Program-made: the position numbers and the translations under genes | The notes under the pieces: model-generated | Database searches by the model: none | Seen by the model: the letters and a program-made list of their open reading frames with translations, nothing else | What the model was told of the DNA's origin: nothing | Assembly (NCBI RefSeq): GCF_031583575.1 | Contig: NZ_CP134146.1 | Coordinates: 1,922,001 to 1,986,000, forward strand | Length of the DNA: 64,000 nt | From: Thalassotalea nanhaiensis | GTDB taxonomy: Bacteria > Pseudomonadota > Gammaproteobacteria > Enterobacterales > Alteromonadaceae | Reading direction: 5' to 3' | Shown here: one piece after another, positions 1 to 64,000 of the stretch | How positions within the stretch are numbered: position 1 is the stretch's first letter | How the letters are laid out: the number at the start of each line of letters is the position of its first letter

Positions 1-1
1 A

Positions 2-817
2 TTAGCCTTTGAATACGGTTACACCACGGCAGAGCCAAGTGGCTTAACCATTTGGGAAGCTCAGTTTGGTGATTTTGCCAACGGTGCCCAAGTGGTATTT
101 GACCAATTTATTTCTTCTGGCGAACAAAAATGGGGCCGTTTATGTGGCTTAACTATTTTGTTACCGCACGGTTATGAAGGTCAAGGTCCAGAGCATTCAT
201 CGGCTCGATTAGAGCGTTTTTTACAGTTATGTGCAGATCACAACATGCAAGTATGTGTGCCTTCTACTCCGGCGCAAGTATTTAATATGTTACGTCGCCA
301 AGTGGTACGCCCAATGCGTCGTCCATTAATTGTAATGTCGCCTAAATCATTACTTCGTCATCCTTTAGCGGTTTCTTCATTAGAAGAGTTAGCTGATGGA
401 ACTTATCACAATGTGATTGGTGAAATTGATGAGTTAAATGCTAAGGATGTTACACGTGTTGTTATGTGTTCAGGTAAGGTTTACTACGAACTATTAGAGC
501 AACGCCGTAAGAATGATCAGAAAGACGTAGCAATTGTTCGTATTGAGCAATTATATCCGTTCCCTGAAGCAGAATTGAAAGACGTTATCGCACAATATCC
601 AAACGCAAAAGATTTCGTTTGGTGTCAAGAAGAGCCTCAAAACCAAGGCGCATGGTACTGCAGTCAACACCATTTCCGCAGTGTCTTGCCAACAGGGGCT
701 ACTTTGACTTATGCCGGTCGCACAGCGTCAGCAGCACCTGCATGTGGCTATATGTCTTTGCATGTAAAAGAACAGCAAGCATTAGTGAATGATGCGTTAA
801 CTATTAACAAAGCCTAA
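2..817 (+). CDS. sucA: 2-oxoglutarate dehydrogenase E1 component, 3' part
   Basis: Only the C-terminal ~271 residues lie in the window; the frame is open from base 2. E1 decarboxylates 2-oxoglutarate with thiamine diphosphate and passes the succinyl group to the SucB lipoyl arm in the cytoplasmic OGDH complex of the TCA cycle. The fragment opens with the hallmark EYGYTTAEPSGLTIWEAQFG stretch, followed by GDFANGAQVVFDQF and SSGEQKWGRLCGL, all typical of the E1 transketolase-like C-terminal half. The tail WCQEEPQNQGAW and YAGRTASAAPACGY is also characteristic. sucB follows 48 bp downstream in the same direction, so the two are surely co-transcribed. The start codon and N-terminal domains are outside the window. 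Confidence 0.97.
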   Translation, partial: LAFEYGYTTAEPSGLTIWEAQFGDFANGAQVVFDQFISSGEQKWGRLCGLTILLPHGYEGQGPEHSSARLERFLQLCADHNMQVCVPSTPAQVFNMLRRQVVRPMRRPLIVMSPKSLLRHPLAVSSLEELADGTYHNVIGEIDELNAKDVTRVVMCSGKVYYELLEQRRKNDQKDVAIVRIEQLYPFPEAELKDVIAQYPNAKDFVWCQEEPQNQGAWYCSQHHFRSVLPTGATLTYAGRTASAAPACGYMSLHVKEQQALVNDALTINKA

Positions 818-865
818 CTTAAGAAAAGTTAGGTAATTTGAATTTAAGATTTCTAAGGAATAAAA

Positions 866-2338
866 ATGACAACTGAAATTAAGGTTCCAGTTTTACCAGA
901 ATCAGTTGCTGACGCAACGGTAGCTACATGGCATGTACAAGTAGGCGATTCAGTAACACGTGATCAAATATTAGTGGATATTGAAACTGATAAAGTAGTA
1001 TTAGAAGTAGTCGCGCTTGAAGATGGCGTAATTTCTGCAATCAACGAAGAAGAAGGTGCTACGGTACTGGGAGAGCAAGTGATTGGTGTTATTGGTGCTA
1101 GCGATGTAAAAGCAGCGCCTGCGGCTAAAAAATCTACCGATGCAGCTCCTACTGCAGCTGCTAAAGTAATTGATATTAACGTACCTGTATTGCCAGAATC
1201 TGTTGCAGATGCAACGGTTTCTACTTGGCATGTTAGCGAAGGTGAAACAGTAAGCCGCGATCAAAATCTTGTTGATATTGAAACTGACAAAGTTGTACTT
1301 GAAGTTGTAGCTCAAGAAGATGGTGTAATTGGTAAAATTATCCACGCTGAAGGCGATACTGTATTAGGCGATCAAACCATTGGTCATTTAAATGCAGGTG
1401 CAGTTACTGCACCAGTTGCTGCAGCAAGTGAAGACACTGCTGGTGACGACGTTGCTAGCCCATCGGTACGTCGTTTATTAACTGAAAATGGCTTAACTGC
1501 AGCACAAGTTAAAGGTACTGGCAAAGGCGGTCGTATTTCTAAAGAAGACGTTGAAGCACACCTAAGTGCTGCTAAAGCACCTAAGGCTGCTCCTAAAGCC
1601 GCTCCTGCACCTTCTGCTCCAGTTGTTGCCCAAGGCGAGCGTAGTCAAAAACGTGTTCCTATGACGCGCTTACGTAAAACGATTGCTAACCGTTTATTAG
1701 AAGCTAAGAACTCAACGGCAATGCTTACGACGTTTAACGAAGTAAACATGAAGCCAATCATGGATCTTCGTGCTCAATATAAAGATTTGTTCGAGAAAAC
1801 TCATGATACTCGTTTAGGCTTTATGTCTTTCTACGTAAAAGCGGTTACTGAAGCGCTTAAACGCTACCCAGCTGTTAATGCATCAATTGATGGCGATGAT
1901 ATTGTATATCACAACTTCTTCGACATTAGCATTGCGGTTTCTACTCCTCGTGGTCTAGTGACTCCAGTACTTCGTGACGCTGACCAATTAGGTATGGCTG
2001 GTATTGAAAACGGCATCCGTGATTTAGCGATTAAAGGTCGTGATGGCAAGTTAACAATGGATGAAATGACTGGTGGTAACTTTACTATTACTAACGGCGG
2101 TGTATTTGGTTCATTAATTTCAACGCCTATTCTAAACTTACCGCAAGCGGCAATTTTAGGTATGCACAAAATCCAAGACAGACCTATGGCTGTTAACGGT
2201 AAAGTTGAAATCTTACCAATGATGTATTTAGCATTATCTTACGATCACCGTCTTATCGATGGTAAAGAGTCAGTTGGTTTCTTAGTAACTATCAAAGAGT
2301 TACTTGAAGATCCAGCTCGTCTTCTTTTAGATATCTAA
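866..2338 (+). CDS. sucB: Dihydrolipoamide succinyltransferase (OGDH E2) with two lipoyl domains
   Basis: 490 residues. E2 core of the 2-oxoglutarate dehydrogenase complex, which transfers succinyl from the lipoyl arm to CoA. Two near-identical lipoyl domains are visible at about residues 3-77 and 103-176, with lipoylation lysines K43 and K142 in [11 protein letters not shown]. An Ala/Pro-rich linker leads to the peripheral subunit-binding domain (about 196-233, [14 protein letters not shown]...[11 protein letters not shown]). The catalytic domain runs from about 260 to the end, with SYDHRLIDG (H461). E. coli SucB has one lipoyl domain and about 405 residues; the extra length here is the second lipoyl domain. 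The ATG is preceded by TAAGGAATAAAA, a good ribosome site. The 3' end has been copied twice downstream. Confidence 0.97.
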
Positions 2339-2357
2339 TCTAAAAAATGATTAATAG

Positions 2358-2385
2358 AAAGCCGCTTTTTATAGCGGCTTTTTTA
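2358..2385 (+). terminator. Terminator after sucB (copy 1)
   Basis: AAAGCCGCT / AGCGGCTTT stem with a short TTTTAT loop and a T-run, 20 bp after the sucB stop. Classic rho-independent terminator. Confidence 0.9.
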
Positions 2386-2423
2386 TGTCTGGATTTTGAC
2401 AAATCCAAGGCAGAACTCAAAAG

Positions 2424-2584
2424 GGCTGTTAACGGCAAAGTTGAAATCTTACCAATGATGTATTTAGCATTATCTTACGATCACCGTTGCTCATACATGT
2501 ATTAACGGTAAAGAGTCAGTTGGTTTCCTAGTAACTATCAAAGAGTTACTTGAAGATCCAGCTCGTCTTCTTTTAGATATCTAA
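2424..2584 (+). pseudogene. Partial sucB 3' duplicate, copy 2
   Basis: This stretch repeats the last ~50 codons of sucB. In the native frame it reads [21 protein letters not shown] and then runs into CSYMY and a stop, because the segment encoding LID is replaced by an unrelated 19 bp. The remaining codons are out of frame up to the copied TAA. It has no start of its own and no plausible ribosome site, so it is a non-coding relic and not a gene. Confidence 0.85.
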
Positions 2585-2603
2585 TCTAAAAAATGATTAA
2601 TAG

Positions 2604-2631
2604 AAAGCCGCTTTTTATAGCGGCTTTTTTA
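2604..2631 (+). terminator. Duplicated terminator (copy 2)
   Basis: Exact copy of the sucB terminator hairpin, carried in the second repeat unit. It acts in the same direction and would catch read-through from the first. Confidence 0.85.
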
Positions 2632-2669
2632 TGTCTGGATTTTGACAAATCCAAGGCAGAACTCAAAAG

Positions 2670-2830
2670 GGCTGTTAACGGCAAAGTTGAAATCTTACCA
2701 ATGATGTATTTAGCATTATCTTACGATCACCGTTGCTCATACATGTATTAACGGTAAAGAGTCAGTTGGTTTCCTAGTAACTATCAAAGAGTTACTTGAA
2801 GATCCAGCTCGTCTTCTTTTAGATATCTAA
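2670..2830 (+). pseudogene. Partial sucB 3' duplicate, copy 3
   Basis: Second relic copy of the sucB 3' end, identical to copy 2 over the compared length, including the same 19 bp replacement and the same two substitutions relative to the gene. The shared changes show that copy 3 arose from copy 2 (or the reverse), not independently from sucB. Not coding. Confidence 0.85.
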
Positions 2831-2849
2831 TCTAAAAAATGATTAATAG

Positions 2850-2876
2850 AAAGCCGCTTTTTATAGCGGCTTTTTT
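2850..2876 (+). terminator. Duplicated terminator (copy 3)
   Basis: Third copy of the same hairpin. Similarity to the other copies stops within the T-run, which marks the end of the triplicated block. Confidence 0.85.
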
Positions 2877-3185
2877 GTATATGGATTTCAAAGTGAATTA
2901 TCGTCATCTCGCTCCTCTCTCGGGGATAACGGCGGAATTTATCTAGTTAAATATTTACTTGAAACTTTTTTATCTTAGACTAAAGTTTTAGAGGCTAAAA
3001 ACCGCATATTTACTGCTTTTTTAGGTCATTTGTAATTATTCGTCATGAATGTGTGACAGAGGGCTTTAATCAGCTTGCTTTTCACTATATAATCACGGCA
3101 AATTTATAACAGGTTAGTGTATTTACTCAGTAATTTAACTGGTTAAGCACATTAGCTCCATTTCAAAAAGCAATTGGGAAACATC
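2877..3185 (+). promoter_or_regulatory. sucC upstream region with putative -10 TATAAT
   Basis: About 300 bp of non-coding sequence separate the third terminator from sucC. A TATAAT hexamer at 3088-3093 lies about 95 bp before the sucC start, but the -35 side is poor. Three terminators precede it, so sucCD needs a promoter of its own and this is the likely place. No other gene or repeat was seen in the interval. Confidence 0.4.
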
Positions 3186-4352
3186 ATGAATTTACATGAG
3201 TATCAAGCGAAACAATTATTCGCTGAATATGGTTTACCGGTTTCTGAAGGTTTCGCTTGCGATACACCTCAAGAAGCTGCAGAAGCTGCGGACAAAATCG
3301 GCGGAGACATGTGGGTTGTTAAAACTCAGGTTCACGCTGGTGGTCGCGGTAAAGCTGGTGGCGTAAAGCTAGTTAAAACTAAAGAAGAAATCAAAGAGTT
3401 TGCACAAAACTGGTTAGGTAAAAACTTAGTTACTTACCAAACAGATGCAAACGGTCAGCCGGTTTCAAAAATTTTAGTTGAAAGCTGTACAGATATCGCC
3501 AACGAATTATACCTAGGTGCAGTTGTTGACCGTGGTACTCGCAAAGTTGTTTTCATGGCATCTACCGAAGGTGGTGTTGAGATTGAAACTGTTGCTGAAG
3601 AAACTCCTGAGTTAATTCACAAAGCAGAAATCGATCCACTTGTAGGCCCTCAAGCTTACCAAGCACGTGAGTTAGGTTTTAAATTAGGTTTAAACCCTAC
3701 TCAAATGAAGCAATTTGTTAAGATCTTTATGGGTCTTGGTAAAATGTTCAACGATTTTGATTTCGCATTATTAGAAATCAACCCATTAGTTATTACTGAT
3801 GAAGGTAACCTTCACTGTTTAGACGGCAAAATCGGTATCGATGGTAATGCTTTATACCGTCAACCTAAAATCCGTGAAATGCACGATCCATCTCAAGAAG
3901 ATGAGCGCGAAGCGCACGCTGCACAGTGGGAATTAAACTACGTAGCCCTAGACGGAAACGTTGGTTGTATGGTTAACGGTGCCGGCCTTGCAATGGGTAC
4001 TATGGATATCGTTAACTTACACGGCGGCAAGCCAGCTAACTTCTTAGATGTTGGTGGTGGAGCTACTAAAGAACGTGTTGCTGAAGCATTTAAAATCATT
4101 CTTTCTGACGACAACGTTAAAGCTGTTTTAGTTAACATCTTTGGTGGTATCGTTCGTTGTGACATGATCGCTGAAGGTATCATTGATGCAGTTAAAGAAG
4201 TAGGCGTTAAAGTTCCAGTTGTTGTACGTTTAGAAGGTACTAACGCTGAAGCTGGTCGTGAAGTATTAGCAAGCTCTGATGTAAACATCATCGCTGCTGA
4301 ATCATTAACTGATGCTGCACAAAAAGTTGTAGCTGCTGCGGAGGCTAAATAA
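3186..4352 (+). CDS. sucC: Succinyl-CoA ligase (ADP-forming) beta subunit
   Basis: 388 residues from the ATG at 3186 ([19 protein letters not shown]), the same length as E. coli SucC. A TTG four codons upstream is in frame but unlikely. The enzyme makes ATP or GTP from succinyl-CoA in the TCA cycle as an alpha2beta2 tetramer with SucD. The ATP-grasp N-terminal half contains [18 protein letters not shown], and the C-terminal CoA-ligase half contains [11 protein letters not shown] and [11 protein letters not shown]. The stop overlaps the sucD start by one base, indicating translational coupling. Confidence 0.97.
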
Positions 4353-5224
4353 TGTCTGTATTAATTAACAAAGACACTAAAGTAATCTGTCAAGGTTTCA
4401 CTGGCGGTCAAGGTACGTTCCACTCTGAGCAAGCAATTGCTTACGGTACGCAAATGGTTGGTGGTGTATCACCAGGCAAAGGCGGTCAAGAACATTTAGG
4501 CCTACCAGTATTCAATACAGTACGTGATGCTGTTGAAGCAACTGGCGCAACTGCTACTGTTATCTACGTTCCAGCACCTTTCTGTAAAGATGCTATTTTG
4601 GAAGCTATCGATGCTGGTATCGAATTAATCGTTACTATCACTGAAGGTATTCCTACGTTAGATATGGTTGATGTGAAAGTTAAACTTGAACAATCTGGTG
4701 CCCGAATGATCGGTCCTAACTGTCCAGGTGTTATCACTCCAGGCGAAACAAAAATTGGTATCATGCCAGGTCACATTCACTTACCAGGTAAAGTAGGTAT
4801 CGTTTCTCGCTCTGGTACTCTTACGTACGAAGCCGTTAAACAAACTACTGATGCAGGTTTCGGCCAATCTACATGTGTAGGTATTGGTGGTGACCCTATC
4901 CCAGGTACTAACTTCATCGACGTTTTAGAAATGTTCGAAAACGATCCACAAACTGAAGCAATCGTAATGATTGGTGAAATTGGTGGTACTGCTGAAGAAG
5001 AAGCTGCTGAATACATCAAAGCTAACGTTACTAAACCTGTTGTATCTTACATTGCTGGTGTTACTGCACCAGAAGGTAAGCGTATGGGTCACGCTGGCGC
5101 AATCATCGCTGGTGGTAAAGGTACTGCTGACGAGAAATTTGCTGCTTTAGAAGCTGCAGGTGTTAAAACAGTTCGCTCTCTAGCTGACATTGGTGTAGCT
5201 CTTAAAGAGAAAACAGGTTGGTAA
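4352..5224 (+). CDS. sucD: Succinyl-CoA ligase alpha subunit
   Basis: 290 residues, about the usual length. The Rossmann CoA-binding part begins [34 protein letters not shown] is present, and the phosphohistidine is H247 in [15 protein letters not shown]. It carries the phosphorylated active-site loop of the heterotetramer with SucC. The start codon shares its A with the sucC stop. A strong terminator follows, so the unit is sucCD. Confidence 0.97.
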
Positions 5225-5244
5225 TTACCACTTGTTAACACTGT

Positions 5245-5271
5245 AAAGAGGTCGCGAAAGCGGCCTTTTTT
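5245..5271 (+). terminator. Terminator after sucD
   Basis: AGGTCGC-GAAA-GCGGCCT stem followed by TTTTTT, 21 bp after the sucD stop. Confidence 0.9.
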
Positions 5272-5302
5272 GTATTAACTACTTAATAGAAAGTGACTAA
5301 AT

Positions 5303-5560
5303 ATGAACCCAATTATTCAATTATTAAAAGATGAAAATATTTCTGATCAACAAATTGCAGATGTATTTAAGCAACTTACTGACAACCCTATGGTAGCAAT
5401 GGCGATTATCAGCCAAATGGGGATTGCTCAAGATAAACTTCAGCAACTTATGATGCAGGTAATGACCAATCCGCAATTAATCCAAGATGCGGTTGCAGAA
5501 TTAGGTCTTGATATGGATGCTGCTTTACAAGCAAAAGATAAATTCCAGCAACAGCAGTAA
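5303..5560 (+). CDS. Small alpha-helical protein, DUF2999-like
   Basis: 85 residues starting MNPIIQLLKDENISDQQIADVF, predicted all helical and rich in Gln and Met, with no signal peptide or membrane segment. It resembles the short DUF2999 family seen in Vibrio and Shewanella, which has no known function; this assignment is from memory of the family pattern. It stands alone, with a terminator on each side (5245-5271 and 5589-5616), so it is a monocistronic unit. Cytoplasmic location is inferred. Confidence 0.75.
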   Translation: MNPIIQLLKDENISDQQIADVFKQLTDNPMVAMAIISQMGIAQDKLQQLMMQVMTNPQLIQDAVAELGLDMDAALQAKDKFQQQQ

Positions 5561-5588
5561 TTCCAATAAACCTACTCATTACAATTCC

Positions 5589-5616
5589 AAGGTCGCATTA
5601 GCGGCCTTTTATTTTT
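5589..5616 (+). terminator. Terminator after DUF2999-like gene
   Basis: GGTCGC-ATTA-GCGGCC hairpin with trailing T-rich tract, about 30 bp after the stop codon. Confidence 0.85.
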
Positions 5617-5708
5617 ACCTTTAAATTTTTCACAAAAAACATTAGTTGCTAAATTTTAAGTGATGAATTAATGTATTTGTCAATTATAACAACAAGATAA
5701 ATGGAATT

Positions 5709-6551
5709 ATGAGTTGGTCCCACTTCCACTTTAAATGTAGATTTTTAACCCAAAAGCTTGAGCAGGGTTATTCACCAAAGCAAGCAATTAAAGAGTTGGA
5801 TGCATTTGATGTATCTGCTCTTTTTAGTAAAGATAAACTCATTGGTGCTCCGGCACGATTATTTCAAGAAATTTTACTCATTAACGACAGTGAAAAATTA
5901 TTAAAGTGTTTGCATAATTATAATGCAGTTGACATGGATGAGATCAGCTTTAACGAATCGACAATAGTTAAACAGCAGCAGAAAATAAACTATATGGTTG
6001 CTTTAGCTGTTGTTTATTTTACCGTTGGTTCAATATTTAAAGTATTTGTCTTACCTAGTTTTAACAAAATTTATCAACTATTTGACAATGAATTAGACTC
6101 TAAATTTTTAGCGTTTGATGCGATTTATGCAACCTCGATATTGGTTTTAACTATATTATTTATTTTGATTTTTATTTTAATACGTAACACTAAAAACTTG
6201 GATGAGCAGTTAGTGTCTCGTAAAAGCCTGAAGGGCAGTAAGTTGTTATCAAAAAAATTGAATAGTAACTTAACTCGTCTTAACGAATTGTTATTAGCGC
6301 CCATAGATATCGCGCTTGGCAAAAATTCATCTACAATACTTCTCTCTATTTCACAGTTTAATTCACAAAATATAGAACTTTCACATGAATTTAAAGGTTT
6401 ACTCGTTACTATGAAAAAGAGTATAGAGCCTGACTTCAACAGATTAATTAACCGTTACTTTAACTTTTTACAAATCTCTTTATTTCTAGCCATTGGTTAT
6501 TTAATCACGGTTATGTACATGCCAATATTTTCATTAGGAGCAATAATATAA
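5709..6551 (+). CDS. Reduced PilC/GspF-like inner-membrane protein
   Basis: 280 residues. Three hydrophobic segments are visible at about 93-113, 136-159 and 255-276. The segment after the first ([12 protein letters not shown]) and the C-terminus ([12 protein letters not shown]) match the pattern of type II secretion F / PilC platform proteins, which organise pseudopilus assembly in the inner membrane. The N-terminal part ([19 protein letters not shown]) resembles the helical GspF domain. PilC proteins usually have about 400 residues, so this is a shortened, diverged relative. Its stop overlaps the next gene, a pilin, by one base. No assembly ATPase or prepilin peptidase is nearby. Function as a dedicated platform is inferred. 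Confidence 0.7.
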
Positions 6552-7027
6552 TGAAACAAAAAGGATTTACTTTAATTGAATTAATGATTGTTGTTGCAAT
6601 CATAGGTATTTTAGCTTCTGTTGCGTTGCCAAGTTACACCGTTTACATCATGAAGGCGCACATGGCTGAACCGGTGACATATGCAGGAAACTTAAAGCGT
6701 CCTATCAATGACTATTACCTCAACAAATTAGCGTTCCCCGTAGATAACGCACAAAGCGGTTTGCCAGATCCTCTTAAGCTTATGACTAATAAAATTGAAA
6801 GTGTCACTGTAGAGAACGGAGCTTTTCATATATTGATGGGGCATGATGCACCGGAACCTCTTAAGGGAAAATATCTTTCTTTTAGACCTGCCGTAGTAGA
6901 GGGCAGTGCGATGAGTCCTATTTCCTGGCTCTGTGGTTACGATGAACCGGTGGAAGGTCTTATTGCTCAAGGTGAAAATAAAACGGATATTGATCAAACG
7001 TTTTTATCTGGTGATTGTCGAGGTTAA
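6551..7027 (+). CDS. Type IV pilin (PilA-like major or minor pilin)
   Basis: 158 residues. The class III prepilin leader is MKQKG with cleavage before F6, then [20 protein letters not shown] with the conserved Glu at mature position 5. The globular part ends in a Cys pair (C128 and C156) that would close the usual C-terminal disulfide loop of PilA pilins. It is translationally coupled to the PilC-like gene upstream and followed by a terminator, so the two form a small operon. Processing would need the peptidase PilD from elsewhere in the genome. Whether it forms a true pilus or a pseudopilus cannot be told. Confidence 0.9.
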
Positions 7028-7062
7028 ACAACCTTTTACCGTGTTAGCTTTAAATATATTAC

Positions 7063-7088
7063 AAAGGTCGCATTAGCGGCCTTTTTGG
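7063..7088 (+). terminator. Terminator after pilin gene
   Basis: AAAGGTCGC-ATTA-GCGGCCTTTTT. The stem and loop are identical to the terminator at 5589-5616. Confidence 0.85.
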
Positions 7089-7208
7089 TTTTAACATGTT
7101 GTAAGCGCTTAAATAGGGGATGTTTCCATTTACCCTTTTGTCCGATATATTAAAAGCTATGGGTCAACAGTAAAATTCTCTACACAAAAAAAATAATAAG
7201 GGATCGTT

Positions 7209-8333
7209 ATGGGTAATATGTCGGATAAAATATTTCGTTCTAAAGAACTACGGTTTGGTGAAGGGCTGATCAGTGGTTATGTCGCCTGCATGTTAGCTAT
7301 CCTTTCCTGCCTAGGAGCTCTTGCCTTTCACTACCCTGAATATTTAACTACGCCTGAATTAAGAGCAAATTATGATGTGAGTCTACTAAGGGAAGTACTG
7401 TTTTATTCTTTGGTGATAGCAGGAGCCCTTGGTTTATTAAATTTTGTTCGCAATACTAATAAACGCATGGGGGCAGTTGCGTGGGTGTTTATCATTGCGA
7501 CTATTTTGATGGGCGGCCACACTGTTGAAGTTACAGATTTCCCTGATGATACCAACTACATTGGCTTGGATTGGTTTATTTTAGACTTATTGGGCTCGAC
7601 TATCATTTTCATTTTTATTGAAAAATTACTACCACATAGAAAAGACCAAGCAATTTTAAGAGAAGCTTGGAAAACCGATTTACATCATTTTTTTGTAAAT
7701 CATTTAATTGTTGGTTTTGTTTTATTGATAACTAACCACTTTGTTCATGGTTTATTCGGCTGGGCTCAAACAGATGTTGTACAAACTTTTATCTTGCAAC
7801 AACCACTTTTATTGCAGGTGTTTTTAATTGTTTTAGCTGCCGATCTTATTCAATATATAACTCATAGGTTTTATCATGAAGTCCCTTTGTTATGGAGCTT
7901 TCATGCGGTACATCACAGTGCCAAGAAAATGGATTGGCTGGCCGGTTCTCGTCAGCATATTCTCGAATTAATTGTAACTCGGTGTATGGTATTAACACCA
8001 ATATTTATTTTAGGGTTCTCTAAACAAGTCATTGATTTATATGTTGTAATTGTTGGGTTGCAGGCAGTATTTAATCATGCCAATGTACGCATCAATTTTG
8101 GTTGGTTGCAATACATTATCGTTACGCCACAATTTCACCATTGGCATCACTCTTCTGATAAAGCTGCAATAGATAGAAATTATGCCGCGCATTTTTCTTT
8201 TTTAGATTATTTATTGGGTACAGCTGTAAAAGGGGAAAAGGAATGGCCCGATGAATATGGCGTTGTTGGTGATTACATGCCCGATGGAATGATAAAACAG
8301 CAGGTATTCCCATTCACAAAAGCCAATAAATGA
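7209..8333 (+). CDS. Membrane fatty acid hydroxylase / sterol desaturase family protein
   Basis: 374 residues with several membrane helices (about 24-42, 62-80, 92-108, 128-146, 160-180, 195-215). Di-iron histidine clusters of the FA_hydroxylase superfamily are present: HRFYHE (H219, H223), HAVHH (H232, H235, H236) and HHWHH (H310-H314). It would hydroxylate or desaturate a lipid in the inner membrane; the substrate cannot be read from sequence. The start is preceded by AAGGGATCGTT; an in-frame ATG three codons later is an alternative. It is isolated between a terminator and a 126 bp gap before the next gene. Confidence 0.85.
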   Translation: MGNMSDKIFRSKELRFGEGLISGYVACMLAILSCLGALAFHYPEYLTTPELRANYDVSLLREVLFYSLVIAGALGLLNFVRNTNKRMGAVAWVFIIATILMGGHTVEVTDFPDDTNYIGLDWFILDLLGSTIIFIFIEKLLPHRKDQAILREAWKTDLHHFFVNHLIVGFVLLITNHFVHGLFGWAQTDVVQTFILQQPLLLQVFLIVLAADLIQYITHRFYHEVPLLWSFHAVHHSAKKMDWLAGSRQHILELIVTRCMVLTPIFILGFSKQVIDLYVVIVGLQAVFNHANVRINFGWLQYIIVTPQFHHWHHSSDKAAIDRNYAAHFSFLDYLLGTAVKGEKEWPDEYGVVGDYMPDGMIKQQVFPFTKANK

Positions 8334-8459
8334 TACTTAGATAAGAGAGATTTAGATGTATATAAGTTTAAATTTCTATTGATCAACTTATTTTAGTTTT
8401 TTCAATTTTTTACACTAAGATTATAAGATCATTCATATTACAGTGAGCGGTTTATAACA

Positions 8460-10121
8460 ATGAAAAAGCTATTAATAGGTTTGTTTATTGTCATTAGTCT
8501 TGTTCCTTTCGCCCAAGGCGATACACCAGATAAAAAGCTATTTAAAGGGCAAATAGCACCATTACTTTCGGGCATGGGAACACATGACTTTGAAATCTCA
8601 AGTAAAGATAAACGGGCTAATCAATTCTTTAATCAAGCAATCGCACTCACTTATGGCTTTAATCACTTAGAGGCAGGGCGCTCTTATCAGCAAGTTTCTC
8701 TATTAGATCCTAATTCGGCAATAGCCTTTTGGGGACAGGCATTAGTGCTTGGGCCTAATGTTAATGCTGCGATGGAATCTTCAGCAGTAAAGCCTGCCTA
8801 TGAAGCAATAAATAAAGCTAAGAGTCTTAAGAAATTTGCTTCACTTAAGGAGAAACATTTGATTGATGCTCTTGCTCGTCGATATAGCACAGATGAAAGC
8901 CTAATAGACCGAGCAGAGTTAGACCAAGCTTATGCCGAAGCGATGCAAGAACTGGTAAGCATTTACCCAGATGACCCTAATATTAGAACCATGCTTGCTG
9001 AAGCACTCATGGTCATACATTCATGGGATTATTGGTACGGTGATGGCAGGCCGAAAGAGTGGACTCCGAAAATCCTTGACGTATTGGAAGTTGGGCTAAA
9101 AAAACATCCGCGTCACACTGGCTTAATTCATTATTATATTCACGCGGTTGAAGCATCGAAAACGCCAGAACGCGCACTCGATAGCGCCGATATACTCCGT
9201 GACTTAGTGCCAGGTGCAGGTCACTTAGTGCACATGCCATCACATATTTATATTAGAACCGGGCGCTATCAAGATGGGGTAGTCGCGAATGAAAAAGCTA
9301 TTCTTGTCGACAGTGAGTATATTGCACAATGTCATCAGCAAGGAATATATCCTGTCGCCTACGTACCTCATAATCGTCACTTTCTTTGGGCCATGGCTAC
9401 TATGCAAGGCAATAGTAAAAAAGCAATTATGGCTGCAGAACATATGGCTAAACACATTGATCAATCTCTGATGCGAGAAGTTGGTTATGGCACTCTACAG
9501 CATTATTGGGTAACGCCTACGTACGCTTATGTTAGGTTTGGAAAATGGGATGAAATTAAGTCGTTAGTACAACCTAAAACTGACTTACAGTATCCATTAG
9601 GTGTTTGGCATTATGCTCAAGGAATGAGATATGTTGCGACTAAACAGTTATCTAAAGCAGAGGATGAATTAACTAAACTGCGAAAAATAGCGAATAATGA
9701 CACATTAAAAAACATTACCGTTTGGGAAATTAACGATGCATATAACGTGCTTCAAATTGCCTCTTTAGTGCTTGAAGGGGAGATGCAAGGTCAAGCAAAC
9801 AATTATAAAGAAGCAATTACTGTTTTGAATAAAGCTGCAGATTTAGAAGATAAACTCAATTATAACGAACCGTCAGACTGGCATTATCCCGTAAGGCAAT
9901 CACTTGGGGCTATTTTGCTTGCAAGTGGTGATTTTGCAGGGGCCGAACAAGTTTATCTTCAGGACTTACAAACATTTCCAGAAAATGGCTGGTCATTGTA
10001 TGGTTTGTACCAGTCGCTTATAAAGCAAGAAAAGCTTGTCGAGGCTGAGCAAATAAAAGCGCGTTATGAAAAATCTTGGCAATGGGCTGATATATCGTTA
10101 CAAAGCTCAAGAGTTCTTTAA
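8460..10121 (+). CDS. Secreted TPR-repeat protein
   Basis: 553 residues. An N-terminal signal peptide (about residues 1-20, KKLLIGLFIVISLVPFAQG) indicates export to the periplasm. The body consists of TPR-like helical repeats (for example FNQAIALTYGFNHLEAGRSY, AIAFWGQALVLGPN, ILDVLEVGLKKHPRHTGLI) and carries the conserved strings HYYIHAVE, HMPSHIYIRTGRY and PHNRHFLW found in a widespread family of uncharacterised bacterial TPR proteins. No catalytic motif is evident; the conserved histidines might bind metal, which is inference only. It is followed closely by the GFA gene, without an obvious terminator. Confidence 0.8.
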   Translation: MKKLLIGLFIVISLVPFAQGDTPDKKLFKGQIAPLLSGMGTHDFEISSKDKRANQFFNQAIALTYGFNHLEAGRSYQQVSLLDPNSAIAFWGQALVLGPNVNAAMESSAVKPAYEAINKAKSLKKFASLKEKHLIDALARRYSTDESLIDRAELDQAYAEAMQELVSIYPDDPNIRTMLAEALMVIHSWDYWYGDGRPKEWTPKILDVLEVGLKKHPRHTGLIHYYIHAVEASKTPERALDSADILRDLVPGAGHLVHMPSHIYIRTGRYQDGVVANEKAILVDSEYIAQCHQQGIYPVAYVPHNRHFLWAMATMQGNSKKAIMAAEHMAKHIDQSLMREVGYGTLQHYWVTPTYAYVRFGKWDEIKSLVQPKTDLQYPLGVWHYAQGMRYVATKQLSKAEDELTKLRKIANNDTLKNITVWEINDAYNVLQIASLVLEGEMQGQANNYKEAITVLNKAADLEDKLNYNEPSDWHYPVRQSLGAILLASGDFAGAEQVYLQDLQTFPENGWSLYGLYQSLIKQEKLVEAEQIKARYEKSWQWADISLQSSRVL

Positions 10122-10188
10122 ACTTTCCAATAACCGTTAATGCATCATGGTATTTATCCTTGAAGCATTTCTGAATGAGGTATATCAA

Positions 10189-10620
10189 ATGACAAGTAAA
10201 GGCAGCTGTTTATGCGGGAGCATAACCTTTTCGGTAAGTAAGTTTGAACCTATGGTAGGGAACTGTCATTGCCGCATGTGTCGAAAATTTCATGGCGCTG
10301 CTTTTTCAACGTTTGCTGATGTTAAATATGAAAATTTTAAATGGCTTAGCGGTGAGTCATTTTTGCAAAGCTATAGGGCAAGTAACAACACGGTTCGTCA
10401 ATTTTGTAAACAGTGCGGTTCAAGCTTAACGTTTAGATCATCAAACAGCGATTTGCATAGTACCATTGAAATTGCGTTAGCAACGCTAGATGACGAAGTG
10501 AAAATTAGTCCTGATGCACATATATTCGTCGAATCAAAAGTCGGTTGGTACAGCCCGAATGATGATTTACCGTGCTTTCGTCAATATAGGGACTCTGAAA
10601 TAATATCGCCAAATGATTGA
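10189..10620 (+). CDS. GFA family (glutathione-dependent formaldehyde-activating-like) zinc protein
   Basis: 143 residues from the ATG at 10189, which has GAGG 8 bp upstream; an in-frame upstream ATG at 10147 lacks one and adds an atypical extension. Zinc-binding cysteines are visible as CLCG, CHCRMC and CKQCGSSL. The GFA/Mss4-like fold (GSITFSVS near the start, HIFVESKVGWY near the end) is clear. Most family members are not shown to act on formaldehyde, so the substrate is unknown. Confidence 0.85.
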   Translation: MTSKGSCLCGSITFSVSKFEPMVGNCHCRMCRKFHGAAFSTFADVKYENFKWLSGESFLQSYRASNNTVRQFCKQCGSSLTFRSSNSDLHSTIEIALATLDDEVKISPDAHIFVESKVGWYSPNDDLPCFRQYRDSEIISPND

Positions 10621-10707
10621 TTTTGGCTGATTTATTTTTGTGCAAAATTGATAATTGCCCAATTTAACCTATAAATAGAATATCACGGTTAATACAAGGT
10701 AAATGTT

Positions 10708-11169
10708 ATGCCAGTAAAAGCTATTCCCGATGGATATCATTCAATAACACCATACTTAATAGTCAAAGATGGTAATGCAGCGGTTAAGTTTTACCAAAAT
10801 GCCTTTTCTGCAGAGATAATTTTAGTCCTCAATACGCCTGATGGTGGCATTGCGCACGCCGAAATTAAAATTGGTGACTCTCATATCATGCTTGCAGAAG
10901 AATATATGGATATGGGATTTGTTAGCCCGGAAACCCTAGGCGGAGCCGGTGTAAGTTTAATGCTCTATTTGGAAAACGTAGACCAGTCTTTTACAAAGGC
11001 AATTAACGCTGGAGGTATTGAGTTAAAACCCGTATCCGATCAATTTTATGGCGACAGAGCAGGTACGCTAAAAGATCCATTCGGTCATATTTGGACGCTA
11101 GGAACACATAAAGAGGACTTATCTGAAGATGAAATAAAGCAGAGGATGATGGCTGAATTTTCAGAGTAA
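10708..11169 (+). CDS. VOC family (glyoxalase-like, PhnB-type) protein
   Basis: 153 residues with paired beta-alpha-beta-beta-beta modules: ITPYLIVKDGNAAVKFYQNAF at the start, HAEIKIGDSHIMLAEE in the middle and GDRAGTLKDPFGHIWTLGTH near the end. Metal-ligand candidates are the His in HAEI, the Glu in MLAEE and the His of FGHIW. Substrate unknown. It is the first of a run of small genes (VOC, membrane protein, VOC) separated by 51 and 9 bp, probably co-transcribed. Confidence 0.85.
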   Translation: MPVKAIPDGYHSITPYLIVKDGNAAVKFYQNAFSAEIILVLNTPDGGIAHAEIKIGDSHIMLAEEYMDMGFVSPETLGGAGVSLMLYLENVDQSFTKAINAGGIELKPVSDQFYGDRAGTLKDPFGHIWTLGTHKEDLSEDEIKQRMMAEFSE

Positions 11170-11220
11170 CCTCAAAATACTAAACAACAAAAATTAAATT
11201 TAACAAGAACAGGAGGGCTA

Positions 11221-11643
11221 ATGGATATCATTAGAAATATACTGGCGGTGTTTGTTGGTTTGGGAATAGGCAGCGCTGTAAACATGGCTATAGTAATCTA
11301 TGGTCCTGGACTAATTCCACCACCAGCAGGAGTGGATGTTAGTAATGCCGAGTCGATTCGGGACTCCATTCACCTATTTGAAGCCAAGCACTTTGTAACG
11401 CCATTTGTGGCGCATGCGGCGGGTACACTTGTTGGAGCTGCCGTTGCGTTTGTTATTGCTGCAAAGCGCCAAGTCATTATCGCTTATATTATTGGCGCGG
11501 TATTCTTAGCCGGTGGCATAACTGCTTCTTTTATGATCCCAGCACCCGTGTGGTTTATTGTCGTTGATTTAGTATTTGCCTATATTCCTATGGCCTGGAT
11601 TGGCGCAAAGTTAGGTAATAAAATCAGCAAAGCTAAAACCTAA
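11221..11643 (+). CDS. Small integral membrane protein, four predicted helices
   Basis: 140 residues. Hydrophobic segments lie at about 5-28, 60-82, 86-106 and 109-130. A strong AGGAGG ribosome site precedes the ATG. No catalytic motif is visible and I do not recognise a characterised family. It sits between two VOC genes in a likely operon. The acidic loop after the first helix (VDVSNAESIRDSIHLFEAKH) probably faces the periplasm, which is a topology guess. Confidence 0.7.
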   Translation: MDIIRNILAVFVGLGIGSAVNMAIVIYGPGLIPPPAGVDVSNAESIRDSIHLFEAKHFVTPFVAHAAGTLVGAAVAFVIAAKRQVIIAYIIGAVFLAGGITASFMIPAPVWFIVVDLVFAYIPMAWIGAKLGNKISKAKT

Positions 11644-11652
11644 GGCTCCGTA

Positions 11653-12030
11653 GTGGACATTTATTTAAATCATACCATTGTGTATTGTCATGACATGTTT
11701 GCTTCAGCAAAGTTTTATGAGAAAATCTTTGGTTTTAAATTTATCAAGGTATGGGAAAACTTTGCCGTTGTAACCGTAAACAAAACCCTAAGTTTAGATT
11801 TTAGAGATAAAGAATGTTTCACTGCCCAACATTATGCCTTTAAAGTCTCTGATTCTCAGTTTGATCAAATATTAGCTCGAATACAGCACAATAACATTGC
11901 TTATGGCCCAGGCCCTGAAAACACTTATGAAAATGAAATTAATCATCATTACGGTGGCAGAGGTCTCTATTTTAAAGATCCAAATCAGCATTTACTCGAA
12001 ATAATTACTGCTGACTATATTCTCGATTAA
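11653..12030 (+). CDS. VOC family (glyoxalase/dioxygenase-like) protein
   Basis: 125 residues starting with GTG (AAGG about 8 bp upstream). The VOC pattern is clear: LNHTIVYCHDMFASAKFYEKIFGF at the N-terminus, AQHYAFKVSD in the middle and GRGLYFKDPNQHLLEIIT at the end. The likely metal ligands are the first His (LNHT), the His of AQHYAF and the Glu of LLEI. Substrate unknown. It begins 9 bp after the membrane protein gene. Confidence 0.8.
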   Translation: MDIYLNHTIVYCHDMFASAKFYEKIFGFKFIKVWENFAVVTVNKTLSLDFRDKECFTAQHYAFKVSDSQFDQILARIQHNNIAYGPGPENTYENEINHHYGGRGLYFKDPNQHLLEIITADYILD

Positions 12031-12133
12031 GCATTAGACACTCGTCATTTTTTACTTTTGATTGAAGTACACAGTGATAATTAAGTTTGTATGAGTTTAT
12101 TTTTTAATTGCTCTACAAGATAGCGGTAACTGT

Positions 12134-12142
12134 TGCTATAAT
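12134..12142 (+). promoter_or_regulatory. Putative extended -10 promoter of glnS
   Basis: TGCTATAAT, a perfect extended -10 element, lies 50 bp before the glnS start codon. No good -35 hexamer is visible, which extended -10 promoters tolerate. Confidence 0.5.
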
Positions 12143-12191
12143 CCAAGGTTCATAAATTTCATATTAGCTTTAATTTTCAGAGGTTCACTAG

Positions 12192-13859
12192 ATGTCGGAA
12201 GTTGAAAACCGTCCTAGCAATTTTATTCGTAATATCATTGATACAGATTTAGCCAGCGGTAAGCACAGTTCAGTACAAACTCGTTTCCCACCAGAGCCCA
12301 ATGGTTACTTACACATTGGTCACGCAAAATCTATTTGTCTTAACTTTGGTATCGCACAAGATTATCAGGGGTTATGTAACTTACGTTTTGATGATACCAA
12401 CCCTGAAAAAGAAGACATCGATTACGTTAATTCGATTCAAGCTGATGTTAAATGGCTAGGTTTTGAATGGGCTGGCGATGTACGCTATTCGTCAAATTAT
12501 TTCGATCAGCTATATGCTTATGCGGTTGAGTTGATAGAGAAGGGCTTAGCATTCGTATGTTTCTTAACGCCTGATGAAGTACGAGAGTATCGTGGTCCAC
12601 TAAATGCACCAGGTAAGCATAGCCCATATCGAGATACTTCTGTTGAAGAAAACTTAGCGTTATTTGAAAAAATGAAAAATGGTGAGTTTAAAGAAGGTGA
12701 ATGTTCTTTAAGAGCAAAAATAGATATGGCTTCAAGCTTTATTTGTATGCGTGACCCTGTACTTTACCGTGTTAAGTTTGCCCATCATCATCAAACAGGT
12801 GATAAATGGTGCATCTACCCAATGTATGATTTTACTCATTGTATTTCTGATGCTATTGAAGGCGTTACTCATTCAATTTGTACATTAGAGTTTCAAGACA
12901 ACCGTCGTTTATATGACTGGGTAATAGAAAATATTTCAATAGAAACAGAACCTCATCAATATGAGTTTTCTCGTTTGAATTTAGAATATACGGTAATGAG
13001 TAAACGTAAGTTAAATCAACTGGTAACTGAAAATTTAGTTAACGGTTGGGATGATCCTCGTATGCCAACAATTGCTGCTTACCGTCGTCGCGGTTATACC
13101 CCAGCGTCTATGCGTGAATTTGCTAAACGAATTGGCGTTACCAAAATGGAAAACACTGTTGAAATCAGCGTTTTGGAAGCATGTATTCGTGAAGATTTAA
13201 ATGATAATGCTCCCCGTGCCATGGCTGTTTTAGATCCAATTAAACTGGTTATAGAAAACTACCCAGAAGGACAAGTAGAGGAGCTTACTGTTAAGAATCA
13301 CCCAAGTGATGAAGAGCAGGGTACTCGAATTGTACCATTTGAGCGTGAGCTTTATATTGAAGCGGAAGATTTTCGTGAAGAAGCAAATAAAAAATACAAA
13401 CGCTTGGTGTTAGACAAAGCCGTACGTTTACGTGGTGCTTATGTTATTAAAGCTGTTCGTTGTGATAAAGACGAAGCAGGCAATGTTACTACTGTTTACT
13501 GTACTTATGATACAGAGACATTAGGTAAAAACCCTACTGATGGCACTAAACCAAAAGGTGTTATTCACTGGGTTTCAGCGAATAAATCTGTTGATGCAGA
13601 AGTACGTTTATATGATCGTTTATTTACTGTACCAAACCCAGGAGCAGAGGAAGACTTTCATTCAGTAATGAACCCTGAATCATTAGTTACCATAACCAAT
13701 GCCAAGGTTGAACCGTCACTTGTTAATGCTAAACCAGAACAAGCGTTTCAATTTGAGCGTCAAGGCTATTTTTGTTTAGACAATAAAGACGGCTCTGCTG
13801 AGCACTTAGTGTTTAACCGCACGGTTGGATTACGAGATACGTGGGCGAGTAAAGCGTAA
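12192..13859 (+). CDS. glnS: Glutamine--tRNA ligase
   Basis: 555 residues, matching the ~554 of E. coli GlnS. Charges tRNA-Gln with glutamine. Class I synthetase signatures: [15 protein letters not shown] (HIGH at 41-44) and the KMSKS-like VMSKR at 268-272. The C-terminal anticodon-binding beta-barrels follow ([10 protein letters not shown]-like region near residue 395, [21 protein letters not shown]-like region). An AGAGG ribosome site precedes the ATG. Convergent with fur across a shared terminator. Confidence 0.98.
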
Positions 13860-13888
13860 TTTAATATTATTACTCTCTGCTGAATACT

Positions 13889-13916
13889 AAAAAAGCCTGC
13901 ATTTGCAGGCTTTTTT
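13889..13916. terminator. Bidirectional terminator between glnS and fur
   Basis: AAAAAGCCTGC-ATTT-GCAGGCTTTTTT, symmetrical with A- and T-runs on both sides, so it can serve glnS (+) and fur (-). Confidence 0.9.
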
Positions 13917-13924
13917 AATTCTGT

Positions 13925-13946
13925 TACTTGATGGACGAAGGAATGC
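13925..13946 (+). repeat. Short copy of a dispersed intergenic repeat
   Basis: ACTTGATGGACGAAGGAATG followed by CC. It matches the first half of the elements at 14567-14622 (minus strand) and 24848-24904. It lies just after a terminator, as the others do. Confidence 0.6.
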
Positions 13947-13960
13947 CGATCTAACAGCGA

Positions 13961-14404
13961 TTAAGAATGATCTATTCGGTATTGCTCACAGGCAACTTCA
14001 TCTTCACATTCGCCATATAAATATAAGCTGTGATTAGTCAGTTTAATTTTATTGTCTTTAGCGATATCTAATTGGCGTTGTTCTATTACGTCATCTTCAA
14101 ATTCAACAACTTTGCCGCAATTTAAGCAAACAAGGTGATCGTGGTGTGCTTTTTGGGTTAATTCAAAAACTGATTTACCACCTTCAAAGTGATGACGAGT
14201 AACGATCCCTGCATCATCAAACTGGTTTAAAACTCTATACACCGTTGCTAAACCAATTTCTTCATTGTGATCTAATAGAATTTTATAAACATCTTCAGCA
14301 CTAATATGTTGATTATCTGGCTGTTGCAGGATATCTAAAATTTTAACTCGGGGCAGGGTTACCTTTAGGCCAGCTCTTTTTAATTCTTCATTTTGCTCAG
14401 GCAT
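13961..14404 (-). CDS. fur: Ferric uptake regulator
   Basis: 147 residues, one fewer than E. coli Fur. Iron-responsive transcriptional repressor. Winged-helix DNA-binding half (LKVTLPRVKILDIL ... ATVYRVLNQFDDAGIV), then the metal site HHDH (87-90) with C93-x2-C96 and a second Cys pair C133/C139 near the C-terminus. fldA lies upstream in the same orientation, as in E. coli. Start ATG preceded by a modest ribosome site. The region upstream contains a Fur-box-like AT-rich palindrome (see 14470-14494), suggesting autoregulation, unproven. Confidence 0.97.
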   Translation of the reverse strand: MPEQNEELKRAGLKVTLPRVKILDILQQPDNQHISAEDVYKILLDHNEEIGLATVYRVLNQFDDAGIVTRHHFEGGKSVFELTQKAHHDHLVCLNCGKVVEFEDDVIEQRQLDIAKDNKIKLTNHSLYLYGECEDEVACEQYRIDHS

Positions 14405-14469
14405 TTATACGTGCTTCTCTATAAATAAGTTATACAAATTATAGGGACTAACTTAAGAGGATAAAAGAG

Positions 14470-14494
14470 CTAATTGATAATTATTTGCAATTAG
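14470..14494. promoter_or_regulatory. Palindrome upstream of fur, possible Fur box
   Basis: CTAATTG and CAATTAG form a 7 bp inverted repeat around an AT-rich centre that contains GATAATTATTTGCAATTA. It resembles the Fur consensus GATAATGATAATCATTATC at only about 60 percent of positions. It lies 66-90 bp upstream of the fur start. Confidence 0.3.
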
Positions 14495-14566
14495 GTAATT
14501 AAATTACTCAATAAGAATAATTTAACGATCATAATGTGGATGAATAATTGGTTATATCGATGAAGT

Positions 14567-14622
14567 ACAAATTTAAAGCCATCCTTGGCAATTTGCATTC
14601 CTTCGTCCATGAAGTAAAAAAG
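14567..14622 (-). repeat. Dispersed intergenic repeat element
   Basis: Read on the minus strand, it gives ACTTCATGGACGAAGGAATG, then CAAATTGCCAAGGATGGC, then TTTAAATTTGTA. The same order of words, with few changes, occurs on the plus strand at 24848-24904. Both copies begin in the T-run of a terminator. Family function unknown. Confidence 0.7.
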
Positions 14623-14642
14623 CTCTGCAATGCAGAGCTTTA
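14615..14642 (-). terminator. Terminator after fldA
   Basis: On the minus strand AAAGCTCTGCA-TTGCAGAGCTTTTTT, about 23 bp after the fldA stop. Confidence 0.85.
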
Positions 14643-14664
14643 ATAGGAAAATATAAACGCTTAA

Positions 14665-15192
14665 TTAATCGAGTAATTCAGCTAAGCACATTTCATCGTT
14701 TAACTGTTCAATCCATGCATCAACACGCTGTTCGGTTAACTCAGGCTGACGGTCTTCATCTAAGGCTAAACCAATAAAGTTGCTATCATCAACAAGTGCT
14801 TTAGACGCTTCAAATTCATAACCGTCAGTTGACCATTGGCCTACAATAATTGCGCCTTTCGCTTCACAAATATCACGAAGTGGGCACATTGCATCGACAA
14901 AATATTCTGCATAATCTTCTTGGTCACCAAGACCAAAGATAGCAACAAGCTTGTCGTTGAAATCAATTTCTTCTAATTCAGGTAAGAAATCATCCCAATC
15001 ACATTGGTTTTCACCGTAGTACCAAGTAGGAATACCTAAAATAAGTAGATCAAATTCGGCGATATCTTCTTTTGTGCTTTTTGCGATATCTTTAACATCA
15101 ACGTTCTTTTTACCCAGTTTTTTCTGGATCATTTTGGCGACAGCTTCAGTGTTACCAGTGTCACTACCAAAAAAAAGTCCGACAGTTGCCAT
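14665..15192 (-). CDS. fldA: Flavodoxin, long-chain
   Basis: 175 residues, the E. coli FldA size class. FMN-binding low-potential electron carrier in the cytoplasm. Phosphate loop GSDTGNTEAVA at 9-19, aromatic FMN-flanking segments TWYYGENQCDWDDF and GLGDQEDYAEYFVDAM, and the long-chain insertion after residue ~120. The gene order fldA upstream of fur, with ybfE before fldA, is conserved with E. coli. A terminator follows, so fur is transcribed separately. Confidence 0.97.
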   Translation of the reverse strand: MATVGLFFGSDTGNTEAVAKMIQKKLGKKNVDVKDIAKSTKEDIAEFDLLILGIPTWYYGENQCDWDDFLPELEEIDFNDKLVAIFGLGDQEDYAEYFVDAMCPLRDICEAKGAIIVGQWSTDGYEFEASKALVDDSNFIGLALDEDRQPELTEQRVDAWIEQLNDEMCLAELLD

Positions 15193-15254
15193 GTTTGTAA
15201 ACCCTTAAATTCTAAAAATTACTGTTACTAACTGAATGTTTTAATTCAATTAAT

Positions 15255-15530
15255 TTAATCTTTTGCTAAAGCTTCAATGATTAGTGACTCGATAAGTTCA
15301 CTACGGCTTACGCCTTTATCTTTAGCTAATGTATCTAACTGAGCAAAGACTTCATGATGTAGTTTAAATTCTACTCGTTTTAAGCCTTTACTTTTGTCTC
15401 GTTTAACTTGATTTCGCTTGTTGATTTTAACCTGCACTTCCCTGGAATATGGGTTGGTCTTTGGTCGACCAGGGCGTTTTTCATCAACAAATAAATCGAT
15501 TGTTGTTAAATCTGCTACTTCTTTTGCCAT
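15255..15530 (-). CDS. ybfE: LexA-regulated family protein YbfE (ribbon-helix-helix)
   Basis: 91 residues. Begins MAKEVADLTTIDLFVDEKRPGRPKTNPYSREVQ, closely resembling E. coli YbfE, followed by a Lys/Arg-rich stretch (KINKRNQVKRDKSKGLKR) and a C-terminal helix pair (FAQLDTLAKDKGVSRSELIESLIIEAL) typical of ribbon-helix-helix DNA-binding folds. In E. coli the gene is LexA-controlled. Here it follows the DUF2788 gene by 4 bp, and I found no LexA box immediately upstream, so SOS control is not evident. Exact role unknown. Confidence 0.9.
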   Translation of the reverse strand: MAKEVADLTTIDLFVDEKRPGRPKTNPYSREVQVKINKRNQVKRDKSKGLKRVEFKLHHEVFAQLDTLAKDKGVSRSELIESLIIEALAKD

Positions 15531-15534
15531 AATT

Positions 15535-15756
15535 TTAGCCTATTCCGTTACTTTCCCAAATGATCTGGATCACTCCTTTGGCAATGAACCCCGCACACCC
15601 TAAAAATAAAACCAAATATACAACCATCTTGCCTTTTTTGGGCACATCGTTTTTTTTCATTACATCATGAATTGACATGCCGATGAAAAAAAATATCGCG
15701 ACAAAAAATAAATTTAAACCAATTGTTTCTATAAGTTCTAAATGTTCGGAAAGCAT
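15535..15756 (-). CDS. DUF2788 family small membrane protein
   Basis: 73 residues from the ATG at 15756 (MLSEHLELIETIGLNLFFVAIF). The frame extends 18 codons further upstream, but that extension is polar, repeat-derived and unlike the family. Two hydrophobic helices at about 12-32 and 46-66, with the conserved middle HDVMKKNDVPKKGK. Typical DUF2788, found next to ybfE/fldA in this group. It ends 4 bp before ybfE, so the two are probably one operon. Function unknown; inner membrane. Confidence 0.85.
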   Translation of the reverse strand: MLSEHLELIETIGLNLFFVAIFFFIGMSIHDVMKKNDVPKKGKMVVYLVLFLGCAGFIAKGVIQIIWESNGIG

Positions 15757-16184
15757 TCGATACCCGTTACCGTTCAAGATGCGGGTTTCAGAGTGCTTAA
15801 GCGATTTCAATACAAGGCGCAGTTATGTAGTAATGGTTATTCTCGGCAACTGCTCCTGCGTTGCTCTAATAAAATACATCCATGTACCAACCATACTAAT
15901 AGCTGCAACGAAGTAGTGGGATTGCTCAAGCGCTTCTTCGATGGGTTTAAAAACAATTTATGCTGCGTTATTAATTTTAACAATGGAACAACCATTCTTT
16001 AAATTTAATGCCTTGCCTATATTGCTTTTAACGCCCACTGAAATCCCGCACTATGAATAGTGACGGGTATAGACCCTAAAATTTAAGGGCGCACTATAGC
16101 ATAAACACTAAAGAGTATGCACCAAAAAAACATGGTTTTTATGCTTGATTAATAACATCAATTTGGAAAATTAATACCAATATA
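15757..16184. other. 428 bp intergenic region with probable repeat-derived sequence
   Basis: No credible gene. Short frames of 79-91 codons cross it on both strands but lack ribosome sites and recognisable content. The segment 15810-15925 (GCGCAGTTATGTAGTAATGG, then AACTGCTCCTGCGTTGC) has the look of an intergenic repeat common in marine gammaproteobacteria; this is a recollection, not a search. At 16046-16070 there is a nested inverted repeat CCCG-CACTAT-GA-ATAGTG-ACGGG. Confidence 0.45.
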
Positions 16185-16985
16185 TTATGCGCTTAGAAAA
16201 TCATTCACAATTTTGTTAAATGCAACGGTTTTCTCGGCGTGTAACCAGTGACCCGCACCTTGAATGATTTTAGCTTTTGCCAATGGGAACAATGTTGATA
16301 TTACTGCTTGGTGTTCACTGGTAATGTAGTTTGAATTTCCGCCTTTTATAAATAATGTTGGGCCATTAAATTGACGCCTAAGTTCAAACCCTTGGGCTAT
16401 TGAATTATAGTCATTAGCGACATTTTCGATATTCGCACGCCAAGTAAATCCAGATTCGGTTTTTATTAAGTTTTTCAATAAAAACTGTCTAACTCCCGGT
16501 TCATTAACATATTTTGCTAACTGCTTATCTGCATCTTGTCTATTGTTTATCTCTTTTGTGTTGATGCTTAATAACCCTGCGATAATCTCATTATGATGAG
16601 GAGGGTATTCAACGGGGGCAATATCGGCAACGATTAGTTTTTTTATTCTTTCTGGCTTAGATAGGGCACATTGCATTGCTATCTTACCGCCCATGGAGTG
16701 CCCTAAAATATCACAGCTATTTATATTTAAATGATCAAGCAGTGCAAATATATCATCACTCATTTCTTCATAATTCATCGACTTATGGTGAAATGAACTT
16801 CCATGATTGCGAACATCAACACTGATCACTTTAAAGTGGTCGGCCAAGGTTTTAGCAACCATATTCAAATTTTCAAGACTACCAAACAGACCGTGTATTA
16901 ATACTAATGGTTCACCTTCGCCCCTGATGACATGATTAAGAAACGGTAGGTGTTGTGATGTTATGGTCGAATTATTTGTACTCAT
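16185..16985 (-). CDS. ybfF: Alpha/beta hydrolase, YbfF-type esterase
   Basis: 266 residues. Alpha/beta hydrolase fold: oxyanion HGLFGS (31-36), nucleophile S97 in GHSMGG, and the catalytic His at 246 in GAGHWLHAEK. The position divergent from seqA and next to the ybfE-fldA-fur group matches E. coli ybfF. E. coli YbfF hydrolyses short acyl esters and acyl-CoA in vitro; the physiological substrate is not settled. Cytoplasmic, with no signal peptide. Confidence 0.92.
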   Translation of the reverse strand: MSTNNSTITSQHLPFLNHVIRGEGEPLVLIHGLFGSLENLNMVAKTLADHFKVISVDVRNHGSSFHHKSMNYEEMSDDIFALLDHLNINSCDILGHSMGGKIAMQCALSKPERIKKLIVADIAPVEYPPHHNEIIAGLLSINTKEINNRQDADKQLAKYVNEPGVRQFLLKNLIKTESGFTWRANIENVANDYNSIAQGFELRRQFNGPTLFIKGGNSNYITSEHQAVISTLFPLAKAKIIQGAGHWLHAEKTVAFNKIVNDFLSA

Positions 16986-17178
16986 GACTAATGGCTGTTC
17001 GCTTAAATAAACTTATTTACACTATTTTAATTGGCTAATGTGCTTTTCATCAATATATTTTGTTTTTAATTACTTAAATCAGGCTAAAAAAAATATAAAA
17101 CAGGCATAAACAGGGTAGAGAGTTATCGATAACATCAGTATACTTTAGCTTTCTAAAAATAAGATCATTGGAAAGTAA

Positions 17179-17787
17179 ATGAAAACCATCGATATTGATG
17201 ACGAACTTTATCAATACATCGCCAGTAATACTAAGTTTATTGGTGAAAGTGCCTCCGACATTCTACGACGCCTGTTAAGCTTTGATGAGCTGGTTGAAGC
17301 TAACGCAACCGTACAAGAAGAAACTCAACCTGTTACTAAAGCAAAACCTAAAAAAGCTAAAGTGACTTCAGATGCAGTTGATTTAGTTGAATTAAAACCT
17401 AAAAAAGTAGCAAAGCCTGAGCCAGTTAAAACATCTGTGCCAGAAAATGTGCAAAACATTTTTGACTTAATTAACAAAGAAGAACTTGCCACCCAAAAGG
17501 GAGCGGTAGGACGTTTTTTATTAATCTTAAGTAATATGCATCGTGTTCATACGCAACAGTTTGATTCTGTACTGGATATACAAGGCCGAGATCGCTTGTA
17601 TTTTGCTAAAGCCGAACTAGATTTATTAGAAGCAGGCAGCAGTACCAAACCTAAACAAATACCTAATTCTGAGTTTTGGGTTATTACTAACTCAAATACT
17701 ACAAGAAAGAAGCGTATGCTTACCGAAGTTGCCAATGTGTTAGGTTACAGCACAAGTGACGCTGAAAGAATTAGAGAATTTCTTTAA
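17179..17787 (+). CDS. seqA: Negative modulator of replication initiation SeqA
   Basis: 202 residues. Binds hemimethylated GATC pairs and sequesters newly replicated oriC. N-terminal multimerisation motif [33 protein letters not shown] (1-33 region), a charged Lys-rich linker (about 48-88), then the DNA-binding domain from about 90 with [18 protein letters not shown] and the C-terminal [18 protein letters not shown]. The linker is longer than in E. coli (181 residues). pgm follows, as in E. coli; ybfF is divergent. Confidence 0.96.
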
Positions 17788-17853
17788 TTTACAAACATTG
17801 CAGCGAACTAATAAAGGCAAATTAATGCCAAGCTAGATATTGAAGGACTAATG

Positions 17854-19500
17854 ATGAGCATTCATCCTCATGCCGGTAAACCAGCAAGACCAGAAGACAG
17901 AATTAACATTGGTCGATTAACCAGTGACTATTTCTTTCTTAAACCTGATGTAAATATTGCGGCTCAACAAGTAAGTTTTGGTACCTCAGGTCATCGAGGC
18001 TCTGCTGCTAAGACAAGTTTTAATGAAAACCATATATTAGCAATAACTCAGGCGGTCGCTGAGTACAGGACACAGCATCAATTTCAAGGGCCTTTATATT
18101 TAGGTAAAGACACTCATGCTTTATCCGAGCCTGCATTTATTAATGCCATCTGTGTTTTAATTGCTAATGGTGTGCCTGTTGTTATTCAACAAGATGAAGG
18201 ATTTACTCCTACTCCTGTTATTTCCAGATTAATCATTGCTCATAATGCAACGAATGACGCTCAAGCTGATGGATTAATTATCACACCTTCACATAATCCA
18301 CCGAGTGATGGGGGGATAAAATATAATCCACCGCACGGTGGGCCGGCAGAAGGTGAGATCACTAAACTTATCGAACAACGTGCTAATGAAATATTAGCCA
18401 ATGGTTTAAGTGATGTTAAACAAGTTAGCTTTATAGAAGCGATGAGTTCTGAATTATTAACCAAGTCAGATTTCATTAACTTTTATGTGGATGAGCTTGC
18501 TAAAGTTGTCGACATGAACGCTATCAAAAAGGCGGGCATTAAAATTGGCGTCGATCCATTAGGTGGCTCGGGTATTGACTACTGGCCAGTAATAGCACAA
18601 AAGTATGGTTTAAACCTTGAGATTGTAAACCCTGTTGTTGACGCTAGTTTTGGTTTTATGGCGCTTGATAAAGACGGAAAAATCCGTATGGATTGCTCTT
18701 CGCCTTACGCAATGGCAGGTCTTATTGCGATGAAAGACGATTATGACGTAAGTGTTGGTAATGATCCCGATTTTGATCGTCATGGTATTGTGACCAAGTC
18801 TGGCGGCTTAATGAATCCGAATCATTATTTAGCTGTTGCAATAAATTATCTGCTCACTCATCGTAACTGGCCTGAAACTGCCAAAATCGGTAAGACCTTA
18901 GTGTCAAGTTCGTTAATCGACCGTTTAGCCGATAAACTTGATAGACCATTGTCTGAAACGCCTGTGGGCTTTAAATGGTTTGTTGATGGTTTAAAAGATT
19001 CAAGCTATGCCTTTGGTGGTGAAGAAAGTGCTGGGGCTTCATTTTTATCATTGGATGGCAGTTGCTGGACAACGGATAAAGATGGTTTCATTATGTGCTT
19101 GTTAGCCGCAGAAATTCTTGCTGTAACGGGCAAAGACCCATATCAATGGTATCAATTTCTAGCGCAAGAATTAGGTGAACCGTGTTATGGGCGTGTTGAG
19201 GCTGTTGCTTCTACAGAGCAGAAAAAGGTATTAACTTCATTATCGAAAGATGATGTTAAGCAAGACACACTTGCAGGTGAAACAATTACTGCTGTACTAA
19301 GCCATGCACCGGGTAATAACGCTGCAATAGGTGGCGTAAAAGTTGTTACTGATAACGGCTGGTTTGCAGCTCGTCCATCTGGCACTGAAGAAATTTATAA
19401 AATATACGCTGAAAGCTTTATCAGTGAAGAACACCTTCAAACAATAATTAGCGAAGCACAAGTATTGGTTAGTGCAGCATTTAAAAACGCTGGTTTATAA
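17854..19500 (+). CDS. pgm: Phosphoglucomutase (alpha-D-glucose phosphate-specific)
   Basis: 548 residues from the second of two adjacent ATGs, which is 6 bp from the GAAGGA ribosome site (the first is only 3 bp away). Interconverts glucose-1-P and glucose-6-P, supplying UDP-glucose and other precursors for polysaccharide synthesis. Motifs: GTSGHRGSA near residue 45, the phosphoserine loop [15 protein letters not shown], the metal loop DPDFDRHG, the sugar-binding [10 protein letters not shown] and the phosphate-binding [14 protein letters not shown]. It follows seqA as in E. coli. A strong terminator follows. Confidence 0.97.
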
Positions 19501-19523
19501 ATTTAATTCTTAGTCTATATTAT

Positions 19524-19559
19524 AAAAGCCACCTAACTGAACGTTAGGTGGCTTTTTTT
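19524..19559 (+). terminator. Terminator after pgm
   Basis: AAAAGCCACCTAAC / GTTAGGTGGCTTTT stem with a short loop, then T7. Confidence 0.9.
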
Positions 19560-19603
19560 CAGGGAAGAACACTATGCAGAAATGCTAAGGACCTTTCTTA
19601 GAC
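19555..19603 (+). repeat. Fragment related to the dispersed intergenic repeat
   Basis: Begins in the terminator T-run (TTTTTCAGGGA) and contains CAGAAATGCTAAGGACC, matching CAGAAATGCCAAGGACC at 24923-24939. It shares pieces, but not the full order, of the 24848-24995 element. Confidence 0.45.
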
Positions 19604-19711
19604 AAAAACGAAATTTTATTATTTTATTTTCATTTATTTACTCGTCAAATTTTCTATTTAATTTTAAATAACCTAAAATATGACCATCTTCCCTTAAATG
19701 AATAATATTAC

Positions 19712-20773
19712 GTGTCTGATTTACAACAACAATTACTTACCAATGCAGATTTCTTGGCCATTACGCGCCAATATCCAGATGCTCTTCCTGAAACATTTAC
19801 CGTACATTTAACTCACCCAACATCTGGTATACAAACATTAATGAGTGTTTTAGATACTGGCGTTATTAGTTTTGAACCTGTAGAGCAATTTACCGACAGT
19901 GATATAGTGTTATCTTGTGCTGTGCACGGCAATGAAACAGCACCGATAGAAATTTGTCAGCAATTAATCTCAGAAATCATTAAAGGTGAATTAGCGCTTA
20001 AACAACGCGTGTTATTCTTATTTGGTAACCCCGCTTCAATTAATATTGGTCAGCGATTTGTTGAAGAAAATTTAAACAGATTGTTTTCAGGCGCTCATAG
20101 TGATGGCGAAGGACTTTGTAATAAAGAACGTCACCGTGCATTGGCGTTAGAAAACTATGTGAGGGACTTTTTCGATCAAGGTGGGGCAATAGCCGGAGAG
20201 CGAACTCGATACCATTATGACTTGCATACCGCTATTAGAGGGTCAAAAAATGACAAATTTGCTGTTTACCCATTTTTGCATGGCAAACCGAGAAATAAAC
20301 AGCAACTTCAATTTTTATTAAGTTGCGGCATTAATACCATTTTATTGTCTCACAGCCCAACAACGACTTTTAGTTACTTTTCTGCAAATGAGTTTAATGC
20401 ACACGCATTCACTGTCGAGCTTGGTAAAGTAATGCCATTTGGTGAAAATAACATGAATAAGTTTGCAGCCTGTAAAAATGCATTAACTAATCTTTTAAGC
20501 GCGAATGATCTCGAACTTGACGAGTTTGATGAAGGCAATTTTAATATTTATGAAATATTTAAAACCATAAATAGAGAAACCGAAGATTTTTATTTAACGT
20601 TTGCTGAAAATGCAGAAAACTTTACTGACTACCCTTTGGATCATGTATTGGCTGTAGACGGGCAAACAGAACATAAAGTAACAGTACCTGGTGAAGCGAT
20701 AATATTCCCTAATGCCCAAGTGGCAATTGGGCAACGAGCTTTATTGACTGTAATACCATGTAGCATTGATTAA
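19712..20773 (+). CDS. astE: Succinylglutamate desuccinylase
   Basis: 353 residues from a GTG start; no strong ribosome site is visible and no in-frame ATG lies near. Zinc carboxypeptidase-like amidohydrolase that releases succinate and glutamate in the last step of the AST arginine-degradation pathway. Zinc ligands are seen in CAVHGNETAPIE (His and Glu) and HYDLHTAIRGS (second His); the catalytic Glu is likely the one in TVELGKV. The other ast genes are not in this window, so the pathway would be completed elsewhere. An aspartoacylase-type function is a less likely alternative. Confidence 0.85.
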   Translation: MSDLQQQLLTNADFLAITRQYPDALPETFTVHLTHPTSGIQTLMSVLDTGVISFEPVEQFTDSDIVLSCAVHGNETAPIEICQQLISEIIKGELALKQRVLFLFGNPASINIGQRFVEENLNRLFSGAHSDGEGLCNKERHRALALENYVRDFFDQGGAIAGERTRYHYDLHTAIRGSKNDKFAVYPFLHGKPRNKQQLQFLLSCGINTILLSHSPTTTFSYFSANEFNAHAFTVELGKVMPFGENNMNKFAACKNALTNLLSANDLELDEFDEGNFNIYEIFKTINRETEDFYLTFAENAENFTDYPLDHVLAVDGQTEHKVTVPGEAIIFPNAQVAIGQRALLTVIPCSID

Positions 20774-20904
20774 CGAGATCTGTACATCAAGTAAATCGAT
20801 ATTAAAAAGTGTAAAGCAAAATTTCCACTAAAATTAACTTTTAAGCGACTAATTTTGCTAAAAAATTGCATGTATATTACCCAAAATGTAAAGTTCTCGC
20901 GATA

Positions 20905-20933
20905 AATGCCCTAAGCCAAAGCTGTAGGGCATT
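20905..20933. other. Hairpin upstream of the bkd operon
   Basis: AATGCCCT / AGGGCATT perfect 8 bp stem around a 13 nt loop, 125 bp before bkdA1. No T-run follows on either strand, so it is not a canonical terminator; it could be an operator or an mRNA leader structure. Confidence 0.35.
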
Positions 20934-21057
20934 ACACCTAAATAAAATAAATAATTCATAGTTAAAGCCTTAAATTAAACTTTACTTAATAAAAGTGGCT
21001 TTATAATTAGTTAGGTTAATACAACAAAGCACGTAAGTGCTGTTATCAGAGAATCTT

Positions 21058-22239
21058 ATGAACACTGAAAAGTATCAAGAAGGTCGAGTGGTTCACCAAG
21101 TTGAAGCCATTGACGGTCATTCCGTAGAAATTCCAATTCTTAAAATATTAAAGCAAGACGGTAGTGTGTATAAAAATGCAGACATGCCTGTTATCGACAA
21201 AGAGCTTGCGACAAAAATTTATAAAACATTAGCATTTCATCGAGTATTAGATGAACGTATGATCGCTTCTCAACGCCAAGGTCGTTTAAGCTTTTATATG
21301 TCGGCATTAGGTGAAGAAGCAGCCAGTGTTGGTAGCGCAGCCGGTCTTGATGATAACGATATGATGATGGCTCAATACCGTGAACAAGGTGCATTGATGT
21401 TTCGAGGTTTTAGCCTTGAAAACTTTATGAATCAAATGTTCTCAAATGAGAAAGATCTTGGTAAAGGTCGCCAAATGCCAATTCATTATGGTTCACAAGA
21501 GCTGAACTATATGACAGTTTCATCACCATTAGGTACACAAATCCCTCAAGCTGCTGGTTATGCTTACGGGCAAAAGCTTAAAGGTAACAAGCAATGTACC
21601 ATTTGTTATTTTGGTGAAGGTGCGGCTTCTGAAGGTGATTTTCACGCTGGTTTAAATATGGCTGCAGTGCAAAGAGCGCCAGTAATATTCTTTTGTCGTA
21701 ATAATGGTTACGCCATTTCTACACCTTCTTCTGAACAGTTTGCCGGTAATGGTATAGCTTCACGTGGTGTTGGCTATGGCATACGTACAATCAGAGTAGA
21801 CGGTAATGACTTATTAGCGGTATTAAAAGCGACTCAAGATGCTCGTCATTATGCCATTGAAAATAACAAACCAGTGATCATTGAAGCAATGTCATACCGT
21901 TTAGGCGCACATTCAACCTCTGATGATCCAAGTGGCTACCGTACTCGCGAAGAAGAAGCAAAATACGCTGACCATGATCCTATCCTGAGAATGAAAAATT
22001 GGATGCTTGCCAATGAATGGTGGGATGAAACCCAAGAAGAAGAATTATTCGAAGCATACCGAAAAGACGTATTAGCCGCTGTAAAAGTAGCTGAAGTAAT
22101 AGAAAAACCAGCGATTGAAGAATTAATCACTGATGTGTACGACGTAGCTCCAAAACATTTAGAACAACAACTTGCTGATTTAAAAGAACACATTAAGAAG
22201 TATCCTGATGCCTACCCAGTTACTGCAGGGAGAATATAA
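21058..22239 (+). CDS. bkdA1: Branched-chain 2-oxoacid dehydrogenase E1 alpha
   Basis: 393 residues from the ATG at 21058 ([20 protein letters not shown]); a GTG seven codons earlier is less likely. Thiamine-diphosphate E1 alpha of the complex that oxidatively decarboxylates 2-oxo acids from valine, leucine and isoleucine. The TPP-binding motif is seen as [19 protein letters not shown] ... [11 protein letters not shown], and [15 protein letters not shown] is the phosphorylation-loop equivalent. The E1 beta gene starts 2 bp after the stop, then E2. No E3 (lpd) gene is adjacent, so the shared lipoamide dehydrogenase must be encoded elsewhere. Confidence 0.94.
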
Positions 22240-22241
22240 TT

Positions 22242-23219
22242 ATGGCTCAAATGAATTTATTACAAGCCATTAATAATGCCTTGGACATCGCAATGACTGA
22301 AAACGAATCTGCGGTTTGTTTCGGTGAAGATGTTGGCCATTTTGGTGGCGTATTTCGCGCGACAAGTAACTTACAAGAAAAGTTTGGTAAAGACAGATGT
22401 TTCAATACTCCGTTAACTGAGCAGGGGATTATGGGCTTTGCCAATGGCTTAGCGTCACAAGGTAGTGTGCCTATTGCTGAAATCCAGTTTGCCGATTATA
22501 TCTTTCCTGCATTTGATCAAATCGTTAATGAATCTGCTAAATTTAGATACCGCTCTGGTAACGAATTTGATGTTGGTAACCTTACTATTCGTACGCCATA
22601 CGGCGGTGGTATTGCAGGTGGTTTGTACCATTCACAATCACCAGAAGCGTACTTTGCTCATACTCCGGGCTTGAAAATTGTGGTACCGCGTAACCCATAT
22701 CAAGCTAAAGGTCTGCTACTGGCGGCAATTCGTGATAAAAACCCGATTATATTCTTCGAGCCTAAAAAGCTTTACCGTGCCTCTACGGGTGAGGTACCTG
22801 AAGAAGATTATCAATTACCTCTAGGTAAGGCTGAAGTTGTAAGCAACGGTACTGATATCACATTATTAGGCTGGGGTGCGCAAATGGAAACCATCGAAAA
22901 AGCTGCTCAAATGGCAGAAAAAGAAGGTGTTTCTTGTGAGATTGTTGATTTACGTTCAATATTACCTTGGGATGTAGATACAGTTGCTGAGTCTGTTAAA
23001 AAGACTGGTCGATTACTCATAAACCATGAAGCTCCTTTAACTGGCGGTTTTGCCGGTGAAATAGCGGCTACTATCCAAGATAAGTGTTTCTTACATTTAG
23101 AATCACCAATCTCTCGAGTGTGTGGTTTAGATACCCCGTTCCCACTAGCGCATGAAAAAGAATACATGCCAGATGAATTAAAAACCTTTGAAGCCATTAT
23201 GGCCTCGGTAAATTACTAG
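22242..23219 (+). CDS. bkdA2: Branched-chain 2-oxoacid dehydrogenase E1 beta
   Basis: 325 residues, the family's usual length. Pairs with E1 alpha to form the TPP-dependent decarboxylase. Transketolase-type pyrimidine-binding domain with [20 protein letters not shown] and [18 protein letters not shown], then [20 protein letters not shown]. The C-terminal domain contains [12 protein letters not shown] and [16 protein letters not shown]. Translationally close to both neighbours (2 bp and 10 bp gaps). Confidence 0.95.
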
Positions 23220-23229
23220 GATTTATGAA

Positions 23230-24801
23230 ATGAGTATTGATTTTATTTTACCTGATATTGGCGAAGGTATCGTTGAGTGTGAATTGGTTGAATGGTTGGT
23301 TAATGAAGGTGATCATATTGAAGAAGATCAACCTGTAGCTGATGTGATGACCGATAAAGCGTTAGTACAAATTCCAGCGATGCATTCAGGTGTTGTTGAT
23401 AAACTGTATTATGCAAAAGGTGATATCGCGAAAGTACACTCACCTTTATTTGCCATGACACCAATTGGTGAAGAAGCTGAAGTAGCAGCACCTGCTCCTG
23501 AAGCAGTTGCTGAAGCGCCGCAAACGGCTAGCCCATCTGAAACAGTTACCGCAAGTTCAATTGAAGACTTCATTTTACCTGACATTGGAGAGGGTATTGT
23601 AGAATGTGAAATCGTTGATTGGTTAGTTTCAGAAGGTGATCTGATTGAAGAAGATCAGGCCGTTGTTGATGTAATGACGGATAAAGCGCTAGTTCAAATA
23701 CCATCTAAATACGCGGGTAAAGTAGTAAAATTACATTACGCTAAAGGTGAAATTGCTAAAGTTCATCAACCGCTATTTGCCATTGAAGTTGAAGGTTTAC
23801 AAGCGAAACCTAGTGCTGCAGTAACGCCTGTTACAGAAACTGCACCTACAGCAAATACGCAAACGGCAAAACCTGAAGCCGCTAAGGCAGCGGTAGCAGT
23901 TAAATCTGCAACAGGTAAAGCCATAGCAAGCCCTGCTGTACGTCGTGTTGCTAGAGAGTTAAGCGTTAATATTCACGAAGTGCCTGGAACCGGCCCTAAA
24001 GGTCGTGTGTATAAAGAAGATGTTGTTAACTTTACTCAAGCGCCACAAGCAGCTCCTGTTCAAGCGTCTACGGCCATAAATACACAAACTGTTGGTGGTA
24101 CAAGGGTTGAGCCTATTAGAGGCATTAAAGCCGCTATGGCGAAAGCTATGGTAGCGTCAGTATCAACAATTCCTCACTTTACCTATTGTGAAGAAATTGA
24201 CATGACCAAATTGATTGCTCTGCGCTCTGAATTAAAAGAAGTGTATGCAAAGCAAGACATTAAGTTAACCATGATGCCATTTTTCATGAAGTCTATGTCG
24301 TTAGCGATCAAACAATTTCCGTTAATGAATACTAAAGTAAATGAAGATTGTTCAGAGCTTACTTATTTTGATGATCATAATATTGGTATGGCAGTAGATT
24401 CAAAAGTTGGTTTATTAGTGCCAAACGTGAAAAACGTGCAAAGTTTATCAATTGTTGATGTAGCGAAGGAAATTACCCGTTTAACCAACGACGCTCGTGA
24501 GGGTAGAGTTGCCAGTGGTGATTTAAAAGGCGGTACTATTAGTATTTCTAATATTGGTGCTCTGGGCGGTACGGTTGCAACTCCTATCATTAATAAGCCA
24601 GAGGTTGCTATTGTTGCTTTAGGTAAATTGCAAACCTTGCCTCGCTTTAATGACAAAGGTGAAGTTGAAGCACGTTCAATTATGCAAGTAAGTTGGTCTG
24701 GCGATCATCGTGTAATTGACGGCGGCACAATCGCCCGTTTCAGCAACTTGTGGAAGTCTTTCTTAGAAGAGCCTTCGACCATGTTAATGCACATGTCATA
24801 A
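23230..24801 (+). CDS. bkdB: Branched-chain 2-oxoacid dehydrogenase E2 with two lipoyl domains
   Basis: 523 residues. Dihydrolipoyl acyltransferase core. Two lipoyl domains at about 2-77 and 112-186, with lysines K43 and K152 in VMTDKALVQIP; DIGEGIVECE is repeated at each. The subunit-binding domain lies at about 232-267 (ASPAVRRVAREL...GPKGRVYKEDV). The catalytic domain runs from about 290 to the end, with GDHRVIDGGT (H493). The MTDKALVQIP type is diagnostic for branched-chain E2 as against pyruvate or oxoglutarate E2. Many homologues have a single lipoyl domain, so the duplication parallels that in sucB of this genome. A 13 bp-stem terminator follows. Confidence 0.95.
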   Translation: MSIDFILPDIGEGIVECELVEWLVNEGDHIEEDQPVADVMTDKALVQIPAMHSGVVDKLYYAKGDIAKVHSPLFAMTPIGEEAEVAAPAPEAVAEAPQTASPSETVTASSIEDFILPDIGEGIVECEIVDWLVSEGDLIEEDQAVVDVMTDKALVQIPSKYAGKVVKLHYAKGEIAKVHQPLFAIEVEGLQAKPSAAVTPVTETAPTANTQTAKPEAAKAAVAVKSATGKAIASPAVRRVARELSVNIHEVPGTGPKGRVYKEDVVNFTQAPQAAPVQASTAINTQTVGGTRVEPIRGIKAAMAKAMVASVSTIPHFTYCEEIDMTKLIALRSELKEVYAKQDIKLTMMPFFMKSMSLAIKQFPLMNTKVNEDCSELTYFDDHNIGMAVDSKVGLLVPNVKNVQSLSIVDVAKEITRLTNDAREGRVASGDLKGGTISISNIGALGGTVATPIINKPEVAIVALGKLQTLPRFNDKGEVEARSIMQVSWSGDHRVIDGGTIARFSNLWKSFLEEPSTMLMHMS

Positions 24802-24821
24802 ACAATTCATTATTGAATTAC

Positions 24822-24855
24822 AAAGCTGTTATGTGAAAACATAACAGCTTTTTTT
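24822..24855 (+). terminator. Terminator after bkdB
   Basis: AAAGCTGTTATGT / ACATAACAGCTTT, a 13 bp stem, followed by T-rich sequence. Confidence 0.92.
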
Positions 24856-25015
24856 ACTTCAGGGATGAGGGAATGCAAACTGCCACGGATGGCTTTAAGT
24901 TTGTAACTGGAATACCTATACCCAGAAATGCCAAGGACCGCTCTTATGCATCCATGCATTCACGGCATTCATTACGTCTATGTAAATCATGGTGTATTTC
25001 TGCCTTGTTCATGAA
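24848..25015 (+). repeat. Dispersed intergenic repeat element, longest copy
   Basis: Starts in the bkdB terminator T-run. The first ~57 bp (ACTTCAGGGATGAGGGAATG ... GGATGGCTTTAAGTTTG) match the minus-strand element at 14567-14622. The middle (CAGAAATGCCAAGGACC) matches 19585-19601. The distal part contains TTATGCATCCATGCATTCAC and ends TTCATGAAGGAAT. It fills the gap between the convergent bkdB and gpx genes. No transposase or terminal repeats were seen. Confidence 0.65.
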
Positions 25016-25019
25016 GGAA

Positions 25020-25499
25020 TTAAAGTAATGCCTTTACGAATCGTTCAATTTTTTCTGGCTTATCAATACTGCCAAAACGCTTAATCACTTTACCTTCTCG
25101 GCTTACCAAAAACTTTGTAAAATTCCACTTGATACTTTTACTGCCTAATACACCTTTTGCCTGCTCGGTAAGGTAGTCATACAAAGGATCGGTGTTTTCG
25201 CCATTAACATCAATTTTAGAAAACAAATCAAAACTGATATTAAAGTTTAAATCACAAAATCCCTTAATTTCAGCATCATCACCAGTTTCCTGTTTACCAA
25301 ACTGATTACAAGGGAAGGCCAACACTTCAAAGCCTTGGTCTTTGTACTTTTTATAGAGTTCTTCAATACCTGCATATTGCGGTGTAAACCCACATGCGCT
25401 GGCAGTATTAACGATAAGCAATACTTTATTTTGATAATTTAACAATGGAATTGTATCGCCAACATTATTAATCACTGAAAAATCATATAAATTAGTCAT
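25020..25499 (-). CDS. Glutathione peroxidase family protein
   Basis: 159 residues. Thiol peroxidase that reduces hydrogen peroxide or lipid hydroperoxides. Peroxidatic C36 in NTASACGFTPQYAGIEELY, with FPCNQFGKQE (catalytic Gln) and IKWNFTKFLV (catalytic Trp and Asn); a Cys is used, not selenocysteine. A second Cys in FPCNQ is usual for thioredoxin-linked forms. Cytoplasmic, single gene, convergent with bkdB across the repeat element. Confidence 0.94.
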   Translation of the reverse strand: MTNLYDFSVINNVGDTIPLLNYQNKVLLIVNTASACGFTPQYAGIEELYKKYKDQGFEVLAFPCNQFGKQETGDDAEIKGFCDLNFNISFDLFSKIDVNGENTDPLYDYLTEQAKGVLGSKSIKWNFTKFLVSREGKVIKRFGSIDKPEKIERFVKALL

Positions 25500-25588
25500 T
25501 TTTTTGCCTGTTTAAGTCTTTTTATTTTGGATTCATCACATTACACTAACACCATTAAATAACGAATCACTAGTAATTGGAAAATAAA

Positions 25589-26458
25589 ATGAAAAATGTC
25601 GCCTTTATCGGTTTAGGAGTTATGGGGTATCCAATGGCTGGCCATTTAGCCAAAGCAGGCTATCAAGTTACGGTTTATAACCGAACTACAGCAAAAGCGA
25701 TGCAATGGGCGCATGATTTTGAAAACTCGTTTGCTAGTACCCCTAGAGAAGCTGTAGAGAATGCAGATATCGTATTTGCCTGTGTTGGAAACGATGATGA
25801 TGTGCGAGAAGTATCATATGGCGAGGATGGTATTTTTGCCGGAATTAAGCCTGGCGCAATTTATGTCGATCATACGACCGCTTCAGCTGAATTAGCGCGT
25901 GAACTAAATGACGTTGCAATTAAACAAGGTAATCACTTTATTGATGCGCCGGTTTCTGGTGGTCAGGCTGGCGCTGAAAATGGACAACTCACTGTAATGT
26001 GCGGCGGAGACGAAGCTATATTTGCACAAGTTCAGCCGGTAATGGATGCGTTCGCAAAATTTAGCCAACTTATGGGGCCTGTGGGCAAAGGTCAAATTGC
26101 TAAAATGGCCAATCAAATTTGTATTGCCGGGGTTGTACAAGGGCTGAGTGAAGCATTTAACTTTGCACAACGTGCAGGCTTAGACGCCGATAAACTTGTC
26201 GAAACCATATCTAAAGGTGCTGCGGGCTCTTGGCAAATGGAAAATCGTTATAAAACCATGTTCTCTGGTGAATACGACTTTGGTTTTGCCGTTGATTGGA
26301 TGCGTAAAGATTTGGCGATTGCCTTTGCCGAAGCTGAAAAATATGACGCACAATTACCAATGACAAAAATGGTTGATGGTTTTTATGAAGAAGTTCAAAA
26401 GCAGGGCGGTAGTCGCTATGACACGTCTAGTTTGATTTGTTTATTAAAAGATAAGTAA
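25589..26458 (+). CDS. Beta-hydroxyacid dehydrogenase, 3-hydroxyisobutyrate dehydrogenase type
   Basis: 289 residues from the ATG at 25589 (MKNVAFIGLGVMGYPMAGHLA); a TTG four codons upstream is in frame. NAD(P) Rossmann motif GLGVMG at the N-terminus, substrate motif DAPVSGGQAGAENGQL and the catalytic-lysine helix GKGQIAKMANQ. The family includes 3-hydroxyisobutyrate dehydrogenase, tartronate semialdehyde reductase and glyoxylate/succinic semialdehyde reductases. Nearness to the bkd operon would fit valine degradation, but the substrate cannot be fixed from sequence. Confidence 0.9.
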   Translation: MKNVAFIGLGVMGYPMAGHLAKAGYQVTVYNRTTAKAMQWAHDFENSFASTPREAVENADIVFACVGNDDDVREVSYGEDGIFAGIKPGAIYVDHTTASAELARELNDVAIKQGNHFIDAPVSGGQAGAENGQLTVMCGGDEAIFAQVQPVMDAFAKFSQLMGPVGKGQIAKMANQICIAGVVQGLSEAFNFAQRAGLDADKLVETISKGAAGSWQMENRYKTMFSGEYDFGFAVDWMRKDLAIAFAEAEKYDAQLPMTKMVDGFYEEVQKQGGSRYDTSSLICLLKDK

Positions 26459-26485
26459 ATAATCTTAATATCAATTATTCAAAAC

Positions 26486-26520
26486 AATAAAGCCACCTGT
26501 TCAGGTGGCTTTACTTTTTA
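26486..26520. terminator. Terminator shared by convergent genes
   Basis: AAAGCCACCTG / CAGGTGGCTTT hairpin lying between the two convergent stop codons (26458 and 26540). T-rich on the plus-strand side, A-run on the other, so possibly bidirectional. Confidence 0.85.
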
Positions 26521-26539
26521 TCAGCAATTAATTGAACTT

Positions 26540-27559
26540 TTATTCGGTAAAACTTAGTTCGTTATTACCTTTTTCAACGGTTAGCAATTGTAAATTAGTA
26601 AAATTCATTACATCTGCTACATCAGGAATATCATCAGAGCAGGTTAATGCTAATGTGTGCTCTCCTGTCGCGACAAAGCCTATTTCATAACTACCGTCAG
26701 ATTGAACTTCAGTTAAAACTTCAGTTGACGCTAATGGCTCTATACCATCACCAATGTACGCACCTTGTTCGTTATAATGCATATCGCCTAACAACGACGC
26801 ATCAGATTCACTGCCAACATATAAATACACAAATGTTGGTGTTTCAATGCCTGACTCATCAGTACATAAAAGAGACTCGCTAACGATACCAGCAATGTGA
26901 CCTGCTTCATTGTTATCAATTAAACGTACGCCATTTGGTTTTAAGTGCCAAGCAGCACCTTCTTTATTAGGAATGTTCATGCTTTTTCGTAAATCAAATT
27001 CAAGAGTAAAGTTAGCCGCGCCACCTTGAGTCACAGTGAATTTACTGAACTTTAATTCTTCAGAAGGGACTTCAACAAGGACTTTTTCGTCAGTGCCATC
27101 TCCATCTTCGTCAGTCATTACATAGGAGCCACTAAAGTCAGGTACCGCTACACGCATCTGGTATTCACCAGGCTCTACATCAATTGTTTCAGAAATTTCA
27201 ATTGACTCTGAACCTTGTGCACCAAGTAGGTTAATCGCTAAATTTTCATTAATAGGCATTCCGTCAGCATCTAAACATTCATAAGCACCTACAGGTTGGA
27301 CAACATCGTCATTTGTCTTTAATGGTAATTGAATAACTTCGCCATCTTTTTTCAAAGTAATTTCACTAAAACAAACCACAACTTCTGATGCATTATCTAC
27401 TGGAGCATCTGAAACACTTAGGTTAAATGCAACAGGATCGCTATTTGATGACTTGTCATCATCGTTATCACATGCCATTAAAAGAAAAGAAGATGAAACT
27501 ACAAGTGCTAAAGCTGATTTATTAAATTTAAACAAAGTATTGATTCCTATTTTTGTCAT
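26540..27559 (-). CDS. DUF4382 lipoprotein
   Basis: 339 residues. Lipoprotein signal peptide with lipobox LLMAC (lipidated C30), followed by an Asp/Ser-rich spacer (DNDDDKSSNSD). The DUF4382 domain starts at about residue 43 with NLSVSDAPVDNASEVVVCFSEITLKK, and the body is beta-rich. A second beta domain (about 215-335) resembles a carboxypeptidase-regulatory-like fold (GIVSESLLCTDE...YEIGFVATGEHTLALTC). Asp at lipoprotein position +2 could mean inner-membrane retention by the E. coli rule, which may not hold here. Function unknown. Monocistronic. Confidence 0.85.
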   Translation of the reverse strand: MTKIGINTLFKFNKSALALVVSSSFLLMACDNDDDKSSNSDPVAFNLSVSDAPVDNASEVVVCFSEITLKKDGEVIQLPLKTNDDVVQPVGAYECLDADGMPINENLAINLLGAQGSESIEISETIDVEPGEYQMRVAVPDFSGSYVMTDEDGDGTDEKVLVEVPSEELKFSKFTVTQGGAANFTLEFDLRKSMNIPNKEGAAWHLKPNGVRLIDNNEAGHIAGIVSESLLCTDESGIETPTFVYLYVGSESDASLLGDMHYNEQGAYIGDGIEPLASTEVLTEVQSDGSYEIGFVATGEHTLALTCSDDIPDVADVMNFTNLQLLTVEKGNNELSFTE

Positions 27560-27641
27560 GAGTATTTTTTAACTGGGATGATGATAACTAGCTTGTTAAT
27601 GGGATGTTGATCGAATTTGTAGGGGAGTTGTTGTTAATTGT

Positions 27642-27669
27642 AAAAGCGCCTAATTATTAGGCGCTTATG
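27642..27669 (-). terminator. Terminator after sbcB
   Basis: On the minus strand AAGCGCCTAA-TAA-TTAGGCGCTTTTA, about 31 bp after the sbcB stop. Confidence 0.8.
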
Positions 27670-27699
27670 TTTATATTGCGTTAATAGCAGGTAAAGCTT

Positions 27700-29133
27700 T
27701 TAACCTTGTACATACTCATACAAGGCTTTTAATACTGCCATCTTTTGTTTGTTGTCTTCGTATTTATGGGCATAATTCTCAATTTCAATCATGTACTCAT
27801 CATAACTTAGGCCATTTTCTCCGCCTTGTAATTTATTCTGAGTATATTGCTGCCATTTATGCTGTTCATCAACGGTTAACGTTAACGGGTAGTTCCTTGC
27901 CCTAAAACGAAACAACAATGTGTCTAAACGCGGATCAGTAAAGTTAAACGGATAAGTGCCTAATTGCTCTACTGGCATTTCGTGGATCATCGACATTTTT
28001 TCTTTATCAGCAGCATTGAAAAAGCCACCACCATAAAGTGCGTGTTCGGGATCAATTGTTTCGTCGCCAAAGTCTTTTGTAAAAACTTCAGCTAATTTGT
28101 CTTTTAGTGTCTCAGCTTGCTCCTTTAGCTGTTTCCAATTTTTTAGACACAATTCACGATCGATATTAATTAAAGCTGCACGCTCTGGCGTTAATACTTT
28201 TGCAGGGGCGACAATAGGGCACTTATTGATGTGCACTTGTTTTACTGGAATAGGAAGTTTTCCTTCAGCTTTTAATTCATCATGACGTGTATATAAACGC
28301 TCTTTAATTTCATCTGCAGTTAAATCAAAAAGTGGTGAGATGTCTTTCGATAAATCGATACAGGTGATAGCATTTTTGTTTACCGGATCAGAATCAATCG
28401 GCATATACCAACTAGTATTACGTTGGTCGGGCGATATTTTTGACGAGGTATGTAAAAACGGCGTCATTTCAAATAAGTTAATGTGTTTATTAACTTCTTG
28501 TTTGGTGCGTATACCAAATACAAAGTTGTAAAGCTTTGGTTGTTTTTCTTTTATTAACTTAGCTAAAGCAATGGTTGCATAAACATCGCTCATTGCATCA
28601 TGCGCAGCCTCATGACTAATCCCATTTTCAGCAGTTAACAGCTCTAATCTAAAACTCACTCTGCCTTCATCATTTACTGGCCAGTTGATACCCTCAGGTG
28701 CTACAGCATGACATAAACGCGCCATATCAATAATATCCCAACGGCTGTTACCGTTTTGCCACTCACGCGCATAAGCATCGTAAAAATTACGATAAAACAA
28801 ATAACGTGACACTTCATCATCAAAGCGTACTGAATTATAACCAGCCACACAGGTATTAGGGACAGTAAAAATCTTTTGAATTCGGGCGGCAAACTCTGCT
28901 TCCGTCACACCTTCACGTTGTGCTTTCTGTGGAGTTATACCGGTAACCATACACGCGCCAGGATTAGGTAAGTAATCGGCCGGTGGTTGACAATAAAACA
29001 TTTCAGGTTCACCGATAATGTTTAAATCATAATCGGTGCGAATTCCTGCGAACTGTGAAGGTTTATCAAGCTTTGGGGATACTCCCCATGTTTCATAATC
29101 GTGCCAGAAGATGGTTTGTGTGTTTGAGTTCAA
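27700..29133 (-). CDS. sbcB: Exodeoxyribonuclease I
   Basis: 477 residues, the E. coli ExoI length. Processive 3'-5' single-strand DNA exonuclease in recombination and mismatch repair. DEDDh exonuclease motifs: FWHDYETWG (D12, E14), GYNSVRFDDEV and the HDAMSDVYATIALAKL block with the catalytic His and Asp. The SH3-like and C-terminal helical regions follow (FNAADKEKM, LRFRARNYP). Transcribed alone, with 187 bp to the next gene. recC/recB are also in this window, but about 30 kb away. Confidence 0.97.
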   Translation of the reverse strand: MNSNTQTIFWHDYETWGVSPKLDKPSQFAGIRTDYDLNIIGEPEMFYCQPPADYLPNPGACMVTGITPQKAQREGVTEAEFAARIQKIFTVPNTCVAGYNSVRFDDEVSRYLFYRNFYDAYAREWQNGNSRWDIIDMARLCHAVAPEGINWPVNDEGRVSFRLELLTAENGISHEAAHDAMSDVYATIALAKLIKEKQPKLYNFVFGIRTKQEVNKHINLFEMTPFLHTSSKISPDQRNTSWYMPIDSDPVNKNAITCIDLSKDISPLFDLTADEIKERLYTRHDELKAEGKLPIPVKQVHINKCPIVAPAKVLTPERAALINIDRELCLKNWKQLKEQAETLKDKLAEVFTKDFGDETIDPEHALYGGGFFNAADKEKMSMIHEMPVEQLGTYPFNFTDPRLDTLLFRFRARNYPLTLTVDEQHKWQQYTQNKLQGGENGLSYDEYMIEIENYAHKYEDNKQKMAVLKALYEYVQG

Positions 29134-29320
29134 TGTTGTTCCACTTTATTGTTTTTGTACGTATTATCTTGATTAATTAATACTAACAAATCGATCTACA
29201 TAAATCAGTTTTAGAAGACTGTAATTTTAATTGATAGTACATATTTGTTAAATAATCACAAATATAGTTTGAAACATCGATTAACGTTCTAACTATTACT
29301 ATGTTAAAAGCTTAGTGCTT

Positions 29321-30280
29321 TTATCGGCTAAATTTTAATTGAATAGAGTTCTTACATTGCGCCACCATAGACCATAAATATAAACAAATCTTGTGTTTTG
29401 GTTTTAACCAACAGCGCTTGTCAGCTAATAAAGCTCTAGCACGACTAAACTGCATTGCTTTAATGTTAAGTTTGGCTAGATGACATAAGTGCGCTGCGCA
29501 AAAGGTTAGGATAGCTTTCCTATACTTAGAATTGTATTTTACTGCAGGGATCAATTCAGTTGTTGCTGTTAACCTTTTACTAAAAGGTAATTCATTTTTT
29601 GGTATGTTATTAATGCATGCCCGGTTTTCGGCCGCTAAATTATAAATAACATGAATATCAGTTGAGTAGGCGATCAATCCGTGTATGGCAATATGGCTAA
29701 AAAGTGCTTGGTCTTCCCCCATAGGTTCATTGAGTGGAAACATACCAAATTTTTTAAACGAACTGCGTTTGATGACGGAAGAAGAAACAATAAACGGTAA
29801 ATCACCTTGGCTTGCACATTCGAAATAGTTAACTAATATACCGTCAATATGTTGATGATGGTTTAGCCTTATTTTCGCGTCTTTGTAGTTGTTTTCGCCT
29901 AATTTACACTGGTATTTACAAGCAAATATATCGGCAAAAGGCGATTGATGGATCATGCTTGTAATTTTCGTTAGATATAATGGCAACCACAAATCATCTG
30001 CATCTAAAAAAGCAATGAAAGGGCTGTTAGCCAACAAAGCACCTTCATTTCTTGCCGCAGAGACTCCTGCGTTATCTTGATCAATAATGATTAAGTTTTC
30101 CAAATTTTTTTCAGTTTTAAAAGTCTTAACAACTTCTAAACTGTTATCTGTAGAGCCATCGTTAACCACAACTACTTCATATGCAGGATTTTGCTGTTGG
30201 TAAACACTGTTTAATGTTTTTAAGATATGCTGCGCTTTATTATAAAGCGGAATTACGACAGTAATATTCAATTTGTTCAT
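29321..30280 (-). CDS. Family 2 glycosyltransferase
   Basis: 319 residues from the ATG at 30280, 8 bp after GGAGA; an immediately upstream GTG is in frame. GT-A fold signatures: VVIPLYNKAQHILKTLNSVYQQ, VVNDGSTDNS and the DxD-like FLDADDLW. It would transfer a sugar from a nucleotide donor to the lipid-linked EPS repeat on the cytoplasmic side. It overlaps the end of the pyruvyl transferase-like gene by about 40 bp, so both belong to one operon driven from 31533-31548. Confidence 0.9.
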   Translation of the reverse strand: MNKLNITVVIPLYNKAQHILKTLNSVYQQQNPAYEVVVVNDGSTDNSLEVVKTFKTEKNLENLIIIDQDNAGVSAARNEGALLANSPFIAFLDADDLWLPLYLTKITSMIHQSPFADIFACKYQCKLGENNYKDAKIRLNHHQHIDGILVNYFECASQGDLPFIVSSSVIKRSSFKKFGMFPLNEPMGEDQALFSHIAIHGLIAYSTDIHVIYNLAAENRACINNIPKNELPFSKRLTATTELIPAVKYNSKYRKAILTFCAAHLCHLAKLNIKAMQFSRARALLADKRCWLKPKHKICLYLWSMVAQCKNSIQLKFSR

Positions 30281-31472
30281 CACTTAGTCTCCAATTCTTT
30301 AAAGATTGCTGTAAAGCGGTTCGTACAGGTAATTTAGGTGGTGTAAAGCCATGCTTTAAACCGGTTTTTATTGTTGTTAAAAGAGCTGTTAGGTCAGTAT
30401 TTTCTGGTGATATTTGATACTTCTTAGCAATATTAATTTGTTTGCACCAGGCTTGACATTTTGGGTGGTAATTTATGGCGATGACAGGGGTTTTATTGAT
30501 ATAGCTTAAAATAAGTGCGTGTAAACGCATTGCAATAACAAGTTTAAAGGTACTTAAGATCTTGACCATATTTAATGGGTCGCCGTGGTACTTAATTATG
30601 TGTAGACGAAATAGAGAAAACTTATCTTCTGTATTTTCCGCTACAGTTTCTTTTACTTTTTGCAACAGAGAATCATCATTTAAACGATTATGATTTATCA
30701 TCGGTTCGGCATTAAGGCTTATTAAGGTTATATGCTGCTCTGTGGTTTTTAGCAGTTTGCAAATGAGTTTTGCATATTGAGAAATAATTCGTTGCTCAGT
30801 GCTCTTATTAGCATTCCCTAAATTATCAGAAGGAATAGAGCACAAGTTAATCGCTATGCCATAACGTTTTCTTTCAAATTTAGATTTACTGAGCAATTGT
30901 TTTTTATAATCTACTATGTGGCTATGACAAAGTAGTAGCGGGGCCAAATCGAAGGTTAGTGAAATATTTGCATCGGGTGAAAGTTGCTTTGCTCTTTGAT
31001 AGCTATCTTTGTCACGTAAGCCAATAAATGGGCATTCTGCTAAAAACTTTTTGCAAGCTGCTTCTGCTTTGTCGTCATTAAAGGCCTCAATACCAACGCC
31101 TACCGCCATATGTTGGCGTTCTTGCTGTGAGGTTAAATTGAATTTGGAACTCAATTTTAGCATTAACCGTTTAATATTTAGATCATGGGCACTATGAAGT
31201 ACAGAGCCCCCGCCCAACACAATTTGTTGGCTTTTCCATGCTAATTGGTATTGCAATAAACGGTTTTGTCCGGGAAATTTCTGTTCCGCTTTAAGCGTTG
31301 CTTGTGTCTGTTTAAAATCGTTTAAATTTATAGGAGCACTAGCAGTACATTGGGCTTGTTCATTCTTTAATATGTGTTTATTAGCCCAAGCAGTAGCAAG
31401 CAATAGGGCGTCATCACCTAAATTTTGTTTACCATAGAAACCAACAAGTAGTGCCTTAGCCGTATTTGTCAT
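30240..31472 (-). CDS. Polysaccharide pyruvyl transferase family protein
   Basis: 410 residues. CsaB/WcaK/GumL-type family that adds pyruvyl ketal groups to polysaccharides. Seen: LLVGFYGKQNLGDDALLLAT at the N-terminus, IVLGGGSVLHS, and the C-terminal AMRLHALILSYINKTPVIAINYHPK, which is the conserved RLH motif. First gene of a two-gene unit with the GT2 gene, preceded by a sigma-54-type promoter. Pyruvylation would make the exopolysaccharide acidic; this is inferred from family membership. Confidence 0.85.
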   Translation of the reverse strand: MTNTAKALLVGFYGKQNLGDDALLLATAWANKHILKNEQAQCTASAPINLNDFKQTQATLKAEQKFPGQNRLLQYQLAWKSQQIVLGGGSVLHSAHDLNIKRLMLKLSSKFNLTSQQERQHMAVGVGIEAFNDDKAEAACKKFLAECPFIGLRDKDSYQRAKQLSPDANISLTFDLAPLLLCHSHIVDYKKQLLSKSKFERKRYGIAINLCSIPSDNLGNANKSTEQRIISQYAKLICKLLKTTEQHITLISLNAEPMINHNRLNDDSLLQKVKETVAENTEDKFSLFRLHIIKYHGDPLNMVKILSTFKLVIAMRLHALILSYINKTPVIAINYHPKCQAWCKQINIAKKYQISPENTDLTALLTTIKTGLKHGFTPPKLPVRTALQQSLKNWRLSDEQIEYYCRNSAL

Positions 31473-31532
31473 AATGAGCCCCTTTAATATTAATGCTGAT
31501 AACCATGAATGTGGTTACCTTATATTCAAAGA

Positions 31533-31548
31533 AGCAATTAAAATGCCA
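31533..31548 (-). promoter_or_regulatory. Sigma-54-type promoter, pyruvyl transferase/GT2 unit
   Basis: Minus strand TGGCATTTTAATTGCT: GG and GC separated by exactly 10 bp, with TGGCA at -24 and TTGCT at -12. Predicted start near 31522, about 50 bp before the ATG at 31472. Confidence 0.75.
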
Positions 31549-31561
31549 CTTTGATACATCA

Positions 31562-32851
31562 CTAAACTGGTGAATAAGTAAGGGTTTCTTTGTTTGCCGG
31601 GCAGGGTTTTAAACTAAGGCCAATATAAATTAATGCCGGCCAAAAGATAAACGCTAAGATCTCTAGATTTTCATAAAAACTGTAAAGCCAAAAGACCACC
31701 ATTAACGCAAGAGCAATACGTGCATTTGCTCGCCAGAAACTAAGGTAAAGTAAATAACAGCTGGTAGCGAACATTGGAAGGGCAAGACATAATAGACCTA
31801 CAGATCCTTTAACATACAAAAGTCCATACCAGGTATGATGGGAGCCTATTTGCATACTCTCTACCACTTTTGGGCCCCGCTCAACGATACCATGTCCCCA
31901 TATAGGAGCTTCACTTTGCCAGCGTTGAATGGCGATATCTGCTAATGCTGCTCTTACCCGAGTTGAGTCAGGTCTTGATTGTTTAATTTGCTCAAAATGA
32001 TCAAACAGTAATTGCGAAATGGGATCACTAAGTATGATGAATATTGGTAGCATGAAGCCTAATAAAAGTAAGCTTTGCAGTTTCAATGCTTTATCAAAGA
32101 GTAGCGTGAAGGGGAGTAAGCAAATAAAAATAAACAGCCCGGCTCGCGATTGCGATAATAAAATCATTACTACACAACCTGCAATACCAAGAATTCGCCA
32201 ACGTTTGTTTTGTTCTTGCAGGCAAAGTACTAAATATATACAAGACATAAAGCCCGCAGCAGGTGCCCAAGGGCCAAAAAAACGCCACCTTGGTAATCCC
32301 GTTTCAGGGTTAATGCCAAATAAACTAACCGAAAAAAACTCAACACCAGGTCCGCCAATCGCTTTTAAAGGGGAAACATATACCTCTCCAGGTACACCTA
32401 CTAGATAAATGAGCAAAGTGACAATAGCAAAAATCAGGGTATAAAAGCTGACTTTACATATTGCACGAACTAACATTTTCTCATTTATATTGGCAAAATA
32501 ACCTATGAATATGAAAATAGGAAACAGGGCCCAACCTTTCATCCAACCTATTGTGGATTTGATTGTTTTTGAAAGTCCTAAGTCCCAGTTAGCGTGGGCT
32601 ATGAATAAAGTAAATAACATGATTAGCATCATTGCTACCCACAGCCAAATGATCGCAGGTACGACCTTCGGCTCTGTGATAGTATTTGGCCGTACATTCC
32701 ACCTTAATAGTAAAATTGATATCAACAACCAGCCAAGCAAACAGCCGGTAACATACAAGCTACCTGATAAAAAGAATAAATAAGTACAAGTGATGTTGTA
32801 CCAAACTAACTTTTGTTCAACAGTAGATTTGTTAAGTTGTGTCGTTGCCAT
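31562..32851 (-). CDS. O-antigen ligase/polymerase family (Wzy-like) membrane protein
   Basis: 429 residues with about ten hydrophobic helices. The Wzy_C-type signature is present: LLSQSRAGLFIF in a membrane segment, a long periplasmic loop (about 275-345) with GHGIVERGP and GSHHTWYGLLYVKGSVGL, then further helices. Such proteins polymerise or ligate undecaprenyl-linked repeat units at the periplasmic face. Next to wza/wzz genes a polymerase role is more likely than O-antigen ligase. Its start overlaps the end of the Wzz-like gene by about 45 bp. Confidence 0.85.
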   Translation of the reverse strand: MATTQLNKSTVEQKLVWYNITCTYLFFLSGSLYVTGCLLGWLLISILLLRWNVRPNTITEPKVVPAIIWLWVAMMLIMLFTLFIAHANWDLGLSKTIKSTIGWMKGWALFPIFIFIGYFANINEKMLVRAICKVSFYTLIFAIVTLLIYLVGVPGEVYVSPLKAIGGPGVEFFSVSLFGINPETGLPRWRFFGPWAPAAGFMSCIYLVLCLQEQNKRWRILGIAGCVVMILLSQSRAGLFIFICLLPFTLLFDKALKLQSLLLLGFMLPIFIILSDPISQLLFDHFEQIKQSRPDSTRVRAALADIAIQRWQSEAPIWGHGIVERGPKVVESMQIGSHHTWYGLLYVKGSVGLLCLALPMFATSCYLLYLSFWRANARIALALMVVFWLYSFYENLEILAFIFWPALIYIGLSLKPCPANKETLTYSPV

Positions 32852-34206
32852 ATAGCTACCAAAAAGAGAGTGATAAAAATGATCCCAATAAAACCTGCGG
32901 CTAAGGCAATAGCCGTTTTAGGACTGCTTGATTCTTGTGGAAACGATGCCACCGTAAGTTGTTGAATTACTGGGTAGGAAGCAAAAATATCAGCTTTACT
33001 TGCTTCTAAACGTGCTGCAGCAGAGGTATAAATCGCTTCAGCCATGTTAAAGTCATGCTCTAGACGCTCAAGCTCTGCAACTTCTCTGCTATAAATTTTT
33101 AATTTGTCACGTACAAAGGCAATTGATTGTTCAATATTAGCGAGCATTGCCTGCTTACCTTCTTTAATTGCACTTGAATCAATTAAATCGGCAAACAATT
33201 GGGCGCGGTTGTTTTGTTTTTTTAAATCTAGTGTATTAAAACTCTCGCTGACATGAATACCTATCATTTGCATGCTGCGCTGCTTTAAATGCGAATTTAC
33301 TAGATTTACCCGTTGTTGAGCAGCAACGACTTTAGGGTGGTTATTTCCCCAACGAGAGGAATAGGTTGTTAGTTCACCTAATGAATTATCAAGTTCGGTT
33401 AAATAGCTACTAAATTGGGCATCGGTTTGTAATTTAAAGACTTGCCCTGCTAACGACGGGGAAACACCTAAATTGAGACTCAATTTTCTAATGTAACTAT
33501 CGATTTGTTCCAGCTCTGATGATACCAGCATGTGTTTTTCATTTAGATCAGACAAGGCAATTACCATTTGCTCAAGCTGAATGCTGGCAACGACAAATGA
33601 ATTTTGTTGAAAGTCGACGATATTTCCGCGAGCAAGATTTAACTTGTTCTGATATTGAGTTAAAACAGCTTTAATACTTACATCACGTCTTAATACTTCA
33701 TCGGCGCGTAATCTATCAAGCTCTTGCTGCAGAGATTGATATAAAGCATTCGCTTTGCCATTAGCCTCTTTCGCAGTACGACCGCGGATTTTTATTGAAA
33801 TTATAGATGTTTGTTCGGTTAACTTGATAACCGGTGTGGCAAATTCACGCACACTAATGCCCATAATCAAAGCCGCGCGCTCTAATACAGAACGGCTGGT
33901 TAGCATTTCTTTATAATTGACTCTAGGGTTAAAGCTTGAAGAGCCATAGGGTGCAGATGTTTGCGAGACAACTTCACCAACTTCATTTAATTTTACGTTG
34001 CTACTAGTTCCTGTGCCTGGAAGTACCAGATCCATTTCACTGCTATATTTTGCCGGCATATTAAGGTAGATAAGAACCATAGCCAATACAGATAAGTAAC
34101 CAAAAATTGCGGCAACTAAATACGGCTTTTTAAATAAACGGTAAATATAAGCTCGAATTTTGTCTGTCGGGCTTATAATCATCATTTGGTAAGTCTTTTT
34201 AATCAT
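32806..34206 (-). CDS. Wzz/PCP-type chain-length determinant, no kinase domain
   Basis: 466 residues from the ATG at 34206; a TTG four codons upstream and ATGs at 34185/34182 are alternatives, none with a clear ribosome site. Two membrane segments (about 30-48 and 440-460) flank a long periplasmic coiled-coil region, the topology of polysaccharide co-polymerases. The C-terminal Walker-type BY-kinase of Wzc proteins is missing: after the second membrane helix only RHNLTNLLLNKS remains. The gene is sandwiched between wza-like and wzy-like genes in one operon. It probably sets chain length and links polymerase to export. Confidence 0.85.
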   Translation of the reverse strand: MIKKTYQMMIISPTDKIRAYIYRLFKKPYLVAAIFGYLSVLAMVLIYLNMPAKYSSEMDLVLPGTGTSSNVKLNEVGEVVSQTSAPYGSSSFNPRVNYKEMLTSRSVLERAALIMGISVREFATPVIKLTEQTSIISIKIRGRTAKEANGKANALYQSLQQELDRLRADEVLRRDVSIKAVLTQYQNKLNLARGNIVDFQQNSFVVASIQLEQMVIALSDLNEKHMLVSSELEQIDSYIRKLSLNLGVSPSLAGQVFKLQTDAQFSSYLTELDNSLGELTTYSSRWGNNHPKVVAAQQRVNLVNSHLKQRSMQMIGIHVSESFNTLDLKKQNNRAQLFADLIDSSAIKEGKQAMLANIEQSIAFVRDKLKIYSREVAELERLEHDFNMAEAIYTSAAARLEASKADIFASYPVIQQLTVASFPQESSSPKTAIALAAGFIGIIFITLFLVAIWQRHNLTNLLLNKS

Positions 34207-34221
34207 AATTAATGCCAATAT

Positions 34222-35523
34222 TTACAATAGTTTAAAGGGAATGATAAAGTCCGCAATGGTGTTAGCAATATCGCGAAGATTGGTTACATCAGAGTCATAA
34301 CATGCAACAGCATCATTGGGCATTAAATAAGGGTTAATGGATTCTCTATTTGATTGCCTCATGAGTTCTTCAATGGATCGTTCAATTACCTGTGTTTGTT
34401 TAGTTAAAGGGTTAACGCTTACAAGCACTACTTTTCGAGGAGCATTGGTCCATTGTTTGCCGCCCACACAATTAGCAGAAATTGCCGATTGTAATAAACG
34501 GGTACCATAGGGCACATTGGCAGAGTAACGTCCAACAGCGGCGTTTGAGTTACTCATCGCCGGTGCTATTAAGTTAGACATAAAGATACGAAAACCTTTT
34601 GGGGTTATTTGACTCGGTCTTACTAAGTTTGATTGAAAGCAACCTGTAGTAGGGACAATAATTCGGTCTCCGGTGATTAATGGGTAATCCGTAACAGGAT
34701 CGCCGGTAAGTATTCCTGTCATGTCAGCTTCTAAACGCCATCCTTTTCGAAGTAAAATTACTTGGTCAAGTTTTGCATCGGGCCTTACGCCAGAAGCAGC
34801 ACGCAATGCTTCTGATAGCAGTCGTTTGTTTGAATGATCGCCGTAACTAAAAGAGTCTTGTTCTAATTTTTGCGGTAACGTTTCATTGATCAAAACTCTA
34901 CCAGGGTTAAATACAGCCCCAGATACTGATACTTCTATTTCAGACCAGTGGAGAACTTGCAGTGTTACGTGGGCTGTAGCGGCTTTAAATATTTCTTTTT
35001 TGATAAATTCAATTGATATTTTTTCGGCAACAATATTGGTTGGTAGGCCAAGTACATCAATGGGCGGTAATAATGGAATATTAATAAGGCCATTACTATC
35101 GATGATGTAATTACCGTTAAAACCTTCACCATTTTCTATATTCACCGCTACCATATCCCCTGGGCTTAAGCCATTTAACAATGTTTGCTCATTAGCGTTT
35201 GGGAAGCTTGCAGGAGCGGCTTGTTTTAATTGCAGTGGTTTATCGATTATGTAATGTTCAGGGGCTGCAAAATCTTGAAACTTTTCACATGTTTTAGCCG
35301 TTGCAAACACATATTTAGCCGTACTTTGCTGACTAATATGAGTGCCATTAGCTTTTTCATTGCCATAAAAGTCTGGTTGCGAATGTTGGGGAGTATCTAA
35401 TGAGTCTGTTTGTGTGCAAGAAAACACAGAGGTAAGTAAAATGCTCACGATGGCTAAAAATATTAACTTGTTCTTGCAAAGGTGAGAGTTATGAAAACTC
35501 ATATAAAAAAACGAATAGAACAT
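34222..35523 (-). CDS. Wza-like polysaccharide export lipoprotein
   Basis: 433 residues from the ATG at 35523, which has AGGA 7 bp upstream; an ATG 11 codons earlier does not. Lipoprotein signal with lipobox SVFSC (C36). The Poly_export domain begins near LSPGDMVAVNIENGEGFNG, and an SLBB segment carries EVSVSGAVFNPGRV. Second SLBB-like and C-terminal parts follow (LVRPSQITPKGFRIF ... NPYLMPNDAVACYDS). It would form the outer-membrane export channel. First gene of the wza-wzz-wzy operon, with a near-consensus sigma-54 promoter and two enhancer-like palindromes upstream. Confidence 0.88.
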   Translation of the reverse strand: MFYSFFYMSFHNSHLCKNKLIFLAIVSILLTSVFSCTQTDSLDTPQHSQPDFYGNEKANGTHISQQSTAKYVFATAKTCEKFQDFAAPEHYIIDKPLQLKQAAPASFPNANEQTLLNGLSPGDMVAVNIENGEGFNGNYIIDSNGLINIPLLPPIDVLGLPTNIVAEKISIEFIKKEIFKAATAHVTLQVLHWSEIEVSVSGAVFNPGRVLINETLPQKLEQDSFSYGDHSNKRLLSEALRAASGVRPDAKLDQVILLRKGWRLEADMTGILTGDPVTDYPLITGDRIIVPTTGCFQSNLVRPSQITPKGFRIFMSNLIAPAMSNSNAAVGRYSANVPYGTRLLQSAISANCVGGKQWTNAPRKVVLVSVNPLTKQTQVIERSIEELMRQSNRESINPYLMPNDAVACYDSDVTNLRDIANTIADFIIPFKLL

Positions 35524-35583
35524 AATAAAATCCTGGTTGACCATATACATGGACATTGCATTAAAATGTTATATATCTAATGC

Positions 35584-35600
35584 AGCAATATAGGTGCCAA
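35584..35600 (-). promoter_or_regulatory. Sigma-54 promoter of the wza-wzz-wzy operon
   Basis: Minus strand TTGGCACCTATATTGCT, an essentially perfect match to TTGGCAC-N5-TTGCW. Predicted start near 35573, about 50 bp before the chosen ATG at 35523. The best match in the window. Confidence 0.9.
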
Positions 35601-35694
35601 CATTTAGTTATTGTGTTCAGCGCTTGCACAGGTACATGAATAGGTAGGGAAAATAAAGATCTTTAATGTTTTATTGAGAGTTAGAACATTAATA

Positions 35695-35709
35695 TTTGCA
35701 ATTTGCAAA
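35695..35709. promoter_or_regulatory. Enhancer-like palindrome, site 1
   Basis: TTTGCAATTTGCAAA, a perfect 7-1-7 inverted repeat (TTTGC-N5-GCAAA), centred about 129 bp upstream of the predicted wza transcription start. The same 10 fixed bases occur at 42448-42462. Confidence 0.7.
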
Positions 35710-35729
35710 ACCTTAAAAAACAAAAAGGA

Positions 35730-35744
35730 GTTGCAAAAAGCAAA
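35730..35744. promoter_or_regulatory. Enhancer-like palindrome, site 2
   Basis: GTTGCAAAAAGCAAA, 9 of 10 fixed positions of TTTGC-N5-GCAAA, centred 35 bp from site 1 and about 164 bp upstream of the predicted start. Confidence 0.6.
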
Positions 35745-35756
35745 TAGATAAGTGTT

Positions 35757-36476
35757 TTAGTATGCGCCTTTTGCGCTGATTACAGCAGGAATAGTTCCCA
35801 GTAAAATCTTCAAATCAAATAAAAATGATTGTTGACGAATGTACTGTAGATCTAATGATATTTGTTGAGTAAAGCTTGTATCGGCACGACCAGATATTTG
35901 CCATAGACCAGTCATACCAGGCTTACAATTTAAGCGTTTAAATTGATGTTGATTGTATTGGTAACTCTCACTTGCTAAGGCTGGTCTGGGGCCTACTAAC
36001 GACATATCACCGATAAGTACATTGTACAGTTGTGGTAGCTCATCAATAGAATATTTACGGATGAACTTACCTACAACAGTTACACGAGGATCATTAATAT
36101 ATTTTTTACAAATACCGTCACGATGGCTTAAATTTTCATCAACTTTAGGGGCAAATATTCGCATTGAACGGAATTTATAAAACTTAAAATGACGTCCATT
36201 TTCACCTATGCGGGTCTGACAAAAAAGCACCTTGCCGGGGTTTTCTATATATATAAATAAAGCGACCATGAGCAGTAAAGGTAAGCTTAATAATATTAAA
36301 CCTAACGCTATCAATTGCTGCAGTGGCATAGGGATACCAACATTTCGCTTTATATTTTTCGCTTTTTTATGATAAACATATTGCTTTGAAGAAACCGAAG
36401 AGCTTCGCCAGTATTGCATAACTAATTTTTCATTTAAAAATGGATAATACTGCTGAATGTTCATTTGATTATTCAT
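35757..36476 (-). CDS. Initiating undecaprenyl-phosphate sugar transferase
   Basis: 239 residues from the ATG at 36476, which has GAGG 6 bp upstream; an in-frame ATG at 36488 lacks a ribosome site. Bacterial sugar transferase (WcaJ/RfbP C-terminal type) that loads the first sugar-1-phosphate onto undecaprenyl phosphate. One membrane segment at about 55-80, then the family signatures LFCQTRIGENGRHFKFYKFRSM, KYSIDELPQLYNVLIGDMSLVGPRP and CKPGMTGLWQISGR. It lacks the multi-helix N-terminal half of WcaJ, so it is the short form. It lies 50 bp after the WecG-like gene. Confidence 0.92.
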   Translation of the reverse strand: MNNQMNIQQYYPFLNEKLVMQYWRSSSVSSKQYVYHKKAKNIKRNVGIPMPLQQLIALGLILLSLPLLLMVALFIYIENPGKVLFCQTRIGENGRHFKFYKFRSMRIFAPKVDENLSHRDGICKKYINDPRVTVVGKFIRKYSIDELPQLYNVLIGDMSLVGPRPALASESYQYNQHQFKRLNCKPGMTGLWQISGRADTSFTQQISLDLQYIRQQSFLFDLKILLGTIPAVISAKGAY

Positions 36477-36526
36477 GTTAAGCCTCATTTATATCTAATT
36501 ATTAATTGATGCGAGTTTACTCATTC

Positions 36527-37360
36527 TTATGGTTTACTTACGTGTGAGGGGGGATTAGAAATTGCCTTAGCCGCTTGTCTAAAAAGATAAGTTCTAAACA
36601 AAAATATTGGGTTACCTATTACGTATCGGTAAAACTTATTCTTAGGCTCTTGTAGTAATCTAAATAACCATTCCAGATTTAAATTTCGAAGCCAAAGGGG
36701 CGCACGGGGAATATTGCCGGAATAAAAATCAAATAAACCTCCTACCGCAAGGGCTGTATTACAGTGTAAGTATTCGGCATTGTTGGTTAACCAAATTTCT
36801 TGTAAAGGCGAGCCTAGCGCCACTAATAAAATATCGGCTTTTGATTGGTTAATTTTTGCAATGATACGTTTGTTATCATGTTTCTTAAAATAACCATGTT
36901 GATAGCCCGCAACCTTCAGTTTCGGGTAGGTTTTGTGTAAGCGTTTAGCTGCTTTACTCGCAACACCTGGGCTAGCTCCTAAAAAGAAAATTGATTTTCC
37001 TTCATTAGCCGCTTGTTCGCAGAGCTTTGGCAGCATGTCTGAGCCATTCACATTTTCCTGTATAGGTTCGTCTATATGGTTTGCTGCTAAACGCATGCCA
37101 ATACCATCTGCAAATAAACAGTCAGCTTGTTTTAGCGTTTGATAAAAATCGTTATATTTAAAGCTTAAATTTATTGAATGTGCATTTATGAAAAATCCTA
37201 GGTTTGGTTTTTCCGATGCTTTTGTATGAGATTTATTACTACTTAAGTTGAAGCGGTGAGAAATAACCCAATTTATGGCCTTGCTCATAGGAACGTTGTT
37301 TATGGGTAAATCAAATAATCGGCAAATATTATTATCACTACAGTTTGTTGAACTAGTCAT
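36527..37360 (-). CDS. WecG/TagA/CpsF family glycosyltransferase
   Basis: 277 residues from the ATG at 37360 (GAGG 6 bp upstream); a GTG four codons earlier is in frame. GT26 family: NAHSINLSFKYNDFYQTL, ADGIGMRLAANH, FFLGASPGVASKAAKRL, LLVALGSPLQEIWL and GGLFDFYSGNIPRAPLWLRNLNLEWLFRL region motifs. These enzymes add the second sugar to the undecaprenyl-linked first sugar, which fits the initiating transferase next to it. Preceded by a sigma-54-type promoter at 37411-37426. Confidence 0.92.
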   Translation of the reverse strand: MTSSTNCSDNNICRLFDLPINNVPMSKAINWVISHRFNLSSNKSHTKASEKPNLGFFINAHSINLSFKYNDFYQTLKQADCLFADGIGMRLAANHIDEPIQENVNGSDMLPKLCEQAANEGKSIFFLGASPGVASKAAKRLHKTYPKLKVAGYQHGYFKKHDNKRIIAKINQSKADILLVALGSPLQEIWLTNNAEYLHCNTALAVGGLFDFYSGNIPRAPLWLRNLNLEWLFRLLQEPKNKFYRYVIGNPIFLFRTYLFRQAAKAISNPPSHVSKP

Positions 37361-37410
37361 GGCAAGCCTCACGTTTATTTTAAGGACCTAATTAGGCGAT
37401 AATTCATTTC

Positions 37411-37426
37411 AGCAATAACTATTCCA
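37411..37426 (-). promoter_or_regulatory. Sigma-54-type promoter of the wecG-like unit
   Basis: Minus strand TGGAATAGTTATTGCT with GG-N10-GC spacing and a perfect TTGCT -12 box. Predicted start near 37400, 40 bp before the ATG. A degenerate enhancer-like site TTTGCAAATTGATAA lies at 37480-37494, about 87 bp upstream of the predicted start. Confidence 0.65.
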
Positions 37427-37554
37427 GTTTTTGTTATTTCTTAAAATACAATGGCTTAGCGTATGTTGTGGATGGCTGTTTTGCAAATTGATAATACATT
37501 TTTCTCAATTTGAAAATTAACCTAATATTCTCTTAGTTAATCTTGAAGGATTGA

Positions 37555-38322
37555 TTAGGGTTTGTGAGATGATTGAAATTGTGGGTAGTTAACGATTACC
37601 TTTTGTGTCTCTCGTTGAAAGACATCAGAGGCTAGAATATGGTTTACACCTTGTTTTACAAACACATACTTGACCAACAACCCAAGACTTCGTCGTAATA
37701 CATGATGTGCCAATGTTTTCAGTTTTGAGGTACGCATAGGACCATAGCTAAAGTGTCTAATATGATCATTTAGTTTTTCATCAAATGTATTATTCCAGCG
37801 ATGATGCAACACTTTGATAAAGTTAACTTGTTTACTAAAGTGAATGATATGGCCATTTTCACCCCAGCCTGTTGAATCGATACTTGGTAAGTGCTGACGG
37901 CGAGATAGTATCAATTTATCTAACCAGTTTATTAATGCCCCCGCTTTTTTAGCTATCATAACTCCACTGTTAAAACGTCCGGTATAACCATTGGCCATGT
38001 AAAGATATTTATCATCTACGAAAATTTCATCTATAGATGGGCAATCCTCATTAATGAGGGCATCAGCATCGACAAACATAACATTCTGGTAGCCATTAAC
38101 TAATGCTGCTTTTAACAAAACCAACTTTAACCAACAGCACTCCATGCCTAAGTTTGATATTGATGGCTTGGAAATTACCACATATTCATAATTGTTCGTT
38201 TTTGCGTAAGCCTGATGGCTTAATAAGTACTCTTGATAAAGCCATTGATAGCCATTTAAAGCGATACTAAATACCAGTGTTTTTTGAGGAGGAGTTTGTG
38301 AGTTTTGAATTTGACTCATCAT
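37555..38322 (-). CDS. GT34-like galactosyl/mannosyltransferase
   Basis: 255 residues. Resembles the GMA12/MNN10 (GT34) type of GT-A glycosyltransferases: LVFSIALNGYQWLYQEYLLSHQAYA, CCWLKLVLLKAALVNGYQNVMFVDADALI with the DxD motif, YMANGYTGRFNSGVMIAK and DSTGWGENGHII. Soluble, with no signal peptide. AAGG lies 6 bp before the ATG. Transcribed as a single gene divergent from the LruC gene, each with its own sigma-54-type promoter. Donor and acceptor unknown. Confidence 0.8.
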   Translation of the reverse strand: MMSQIQNSQTPPQKTLVFSIALNGYQWLYQEYLLSHQAYAKTNNYEYVVISKPSISNLGMECCWLKLVLLKAALVNGYQNVMFVDADALINEDCPSIDEIFVDDKYLYMANGYTGRFNSGVMIAKKAGALINWLDKLILSRRQHLPSIDSTGWGENGHIIHFSKQVNFIKVLHHRWNNTFDEKLNDHIRHFSYGPMRTSKLKTLAHHVLRRSLGLLVKYVFVKQGVNHILASDVFQRETQKVIVNYPQFQSSHKP

Positions 38323-38368
38323 GATTTACCTTTATGAAAATGGCTATCTTTCTTATTTATTAAATATA

Positions 38369-38384
38369 AGCAATAAATGTTCCG
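38369..38384 (-). promoter_or_regulatory. Sigma-54-type promoter of the GT34-like gene
   Basis: Minus strand CGGAACATTTATTGCT: GG-N10-GC with a perfect TTGCT -12 box. Predicted start near 38358, about 36 bp before the ATG at 38322. Confidence 0.65.
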
Positions 38385-38447
38385 TATAACTAAAGTACGT
38401 AGTTTGCTAAACCCAATACGTATGTATTTAATTTTTTTCAAATTAAA

Positions 38448-38464
38448 AAAGATTTTTAATCTTT
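38448..38464. promoter_or_regulatory. Perfect inverted repeat between divergent promoters
   Basis: AAAGATT-TTT-AATCTTT, 7 bp arms, in the 265 bp gap between the divergent GT34-like and LruC genes. The neighbouring TTTTCAAATTAAAAA (38434-38448 region) is a loose relative of the TTTGC-N5-GCAAA sites. It may be a regulator site. Confidence 0.35.
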
Positions 38465-38532
38465 CTTTATTTACATGCCGGATAAAGTCTTGTGGCTGAT
38501 GTAAGGTGATGATTTTATGGAGTTAAAAAATA

Positions 38533-38549
38533 TTGGTATAAAACTCGCT
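38533..38549 (+). promoter_or_regulatory. Sigma-54-type promoter of the LruC-lipoprotein unit
   Basis: TTGGTATAAAACTCGCT: GG-N10-GC spacing, TTGG at -24, TCGCT at -12. The predicted start near 38560 supports translation from 38589 and not from 38568. A loose enhancer-like site TTTGC-TAAAC-CCAAT lies at 38403-38417. Confidence 0.6.
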
Positions 38550-38588
38550 TAAAGTAAGTAGAAAGTTATGATGGGTAAGGAAAGCGTT

Positions 38589-40265
38589 ATGAAACCATGC
38601 AAACACAACTTACTAAATACGCAAATAGCAAACACTCTATCAACCATAATACTATTACTGTTATGTTTTTTTGTATTCGTTTCTGTTTATGTCCAAGCCG
38701 TAACCCAAGATGAAAACGGCAATTATATCTGGTCCTTTCTTTCTGGGGCACCTTGGCCACAAGGTTATGATCAAAGTACCGGTAAACCCGATGATTTGAT
38801 TTGGGCGAAAGATGAGTACCCAGCTGATTTTTTCACCCTGATCAATAATGCTTTACCCGAAAGTGAAGTAAATGAGGCGTTTTTAACTGGTGACGCTGGC
38901 TCGACTATCACTATAAAACCAGACGTAGAAGAAGCAGAAATATTTATTACTTTTATCCACGAGGGAGCAGGTTATAAAAACTCATTTGGCTTCTTTGTAT
39001 TTGATCCTGAAAATCCACCAACGAGTCCAGAACAAGTCAACGAAATTATCATATTTCCTAATTTGTCTTTTCCGCATTTAACGAACGGACATAGAGTAAG
39101 CTTAGGAACCTTCTCCGGCGGCACGAGTATTGGTTTTTTCTTAGCAGCCAATGCCTTTTGGTATGACACTGGGGTAAAACCAACAAAAGTGCCTTATTAC
39201 TATTCCCTTACTAATTTAAATGATGAACCCAATTCGACTTTACAACAACATATGGTCGCTTTATACGATCAAGGCGTTGAAGAAGTTATTTTGGGTTTTG
39301 AAGATTTACCAAGGTCATGGGGGGATAATGACTTTAATGATGCTGTATTTAGTGTCAAGGTTACCCCTGCCTCCGCTTTACAATTAAATGATTTAATAGA
39401 AATTCCAGATGTTAATGACTCTGATGCCGATGGAATTCTTGATGATGCTGATGAGTTTCCTAATGACTATCATCGGGCATTTAGTTCCTTTTACCCTAAC
39501 GAACAATCTTGGGTAACCTTAGCTTTTGAGGATAATTGGCCTCATATAGGTGATTACGACTTGAATGATTTAATCATTAGAGAGCGACTGCAAGTGATTT
39601 ATAATAGTGATACACAGATCACTGGTTTTAAAATCAGCGGCTTTATTGATGCTCGTGGTGCTGCTTATCACAATGGCTTTGCTTTACGTTTATTGGATAT
39701 TCCCGCCTCAGCATTTTTAAACAGCACATTGAGTATTGGTGGGCAATCGTATGAAAAGACTGCAGAGCAATATCAACAGGATTTGGTAATAAGTTTATGG
39801 AACGATACCCATGTATTCACCGAAACGGGTGGTTCAGGAAAGTGCAAGCATTTTAATACTGTTGCAGAGTGTAATACATTTCCATCAGTGCCATTCGAGT
39901 TAGATGTTAATTTTGCTACCGTTGTTGATAGCTTACTACATTCATCATTGGACTTTTTTATTTACCGTACAAACAATAGGTCTAGAGAAATTCATTTTGC
40001 TGGATACCCACCTACAGACCTCTTTGATCTCACCCAGTTTGGTAAAGGCGATGACAGCTCTGTTGTGGAGCATGATCGTTATTATAAAACAGACAATAAT
40101 CTGCCATGGGCTATTAAAATTGATACTACCTGGAGTTACCCAAAAGAGTACATCGACATAATATGGGCATATCCTGTATTTGAAACCTGGGTTGAAAGTA
40201 GTGGCAGTGAAGCGCCTGATTGGTACATAAACCCAGGTAGACCACAACACACCTTTAACCCCTAA
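38589..40265 (+). CDS. Secreted DUF4114 / LruC-domain protein
   Basis: 558 residues from the ATG at 38589, which has AAGGA 7-8 bp upstream; an in-frame ATG at 38568 does not. Signal peptide with a strong hydrophobic core, cleavage likely after VQA (about 37). The N-terminal half is DUF4114-like, ending in LGFEDLPRSWGDNDFNDAVF (about 236-255). A calcium-binding-like Asp loop, DVNDSDADGILDDADEFPND, follows from residue 274. The LruC-type C-terminal domain begins AFEDNWPHIGDYDLNDLII (about 312) and continues to the end. The FED...GD-D-ND motif thus occurs twice. Predicted surface or matrix protein; no sorting signal or catalytic site was seen. Paired with the lipoprotein 15 bp downstream. Confidence 0.85.
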   Translation: MKPCKHNLLNTQIANTLSTIILLLLCFFVFVSVYVQAVTQDENGNYIWSFLSGAPWPQGYDQSTGKPDDLIWAKDEYPADFFTLINNALPESEVNEAFLTGDAGSTITIKPDVEEAEIFITFIHEGAGYKNSFGFFVFDPENPPTSPEQVNEIIIFPNLSFPHLTNGHRVSLGTFSGGTSIGFFLAANAFWYDTGVKPTKVPYYYSLTNLNDEPNSTLQQHMVALYDQGVEEVILGFEDLPRSWGDNDFNDAVFSVKVTPASALQLNDLIEIPDVNDSDADGILDDADEFPNDYHRAFSSFYPNEQSWVTLAFEDNWPHIGDYDLNDLIIRERLQVIYNSDTQITGFKISGFIDARGAAYHNGFALRLLDIPASAFLNSTLSIGGQSYEKTAEQYQQDLVISLWNDTHVFTETGGSGKCKHFNTVAECNTFPSVPFELDVNFATVVDSLLHSSLDFFIYRTNNRSREIHFAGYPPTDLFDLTQFGKGDDSSVVEHDRYYKTDNNLPWAIKIDTTWSYPKEYIDIIWAYPVFETWVESSGSEAPDWYINPGRPQHTFNP

Positions 40266-40280
40266 AATAGGAATAATATT

Positions 40281-40808
40281 ATGTTAAACATGAAGAGCAA
40301 TTTTTCAAAGCGGATTTTAATTATCAGTATTTTAGCTCATGGTTTAATTGGTTGTGGCGAGGGCAGCAGTAAAGCAACAGCAGTAAATGAAGTCCCACCC
40401 CAATCTGAAACCCAAGCCAGTATTGATCATAGCCCTAACCCTGAAAAGCTTGCTACAGTTGCTGAAACAGCAAATGATTTATACGTTGAAGAAGATTTTG
40501 ACTTTCAAAGTTTTCGTACGGTAACGATTGATATTCATGTTCAATCCTATGCCGGAGACAATATCGATAATGCATTACTTTATGTTTCATCCATTCCTGA
40601 TGACATTATGGAGTTGGATGATTCTCGACTGATGACAAAGTCATTAATTGCAGTATCAAAAACAGATAATAATGGACAAACACTGATTACACTTGAGGTA
40701 CCACAAATCGTAAATAACCTACTTATAGAAGTAAACTCACTTGGGGTAGATAATAAGCACATAGTAGATATTAGCCAGCAAGATTATTATGTGCTTTACT
40801 TAAACTAA
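40281..40808 (+). CDS. Small lipoprotein paired with the LruC protein
   Basis: 175 residues. Lipoprotein signal with lipobox LIGC (C25), then a low-complexity linker (about 27-65) and a beta-rich C-terminal part (TVTIDIHVQSYAGDNIDNALLYVSS ... NGQTLITLEVPQ) resembling a carboxypeptidase-regulatory-like or Ig-like fold. It starts 15 bp after the LruC gene and must be co-transcribed. I know no characterised homologue. An anchoring or chaperone role for its partner is a guess from context only. Confidence 0.75.
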   Translation: MLNMKSNFSKRILIISILAHGLIGCGEGSSKATAVNEVPPQSETQASIDHSPNPEKLATVAETANDLYVEEDFDFQSFRTVTIDIHVQSYAGDNIDNALLYVSSIPDDIMELDDSRLMTKSLIAVSKTDNNGQTLITLEVPQIVNNLLIEVNSLGVDNKHIVDISQQDYYVLYLN

Positions 40809-40833
40809 CAGCAGTGAGCATCTCTCATATGAT

Positions 40834-40906
40834 TTAAAGTCCTTTAAACCTTAATTTAATTGAGCACTGTGCGTACTCTATTTTTACCATTATAAAACCG
40901 TACGCA
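40834..40906. promoter_or_regulatory. Two palindromes upstream of the sigma-54 response regulator
   Basis: TTTAAAG-TC-CTTTAAA (about 40833-40848) and a spaced repeat TGCGTAC (40870-40876) / GTACGCA (40900-40906). They lie in the 151 bp between the lipoprotein gene and the regulator gene. No GG-N10-GC element is present there, so the regulator probably uses another sigma factor. Confidence 0.4.
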
Positions 40907-40959
40907 GTTGTCTGATACAAATCTACGTTTTGTGATGTTATAAACGTTAAGAGAGGAAT

Positions 40960-42438
40960 ATGGACTTGCCAAAGAGTAGTGTGTTATTTGTAGATGATGA
41001 GTCTATGATATTAGACGCTTTGAAGCGGGTTTGCCGTAAACTCTATGCGACAGTGTTTACTGCCCATGGCGGGCACGAAGCACTTGAAATTATCAAGAAC
41101 AATCAAATTGATATCATCGTATCTGACATTAATATGCCTAATATGGATGGCATCACATTTCTAGAAAAAGTATCTAAAATTTCTCCTGAAAGTATTCGTA
41201 TCATTTTAACCGCTTATACCGATGTAAATAATACTTTAGCGGCCATTAATGAGGGGAAAGTTTGGGGTTACCTCAATAAGCCTTGGGATAACACCCATTT
41301 AATTAATACCCTGAATCAAGTGATAGAATTTCGTAAAATCATGGTTGAACGTACGTTATTAAAAGAGTTTAAGCCTAGAGATAGTTTCCCCTCTATCGAT
41401 AAATTTTCTGGTTTTGTTGGTAGCAGCGCCAAGATGCAGAATATATACCAAACGATCAAACAGTGTGCGCCATGTAAAGCTTCTGTATTTATTACCGGGC
41501 CAAGTGGTAGCGGTAAAGAGGTGGCAGCGCAAGCTCTACATGAATTGAGTAGACGAAAAGAAGGCAGTTTTATTGCGTTAAATTGCGCGGCAATACCGGC
41601 TGAATTAATGGAGTCAGAAATATTTGGCCATGTAAAAGGTGCTTTTTCGGGCGCTCATTCAAATCGAGATGGCGCGGCAACGTTAGCACATAATGGAACT
41701 CTGTTTTTAGATGAAATAGCTGAAATGGATATTATATTGCAAGCTAAATTACTGCGGTTTATCCAAACCGGTACGTTTAGTCGTGTAGGCAGTGGTAAAG
41801 TTGAAAAAGTTGATGTTCGTTTTATTTCGGCGACAAATAGAGAGCCTGACAAGGCAATCGCCGAAAACAAATTACGGGAAGATTTATTTTACCGGCTTAA
41901 TGTATTGCCAATCGCTTTACCTCCGCTAAATGAACGGGGCAGTGATGTAGTGCAAATTGCCGAAGTCTTTTTGCAAAAATATAATCAAATTGAAGAAAGA
42001 AATTACCAAGGCTTTACCCCATTGGCTAAAAAGTTACTTCGTAAATATCAATGGCCCGGAAATGTAAGACAGTTACAAAACTTGATCTATAGCGCGGTAG
42101 TTCTCGCGAATGAGCCATTAATAGATGAACATATTTTTGCTAGTATATTAAACCTTTCCGATGAGCAATTATCATTATTACTTGAAAGTGAAGACGTTGC
42201 ACAGATACATGAAAAAGCGACGGATAGTAATATCCCTATTGGTGAATGTGTAGTGACTGATGGCAAGAGCTTTCAAGATAATAGTAAAATTTATACCTTA
42301 GCGAGCGTCGAGCGTAAAACCATAGAGCATGCATTAAGCCAATGTAATGATAATGTAGTAAAAGCCGCAGAAGCACTAGGCGTTAGTCCATCAACCTTGT
42401 ACAGAAAAATTCAACAGTGGCAAGACAGCGCAAGTTAA
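40960..42438 (+). CDS. Sigma-54-dependent response regulator (REC-AAA+-Fis HTH)
   Basis: 492 residues. Receiver domain 7-120 with phospho-acceptor D56 (IIVSDINMPNMDG) and K107 in NKPWD. AAA+ domain about 150-385: Walker A GPSGSGKE (180-187), Walker B LFLDE (248-252) and the sigma-54-contact loop as GAFSGA (227-232), where most family members have GAFTGA. Fis-type HTH at the C-terminus (ALSQCNDNVVKAAEALGVSPSTLYRKI). It sits in the middle of an EPS cluster whose transcription units carry sigma-54-type promoters, so it is the obvious activator. The histidine kinase at 45139-46491 is the likely partner. A perfect TTTGC-N5-GCAAA site begins 10 bp after its stop. Confidence 0.93.
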   Translation: MDLPKSSVLFVDDESMILDALKRVCRKLYATVFTAHGGHEALEIIKNNQIDIIVSDINMPNMDGITFLEKVSKISPESIRIILTAYTDVNNTLAAINEGKVWGYLNKPWDNTHLINTLNQVIEFRKIMVERTLLKEFKPRDSFPSIDKFSGFVGSSAKMQNIYQTIKQCAPCKASVFITGPSGSGKEVAAQALHELSRRKEGSFIALNCAAIPAELMESEIFGHVKGAFSGAHSNRDGAATLAHNGTLFLDEIAEMDIILQAKLLRFIQTGTFSRVGSGKVEKVDVRFISATNREPDKAIAENKLREDLFYRLNVLPIALPPLNERGSDVVQIAEVFLQKYNQIEERNYQGFTPLAKKLLRKYQWPGNVRQLQNLIYSAVVLANEPLIDEHIFASILNLSDEQLSLLLESEDVAQIHEKATDSNIPIGECVVTDGKSFQDNSKIYTLASVERKTIEHALSQCNDNVVKAAEALGVSPSTLYRKIQQWQDSAS

Positions 42439-42447
42439 ATATGGATG

Positions 42448-42462
42448 TTTGCATTTTGCAAA
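42448..42462. promoter_or_regulatory. Enhancer-like palindrome upstream of wzx
   Basis: TTTGC-ATTTT-GCAAA, a perfect match to the fixed positions of 35695-35709, centred about 189 bp upstream of the predicted wzx transcription start. Further TTTGC half-sites follow at 42475-42479 and 42487-42491. The order of words around it (TTTGC, T-run, GCAA, CTCTTTTTGTTTT) parallels the reverse strand of 35695-35745. Confidence 0.65.
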
Positions 42463-42616
42463 TTCTCTTTTTGTTTTGCTAAAACATTTGCTTTTTAGTG
42501 AAAATAATTCTTTTTGGTAAAACTTTCCCCACCATAAAACAAACATTAACGCCCATTTATTGGCGGCTGTAGTGAGTTGCATCGTTTTTATAGGCTTATT
42601 TTTTATTTAATGATAA

Positions 42617-42633
42617 CTGGAACCTTTCTTGCA
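42617..42633 (+). promoter_or_regulatory. Sigma-54-type promoter of the wzx-GT2 unit
   Basis: CTGGAACCTTTCTTGCA: GG-N10-GC spacing, TGGAAC at -24 and TTGCA at -12. Predicted start near 42644, 28 bp before the ATG. Confidence 0.75.
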
Positions 42634-42671
42634 TTTTAATCAACATCCCCCTAGTAACTGTTGAAAATACT

Positions 42672-43964
42672 ATGCAAAAGGTAAGAGAAAGTACCGCAAC
42701 ACTTATAGCCTTACTACGCGATTATAAAAAACATTTAACGAAATTGGTCAGTAACTCTTTATGGCTACTGAGCTCAGATATACTTGGAAAAGGCTCTAGA
42801 TTAATCACCATTATCGTTTTAGCGGCGACATTATCACCGAGTTTATACGGCAGTGCCATGCTAGCGCTTGTATGTCATGATATTTTGCGTTTATTACTGC
42901 GCTCTGGCTCAGGCAATCAAGTAATTAACTGTAGTGATGAGCAACTGCCAGTCATTGCAAAAAATGCCCTGTCTTTGCAATGGATTATATGTATTACGTT
43001 ATTCTTTATGCAGTTGCTTTTTGCACAAATGATGGCAAGTTTCTTTGAGCAGAATGTGATAGCAAAAATGCTTACGGTTATGGCCATAAGCTATCTTTTA
43101 TTACCCGTGGTAAGTATTCGAGTATTTATATTACAACGTAATAATCAAATGGCACACGTTGGTATTTGCAGTGGTGTTTGTTTACTTATTGAAAATTTAA
43201 GTATCGCTGTGCTTGTTTATAAAAGTGGTGATGTTATGGCAATTGCCTATGGAAAGCTCATTTACTCTGTTGCCTGGGCAGTTATTTTTAGTTTTGTTGA
43301 AAGTAAAAGTTATGGATTTGGCTTTAATCTTTCGGTAATTAAATCATTAGTTTTTGCGTCAACAAAAATGATGTTTGCGGAATCTGCAAAAGGAATACAG
43401 CAACATGTCGATATTTTTATGGCCGCTAAATTATTATCTCCAGAGTCGTTTGGTTTGTACAGTTTTGCTAAAAGTGCAGGTATAGGTATCACCCAGTCAA
43501 TAAATTGTGCATTTACCAACGCTTTATATCCACAACTCTGTAGTTTCAATAGACAAAACAACTTACAGCAAAGAAGCCGAAGCATATATTGGTTAACGCT
43601 ATTGTTGGCAAGTCTATTTGTTGTTCAAGCCGCCGCCGCATTTATATATATGCCGTTATTTTTTTCAGAACAATGGTTGCTCGCTATTCCAATTACCAGT
43701 GTTCTATGTTGTTCAGCCTGTACCACCATTTTTTTAGACGTTAAGTGTTGTATGTTTCGCGCCCTTTATTTTTATAAAGCAGAAAGCTGTTCGCGTGTGG
43801 CTATCTTACTCTGTTATGTGCTTGCAATAGTGATCATACAGCCAGATTCAGCAATGGGATTAGCGCTAAGCATGTTAATACTTTCAACGATTAACTTATT
43901 CGTGTTTATCCCATTTAAGCGGTTATATAACTTACCAAAAATTGAGATTAAACGTATTCAATAG
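42672..43964 (+). CDS. Wzx-like polysaccharide flippase
   Basis: 430 residues with about twelve hydrophobic segments. Oligosaccharide flippase (MOP superfamily) pattern: NSLWLLSSDILGKGSRLITIIVLAATLSPSLYG at the N-terminus, then SAKGIQQHVDIFMAAKLLSPESFGLYSFA in the middle. It would flip undecaprenyl-linked repeat units to the periplasm for the Wzy-like polymerase. It lies downstream of the sigma-54 regulator and 42 bp upstream of a GT2 gene, forming a plus-strand EPS unit opposite the wza operon. Confidence 0.88.
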   Translation: MQKVRESTATLIALLRDYKKHLTKLVSNSLWLLSSDILGKGSRLITIIVLAATLSPSLYGSAMLALVCHDILRLLLRSGSGNQVINCSDEQLPVIAKNALSLQWIICITLFFMQLLFAQMMASFFEQNVIAKMLTVMAISYLLLPVVSIRVFILQRNNQMAHVGICSGVCLLIENLSIAVLVYKSGDVMAIAYGKLIYSVAWAVIFSFVESKSYGFGFNLSVIKSLVFASTKMMFAESAKGIQQHVDIFMAAKLLSPESFGLYSFAKSAGIGITQSINCAFTNALYPQLCSFNRQNNLQQRSRSIYWLTLLLASLFVVQAAAAFIYMPLFFSEQWLLAIPITSVLCCSACTTIFLDVKCCMFRALYFYKAESCSRVAILLCYVLAIVIIQPDSAMGLALSMLILSTINLFVFIPFKRLYNLPKIEIKRIQ

Positions 43965-44006
43965 TGAACAATTTGTTTTACTCATTAATGTATAAGAGGT
44001 TCCATT

Positions 44007-45086
44007 ATGTCAAATGCTATCACTCATAAACAGTTCAAAAAACCGCAAGTTTCTGTCATTATTCCAATGTTTAATGTCGAAAAATACATCAATAAATGTA
44101 TTAGTTCGGTTTTAGATCAAACGTTTAATGATTTTGAAGTTATCTGTGTTGATGACGGCTGTAAAGACAGCACCTTAGCAAAGCTTAAGCAATTTAACGA
44201 TCCTAGAATTCGACTAATACAACAAGTAAACCGAGGGTTGGCAGGGGCAAGAAATACTGGCATTAGCCATGCGAAAGGGCAATACATAGCTTTATTAGAT
44301 GCAGATGATTTTTGGCATGAGGATAAACTCGCTAAACATGTAAGTCACCTTAATAGTCGGCCAAGTGTTGGTATCAGCTATTGCTCATCTTTATTTGTTA
44401 ATGATGATGATAAACCTTTAGGAATTGGCCAGTTTCCGAAATTGAAAAATATCCGTCGACGTGATGTTTTATGTCGAAATCCTATTGGGAATGGCTCTGC
44501 ACCAGTGATGCGTAAAGCAATGCTTATTGATTATGTAAATTGTCTGGAAAAAGGGTTATGTAGCAAGACTTTCCGTAACAAAGGGAGAGAGAAATGTCAT
44601 CAAGTTCGTACTGAATACTTTTATGAAAAATTGAAACAGTCAGAAGATATTGAATTTTGGCTTCGACTTAGTTTGAGCACAAGTTGGAAATTCGAAGGAA
44701 TAGGGCAAGCGTTAACATTTTATAGAATAAACCCACATGGTCTATCGAGTAATTTAGAAGCTCAATTTTCTTGTTGGAAAGCCGCGTTAGCGTTAAATAA
44801 AGCGTCTCAGCCTAGCTTTTTTAATCGTTATTATTCGTTAGCGAAAGCATATCAGTTTCGCTACTTTGCACGACGAGCAATTCAATCTGGTAAAAGTGAT
44901 ACTGCTTGGTTGTATATGGGTAAAGCGCTAAAAACCAATTTTAGAATTATTTATCAAGAGCCGTTAAGAACGTTGAATACATTATTATGCACAGTGTTGT
45001 TAAAACTATTACCTTATAACGTTTATAAATCTCTTGAGAAATATATCATGGGGCAAATGTGTAAGTTGAAGGCTGAGGTAAAATAA
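44007..45086 (+). CDS. Family 2 glycosyltransferase
   Basis: 359 residues. GT-A motifs: VSVIIPMFNVEKYINKCISSVLDQTF, ICVDDGCKDST, LAGARNTGISHAKGQYIALLDADDFW and, later, ESEDIEFWLRL-like QSEDIEFWLRLSL. Cytoplasmic sugar transferase for EPS repeat assembly; donor unknown. AGAGG lies before the ATG. The C-terminal third is helical and basic, possibly membrane-associated. Co-transcribed with wzx. Confidence 0.9.
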   Translation: MSNAITHKQFKKPQVSVIIPMFNVEKYINKCISSVLDQTFNDFEVICVDDGCKDSTLAKLKQFNDPRIRLIQQVNRGLAGARNTGISHAKGQYIALLDADDFWHEDKLAKHVSHLNSRPSVGISYCSSLFVNDDDKPLGIGQFPKLKNIRRRDVLCRNPIGNGSAPVMRKAMLIDYVNCLEKGLCSKTFRNKGREKCHQVRTEYFYEKLKQSEDIEFWLRLSLSTSWKFEGIGQALTFYRINPHGLSSNLEAQFSCWKAALALNKASQPSFFNRYYSLAKAYQFRYFARRAIQSGKSDTAWLYMGKALKTNFRIIYQEPLRTLNTLLCTVLLKLLPYNVYKSLEKYIMGQMCKLKAEVK

Positions 45087-45138
45087 GCCTATACGATCTT
45101 AATGTCAGATTGTTTTTAGTCTTGTTTTATTTATTGTA

Positions 45139-46491
45139 CTAGTAACACGCTAACTGTTTACTAACGTTTGGTAAGAAAATGGTGAAAGTTGTACCTGTTT
45201 CATCGGAGGCGACGGTTAATCTACCTCGGTGTTCTTCCTCAATGATTTTGTAACTAATCGATAGTCCAAGTCCAGTTCCTTGGCCAGCAGGTTTCGTGGT
45301 GAAAAATGGCAGGAATATGTGCGATAAATTTTCAGAAGGAATACCTATACCGTTATCACTAATATTAATAAATACACCTTGATTATCGGCGTAAGTTTCA
45401 ATGTCAATATTGCCTTCTTTTTTACAAGCCTGACTAGCATTAAGAATAATATTCATAAATACTTGATTTAACTTGCCTATATTACCTTGTACTAAAGGCA
45501 AGTCGGTTAAATTAAGGTTTACCTTACAGTGTGATTTAATTTGGCTGTTAACAATATTCAATGTAGTTCTAATCCCTTCATTGATGTCAACATTACACAA
45601 CTCCTCATCTTTAGAGCGAGCAAATCTATTAAGGTCACTCACTATTCCTTTTGCGACGGTTAAGCCTTGTATTGTTGATTGCGTAAGGCCTGAAAGATCG
45701 TTAACTACATGGCAATAGCTTTTATCCCTTAATGGCAGTTTGTGTTGCTCTGCTATATTTGGGTTTTCTATAATGGCCTGATGGGCAGATTTAATATCAG
45801 TAATATAATCTTCTAAAATTGCCAAGTTACTTAATGAGTAGGCCAATGGGTTGTTTATTTCGTGGGCAATACCAGCAGATAACATGCCAACCGATGCCAT
45901 TTTTTCTGATTGAATTAAGGTTTGTTGATTGAGTTTTAAATCGGCAATGCTTGCTTGTAATTCGCTATTGGCACGTTTTAATCTGATTTGTGTGGTTTGC
46001 AGATTTCTTTGATAAATAGAACTTGCGATCCGAGGAGCAATAATATTAGCAACTATTTGCAATAACTCTTGTTCGGATTTTGTATAATTATTTATAAATT
46101 TAGATTCAGAGTCGATAACCGCAATTGTTTCACCTTCATAGATTACTGGCACTGTAAGCTCTGAGCGGCCTGAATATTGATCAAATATATAGCGAGAGTC
46201 AAGCATAGTGTCAGGTACTATCTCTGCTACCTTAGTTTCTGCTACGGTACCAACAATGCCTTGCCCCATAGGAATTTCTATTCTTTCATAGATTTGCCTA
46301 TCTTTAGGGTTTTTAATACCAAATGCTGAAACTTGAATTAATACTTGCTCTGCTCGTAGGTAAATAACACAATCTTCAAACTCCATGATATCACCTACGC
46401 CTTGAGCGATAGACCATAGCAGGTCATCTAAACTTGCTTGCTCAAGCATAGCCAATGCAAAATCATTAATTTTCTTCACACCTACTGACAT
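45139..46491 (-). CDS. GAF-domain sensor histidine kinase
   Basis: 450 residues, no membrane segments. GAF domain about 15-155 (IPMGQGIVGTVAETK, SELTVPVIYEGETIAVIDSES), coiled linker 160-195, dimerisation/phosphoacceptor helix with H210 in SAGIAHEINNPLAYSLSNL, and the HATPase domain with N-box LNQVFMNIILNASQA, SDNGIGIP, FFTTKPAGQGTGLGL. The H-box is of the NtrB/HPK4-like type that often pairs with sigma-54 response regulators. It is the nearest orphan kinase to the regulator at 40960-42438, so they are probably partners. It lies convergent to the GT2 gene and divergent from the subtilase. The ligand of the GAF domain is unknown. Confidence 0.92.
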   Translation of the reverse strand: MSVGVKKINDFALAMLEQASLDDLLWSIAQGVGDIMEFEDCVIYLRAEQVLIQVSAFGIKNPKDRQIYERIEIPMGQGIVGTVAETKVAEIVPDTMLDSRYIFDQYSGRSELTVPVIYEGETIAVIDSESKFINNYTKSEQELLQIVANIIAPRIASSIYQRNLQTTQIRLKRANSELQASIADLKLNQQTLIQSEKMASVGMLSAGIAHEINNPLAYSLSNLAILEDYITDIKSAHQAIIENPNIAEQHKLPLRDKSYCHVVNDLSGLTQSTIQGLTVAKGIVSDLNRFARSKDEELCNVDINEGIRTTLNIVNSQIKSHCKVNLNLTDLPLVQGNIGKLNQVFMNIILNASQACKKEGNIDIETYADNQGVFINISDNGIGIPSENLSHIFLPFFTTKPAGQGTGLGLSISYKIIEEEHRGRLTVASDETGTTFTIFLPNVSKQLACY

Positions 46492-46819
46492 AGTTACTAC
46501 CTATTAGATGTTAGATTACCCATTATTAAGCATAGTTTAATTTTTGCAAGGTAACCAATTTAGTTGAGTTATAAGTTAACTAAATAAGGACATTTAAAGT
46601 GGGCAGTTATTAAAGTTAAGGGAGGAATGTATATTTTTATTGTGTAGGCAAAAATAGAAAGTGGGGCGCTAGCCTTTTAAACCTGGCATTGTTACATAAT
46701 CGTATTATGAACATAGTTTGCTGATAACTTTTGAAATTAATTTCTAGCTGTACCTTATGATTGAATACTTTTATAAAACTAGTAGATAAAAGGTATTAGT
46801 TAACTAATTGAGTATGTTA

Positions 46820-46922
46820 TTCGCCATTTTCTTCTGAATTCGCCAAGTTGTATGCTCTTCCAATCTTGTCGTCATTTATTTCTTTTGTTCGTCATATTTT
46901 TGTCGCCATTATTTTTCTTTTG
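46820..46922 (+). repeat. Imperfect direct repeats of a TCGYCATTTTTCTTTTG-like word
   Basis: TTCGCCATTTTCTTCTG (46820), TCGTCATTTATTTCTTTTG (46869), TTCGTCATATTTTTG (46889) and TCGCCATTATTTTTCTTTTG (46903). They lie about 95-200 bp upstream of the predicted subtilase transcription start. The placement suggests activator binding, but the word differs from the TTTGC-N5-GCAAA sites. Confidence 0.5.
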
Positions 46923-46990
46923 AAAAGGGTGGAAACCTAAGTTTTATTAGAAGCTAAGTAAAATGGGTTTTGTAACCCAATTGTTATTTG

Positions 46991-47007
46991 TTGGCATGAT
47001 TCTGGCT
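46991..47007 (+). promoter_or_regulatory. Sigma-54-type promoter of the subtilase gene
   Basis: TTGGCATGATTCTGGCT: perfect TTGGCA at -24, GG-N10-GC spacing and TGGCT at -12. Predicted start near 47018, 25 bp before the ATG. Confidence 0.7.
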
Positions 47008-47042
47008 TTAGTAGAGGTAGATTAATTTAAACGGAATAATTT

Positions 47043-48860
47043 ATGAATCTTTCTTCATCAAACAAAATAACAATAATAAGGTCTGCGCTTAGTACTTTGC
47101 TGCTACTTTCTGTAGCAGCTTTTCTTTTTTTCTCTAACAGTCAAACGTTACAAAAGGGTTCTTACATTGTTCAAGGAGCAAGTAAACCAACGTTGATTGC
47201 CGCAATTGAATCAGTTGGTGGTGAAGTCGTTCATAACTATACTGTCATTCAAGCAATTTCAGCTTTATTAACAAGTAACCAAGCAGAGCAGATTCGTAAT
47301 AATCATCCTTTGATTAGGTTGTTTTCCGATGAGAAAGTTAAACTGAGTTCACATAAGTCGAAATCTAAAGCAGGAAACGGCGTTGATGAACGTAATACTT
47401 ATTTTCCAACACAGGTAGGTGCAAGCCAGCTTCATTCGCAAGGGATCACAGGTGAAGGCGTTGGTGTTGCTATTATCGATAGTGGTGCTGCAAAGTTTGA
47501 TGGTATCCGTAAGAACAGCTACGGTAAAAAGCGTACAATTCATCATCATAGCGTACTTAAAGGTAGCAAAGCATTAAAAGATGAGTATGGTCATGGTACT
47601 CATATCACCAGCTTAATTAGTAATAGCTCAACTGCATTTAATAGTAACGGTGATGCAAGTGAATCATATAATGGCATTGCCCCTGACGTTGAATTAACGA
47701 TTGTTAAAGCGTTTGATGCTAATGGCAGCTCTACTTACACAGATGTTTTAAAAGCTATTGAATATGTTGTTGAAAATCGTGATAAACATAATATCAAAGT
47801 ATTAAACCTTTCTTTTAGTGCTAAACCACAGTCTTTTTACTGGCAAGATCCTATCAACCAAGCATTAATGGTTGCTTGGCAAGAAGGAATTACTGTATTT
47901 GCTTCAGCAGGTAACAGTGGTTCAGAAGCTATGTCTATTGGCGTTCCGGGCAATAACCCTTATGTGATAACCATTGGTGCTACTTCGGACAACTATACAC
48001 CGTTTGATTTAAGTGATGACTTTGTTACTTCATTTTCTAGTGCTGGTCCTACCGTTGAAGGTTTTATTAAGCCTGAACTAGTTGCTCCTGGTGGCCATAT
48101 GCAAGGCCTAATGAGTCATAAATCTAAAATCTATAAAGATTACCCTGAATATGCAGATGGTAATGATTACTTCTTATTATCTGGTACATCACAATCTACC
48201 GCTGTAGCAAGTGGTGTTGCTGCTCTTATGCTACAAGATGACCCATATCTAACACCTAATGATATTAAATGTCGTTTGATATCATCAGCATTTGCAGGTA
48301 CAGCAAATGAAGGCGAATTGTCATACAGCATTTTTCAACAAGGTGCAGGTATGATAAACGCACCATGGGCAGTAGCTAGCGACAAAGTCGGCTGTGCTAA
48401 CCAAGGAATGGATATCGCTAATGAATTGAATGATTCACAACATTATGCCGGCCCAGCTCGTCGTTATGATGATAATGGTGATTTTTATATTCTAGGTGTA
48501 GAAGGACATGAATGGGATGGTTTGTACAACAAAGCTCACTTGTGGCCAAACGCTCACTTGTGGCCAAACGCTCACCTGTGGCCAAACGCTCACCTGTGGC
48601 CAAACGCTCACTTGTGGCCAAACGCTCACTTGTGGCCAAACGCTCACTTGTGGCCAAACGCTCACTTGTGGCCAAACGCTCACTTGTGGCCAAACGCTCA
48701 CTTATGGCCAAACGCTCACTTATGGCCAAACTCTAACTTATGGGGCGATGCAGCCGTTTGGGAAAACGCACATTTATGGCCAAATTCGAATTCATTTTTA
48801 GATTTGGGAAGTGATATAAGTTCAGTCTCATTTATCAATAAATGGATAGAACAAGAATAA
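47043..48860 (+). CDS. S8 subtilisin-like protease with Trp-rich hexapeptide repeat tail
   Basis: 605 residues. Hydrophobic export segment at about 14-30, then an inhibitor-I9-like propeptide (about 38-98). Catalytic domain about 130-460 with D146 (AIIDSG), H184 (YGHGTH), the oxyanion Asn region (SAGNSG) and S383 (SGTSQST), all intact. From residue 498 come eleven consecutive AHLWPN hexapeptides (498-563), then SNLWGD, AAVWEN and AHLWPN (564-581), and a 24-residue tail. Trp-containing hexapeptide tails are known in some bacterial subtilases; their function is not established to my knowledge. Exported, probably extracellular or surface-bound. Own sigma-54-type promoter; terminator follows. Likely part of the EPS regulon. 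Confidence 0.9.
   Translation: MNLSSSNKITIIRSALSTLLLLSVAAFLFFSNSQTLQKGSYIVQGASKPTLIAAIESVGGEVVHNYTVIQAISALLTSNQAEQIRNNHPLIRLFSDEKVKLSSHKSKSKAGNGVDERNTYFPTQVGASQLHSQGITGEGVGVAIIDSGAAKFDGIRKNSYGKKRTIHHHSVLKGSKALKDEYGHGTHITSLISNSSTAFNSNGDASESYNGIAPDVELTIVKAFDANGSSTYTDVLKAIEYVVENRDKHNIKVLNLSFSAKPQSFYWQDPINQALMVAWQEGITVFASAGNSGSEAMSIGVPGNNPYVITIGATSDNYTPFDLSDDFVTSFSSAGPTVEGFIKPELVAPGGHMQGLMSHKSKIYKDYPEYADGNDYFLLSGTSQSTAVASGVAALMLQDDPYLTPNDIKCRLISSAFAGTANEGELSYSIFQQGAGMINAPWAVASDKVGCANQGMDIANELNDSQHYAGPARRYDDNGDFYILGVEGHEWDGLYNKAHLWPNAHLWPNAHLWPNAHLWPNAHLWPNAHLWPNAHLWPNAHLWPNAHLWPNAHLWPNAHLWPNSNLWGDAAVWENAHLWPNSNSFLDLGSDISSVSFINKWIEQE
48534..48731 (+). repeat. Eleven tandem 18-bp repeats inside the subtilase gene
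   Basis: Eleven copies of GCTCACTTGTGGCCAAAC in frame, each encoding AHLWPN. The only differences are synonymous: units 3 and 4 have CTG and units 10 and 11 have TTA in place of TTG for Leu. Three diverged units follow to 48785. Near-identity at DNA level suggests recent expansion or slippage-driven homogenisation. All reading frames across it are open, which explains spurious overlapping frames. Confidence 0.97.
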
Positions 48861-48865
48861 TAATT

Positions 48866-48890
48866 AAAAAGGCGCCGAAGGCGCCTTTTT
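48866..48890 (+). terminator. Terminator after the subtilase gene
   Basis: AAAAAGGCGCC-GAA-GGCGCCTTTTT, a strong GC stem with T-run 6 bp after the stop codon. Confidence 0.92.
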
Positions 48891-48993
48891 ACTGAATAAA
48901 TTATGCATTGAAGGCCTGAATTTTAATGACAATTGAAGGCTGAAATGCTATTAATAAGTAGAATTAAATAATAATAAACTTTAGGTTGCTGTA

Positions 48994-51900
48994 ATGACCA
49001 CTAATAAGAGTCAGTATATTTTATTGCTGACCGTATCTCTTATATTTTCCGCTTTGTTTTTACTGTTCAGTAGTCAGACATTTGCATCAAATATTACTAA
49101 TCAAAATCAAATTCAGTTTACTAACTTGAATGATACCGAAATACTTTCGCACCCGGCTGTTAATACCATAACTCAAGATGAAATGGGTTTTATATGGCTT
49201 GGTAATCAAAATGGTTTAAATCGCTTTGATGGGATATCTTCAACCATTTATACCCACATGCCAGGTGAACCAAACAGCCTCGCAAGTACTTGGGTTAAAA
49301 AGGTTTTTGTTGATTCAGAAAATAGACTTTGGGTATTGGGAAATGGCGGGATCAGTCTATACCTATCGGAAATCGATGGGTTCAAAAATTTTAATGATAT
49401 AGAACGTCATAAAGAGGTACTTGGGAATATTTATCAAACGGTCATAGAAGATGAAAATGGTGATTTATGGTTTGGAAGTATTGATAAAGGTATCACCATA
49501 TTAGACGTCAAAACATCAGCATTTACTTCATTAGAAGCGTTAAATGGAGAATCGATTTTAGATTTGTTTATTGATAATAGTCAAAACGTATGGGTCGCTA
49601 CTGAAAAAAATGGTTTAAAGGTCAAACTGAAAGGTCAGGATGATTTTCTGTCTTTTACGCCAACCAGTGCTATTCCTATTTCAAGTAACAAAATTCAAAC
49701 CGTTTATGAAGACTTAGAACATAATTTATGGGTGGCTACACAGGATGCAGGTGTTTTCATTTTTGATCTGAATAAAGGAGTAATAAAATCTTTTACTCAT
49801 CAAAAAAATGATAATGCCAGTTTATGCTCTAATTATGTATATGATATTTATCAAGATAGAAACAATACATTGTGGCTAGCAACAGATGCAGGCCTTTGTC
49901 AGTTTAACCCTCAAACAGAAACATTCATTCGCCATACGTTAAATACCGCTAGAGCCAATAGTTTAATCGATAACAGAGTAACTACACTGTTTCAAGACAC
50001 TGGAGGGGTCATGTGGGTAGGTACCTTTGCCGGTGTTAGTCGTTGGAATGCGGTCTTAACTCCATTTACTCACGTGAGTAAAAACTTTGGTATTGGTACT
50101 GAACTTTCATCTAATGTTGTCGCCGCTCTTGCAGAAGATTCAAAAGGAAACATTTACGTAGGTACCTGGGGCGGTGGTCTTAATATTATTGAATCTGCAA
50201 CTGGAAATATAAAACAAATTCATGCGGATAAAACTAATCCTGTCGCTTTACAAGATGATCGAGTGATGAATTTGTTGATCGATAAATCAGACAATTTATG
50301 GCTAGGAACATTTGGCTCGGGTTTACACTATAAATCTAGTAAAACTGATACGTTTAAAATTTATCAACATGATCCAACAGATCAAAATTCACTTAGTAGT
50401 AATGCTATCAGTAAAATAGTCGAACTGGATAACGGATCTTTAGTCATTGCCACATTTGGTGGCGGGGTTAACATTCTTCATAAAAATGGCAATATCTCGC
50501 GTATTTTACATGACGAGAATGATGACAACTCAATATCGAGCAATAAAGTTATCGACGTAATGGTTGAGAATAAACAAAGCTTATGGATAGCAACGCGCGG
50601 GGCTGGCATTAACCATTATAATTTAGCAACCGGCGATAACACTCGTCTGCAGGCCAATGATGAGCAAGAACACTCATTAAAAACCAATAATATTGTAAGT
50701 TTATTAAATACAGAAGAATACATCTGGCTTGCCACTGAAGATTTTGGTATCGCACGTTTAAGTAAAAATGAGTATTACCAAGGTAATGCTCATTTTGAAC
50801 AAATCGGTATAAGTCAAGGAATGCCAAGTAATGTAGCTTATGGCCTTGTTGAAGATAACAATGGTTATATTTGGGTAAGTCATACAAGAGGGTTAACTCG
50901 CTTATCGTCAACAGATTTATCAATTAATAACTTTAATAAAACTCATGGCTTGCAAGAAGATGACTTTAATACCGGCGCTCATTTTAAGTCAAAATCTGGG
51001 CGAATATATTTTGGTGGTCCTAATGGCTTTAATTCGTTTATGCCAGATAATGTACCGATCAATACCTACGAGCCACCATTAAGATTTACTAAGTTTTCCA
51101 AAAATAATAAAACCATTCCAATACACCATATGTTTCGTAATGATGGAGTCTTAGAGCTTGATTATTCGGACTCATTTTTAGATTTTAAATTTGCTGCATT
51201 GGATTATACCAAACCAGAAAACAATAAATATCAATACATGATGGAAGGCTTGAATTCAGAGTGGATTGAAACCACAAGCAATAATATTCCATTTACCAGC
51301 TTACAGCATGGAAGTTATCTGTTAAGGGTTAAAGGATCAAATAATGATGGTATCTGGAGTAAGGATGAATTATCTATAACTATCCACGTTAATCCGCCAT
51401 TTTGGCTAAGTTTACCTGCTTATATTTGTTATTTTTTAGTGTTGTTTATTGCTGCACTCCTAATGTATAAACGTCAACAATACAAACGTCAGCAGTTGCT
51501 AGATGCACAAAAGCAATTACAAGCTGAGGTTAAATTACGTACCCAAGAGTTGCAAAATGCCAACAGTGCTCTCGAACAAGCAATAGTCGAAACCAATAGC
51601 GCTAAAGATCTTGCTGAAAAGGCTGCTCAAACAAAATCAAACTTCTTGGCAACAATGAGCCATGAAATTAGAACGCCAATGAATAGTATTATAGGCATGA
51701 GTGATCTTCTGCTTAAAACCGGGTTAAATCGAACTCAAAATCATTACGCCGAATCAGTACAAAAAGCTGGGTCAATGTTACTGGAGTTGATCAACGACAT
51801 TTTAGACTTTTCTAAAATGGAAGCTGAAAAAGTGCAATTGGATCTACAAATCTTTGACTACCACAAACTTATTGAAGAAACGTGTTTTCTATTTGCCAAT

Positions 51901-53523
51901 AAAGCCCATGAAAAAGGTGTTGAACTTTCTATTTACATTGACCCTGATTGCGTAAAATTAATTAATGCCGATTCGTTACGAATTAGGCAGGTTATTGCTA
52001 ACTTGTTGGGTAATGCAATCAAGTTTACTGAAAGCGGCTTTATTGAATTGAATACTCGTTCTGAGCAGGGCACTTTGTATATTTCTGTTAAAGACAGTGG
52101 CGTAGGTATCAGCAAAACTAACCAAACCAAAATATTTCAGTCTTTCCAACAAGAAGATAACTCAACCACTCGCAAGTTCGGCGGTACAGGTTTAGGACTG
52201 GCAATCACTGAAAAATTGGTGCAATTAATGTCAGGTACTATTGCTGTTGATTCTATACCTGAAAAAGGAGCAACCTTCACCGTAACCATGCCTTTACTTG
52301 ATTGTCAGCAAGCCAAAGATGATGTAGAACATCAATTAAATTACCAAATAATGGTGTTGACTGAAGATGACATTGTTAAAAAAATGACTTTAAATTTGCT
52401 CAGCAGGCTTAACATCCAGCATCAAACGTTAAGTATTGAGAAACTTCAACTCACTGTTTCGGCAACAAACGAAAATGTCATTTATTTAGTAGATGAACAA
52501 TTGCTGTCACAAACAGAAGTTTATAAGCACTTAGAAACGGTCGTTGACAAAGTAGTAGTGCTAAATAGAACTACATCATCTCCTAGTTTATTAGCCCACG
52601 CTAGATACTTGGAAAAACCATTACGAAAAGATTCTTTGTTGGACGTATTACAAGATTGTGAAGATGGGAAAAAGGTTGATGAAAAATCCAAAAATCCTCA
52701 CATTGTTGAAGAAGTTGATGAGTTTAAAGCACATATATTACTCGTCGAAGATGCCATTACCAATCAAGAAGTGGCTAAAGCAATGTTACACTTGTACGGT
52801 TGTGAAATTGATATCGCCGACAACGGTGCTATTGCTGTCGAAAAGATTAAGACTATGCAATATGACCTAATCTTTATGGATTGCCAAATGCCTGTCATGG
52901 ATGGTTTTAAGGCAACGCAGTTAATCCGTGAATGGCAAAGTCAAAATGAACTCGAAGAAACGCCTATCGTGGCGTTAACTGCGGGAGTTGGATTAGGTTA
53001 TGAACATGAATGTATTAATGCAGGTATGAATGAACACATAAGTAAACCTTTTACCACTGAAGTATTGTTGAATGTATTAAAGAAATATCTTAATAACCTC
53101 ATTGTACTTAACGATGACGTTGTTGTTAGTGATGAAATAAGCGACTTTGAATATTGTGATAATTCAGAAGCACTAATTGATTTTGCTGCTATAGAGGCGA
53201 TTCGTGATATTGAAAAAATTACCAATCGAAAAATTTATCAACGAGTTTTAACGTCGTTTAAAGCAGAGATTATTGTAAAAATAGATGATCTAATGGTTTA
53301 TCTGGATAAACTGGATAGTGAGAATATACGTAAAACTGCACACGCCATGAAATCTTTATGTGCAAATGTAGGTGCGAAAGAGTTAACAAATATTTGTATT
53401 TTTATTGAACATGAATCGGCGAAAGGTAACATTTCTGAATGCCAATTTAGTGCCAACAATATAAATGAAATTTACCAAAATACAATCGTTTTACTCGAAG
53501 AGTTATCGAAGGAAGTTGTATGA
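48994..53523 (+). CDS. Hybrid two-component sensor: Reg_prop propeller, Y_Y_Y, HisKA, HATPase, REC, Hpt
   Basis: 1509 residues. Signal peptide about 1-32. Periplasmic beta-propeller of repeated WVGT/WLAT-type blades (about 45-690: [73 protein letters not shown]). Y_Y_Y domain about 730-800, membrane helix about 807-826, coiled coil, then H890 in [20 protein letters not shown]. HATPase motifs [12 protein letters not shown] and [10 protein letters not shown] degenerate receiver at about 1118-1225, a complete receiver 1247-1365 with D1296 ([11 protein letters not shown]), and an Hpt domain with H1450 (TAHAMKSL). This architecture usually senses extracellular sugars or polymers. First gene of a three-gene signalling operon. 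Confidence 0.95.
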
Positions 53524-55298
53524 ACAATGCAGAGTTAAATCTATACAATAAAGCTAAAGTGCTTATTTGTGATGATGACCCAACATATTTAATCTTAATG
53601 CGAGATACGCTTGAAGCTCAAGGTTTCGAAGTTATTGAAGCTGCTGATGGTGATACCGCGTTAATTAAGTTTTTTACTATGCAACCTGATGTGATATTAC
53701 TTGATGTTGAAATGCCAGGTCTAAGTGGTTATGAAGTTTGTCAACAAATCAGGGCGCATAAATCAGGTAAAGACGTACCAATTTTAATGGTAACAGGCGC
53801 TGATGATTATAAATCAATTTTAAAATCCTATGAAATAGGCGCGACAGATTTCTTACCAAAACCAATTCGCTGGCCAATGATTGCACACAGAGTGCGTTAT
53901 ATGCTGCGTAGCAGAGATGCGTTAAGAGAGTTAAAAGACTCTCAAGAAAAACTTAAGTATTTAGCGTATTACGATAGCTTAACAGGGCTGGCAAATCGAG
54001 AAAGCTTTAACCATCACTTAGAAAAATTTTTATTGTTGGCTGAACGCAGTAGTCATCATGTTGGTGTGTTATTTATTGATTTAGATAGGTTTAAACGGAT
54101 CAATGACACCCTTGGTCATGGTTTTGGTGATCGAGTTTTACAAAAGGTTGCCAAAGTATTAGAAAGTAACCTTAGAAATTCTGATTTATTAGCTCGTGGT
54201 AACGATGAGGTGTTAACGTCAGAAGTTGCTCGCCTAGGTGGTGATGAGTTTACCGTGTTTCTAAGTCAAGTTGATCATGTTGATGATATTGCTCAAGTTG
54301 CCCAGCGGATAATACAGTCCTTGTCAAAACCGATAAAAATAGATCAGTTTGAAGTCACAGTAACACCGAGTATCGGAATTTCTGTGTATCCTGATGATGG
54401 CTTAAATGTTACCAATTTAATGAAAAATGCTGATGTTGCTATGTATCACGCAAAGGAACAGGGGCGATGTTGCTTTAAATTTTACTCTGACTCTTTAAAT
54501 TGTAGGGCAATTGAACGGTTAGAGCTTGAACAAGAATTACGTAAAGCTTTACAAAATGATGAATTTGAATTGTATTACCAACCGCAAATTGATGTTGAAA
54601 AAGATCAAATAGTAAGCGTAGAAGCGTTAATTAGATGGCATAACCCTAAACATGGATTAATTTCTCCTGCGGAGTTTATTCCAATTGCCGAAGAAACTGG
54701 TTTGATCATAGACATAGGTGAATGGGTTCTTAAAACCGCATGCCAACAAGCTAAATTGTGGTTAGACCAAAGTGGCAATGAATGTCGTGTATCAGTTAAC
54801 TTATCTTCTGTACAATTTAAACGCGGTTCATTGGTTGGCTTCATTCAAACAGTACTTGAAGAAACTGCATTACCAGCTAATTTACTTGAGTTAGAGCTTA
54901 CTGAAAGCGCAATTATGACCGATGTTGAAGAGAATATTGTTCGTCTGCAACAAATTAAGGCATTAGGGGTTGGAATTGCAATCGATGATTTTGGCACAGG
55001 CTATTCATCGCTTAGTTATCTAAAGAAATTCCCTATTAGTACACTTAAAATTGATCGTTCGTTTATCACTGATATTGATACTTCTGCAGATGCTGCTGCT
55101 ATTGTAAAAGCAATTATTGTTTTGGCTGAAACATTAAACCTTGATGTAATAGCCGAAGGCGTAGAAACGAAAGGGCAGTTACAAATTTTACAAAGTTTCA
55201 ATTGTTCATTAATTCAGGGATACTTATTTAGCCCTCCGATCAATGCAAATAACTTTGAAAAGTTACTTATTAATGATCTTCATCTGGTTGCGAGCTGA
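53520..55298 (+). CDS. REC-GGDEF-EAL response regulator (c-di-GMP turnover)
   Basis: 592 residues; the start overlaps the kinase stop by 4 bp (ATGA). Receiver domain about 12-128 with D62 ([12 protein letters not shown]). GGDEF domain about 145-320 with an intact GGDEF at 240-244. EAL domain about 335-590 with EAL at 368-370, ELTESAIM and [13 protein letters not shown]. Both catalytic signatures are intact, so either synthesis or breakdown of c-di-GMP is possible. The RNSD that would be the inhibitory RxxD is separated from GGDEF by 17 residues, not the usual five, through an insertion containing [12 protein letters not shown]. It is the likely phosphorylation target of the kinase upstream. 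Confidence 0.95.
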
Positions 55299-55318
55299 GC
55301 TAAAGCGATAGTCTATTT

Positions 55319-58300
55319 ATGATTAATACAAATAATAACAAAACAGTGTTGCTAATAAGCAATAGTGAAAGTTCGACTGAAATTTCTGCTTCATTAAAGC
55401 AACAAAATTTAATCGTTTCCTTAAGTTCTCAAAACATTAATCAGGTGGTTTCCACAAGAGAGTTTGTTGGTTTCGATTTTGTTATTATTGATACCAAAGA
55501 CATTGAGTCTGCGATAGATAAAGAACGTTTATCTACTCAAATGAATTGCCCGGTTCTTTTTCTCAATGCAGAGCATGAACCTAGTGCTATGGACAACTAT
55601 CAGCAAGCAAAATATACATTCAGTGAATTTTTCTGGCCGATAAATGAGATTGAACTTCAGCAAAAACTTCATCTATCTCTATATAAATTTAATATTCGCG
55701 AACAAGAACAAAAACAAAGCCATTTATTACAAAACACCATTTCCTGTATAGGCGATATTTTAGTTTACCTTGACCAGCAAGGTGAGGTAGTTGATATCAG
55801 TAATACTGCCGAACTATTATTTGGAAAAACTCTCGAAGATGTTAGAGGAAAGCCTTGGTATAACTTGATTCAAACGCGATTAGATTTAACCGCTAAACAA
55901 TCCCAACAATTTATTTCTACGGCGATAAAAATTCAAACCGTAACCAAGCTTCAACCGTTGGCTATTCAAATTGCTCATGGATCAAGCCAACTGGTAGATG
56001 GCGTTGTAGGTCCTATATCATACGCCAATGGCACTAAAGGCGTAGTACTTATTCTTAGGCAGCTTACTAGTTTAAACAGCTTGCCGAAAGAATTTAATTT
56101 TGTCCCTAAAAATAAAGATAATGCTTCTGAAACAGCCTTAGTTTCAGGCATTTTATTGCTTAGCCCTGATAACTTTAATGAGCTAAATTTACAGCATGGG
56201 CGTAATTATGGTGACAAAGTACTTTACAGTATTGGTGATTTGTTAAGAGAGTTTGTTCGTCCTACAGATATGGCATCCCATTATGGCGGTACCATGTTTA
56301 TGGTGATGTTTTCCCAAAGTAGTGCGGCACAAATTAAGAATATTGTTAATCAACTACAAAAAAGGTTAAAAGAGCATAAATTCCTTGAAGAGAAAACATC
56401 CCTAAACTTTAGCATTGGCGTAGCAATAAATTCAAAGCTGCTAAACTATTCTCCGGTAGAATTGTTTTATCAAGCAAATTATTCACTCTCTCAGGCGAGA
56501 GAATTAGGTGGGGCGCAAATTAGGGAATGGCAATCACAAAATGCCATGCTGCAAATTGGTAATTTAGATAGATTAAGTGGTAATGTTTCCCAATCGGCCA
56601 ATAATGATTACCAAAAAATGCTGATGCAATGGAGTATTCTTAATTTTCTCAATGAAATCGAACAATTGCCAGTATTTATCAAAGAGTTACTTAGTCAGGT
56701 AATTAACGGATTTGGCTTGAAAGCTGCTGGCTTTTACACCTTGGAAAACAATTCACTTAACTTGCAACAAGCGTTAAATAGTTCTGGAAATGAATTAACC
56801 AATGCGGATGTTTGTTTATCTGAAAACCAAGTATCTCACATCAAATCAATTCAAAATGAACATGGTAAAGTTTTTACCTCTGTATTAGCTGATCACGGCA
56901 TAGAAAAAATAATTCCAATTTATGTTCCAAACAAACCAGGCGCATTTCTTTGGCTTTCCAGCGATCAAGATCAGGATATAACGTCTAAAGATCATCACGT
57001 TTTGTATAATATAGCCGACTTTGCTGCGGTTAAGATAGAGCGCTTATGTGCTGGAGCAAATGATACTAAACAGGTTGAGTCTAGCAATTCATTGAACTTT
57101 TGGTATCAATCTAGTGCCATGGCTAATTTAATGAAAGAAGTTGAAATGGTCGCGCCTACCAACGCAACTGTATTAATTACCGGTGAATCGGGTACTGGTA
57201 AAGAAATGTTAGCGCAAAGTATACATCAACTTAGTGATCGTAAAGATAAACCTTTTATTATTTTTGATTGTGGCGCGGTTGTTGAGAGTTTGGTTGAAAG
57301 TGAATTGTTTGGCCATCAAAAAGGTGCATTTACTGGAGCTAACAGGGATGTAGCAGGGCGAATTCATGAAGCTAATGGCGGAACTTTGTTCTTAGACGAA
57401 ATAGGTGAATTGCCGCTTGAGGTGCAAGTGAAATTATTGCGCTTCGTACAAGAAAAACAATATTCAAAAGTTGGTAGTGGCCAGGTTAAAAAAGTTGACG
57501 TGCGGCTCGTTGCAGCAACTAATGTAGATTTAAAGGAACAAATTACCAAAGGTAAATTTCGTCAAGATCTCTATTTTCGTTTAAATGTTTTCAAGATTGA
57601 AAATGTACCATTAAGACAGAGAACTGACGATATTCTACTTATCGCAAAATCATATTTAGATATTTTCTCAACAGAATATAATAAAGGTATTATTGACTTT
57701 AGTGAGCAGGCAAAACAAGCACTATTGGAATACCAGTGGCCAGGAAATATCAGAGAACTTAAAAATTTAGTACACCGCTCTGTTATCGTATGTAGTGATA
57801 ATGTTGTATCTTGCAATAACTTAGGCTTATTTCCTGCAGAGCTAAGTATCAATAATGATACAGAAAAAATGGCAGGACAAAACAATAATCAAACCGAAAC
57901 TGTTGTCGTAAATAATGATTTTGCTATAAACCAAACTAGTGTAAATGACGAGGTGCCTGAACAGTCAATCAGTATTGCAAAAAATGTAATAAATCACTGT
58001 TTAACATCTAATTCTAGTGAAGCCATAATTGCAATTGGACCTTGGGTAGAATACCAACTCTACCGACTTAGTCTTGAGCAGCATCAACACGTTGCTTTGC
58101 AAGCTGCTAATAGTTTGAATATAGCCGAAAGCACATTCCGTCGACGTTGGAAAAAATTACAAGCCGATGCCGAATTAATTAATGCCCCCGGTTTTTATGA
58201 ACAATTTGCTTTAGTTGAGCATATTCAACAATTGAATATGGTTGAATCAAAAGTTGCTTATTCACAATCGTTGCTTGCACAAGCCTGCAAAGAATTGCGT

Positions 58301-58372
58301 CTAAGCCTAAAGTTAACCAGTAGTTTACTCGCCGTTTCAGCACCAACATTACGACGTTTAGTAGCACGCTAG
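55319..58372 (+). CDS. Sigma-54 activator with PAS, degenerate GGDEF and GAF sensory domains
   Basis: 1017 residues. N-terminal receiver-like domain (about 8-118) without a clear acidic pocket; PAS-like about 140-235 (GDILVYLDQQGEVVDISNTAELLFGK); GGDEF-derived domain about 275-400 where the signature reads GGTMF (323-327) but RPTD (314-317) is kept exactly five residues before it; GAF-like about 440-580; AAA+ about 595-835 with Walker A GESGTGKE (622-629), intact GAFTGA (669-674) and FLDEIGELP. The C-terminal region (about 895-1017) holds helix-turn-helix stretches (AANSLNIAESTFRRRWKKL; ACKELRLSLKLTSSLLAVSAPTLRRLV). Third gene of the operon, 20 bp after the GGDEF-EAL gene. It is probably a c-di-GMP-responsive transcription activator (inference). 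Confidence 0.88.
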   Translation: MINTNNNKTVLLISNSESSTEISASLKQQNLIVSLSSQNINQVVSTREFVGFDFVIIDTKDIESAIDKERLSTQMNCPVLFLNAEHEPSAMDNYQQAKYTFSEFFWPINEIELQQKLHLSLYKFNIREQEQKQSHLLQNTISCIGDILVYLDQQGEVVDISNTAELLFGKTLEDVRGKPWYNLIQTRLDLTAKQSQQFISTAIKIQTVTKLQPLAIQIAHGSSQLVDGVVGPISYANGTKGVVLILRQLTSLNSLPKEFNFVPKNKDNASETALVSGILLLSPDNFNELNLQHGRNYGDKVLYSIGDLLREFVRPTDMASHYGGTMFMVMFSQSSAAQIKNIVNQLQKRLKEHKFLEEKTSLNFSIGVAINSKLLNYSPVELFYQANYSLSQARELGGAQIREWQSQNAMLQIGNLDRLSGNVSQSANNDYQKMLMQWSILNFLNEIEQLPVFIKELLSQVINGFGLKAAGFYTLENNSLNLQQALNSSGNELTNADVCLSENQVSHIKSIQNEHGKVFTSVLADHGIEKIIPIYVPNKPGAFLWLSSDQDQDITSKDHHVLYNIADFAAVKIERLCAGANDTKQVESSNSLNFWYQSSAMANLMKEVEMVAPTNATVLITGESGTGKEMLAQSIHQLSDRKDKPFIIFDCGAVVESLVESELFGHQKGAFTGANRDVAGRIHEANGGTLFLDEIGELPLEVQVKLLRFVQEKQYSKVGSGQVKKVDVRLVAATNVDLKEQITKGKFRQDLYFRLNVFKIENVPLRQRTDDILLIAKSYLDIFSTEYNKGIIDFSEQAKQALLEYQWPGNIRELKNLVHRSVIVCSDNVVSCNNLGLFPAELSINNDTEKMAGQNNNQTETVVVNNDFAINQTSVNDEVPEQSISIAKNVINHCLTSNSSEAIIAIGPWVEYQLYRLSLEQHQHVALQAANSLNIAESTFRRRWKKLQADAELINAPGFYEQFALVEHIQQLNMVESKVAYSQSLLAQACKELRLSLKLTSSLLAVSAPTLRRLVAR

Positions 58373-58395
58373 AACTAGCCCCTATAATAATGTGA

Positions 58396-59097
58396 TTACT
58401 CAATTGATTTAGTATATTGAGATGAATAAGCATGGCATTGCTTTAGTAAGCCTACAAACTGATCTGTATCTCGATCAAAGCTGCCTTCGGGCAAATATAC
58501 ATGGTATCCATAAGCAAGGTTCAAATTTTTACTCTGATGCAACCAAGCTCCTACAGGACCCTTTAATAACGATCCTTTTGTCTTGAATCCGTCGAAGTGA
58601 ATAGCAGCTTGCGCTATTGTTAATTGTGAGTTTTGAACTGCTAATTTGCATAATTCTTGTTGTTCATGAAGGAGTTTATTTGCCAATCTTGGGGTAACTG
58701 TTGTTGCTAACGGCTCTAAAGAGGTAAGTTTTATACCTATGTAGGGTAAACGGACTCTCTCACCTTGTATTTCTGAGCTTATCACGCCAACTCGTATTAT
58801 GTCTGACCAATTAATTTGCCATTTTCCCCTTCGATGATAATAAGTGATTGTTTGCGGCGTTATTTTGTAGCTGATACTTGGTTCACTATGTTTAAAATAT
58901 CCAATTAAAACAACAATAAAACTCGCCAACATTAAGGCTGTTAATTGTAATTTAAACAAATGCCAATAAGCTAAATTTAACATAAAGCATATGAGCATAA
59001 GTATTAAACCTAATGTTAATAAAAACAAACCGTTACGTTTAGAATTGGGTTTAATTATCAGGGTGTTTTTATTATCCATAGTGTGTTTGCTGAGCAT
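58396..59097 (-). CDS. DUF2982-like membrane protein
   Basis: 233 residues (or 227 from the ATG at 59079; neither start has a clear ribosome site). Two membrane helices close together at about 24-44 and 50-68, then a soluble domain with PH-like features (SYKITPQTITYYHRRGKWQINWSDIIRVGV) and a C-terminal part ending LPEGSFDRDTDQFVGLLKQC. It matches my memory of DUF2982 proteins from Vibrio and Shewanella. Function unknown. Convergent with the sigma-54 activator gene, only 23 bp between stops and no visible hairpin. Confidence 0.75.
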   Translation of the reverse strand: MLSKHTMDNKNTLIIKPNSKRNGLFLLTLGLILMLICFMLNLAYWHLFKLQLTALMLASFIVVLIGYFKHSEPSISYKITPQTITYYHRRGKWQINWSDIIRVGVISSEIQGERVRLPYIGIKLTSLEPLATTVTPRLANKLLHEQQELCKLAVQNSQLTIAQAAIHFDGFKTKGSLLKGPVGAWLHQSKNLNLAYGYHVYLPEGSFDRDTDQFVGLLKQCHAYSSQYTKSIE

Positions 59098-59177
59098 TGT
59101 TTAATTGTTAAAAAACTTGAAATTTTGATAATTTTTATCATAGTTATAGTAGTGTTAAGTAAAGCTTAAGGATAATA

Positions 59178-59510
59178 ATGGCGCAATATCATCTTGATGA
59201 TAAAACCTTTAAGGTTGAAGGCAAAACCATTGCGATTATCAGTTATCTAACGATTATTGGTTGGGTGGCTGCGTTATTATTGCATGGTAATAATCCTACG
59301 AGCTTTGCCGCCTTTCATTTAAGACAAACTCTTGGTCTATTACTTACCTGGGTTTTGTTAAGTTTTATTCCTATTGTCGGTTGGATCTTAGCGTTACCTG
59401 TTTTGGTGTTATGGGCATTTGGTCTATATTATGCCTTTGATCACCAGTGCAAACCGGTACCGGTAATAGGGGCGTTTTTTGAACAAAGTTTTAACTCTTT
59501 GATCGAATAA
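59178..59510 (+). CDS. Small multi-helix membrane protein (DUF4870/Tic20-like)
   Basis: 110 residues with three hydrophobic segments (about 17-36, 48-66, 68-88). AAGGATAATA precedes the ATG. The strings GKTIAIISYLTIIGW and SFAAFHLRQTLGLLL are typical of a small family of membrane proteins sometimes annotated DUF4870 or import-component-like. No catalytic residues. Divergent from the DUF2982-like gene and 90 bp before recC. Confidence 0.7.
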   Translation: MAQYHLDDKTFKVEGKTIAIISYLTIIGWVAALLLHGNNPTSFAAFHLRQTLGLLLTWVLLSFIPIVGWILALPVLVLWAFGLYYAFDHQCKPVPVIGAFFEQSFNSLIE

Positions 59511-59600
59511 TAACCATCAATAATTATTTACCAAAATTCATCTAGTTAAATCCCCATCTTTGTGCTTAAATCGTAATAAAATAACCATAATAGAATTGGT

Positions 59601-62600
59601 ATGATCAACATATACCCAGCAAACCGCATGGAAGATTTGCTCACTTTATTTGATGAAGTGCAAAAAGTGTCTACCTTGCCTGTTTTGTCCAAAGAAGTCG
59701 TATTGGTACAAAATCCAGGTATGCAGCATTGGCTAAACATGCAACAAGCACAAATTTCCGGTATAAGTATGAACGCCAGTTTTGTTTTGCCTGCCCAGTT
59801 TCTTTGGCAACAACTGCGAATTTTATCTGGTGATGACATTCCAGACCAAACACCCTATTCAAGAGAAGTACTTGCCTGGCGGATAGATGCACTTTTACAA
59901 AGTACTGAAGTTTTAAATAACAAAGATTGTCTACAAGCTAACCAATATTGGCATAAAAACAATAGCCCTGATTCATTGAAACGTTTTCAATTAGCGGTGC
60001 AAACAGCAGATTTATTTGAACAGTACTTAATTTATCGACCTGATTGGCTTGATAGCTGGGCAAAAGGTGAGACTGTAACGAGCTTTGACAGCAGTGCTCA
60101 ACAACAAGAAAAATGGCAGAGTTTTTTGTGGTACTTATTGCATAAACAAAGCCCATATAACCCTAATACACTTATAGCTACCGCTAAAAACAATTTATTA
60201 ACTTATAAACATTTACTGCCAAAACGGGTGTCAATTTTTGGTATTAACGCCTTAGCACCAATGTGGATAGACTTTCTTAATGCGCTATCTACTCATATTG
60301 AAGTGCATTTTTATCACTTAAATCCCTGTTATGAATATTGGGGCGATATAAAAACTGATAAAGCGAACGCTAAACAAGCTTACTTAGCACAAGTCGCAAA
60401 ATGGCCAGAAGATGCATTACATAACGACAGTGCCAACCCATTACTTGCAAACTTAGGCCAACAAGGCCGTGAGTTTCTATCACTACTGCATAGCGGTGAT
60501 ACCATAGAAATTCCGTTGTTTGATGAGCTGTTTGATCATTCCAACTTAAGTGATGAAACTGACCCTATAAATAAACCGTCGGTTTTACTGCAATTACAAA
60601 AAGACATATTAACGTTAACCGATAAACGTGACGAGCCTGTTGTCTCAATTGATAACAGTATCACAATAACATCAGCACACAGCGCCTTGCGCGAAGTACA
60701 AGGCTTGCACGATTATTTATTGCATTTATTTAATGAGGATAGTTCTTTAACGCCAAAAGATATTTTGGTTATGTGTCCACAAATAGAACAGTATGCACCT
60801 TATATCGATTCTGTCTTCGTGCGGGGGTGGGATGAAATTGGCGAAGCTGTGCCACCGTTGCCATGTTCAATCGCAGATAGGGTTTCAAAGGACTCTGAGC
60901 CATTAGTTGCGGCATTTTCGGAATTACTTTGTATGCCTGACAGTCGTTTTGGTGTTAATCAAATATTATCATATTTACGCTTACTGCCATTGCAAATGCG
61001 TTTTGGCTTAAGTGAACATGATATTGAATTGATCACCGACTGGTTAGACAAAGCAAATGTGCACTGGGGCTTAGATGCCGAACATAAAAACCGTTTACTT
61101 GCCACACAGCAATCAACAGCACAATTCACTTGGCAGCAAGGTTTAGAACGATTATTAAAGGGCTTCGCATTTGGTGATAGCACCAGTTTATATGCAGATG
61201 ATATGGTTTTACCTTGGGTTGAAGGTAATAACGCTCTGATATTAGGCAAACTCTTGTTGTTATGCGAACAGCTTAAACAAATGAGCGTAAGTCTAACTAA
61301 GCCTAAAACGGCAGAGCAGTGGCAACAATCGTTGCAAAATTTTATTGAGCGCTTATTTTTAGGAGAAGAGACTGACAATGGTTTAGTTATCATTAATCAG
61401 GCAATTTCTTCGTTAGCTTTGTATTGTAAAGAAGCTGGTTATACCGGGAACATTGAATTAGCTGTAGTGCGTGAATATTTAAACCAACACTTTAGCCAGC
61501 CTGATCCTGGTCGACAATTTATGATCGGCCAAATAACCTTTTGCTCTATGCTACCTATGCGTTCAATTCCGTTTAAAGTACTTGCTGTACTTGGTTTGAA
61601 TGATGGTGAATTTCCTCGTCAACGACAACCATTAGGTTTTGACTTAATGTCGATGACGAAGGTTTTGCCAGGTGATCGTTCTCGCCGTGGCGACGATCGT
61701 TATTTGTTTCTTGAAGCGCTTATTTCTGCCAGAGACAATCTGTATTTAAGTTATCAAGGATTTGATATTAAAAACAACAATGAACGACAGCCATCAATTG
61801 TTTTGCGTGAGTTAATGGATTACTTGAGTTGTGGGTATGGTTGGGACTTCAAACAAGCAGAACAACCAACGCAAAGCCAACTAAGGCAGCTCCCTCTGCA
61901 GGTATTCAGTTTAGATAATTTTAGTGAAGTTAACCCCTATAAAAGCTTTGATGATAAATGGTTGAAGCTGGCTAAAGTCAGTGGAGAATGTATTCAAAAC
62001 GACTACGCAGAGCAATTACTGCCTCTACCTGAAGAACAAGTGCTCGAATTAAGTTTAGTGCAAATAAACCGATTTTTAACGAATCCTGCGCAGGTATTTG
62101 CAGAGCAACGGCTTAAACTATTTTTCAATAAAAACGAACAAAACATTGATGATGCTGAACCATTTACCTTCAGCCATTTAGATAAATACTTATTCCAGCA
62201 AAATGTGTTGGTTGAAGATATTGCCCAACGTCGCGATATTCAATCATGTGACCTGTATCAACAAGCGCTATTATCAGGAGACTTTCCTGATAACCCATTA
62301 TTTGCACAAGAATTATCAGATTGGCAAGTAACAATGCATAATTTCTCAAAGGCCGTTTATGGAAACATGCAAACTACGTTAGATTCCCAGGGCTCAATTG
62401 AACCGTTACTATCAAATTTAGAACAGAGCATTCAACTCAATCCATGTGATGAAGTGCTTGGTGAAATCGTCGTTATGGATCCTGCTTTGACATGGCAAAT
62501 TAGCGCTGAAATAACTCTTTATCAAACCGCAAACAATCTGGTGCATTTCAGTTATCGTCCAGCGAAAGTAAAAGCAAAGGATCTAAGCCAATTATACCTT

Positions 62601-63074
62601 AATCATTTATTGTTATGTGCGTTATGTCCAAGTGATAAAGAAGTCTCTAGCTTAGGCTATTACCTAAATGAAAAAGATAATAAATTACAAATGGTTAGTT
62701 TTAACTATATTGATGGTGCCAAAGCGCAACTTTCTAAAATACTCGCTTACTATCAACTCTCGTTAACTAAGCCGCTTTTGTTAAACAGCATTATTGCCGA
62801 TAAACTGTTTTGGAAGTCGGGTAAGGGCGGTGGAAAATTTATCGAGCCAGAGTTTAACCAAGCCCAGTTAACAAAGCTTTGGCAAGATGGTTATAACATT
62901 GACGGGTTAGAAAGTGATCCTTACCTGCATTATATTTGGAAAGAATGTCCTAATTTACAAGAGTTCAGCCAAGGATTTACTGACATCTACCAGACTCTTT
63001 ACCTCAATCTAAGCATCACAGAACAAGAATTGAACGCATCAGAAACCTCAACAACAGAGGTTAGCTATGAATAA
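59601..63074 (+). CDS. recC: Exodeoxyribonuclease V gamma subunit (RecC)
   Basis: 1157 residues (E. coli 1122). RecC holds the RecBCD complex together and recognises Chi. The sequence shows the inactive-helicase layout: N-terminal YPANRMEDLLTLFDEVQKV and VLVQNPGMQHWLNMQQAQ, SIFGINALAPMWIDFLNAL, then the second-half signatures FCSMLPMRSIPFKVLAVLGLNDGEFPR, GDRSRRGDDRYLFLEALISAR and LYLSYQGFDIKNNNERQPSIVLREL. The ATG is chosen by homology. It overlaps recB by 8 bp. Confidence 0.96.
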   Translation: MINIYPANRMEDLLTLFDEVQKVSTLPVLSKEVVLVQNPGMQHWLNMQQAQISGISMNASFVLPAQFLWQQLRILSGDDIPDQTPYSREVLAWRIDALLQSTEVLNNKDCLQANQYWHKNNSPDSLKRFQLAVQTADLFEQYLIYRPDWLDSWAKGETVTSFDSSAQQQEKWQSFLWYLLHKQSPYNPNTLIATAKNNLLTYKHLLPKRVSIFGINALAPMWIDFLNALSTHIEVHFYHLNPCYEYWGDIKTDKANAKQAYLAQVAKWPEDALHNDSANPLLANLGQQGREFLSLLHSGDTIEIPLFDELFDHSNLSDETDPINKPSVLLQLQKDILTLTDKRDEPVVSIDNSITITSAHSALREVQGLHDYLLHLFNEDSSLTPKDILVMCPQIEQYAPYIDSVFVRGWDEIGEAVPPLPCSIADRVSKDSEPLVAAFSELLCMPDSRFGVNQILSYLRLLPLQMRFGLSEHDIELITDWLDKANVHWGLDAEHKNRLLATQQSTAQFTWQQGLERLLKGFAFGDSTSLYADDMVLPWVEGNNALILGKLLLLCEQLKQMSVSLTKPKTAEQWQQSLQNFIERLFLGEETDNGLVIINQAISSLALYCKEAGYTGNIELAVVREYLNQHFSQPDPGRQFMIGQITFCSMLPMRSIPFKVLAVLGLNDGEFPRQRQPLGFDLMSMTKVLPGDRSRRGDDRYLFLEALISARDNLYLSYQGFDIKNNNERQPSIVLRELMDYLSCGYGWDFKQAEQPTQSQLRQLPLQVFSLDNFSEVNPYKSFDDKWLKLAKVSGECIQNDYAEQLLPLPEEQVLELSLVQINRFLTNPAQVFAEQRLKLFFNKNEQNIDDAEPFTFSHLDKYLFQQNVLVEDIAQRRDIQSCDLYQQALLSGDFPDNPLFAQELSDWQVTMHNFSKAVYGNMQTTLDSQGSIEPLLSNLEQSIQLNPCDEVLGEIVVMDPALTWQISAEITLYQTANNLVHFSYRPAKVKAKDLSQLYLNHLLLCALCPSDKEVSSLGYYLNEKDNKLQMVSFNYIDGAKAQLSKILAYYQLSLTKPLLLNSIIADKLFWKSGKGGGKFIEPEFNQAQLTKLWQDGYNIDGLESDPYLHYIWKECPNLQEFSQGFTDIYQTLYLNLSITEQELNASETSTTEVSYE

Positions 63075-64000
63075 CGTAAATTCTATTAGCAAACAGACGT
63101 CACAGGCTCTACACGCAGAAACGCTACCATTAAATGGTTGTCATCTTATAGAGGCAAGTGCAGGTACTGGTAAAACCTTTAACATTACTCGTATATACCT
63201 GCGAATGTTGTTAGAGCGAAGACTTAGTGTTGAAAACATTTTAGTAATGACGTTTACCAAGGCCGCAACAGAAGAAATACGTGGTCGAATTGACGAGTTT
63301 TTGCGGGACGTATTAACCCATTGGCAAACGTATACCAATGATGAAAATAATCATTACTTTTATACGCTAAAGCAAAATTTAATGGTTGATGGCATTAGCG
63401 ATGATGCCGTTAAAGTTATCATTAAAAATGCATTAATTAATCTTGATGAAGCGTCTATATTCACCATACATGGCTTTTGTAAGCGTGTTTTATCAGAGCA
63501 GGCGTTTGCTTCTGGAATGAATTTTAACGCTCAAATGGAAGCTGATGACAGTGAAGTCGTACTGCAAGCTTGTCAAGATCACTATCGGATACTAGCCCAT
63601 GCTGATTCATTGGATGATTACCAACTATTTGTTCAACACTGGGCAACCCCAGAAGCGTTTTTAGCGAGTTTTAAAGGATTACTTTATGATGACAACTTAC
63701 CCACTATTAGTGATAAGCAAAGTTTAGTTAGCTCATTACAAGTTCTTGCAACTGTTGCTGAACAAGAATTACTTGAGTTTGAACAATGTATTTTTCAAGC
63801 ATTAATTGATAGTAAAAAAGGCAAGGCTCGTGACACTAGAGTTGCCGAGTTCGAGCAACTTTTACAATTTTTAAAGCAGTTACAATCGACAAACTCAGAT
63901 ATTGAAAATCAACTTTCAAATGCACCTGACTTTAAATTTATTGCTGCAAATCGTTTCTCCAAATCGCCTGTTAAAGCAGAGTTAAAACAAGCATTTAAAA
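63067..64000 (+). CDS. recB: Exodeoxyribonuclease V beta subunit (RecB), 5' part
   Basis: The frame is open from the ATG at 63067 to the window end (311 codons), so only the N-terminal part of the helicase-nuclease is present. Seen: LPLNGCHLIEASAGTGKTF with the Walker A (about residues 29-37), then LSVENILVMTFTKAATEEIRGRI (motif Ia) and DEASIFTIHGFCKRVLSEQAF, all RecB/UvrD-like signatures. Overlap with the recC stop implies translational coupling. recD would be expected beyond the window. Confidence 0.96.
   Translation, partial: MNNVNSISKQTSQALHAETLPLNGCHLIEASAGTGKTFNITRIYLRMLLERRLSVENILVMTFTKAATEEIRGRIDEFLRDVLTHWQTYTNDENNHYFYTLKQNLMVDGISDDAVKVIIKNALINLDEASIFTIHGFCKRVLSEQAFASGMNFNAQMEADDSEVVLQACQDHYRILAHADSLDDYQLFVQHWATPEAFLASFKGLLYDDNLPTISDKQSLVSSLQVLATVAEQELLEFEQCIFQALIDSKKGKARDTRVAEFEQLLQFLKQLQSTNSDIENQLSNAPDFKFIAANRFSKSPVKAELKQAFK

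Follow-up and report, generated by a model that had tools for sequence, protein, structure and literature searches.

Predicted adjacent sigma-54 modules at an EPS/LruC cluster and a Trp-repeat subtilase of Thalassotalea nanhaiensis

The window analyzed here is a 64-kb stretch of the Thalassotalea nanhaiensis genome, within which an EPS/LruC cluster adjoins a subtilase gene. EPS genes for GT2, a pyruvyl transferase (PyrT), Wzy, a Wzc-like protein, Wza, a sugar-phosphate transferase, a WecG-type glycosyltransferase, and orf255, for which Pfam gave no match, occupy 29321..38322 on the minus strand. On the plus strand lie the gene for LruC (38568..40265), a putative matrix protein with DUF4114 and DUF4842/LruC domains; that for a response regulator termed RR54 (40960..42438); and those for the Wzx flippase and a GT2 protein (42672..45086). 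A GAF histidine kinase is encoded on the minus strand (45139..46491). The plus-strand subtilase gene (47043..48860), with AHLWPN repeats of 18 bp or six residues, is followed at 48994..58372, on the same strand, by genes for a hybrid sensor kinase, a REC-GGDEF-EAL protein (53520-55298), and a PAS-GGDEF-sigma-54 activator (55319-58372).

The original prediction placed a GG-N10-GC element before each of seven transcription units in 15.5 kb of this DNA, and all seven -24/-12 elements are present in the letters of the window at the predicted coordinates and on the predicted strands. In a sequence test of promoter class, the -24/-12 context (GG-N10-GC, TGGCAC/TTGCW) was found before genes. Each element was scored with a sigma-54 matrix (maximum, 20.2), and orthologues were counted when their upstream region scored at least 11. 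On the minus strand are the elements of PyrT (TGGCATTTTAATTGCT, 31533..31548; score 14.6, 23/36 orthologues), wza (TGGCACCTATATTGCT, 35584..35599; 17.3, 17/33), the WecG-type glycosyltransferase (37411..37426; 12.6, 5/37), and orf255 (38369..38384; 13.6, 16/36). Those of lruC (38534..38549; 11.3, 30/42), wzx (42618..42633; 15.2, 5/25), and the subtilase (46992..47007; 14.3, 10/13 with its own site included) are on the plus strand. TTGCW occurs in five of the seven, as predicted, with CTCGCT in the LruC element and CTGGCT in that of the subtilase. The distance from element to start codon had been given as 25 to 60 bp; the upper limit stands, but the range begins at 18 bp, at LruC. The matrix uses assumed base frequencies for sigma-54 promoters and was drawn up after the seven sites had been seen and before relatives were examined. 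The genome has one rpoN gene.

Orthologues in other Alteromonadales, and in gammaproteobacteria beyond that order, also have sigma-54 sites upstream, with a frequency that differs from gene to gene. The upstream regions of wzc and RR54 serve as internal controls, with scores of at least 11 in 0/35 and 0/26 orthologues, respectively. Reversed-sequence controls gave 0 to 3 per gene, and antisense controls gave 0 to 4 except for LruC and orf255 (13 and 23), which share one divergent region; this explains their high antisense values and also means that their two counts are not independent. Some genes counted as operon internal nevertheless reached 11 (GT2a, 7/34; Wzy, 4/35; PGT, 4/36), and 12/42 LruC upstream regions, taken from the start codons as assigned, fell below it. 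The wzx element recurs as an identical 16-mer in relative G005, and the WecG element is kept in G005 and in G012, the latter (locus L056) being among the 5/37. In G012 and four further loci, three from Paraglaciecola and one from an Alteromonadaceae (L062, L077, L082, and L083), a site of 16.3 to 18.7 instead sits 60 to 82 bp upstream of the GT2a match, and promoters thus seem to move between genes.

Upstream of the EPS promoters, we identified LuxO-type upstream sites (UAS) of the form TTGCA-N3-TGCAA. Such sites are overrepresented in related loci and show helical phasing. The wza promoter has a palindrome, TTGCAATTTGCAA (35696..35708), 96 bp upstream of its element and with the best UAS score of the window, and a second site with one mismatch at 35731..35743, found by mismatch count and UAS matrix. 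A further palindrome, TTGCATTTTGCAA (42449..42461), precedes the wzx element by 156 bp. Degenerate sites precede WecG at 37481..37493 (score 12.8, two mismatches) and, 22 bp from that neighbor, at 37503..37515 (score 14.3). The lruC/orf255 divergent region holds one at 38436..38448, whose score of 11.8 is attained in about 2% of random 300-bp windows; the best UAS of LruC and orf255 has three mismatches here, whereas relatives carry strong ones. For PyrT, the UAS matrix found no site within 300 bp of the promoter in this genome, and 1/15 PyrT promoters elsewhere have a UAS with at most one mismatch. Two UAS-like sites are located within the PyrT gene (30750-30762 and 30770-30782; scores 12.5 and 16.3) and recur at the same position in G005 and G012, a conservation that is hard to read in coding sequence.

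Among 92 promoters picked for a site of at least 9.5 in 37 non-redundant loci, a UAS with at most one mismatch lies upstream of LruC in 17/26, orf255 in 12/17, Wza in 18/24, and Wzx in 4/5; first-order shuffles gave means of 0.2 to 1.2. When the UAS matrix was trained without this genome, the eight top scores of the 64 kb all fell at 30750-42461, with the ninth at 58097. The spacing between UAS and promoter is phased (resultant 0.57, reached in 0/5000 nulls), also when collapsed to 31 distance classes (0.51, P = 0.002). The genome contains eight exact palindromes; the two in this cluster have a sigma-54 site of at least 11 bits within about 300 bp, and the best site near the other six scores 10.9 and is inside a gene.

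RR54 has the domains of an NtrC-type enhancer-binding response regulator, namely, a receiver, a sigma-54 AAA+ domain, and a Fis-type helix-turn-helix (HTH), and we propose it as the activator of the EPS promoters. Its sigma-54 contact loop reads GAFSGA rather than GAFTGA, as it does in 26/26 locus orthologues and in G005, G012, and G017. The GAF kinase is the candidate cognate kinase, and H-NOX-linked kinases are found near the cluster in some relatives. Neither the RR54 gene nor the GAF-kinase gene of the stretch has an upstream sigma-54 element of at least 11 in the matrix scan.

The subtilase, by comparison of loci, belongs to a conserved module that ends in the PAS-GGDEF-sigma-54 activator. 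Upstream of its promoter are five TCGYCA direct repeats (46821..46908, plus strand; starts at 46821, 46840, 46869, 46889, and 46903), the densest such cluster on the plus strand of the window and a proposed enhancer. Of eight genome matches to TCGYCATWWTTTT inspected together with their flanks, the subtilase one alone combines clustered repeats with a good sigma-54 site downstream of them. The linked activator is the likely regulator of this promoter.

It is very improbable that the elements merely reflect AT-rich intergenic DNA in which GG and GC fall at the right spacing. A single matrix match proves little, because the whole 64 kb, coding sequence included, yielded 26 matches of at least 11 against 14.5 expected, just 1.8-fold. 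Genome-wide, the strict pattern TGGMAYNNNNNTTGCW shows no overall excess over its reversed control (21 occurrences in 4.31 Mb versus 27). With these counts weak, only position and conservation carry the promoter argument. Four of the 21 occurrences lie inside the 15.5-kb stretch, which is 0.36% of the genome, and 10, these four included, lie between genes when ORFs are called mechanically. Intergenic enrichment had been suggested as a check and, run within the window, came out in favor of the elements. With 47 ORFs taken as genes and 4 overlapping ORFs dropped, intergenic matches of at least 11 bits on both strands were exactly the seven elements, all sense oriented: the 1,783 intergenic bp within the stretch gave 7, and the 6,127 bp elsewhere gave 0. 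The conservation seen alongside negative-control genes and the phased UAS also speak against chance. That the promoters are real and answer to another enhancer-binding protein, for example, an NtrC-type nitrogen regulator, is improbable too, if less so. The AAA+ part of the LuxO model is also matched by 11 further proteins encoded in this genome, and 12/27 UAS-bearing non-redundant loci lack an RR54 match of at least 48% in the fetched stretch. However, the recognition helix of RR54, SPSTLYRKI, is LuxO-like, and that of the alternatives is different (0/11 LuxO-like); moreover, in 11/11 genomes without RR54 in the fetched LruC stretch, a single copy (51-55%) is found elsewhere, as in 9/9 of those 12 loci that were searched genome-wide. 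The helix, this recurrence, the enhancers, their phasing, the conservation, and the single rpoN gene together support sigma-54 promoters, an EPS-wide regulon, and the predicted control by the cluster's own response regulator.

The original prediction had also included the subtilase, such that RR54 would drive all seven promoters. The subtilase does adjoin the EPS cluster both here and in G005, with sigma-54 sites at both. However, the UAS matrix found no RR54-type UAS at its promoter, which has the TCGYCA repeats instead; its site is retained in seven congeners without a LruC match, where the best RR54 matches are only 35-40% identical; and it has its own linked sigma-54 activator in a separate conserved module. 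A single regulon is unlikely on this evidence, and we reject it for the subtilase. Even among the EPS genes, the idea that all are switched on together is unequally supported: it is weaker for PyrT, which has a good -24/-12 site but lacks a nearby UAS, and for LruC and orf255, whose UAS is degenerate here.

The stretch probably comprises two adjacent sigma-54 modules, EPS/LruC under RR54 and the subtilase under the PAS-GGDEF-sigma-54 activator. We infer binding, phosphorylation partners, and coexpression as follows. Phosphorylated RR54 would bind the TTGCA-N3-TGCAA enhancers and, through DNA looping, contact E-sigma-54 at the -24/-12 elements, switching on wza, wzx, WecG, orf255, lruC, and probably PyrT; as RR54 itself shows no sigma-54 promoter, the protein could already be in place by then. 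The sensor kinase linked to it, of GAF type here and H-NOX coupled in some relatives, probably phosphorylates it. The second module would consist of the subtilase, hybrid kinase, REC-GGDEF-EAL protein, and PAS-GGDEF-sigma-54 activator, the last being most likely what reads the subtilase promoter through the direct repeats.

More tentatively, it could be proposed that this is an unreported syp-like EPS/LruC regulon common to marine Alteromonadales and to gammaproteobacteria beyond them. Its regulator would constitute a separate clade, marked by the GAFSGA loop and a LuxO-type operator, and would work with interchangeable sensors, one of them an H-NOX kinase for nitric oxide. The adjoining module would then be new, with a PAS-GGDEF-sigma-54 activator controlling a Trp-repeat surface subtilase via polar TCGYCA direct repeats, whereas activators of this kind usually use palindromes as their enhancer code. 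On the two-module reading itself, promoter look-alikes become two regulons with named candidate regulators, operators, and targets, testable per gene. The subtilase part links a GGDEF-sigma-54 fusion activator with a specific candidate promoter and its operator. The EPS part would provide many marine bacteria outside Vibrio with a biofilm switch resembling syp, into which nitric oxide probably feeds in some of them. The case also cautions that neighboring sigma-54 promoters need not form one regulon.

Among the matches listed in searches of a literature mostly outside subscription journals, no paper dealt with this cluster, and none combined LruC with the other search terms. A survey of sigma-54 ties it generally to EPS and exterior genes, and its main text does not name Colwellia, Alteromonadales, or Shewanella (Francke 2011, PMC3162934); another paper ascribes wrinkling to cellulose and c-di-GMP (PMC8919034). 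The PEP-CTERM PrsK/PrsR regulon pairs an EPS-linked sigma-54 response regulator and kinase with an upstream motif and a -24/-12 motif before surface-protein genes (Haft 2006, PMC1569441). RR54, however, scores 345 bits against the PrsR model TIGR02915, below its cut-off of 502.6, and LruC had no PEP-CTERM match at an E value of 0.001.

The closest parallel may be Vibrio fischeri syp, like which the EPS part could work. The EPS genes of syp are reported to form four operons, and a sigma-54 promoter precedes each, together with sites for SypG, the enhancer-binding regulator of the locus; syp, bmp, and bal genes depend on SypG, a separate promoter is proposed for sypF-sypG, and there is an H-NOX-kinase input (PMC10804989, PMC10162802, PMC12369376). 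The EPS/LruC cluster is likewise a multi-operon EPS locus with sigma-54 promoters, predicted enhancer-binding protein sites (PyrT having none nearby), and the enhancer-binding protein in the locus. It differs in its LuxO-type TTGCA-N3-TGCAA sites, unlike TTCTCANNNTGMDWN of syp/SypG, and in the GAFSGA loop of RR54. WecG, pyruvyl transferase, and LruC presumably also set it apart, going by the syp gene content as we take it to be and leaving sypA and sypE aside. The cluster UAS matches the motif TTGCAWWWTGCAA reported for LuxO of Vibrio quorum sensing, and the recognition helix of RR54 appears to match that of LuxO; in a hand alignment on spacing, 7/11 LuxO DNA-binding residues are identical, 3 conservative, and 1 different. 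LuxO (NF041946) is the best NCBIfam match of RR54, but the score of 462.8 bits falls short of the 800 bits set for that model, and unlike LuxO, RR54 sits in an EPS cluster.

The original prediction treated seven sigma-54-type elements at 31522-47018 as one EPS and subtilase regulon. We conclude that the promoters form two modules: the claim stands for six EPS/LruC promoters, read here as the regulon of RR54 (the cluster-encoded NtrC-type response regulator, 40960-42438, plus strand), and is not supported for the subtilase, which is assigned to a separate module. The genome is a single contig of 4.31 Mb, and the EPS cluster is of the Wzx/Wzy type, with genes for a GT2, PyrT (pyruvyl transferase), Wzy, a Wzc-like protein, Wza, PGT (sugar-phosphate transferase), WecG and orf255, then LruC (a putative matrix protein), orf175, RR54, Wzx, a second GT2 and a GAF kinase. 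After it come the subtilase, a hybrid kinase, a REC-GGDEF-EAL protein and a PAS-GGDEF-sigma-54 protein.

All seven -24/-12 elements were found as described, scoring 11.3 to 17.3 of a possible 20.2 with a hand-written matrix drawn up after the sites had been seen. The matrix alone is weak evidence, since all window DNA holds 26 matches of at least 11 against 14.5 expected. Between genes the contrast is clear-cut, the seven elements being the window's only matches of at least 11 (7 in the stretch's 1,783 intergenic bp, 0 in the other 6,127 bp). Genome-wide, TGGMAYNNNNNTTGCW has 21 matches, 10 of them intergenic by a mechanical ORF call, and shows no excess because the reversed control gives 27; the local clustering of four matches in the stretch, unlike the genome total, is an excess. 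As a plausibility check, sigma-54-activator-type genes stand no more than about 0.7 kb from the intergenic matches at 207121 and at 3085979, both outside the stretch. Overall, the seven promoters are very probably real.

Conservation was followed in 44 loci collected via LruC homologues, each with up to 10 kb of flanking DNA, a set including several near-identical P. luteoviolacea strains and one locus (L056) on the same contig as G012. EPS gene content is largely conserved, with variable order; four or more of seven EPS genes are found in 36/44 loci and RR54 of at least 48% identity in 26/44. Counting a gene when the best score within 300 bp upstream reaches 11, sites precede LruC in 30/42, PyrT in 23/36, Wza in 17/33 and orf255 in 16/36 loci, and Wzx in 5/25 and WecG in 5/37. 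For the other genes the counts are Wzc 0/35, RR54 0/26, GT2b 1/25, orf175 2/32, Wzy 4/35, PGT 4/36 and GT2a 7/34. Reversed sequence gives 0 to 3 matches per gene and the antisense strand 0 to 4, apart from LruC (13) and orf255 (23), two genes in opposite orientation whose antisense counts are raised by their shared divergent region. Among related genomes, G005 (LruC 95% identical) has sites before all six EPS genes in question; G012 (73%) has them at LruC, WecG, Wza and PyrT, the scores falling to 8.9 at orf255 and 8.3 at Wzx; and G017, in whose cluster stretch no LruC match was found, has them only before orf255 and Wza. GT2a has a site of 16.9 upstream in G012 and none of at least 8 in the window.

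The EPS upstream regions also contain TTGCA-N3-TGCAA, reported as the LuxO enhancer of Vibrio (TTGCAWWWTGCAA; PMC10162802). Exact copies number 23 in the 44 loci; Wzx has eight of them upstream, Wza five and LruC four, 17 in all. Allowing one mismatch, in 92 promoters with a site of at least 9.5 from 37 non-redundant loci, the enhancer lies upstream of Wza in 18/24, LruC in 17/26, orf255 in 12/17, Wzx in 4/5, WecG in 2/5 and PyrT in 1/15 promoters, where first-order shuffles predict means of 0.1 to 1.2; the LruC and orf255 counts overlap because the two genes share the region. Preferred distances to the promoter are 62-64, 73-74, 84, 93-94 and 103-107 bp, and off-phase distances (68, 77, 78, 100 and others) also occur. 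The phasing resultant of 0.57, flat over periods of 10.0-11.1 bp, is reached by 0 of 5000 nulls, and collapsing to 31 gene-distance classes leaves 0.51 (p 0.002), the phasing that would follow from a need for activator and polymerase to face one another on the DNA helix. Scored with a matrix built from 43 enhancer sites of other genomes, the window has its eight best scores within the EPS cluster (30750-42461), two of them inside PyrT. Only two of the genome's eight exact palindromes, both here, have a sigma-54 site of at least 11 bits within about 300 bp; the best near the others scores 10.9, inside a gene. We judge the enhancers in this genome clearest at wza and wzx and the case weakest for PyrT. 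Two strong enhancer-like sites lie within the PyrT gene itself (30750-30782), at the same position in G005 and G012.

RR54 is built of a receiver, a sigma-54 AAA+ and a Fis-type domain, and LuxO is both its best solved relative and its best NCBIfam model (462.8 bits, below the cut-off of 800). Of eleven LuxO residues described as needed for DNA binding (PMC11407668), RR54 keeps seven unchanged, has conservative substitutions at three and differs at one, when aligned by hand on spacing. All 26 orthologues compared share the SPSTLYRK helix, which is missing from 11 other activator-type proteins of this genome, where rpoN is single-copy. GAFSGA in place of GAFTGA, a candidate clade signature in the sigma-54 contact loop, occurs in 26/26 locus orthologues and in G005, G012 and G017; four more distant LuxO-like proteins split into three with GAFTGA and one with neither form. 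Against a link between RR54 and the enhancer, 12/27 non-redundant enhancer loci lack RR54 of at least 48% identity in the fetched stretch. Yet when 11 genomes of RR54-less loci were searched (nine of those 12, plus L057 and L096), each held exactly one match (E <= 1e-90), near full length and 51-55% identical. For L062, L067, L077, L083 and L087 the match is on a contig of the same number, and its coordinates would place it 0.6 to 5.4 kb past the fetched stretch.

The subtilase element (score at least 11) is kept in 10/13 orthologues, its own included. At E <= 1e-20 LruC finds no match in seven of the genomes keeping it (G003, G004, G006, G008, G009, G010 and G011; G003 is 78% complete), and their best RR54 matches reach only 35-40% identity. 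No LuxO-type enhancer was found at subtilase promoters, L127 giving a weak match (11.4). Instead, at 9/10 site-bearing subtilase promoters TCGYCA is repeated two to five times in a single orientation, between 88 and 211 bp upstream, apparently an enhancer of a kind other than the usual palindromes. The 32 copies (antisense 3; first-order shuffles 0.9 expected, maximum 6 of 500) are a descriptive excess, as the motif was first spotted by eye in some of these promoters, which are related. Such polar direct repeats lie at 46821-46908 in the window and upstream of the subtilases in L124-L130 and L133. Homologues of the subtilase, hybrid kinase, REC-GGDEF-EAL and PAS-GGDEF-sigma-54 genes are consecutive in 7/8 congener stretches, the eighth stopping at a contig end, and the linked PAS-GGDEF-sigma-54 activator is the best candidate regulator of the subtilase promoter. 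This AAA+ fusion protein (55319-58372) is kept alongside the subtilase in congeners. The subtilase gene contains 18-bp tandem repeats (48477-48818) coding AHLWPN, with WPN, WPQ, WPD and LWG forms among congeners.

In the window, a GAF kinase lies after the EPS genes, and its position suggests that it could serve RR54. Its gene has no upstream match of at least 11; the G005 counterpart has a sigma-54-like site (14.3) 172 bp before it (L042:6970-6985). An H-NOX match, absent from the window, adjoins a kinase near the cluster in 11/44 loci (L056, L060, L061, L062, L069, L077, L082, L083, L087, L090 and L097), with the HNOB domain confirmed in four and the rest assigned by similarity; L060, L061 and L069 carry H-NOX, kinase and RR54 in that order on a single strand. 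In V. fischeri, HnoX-HahK is reported to feed SypG-dependent biofilm formation (PMC12369376). RR54 has no sigma-54 promoter before it in 26 loci, and for sypG a separate promoter has been proposed. In its working, the EPS part appears to resemble syp.
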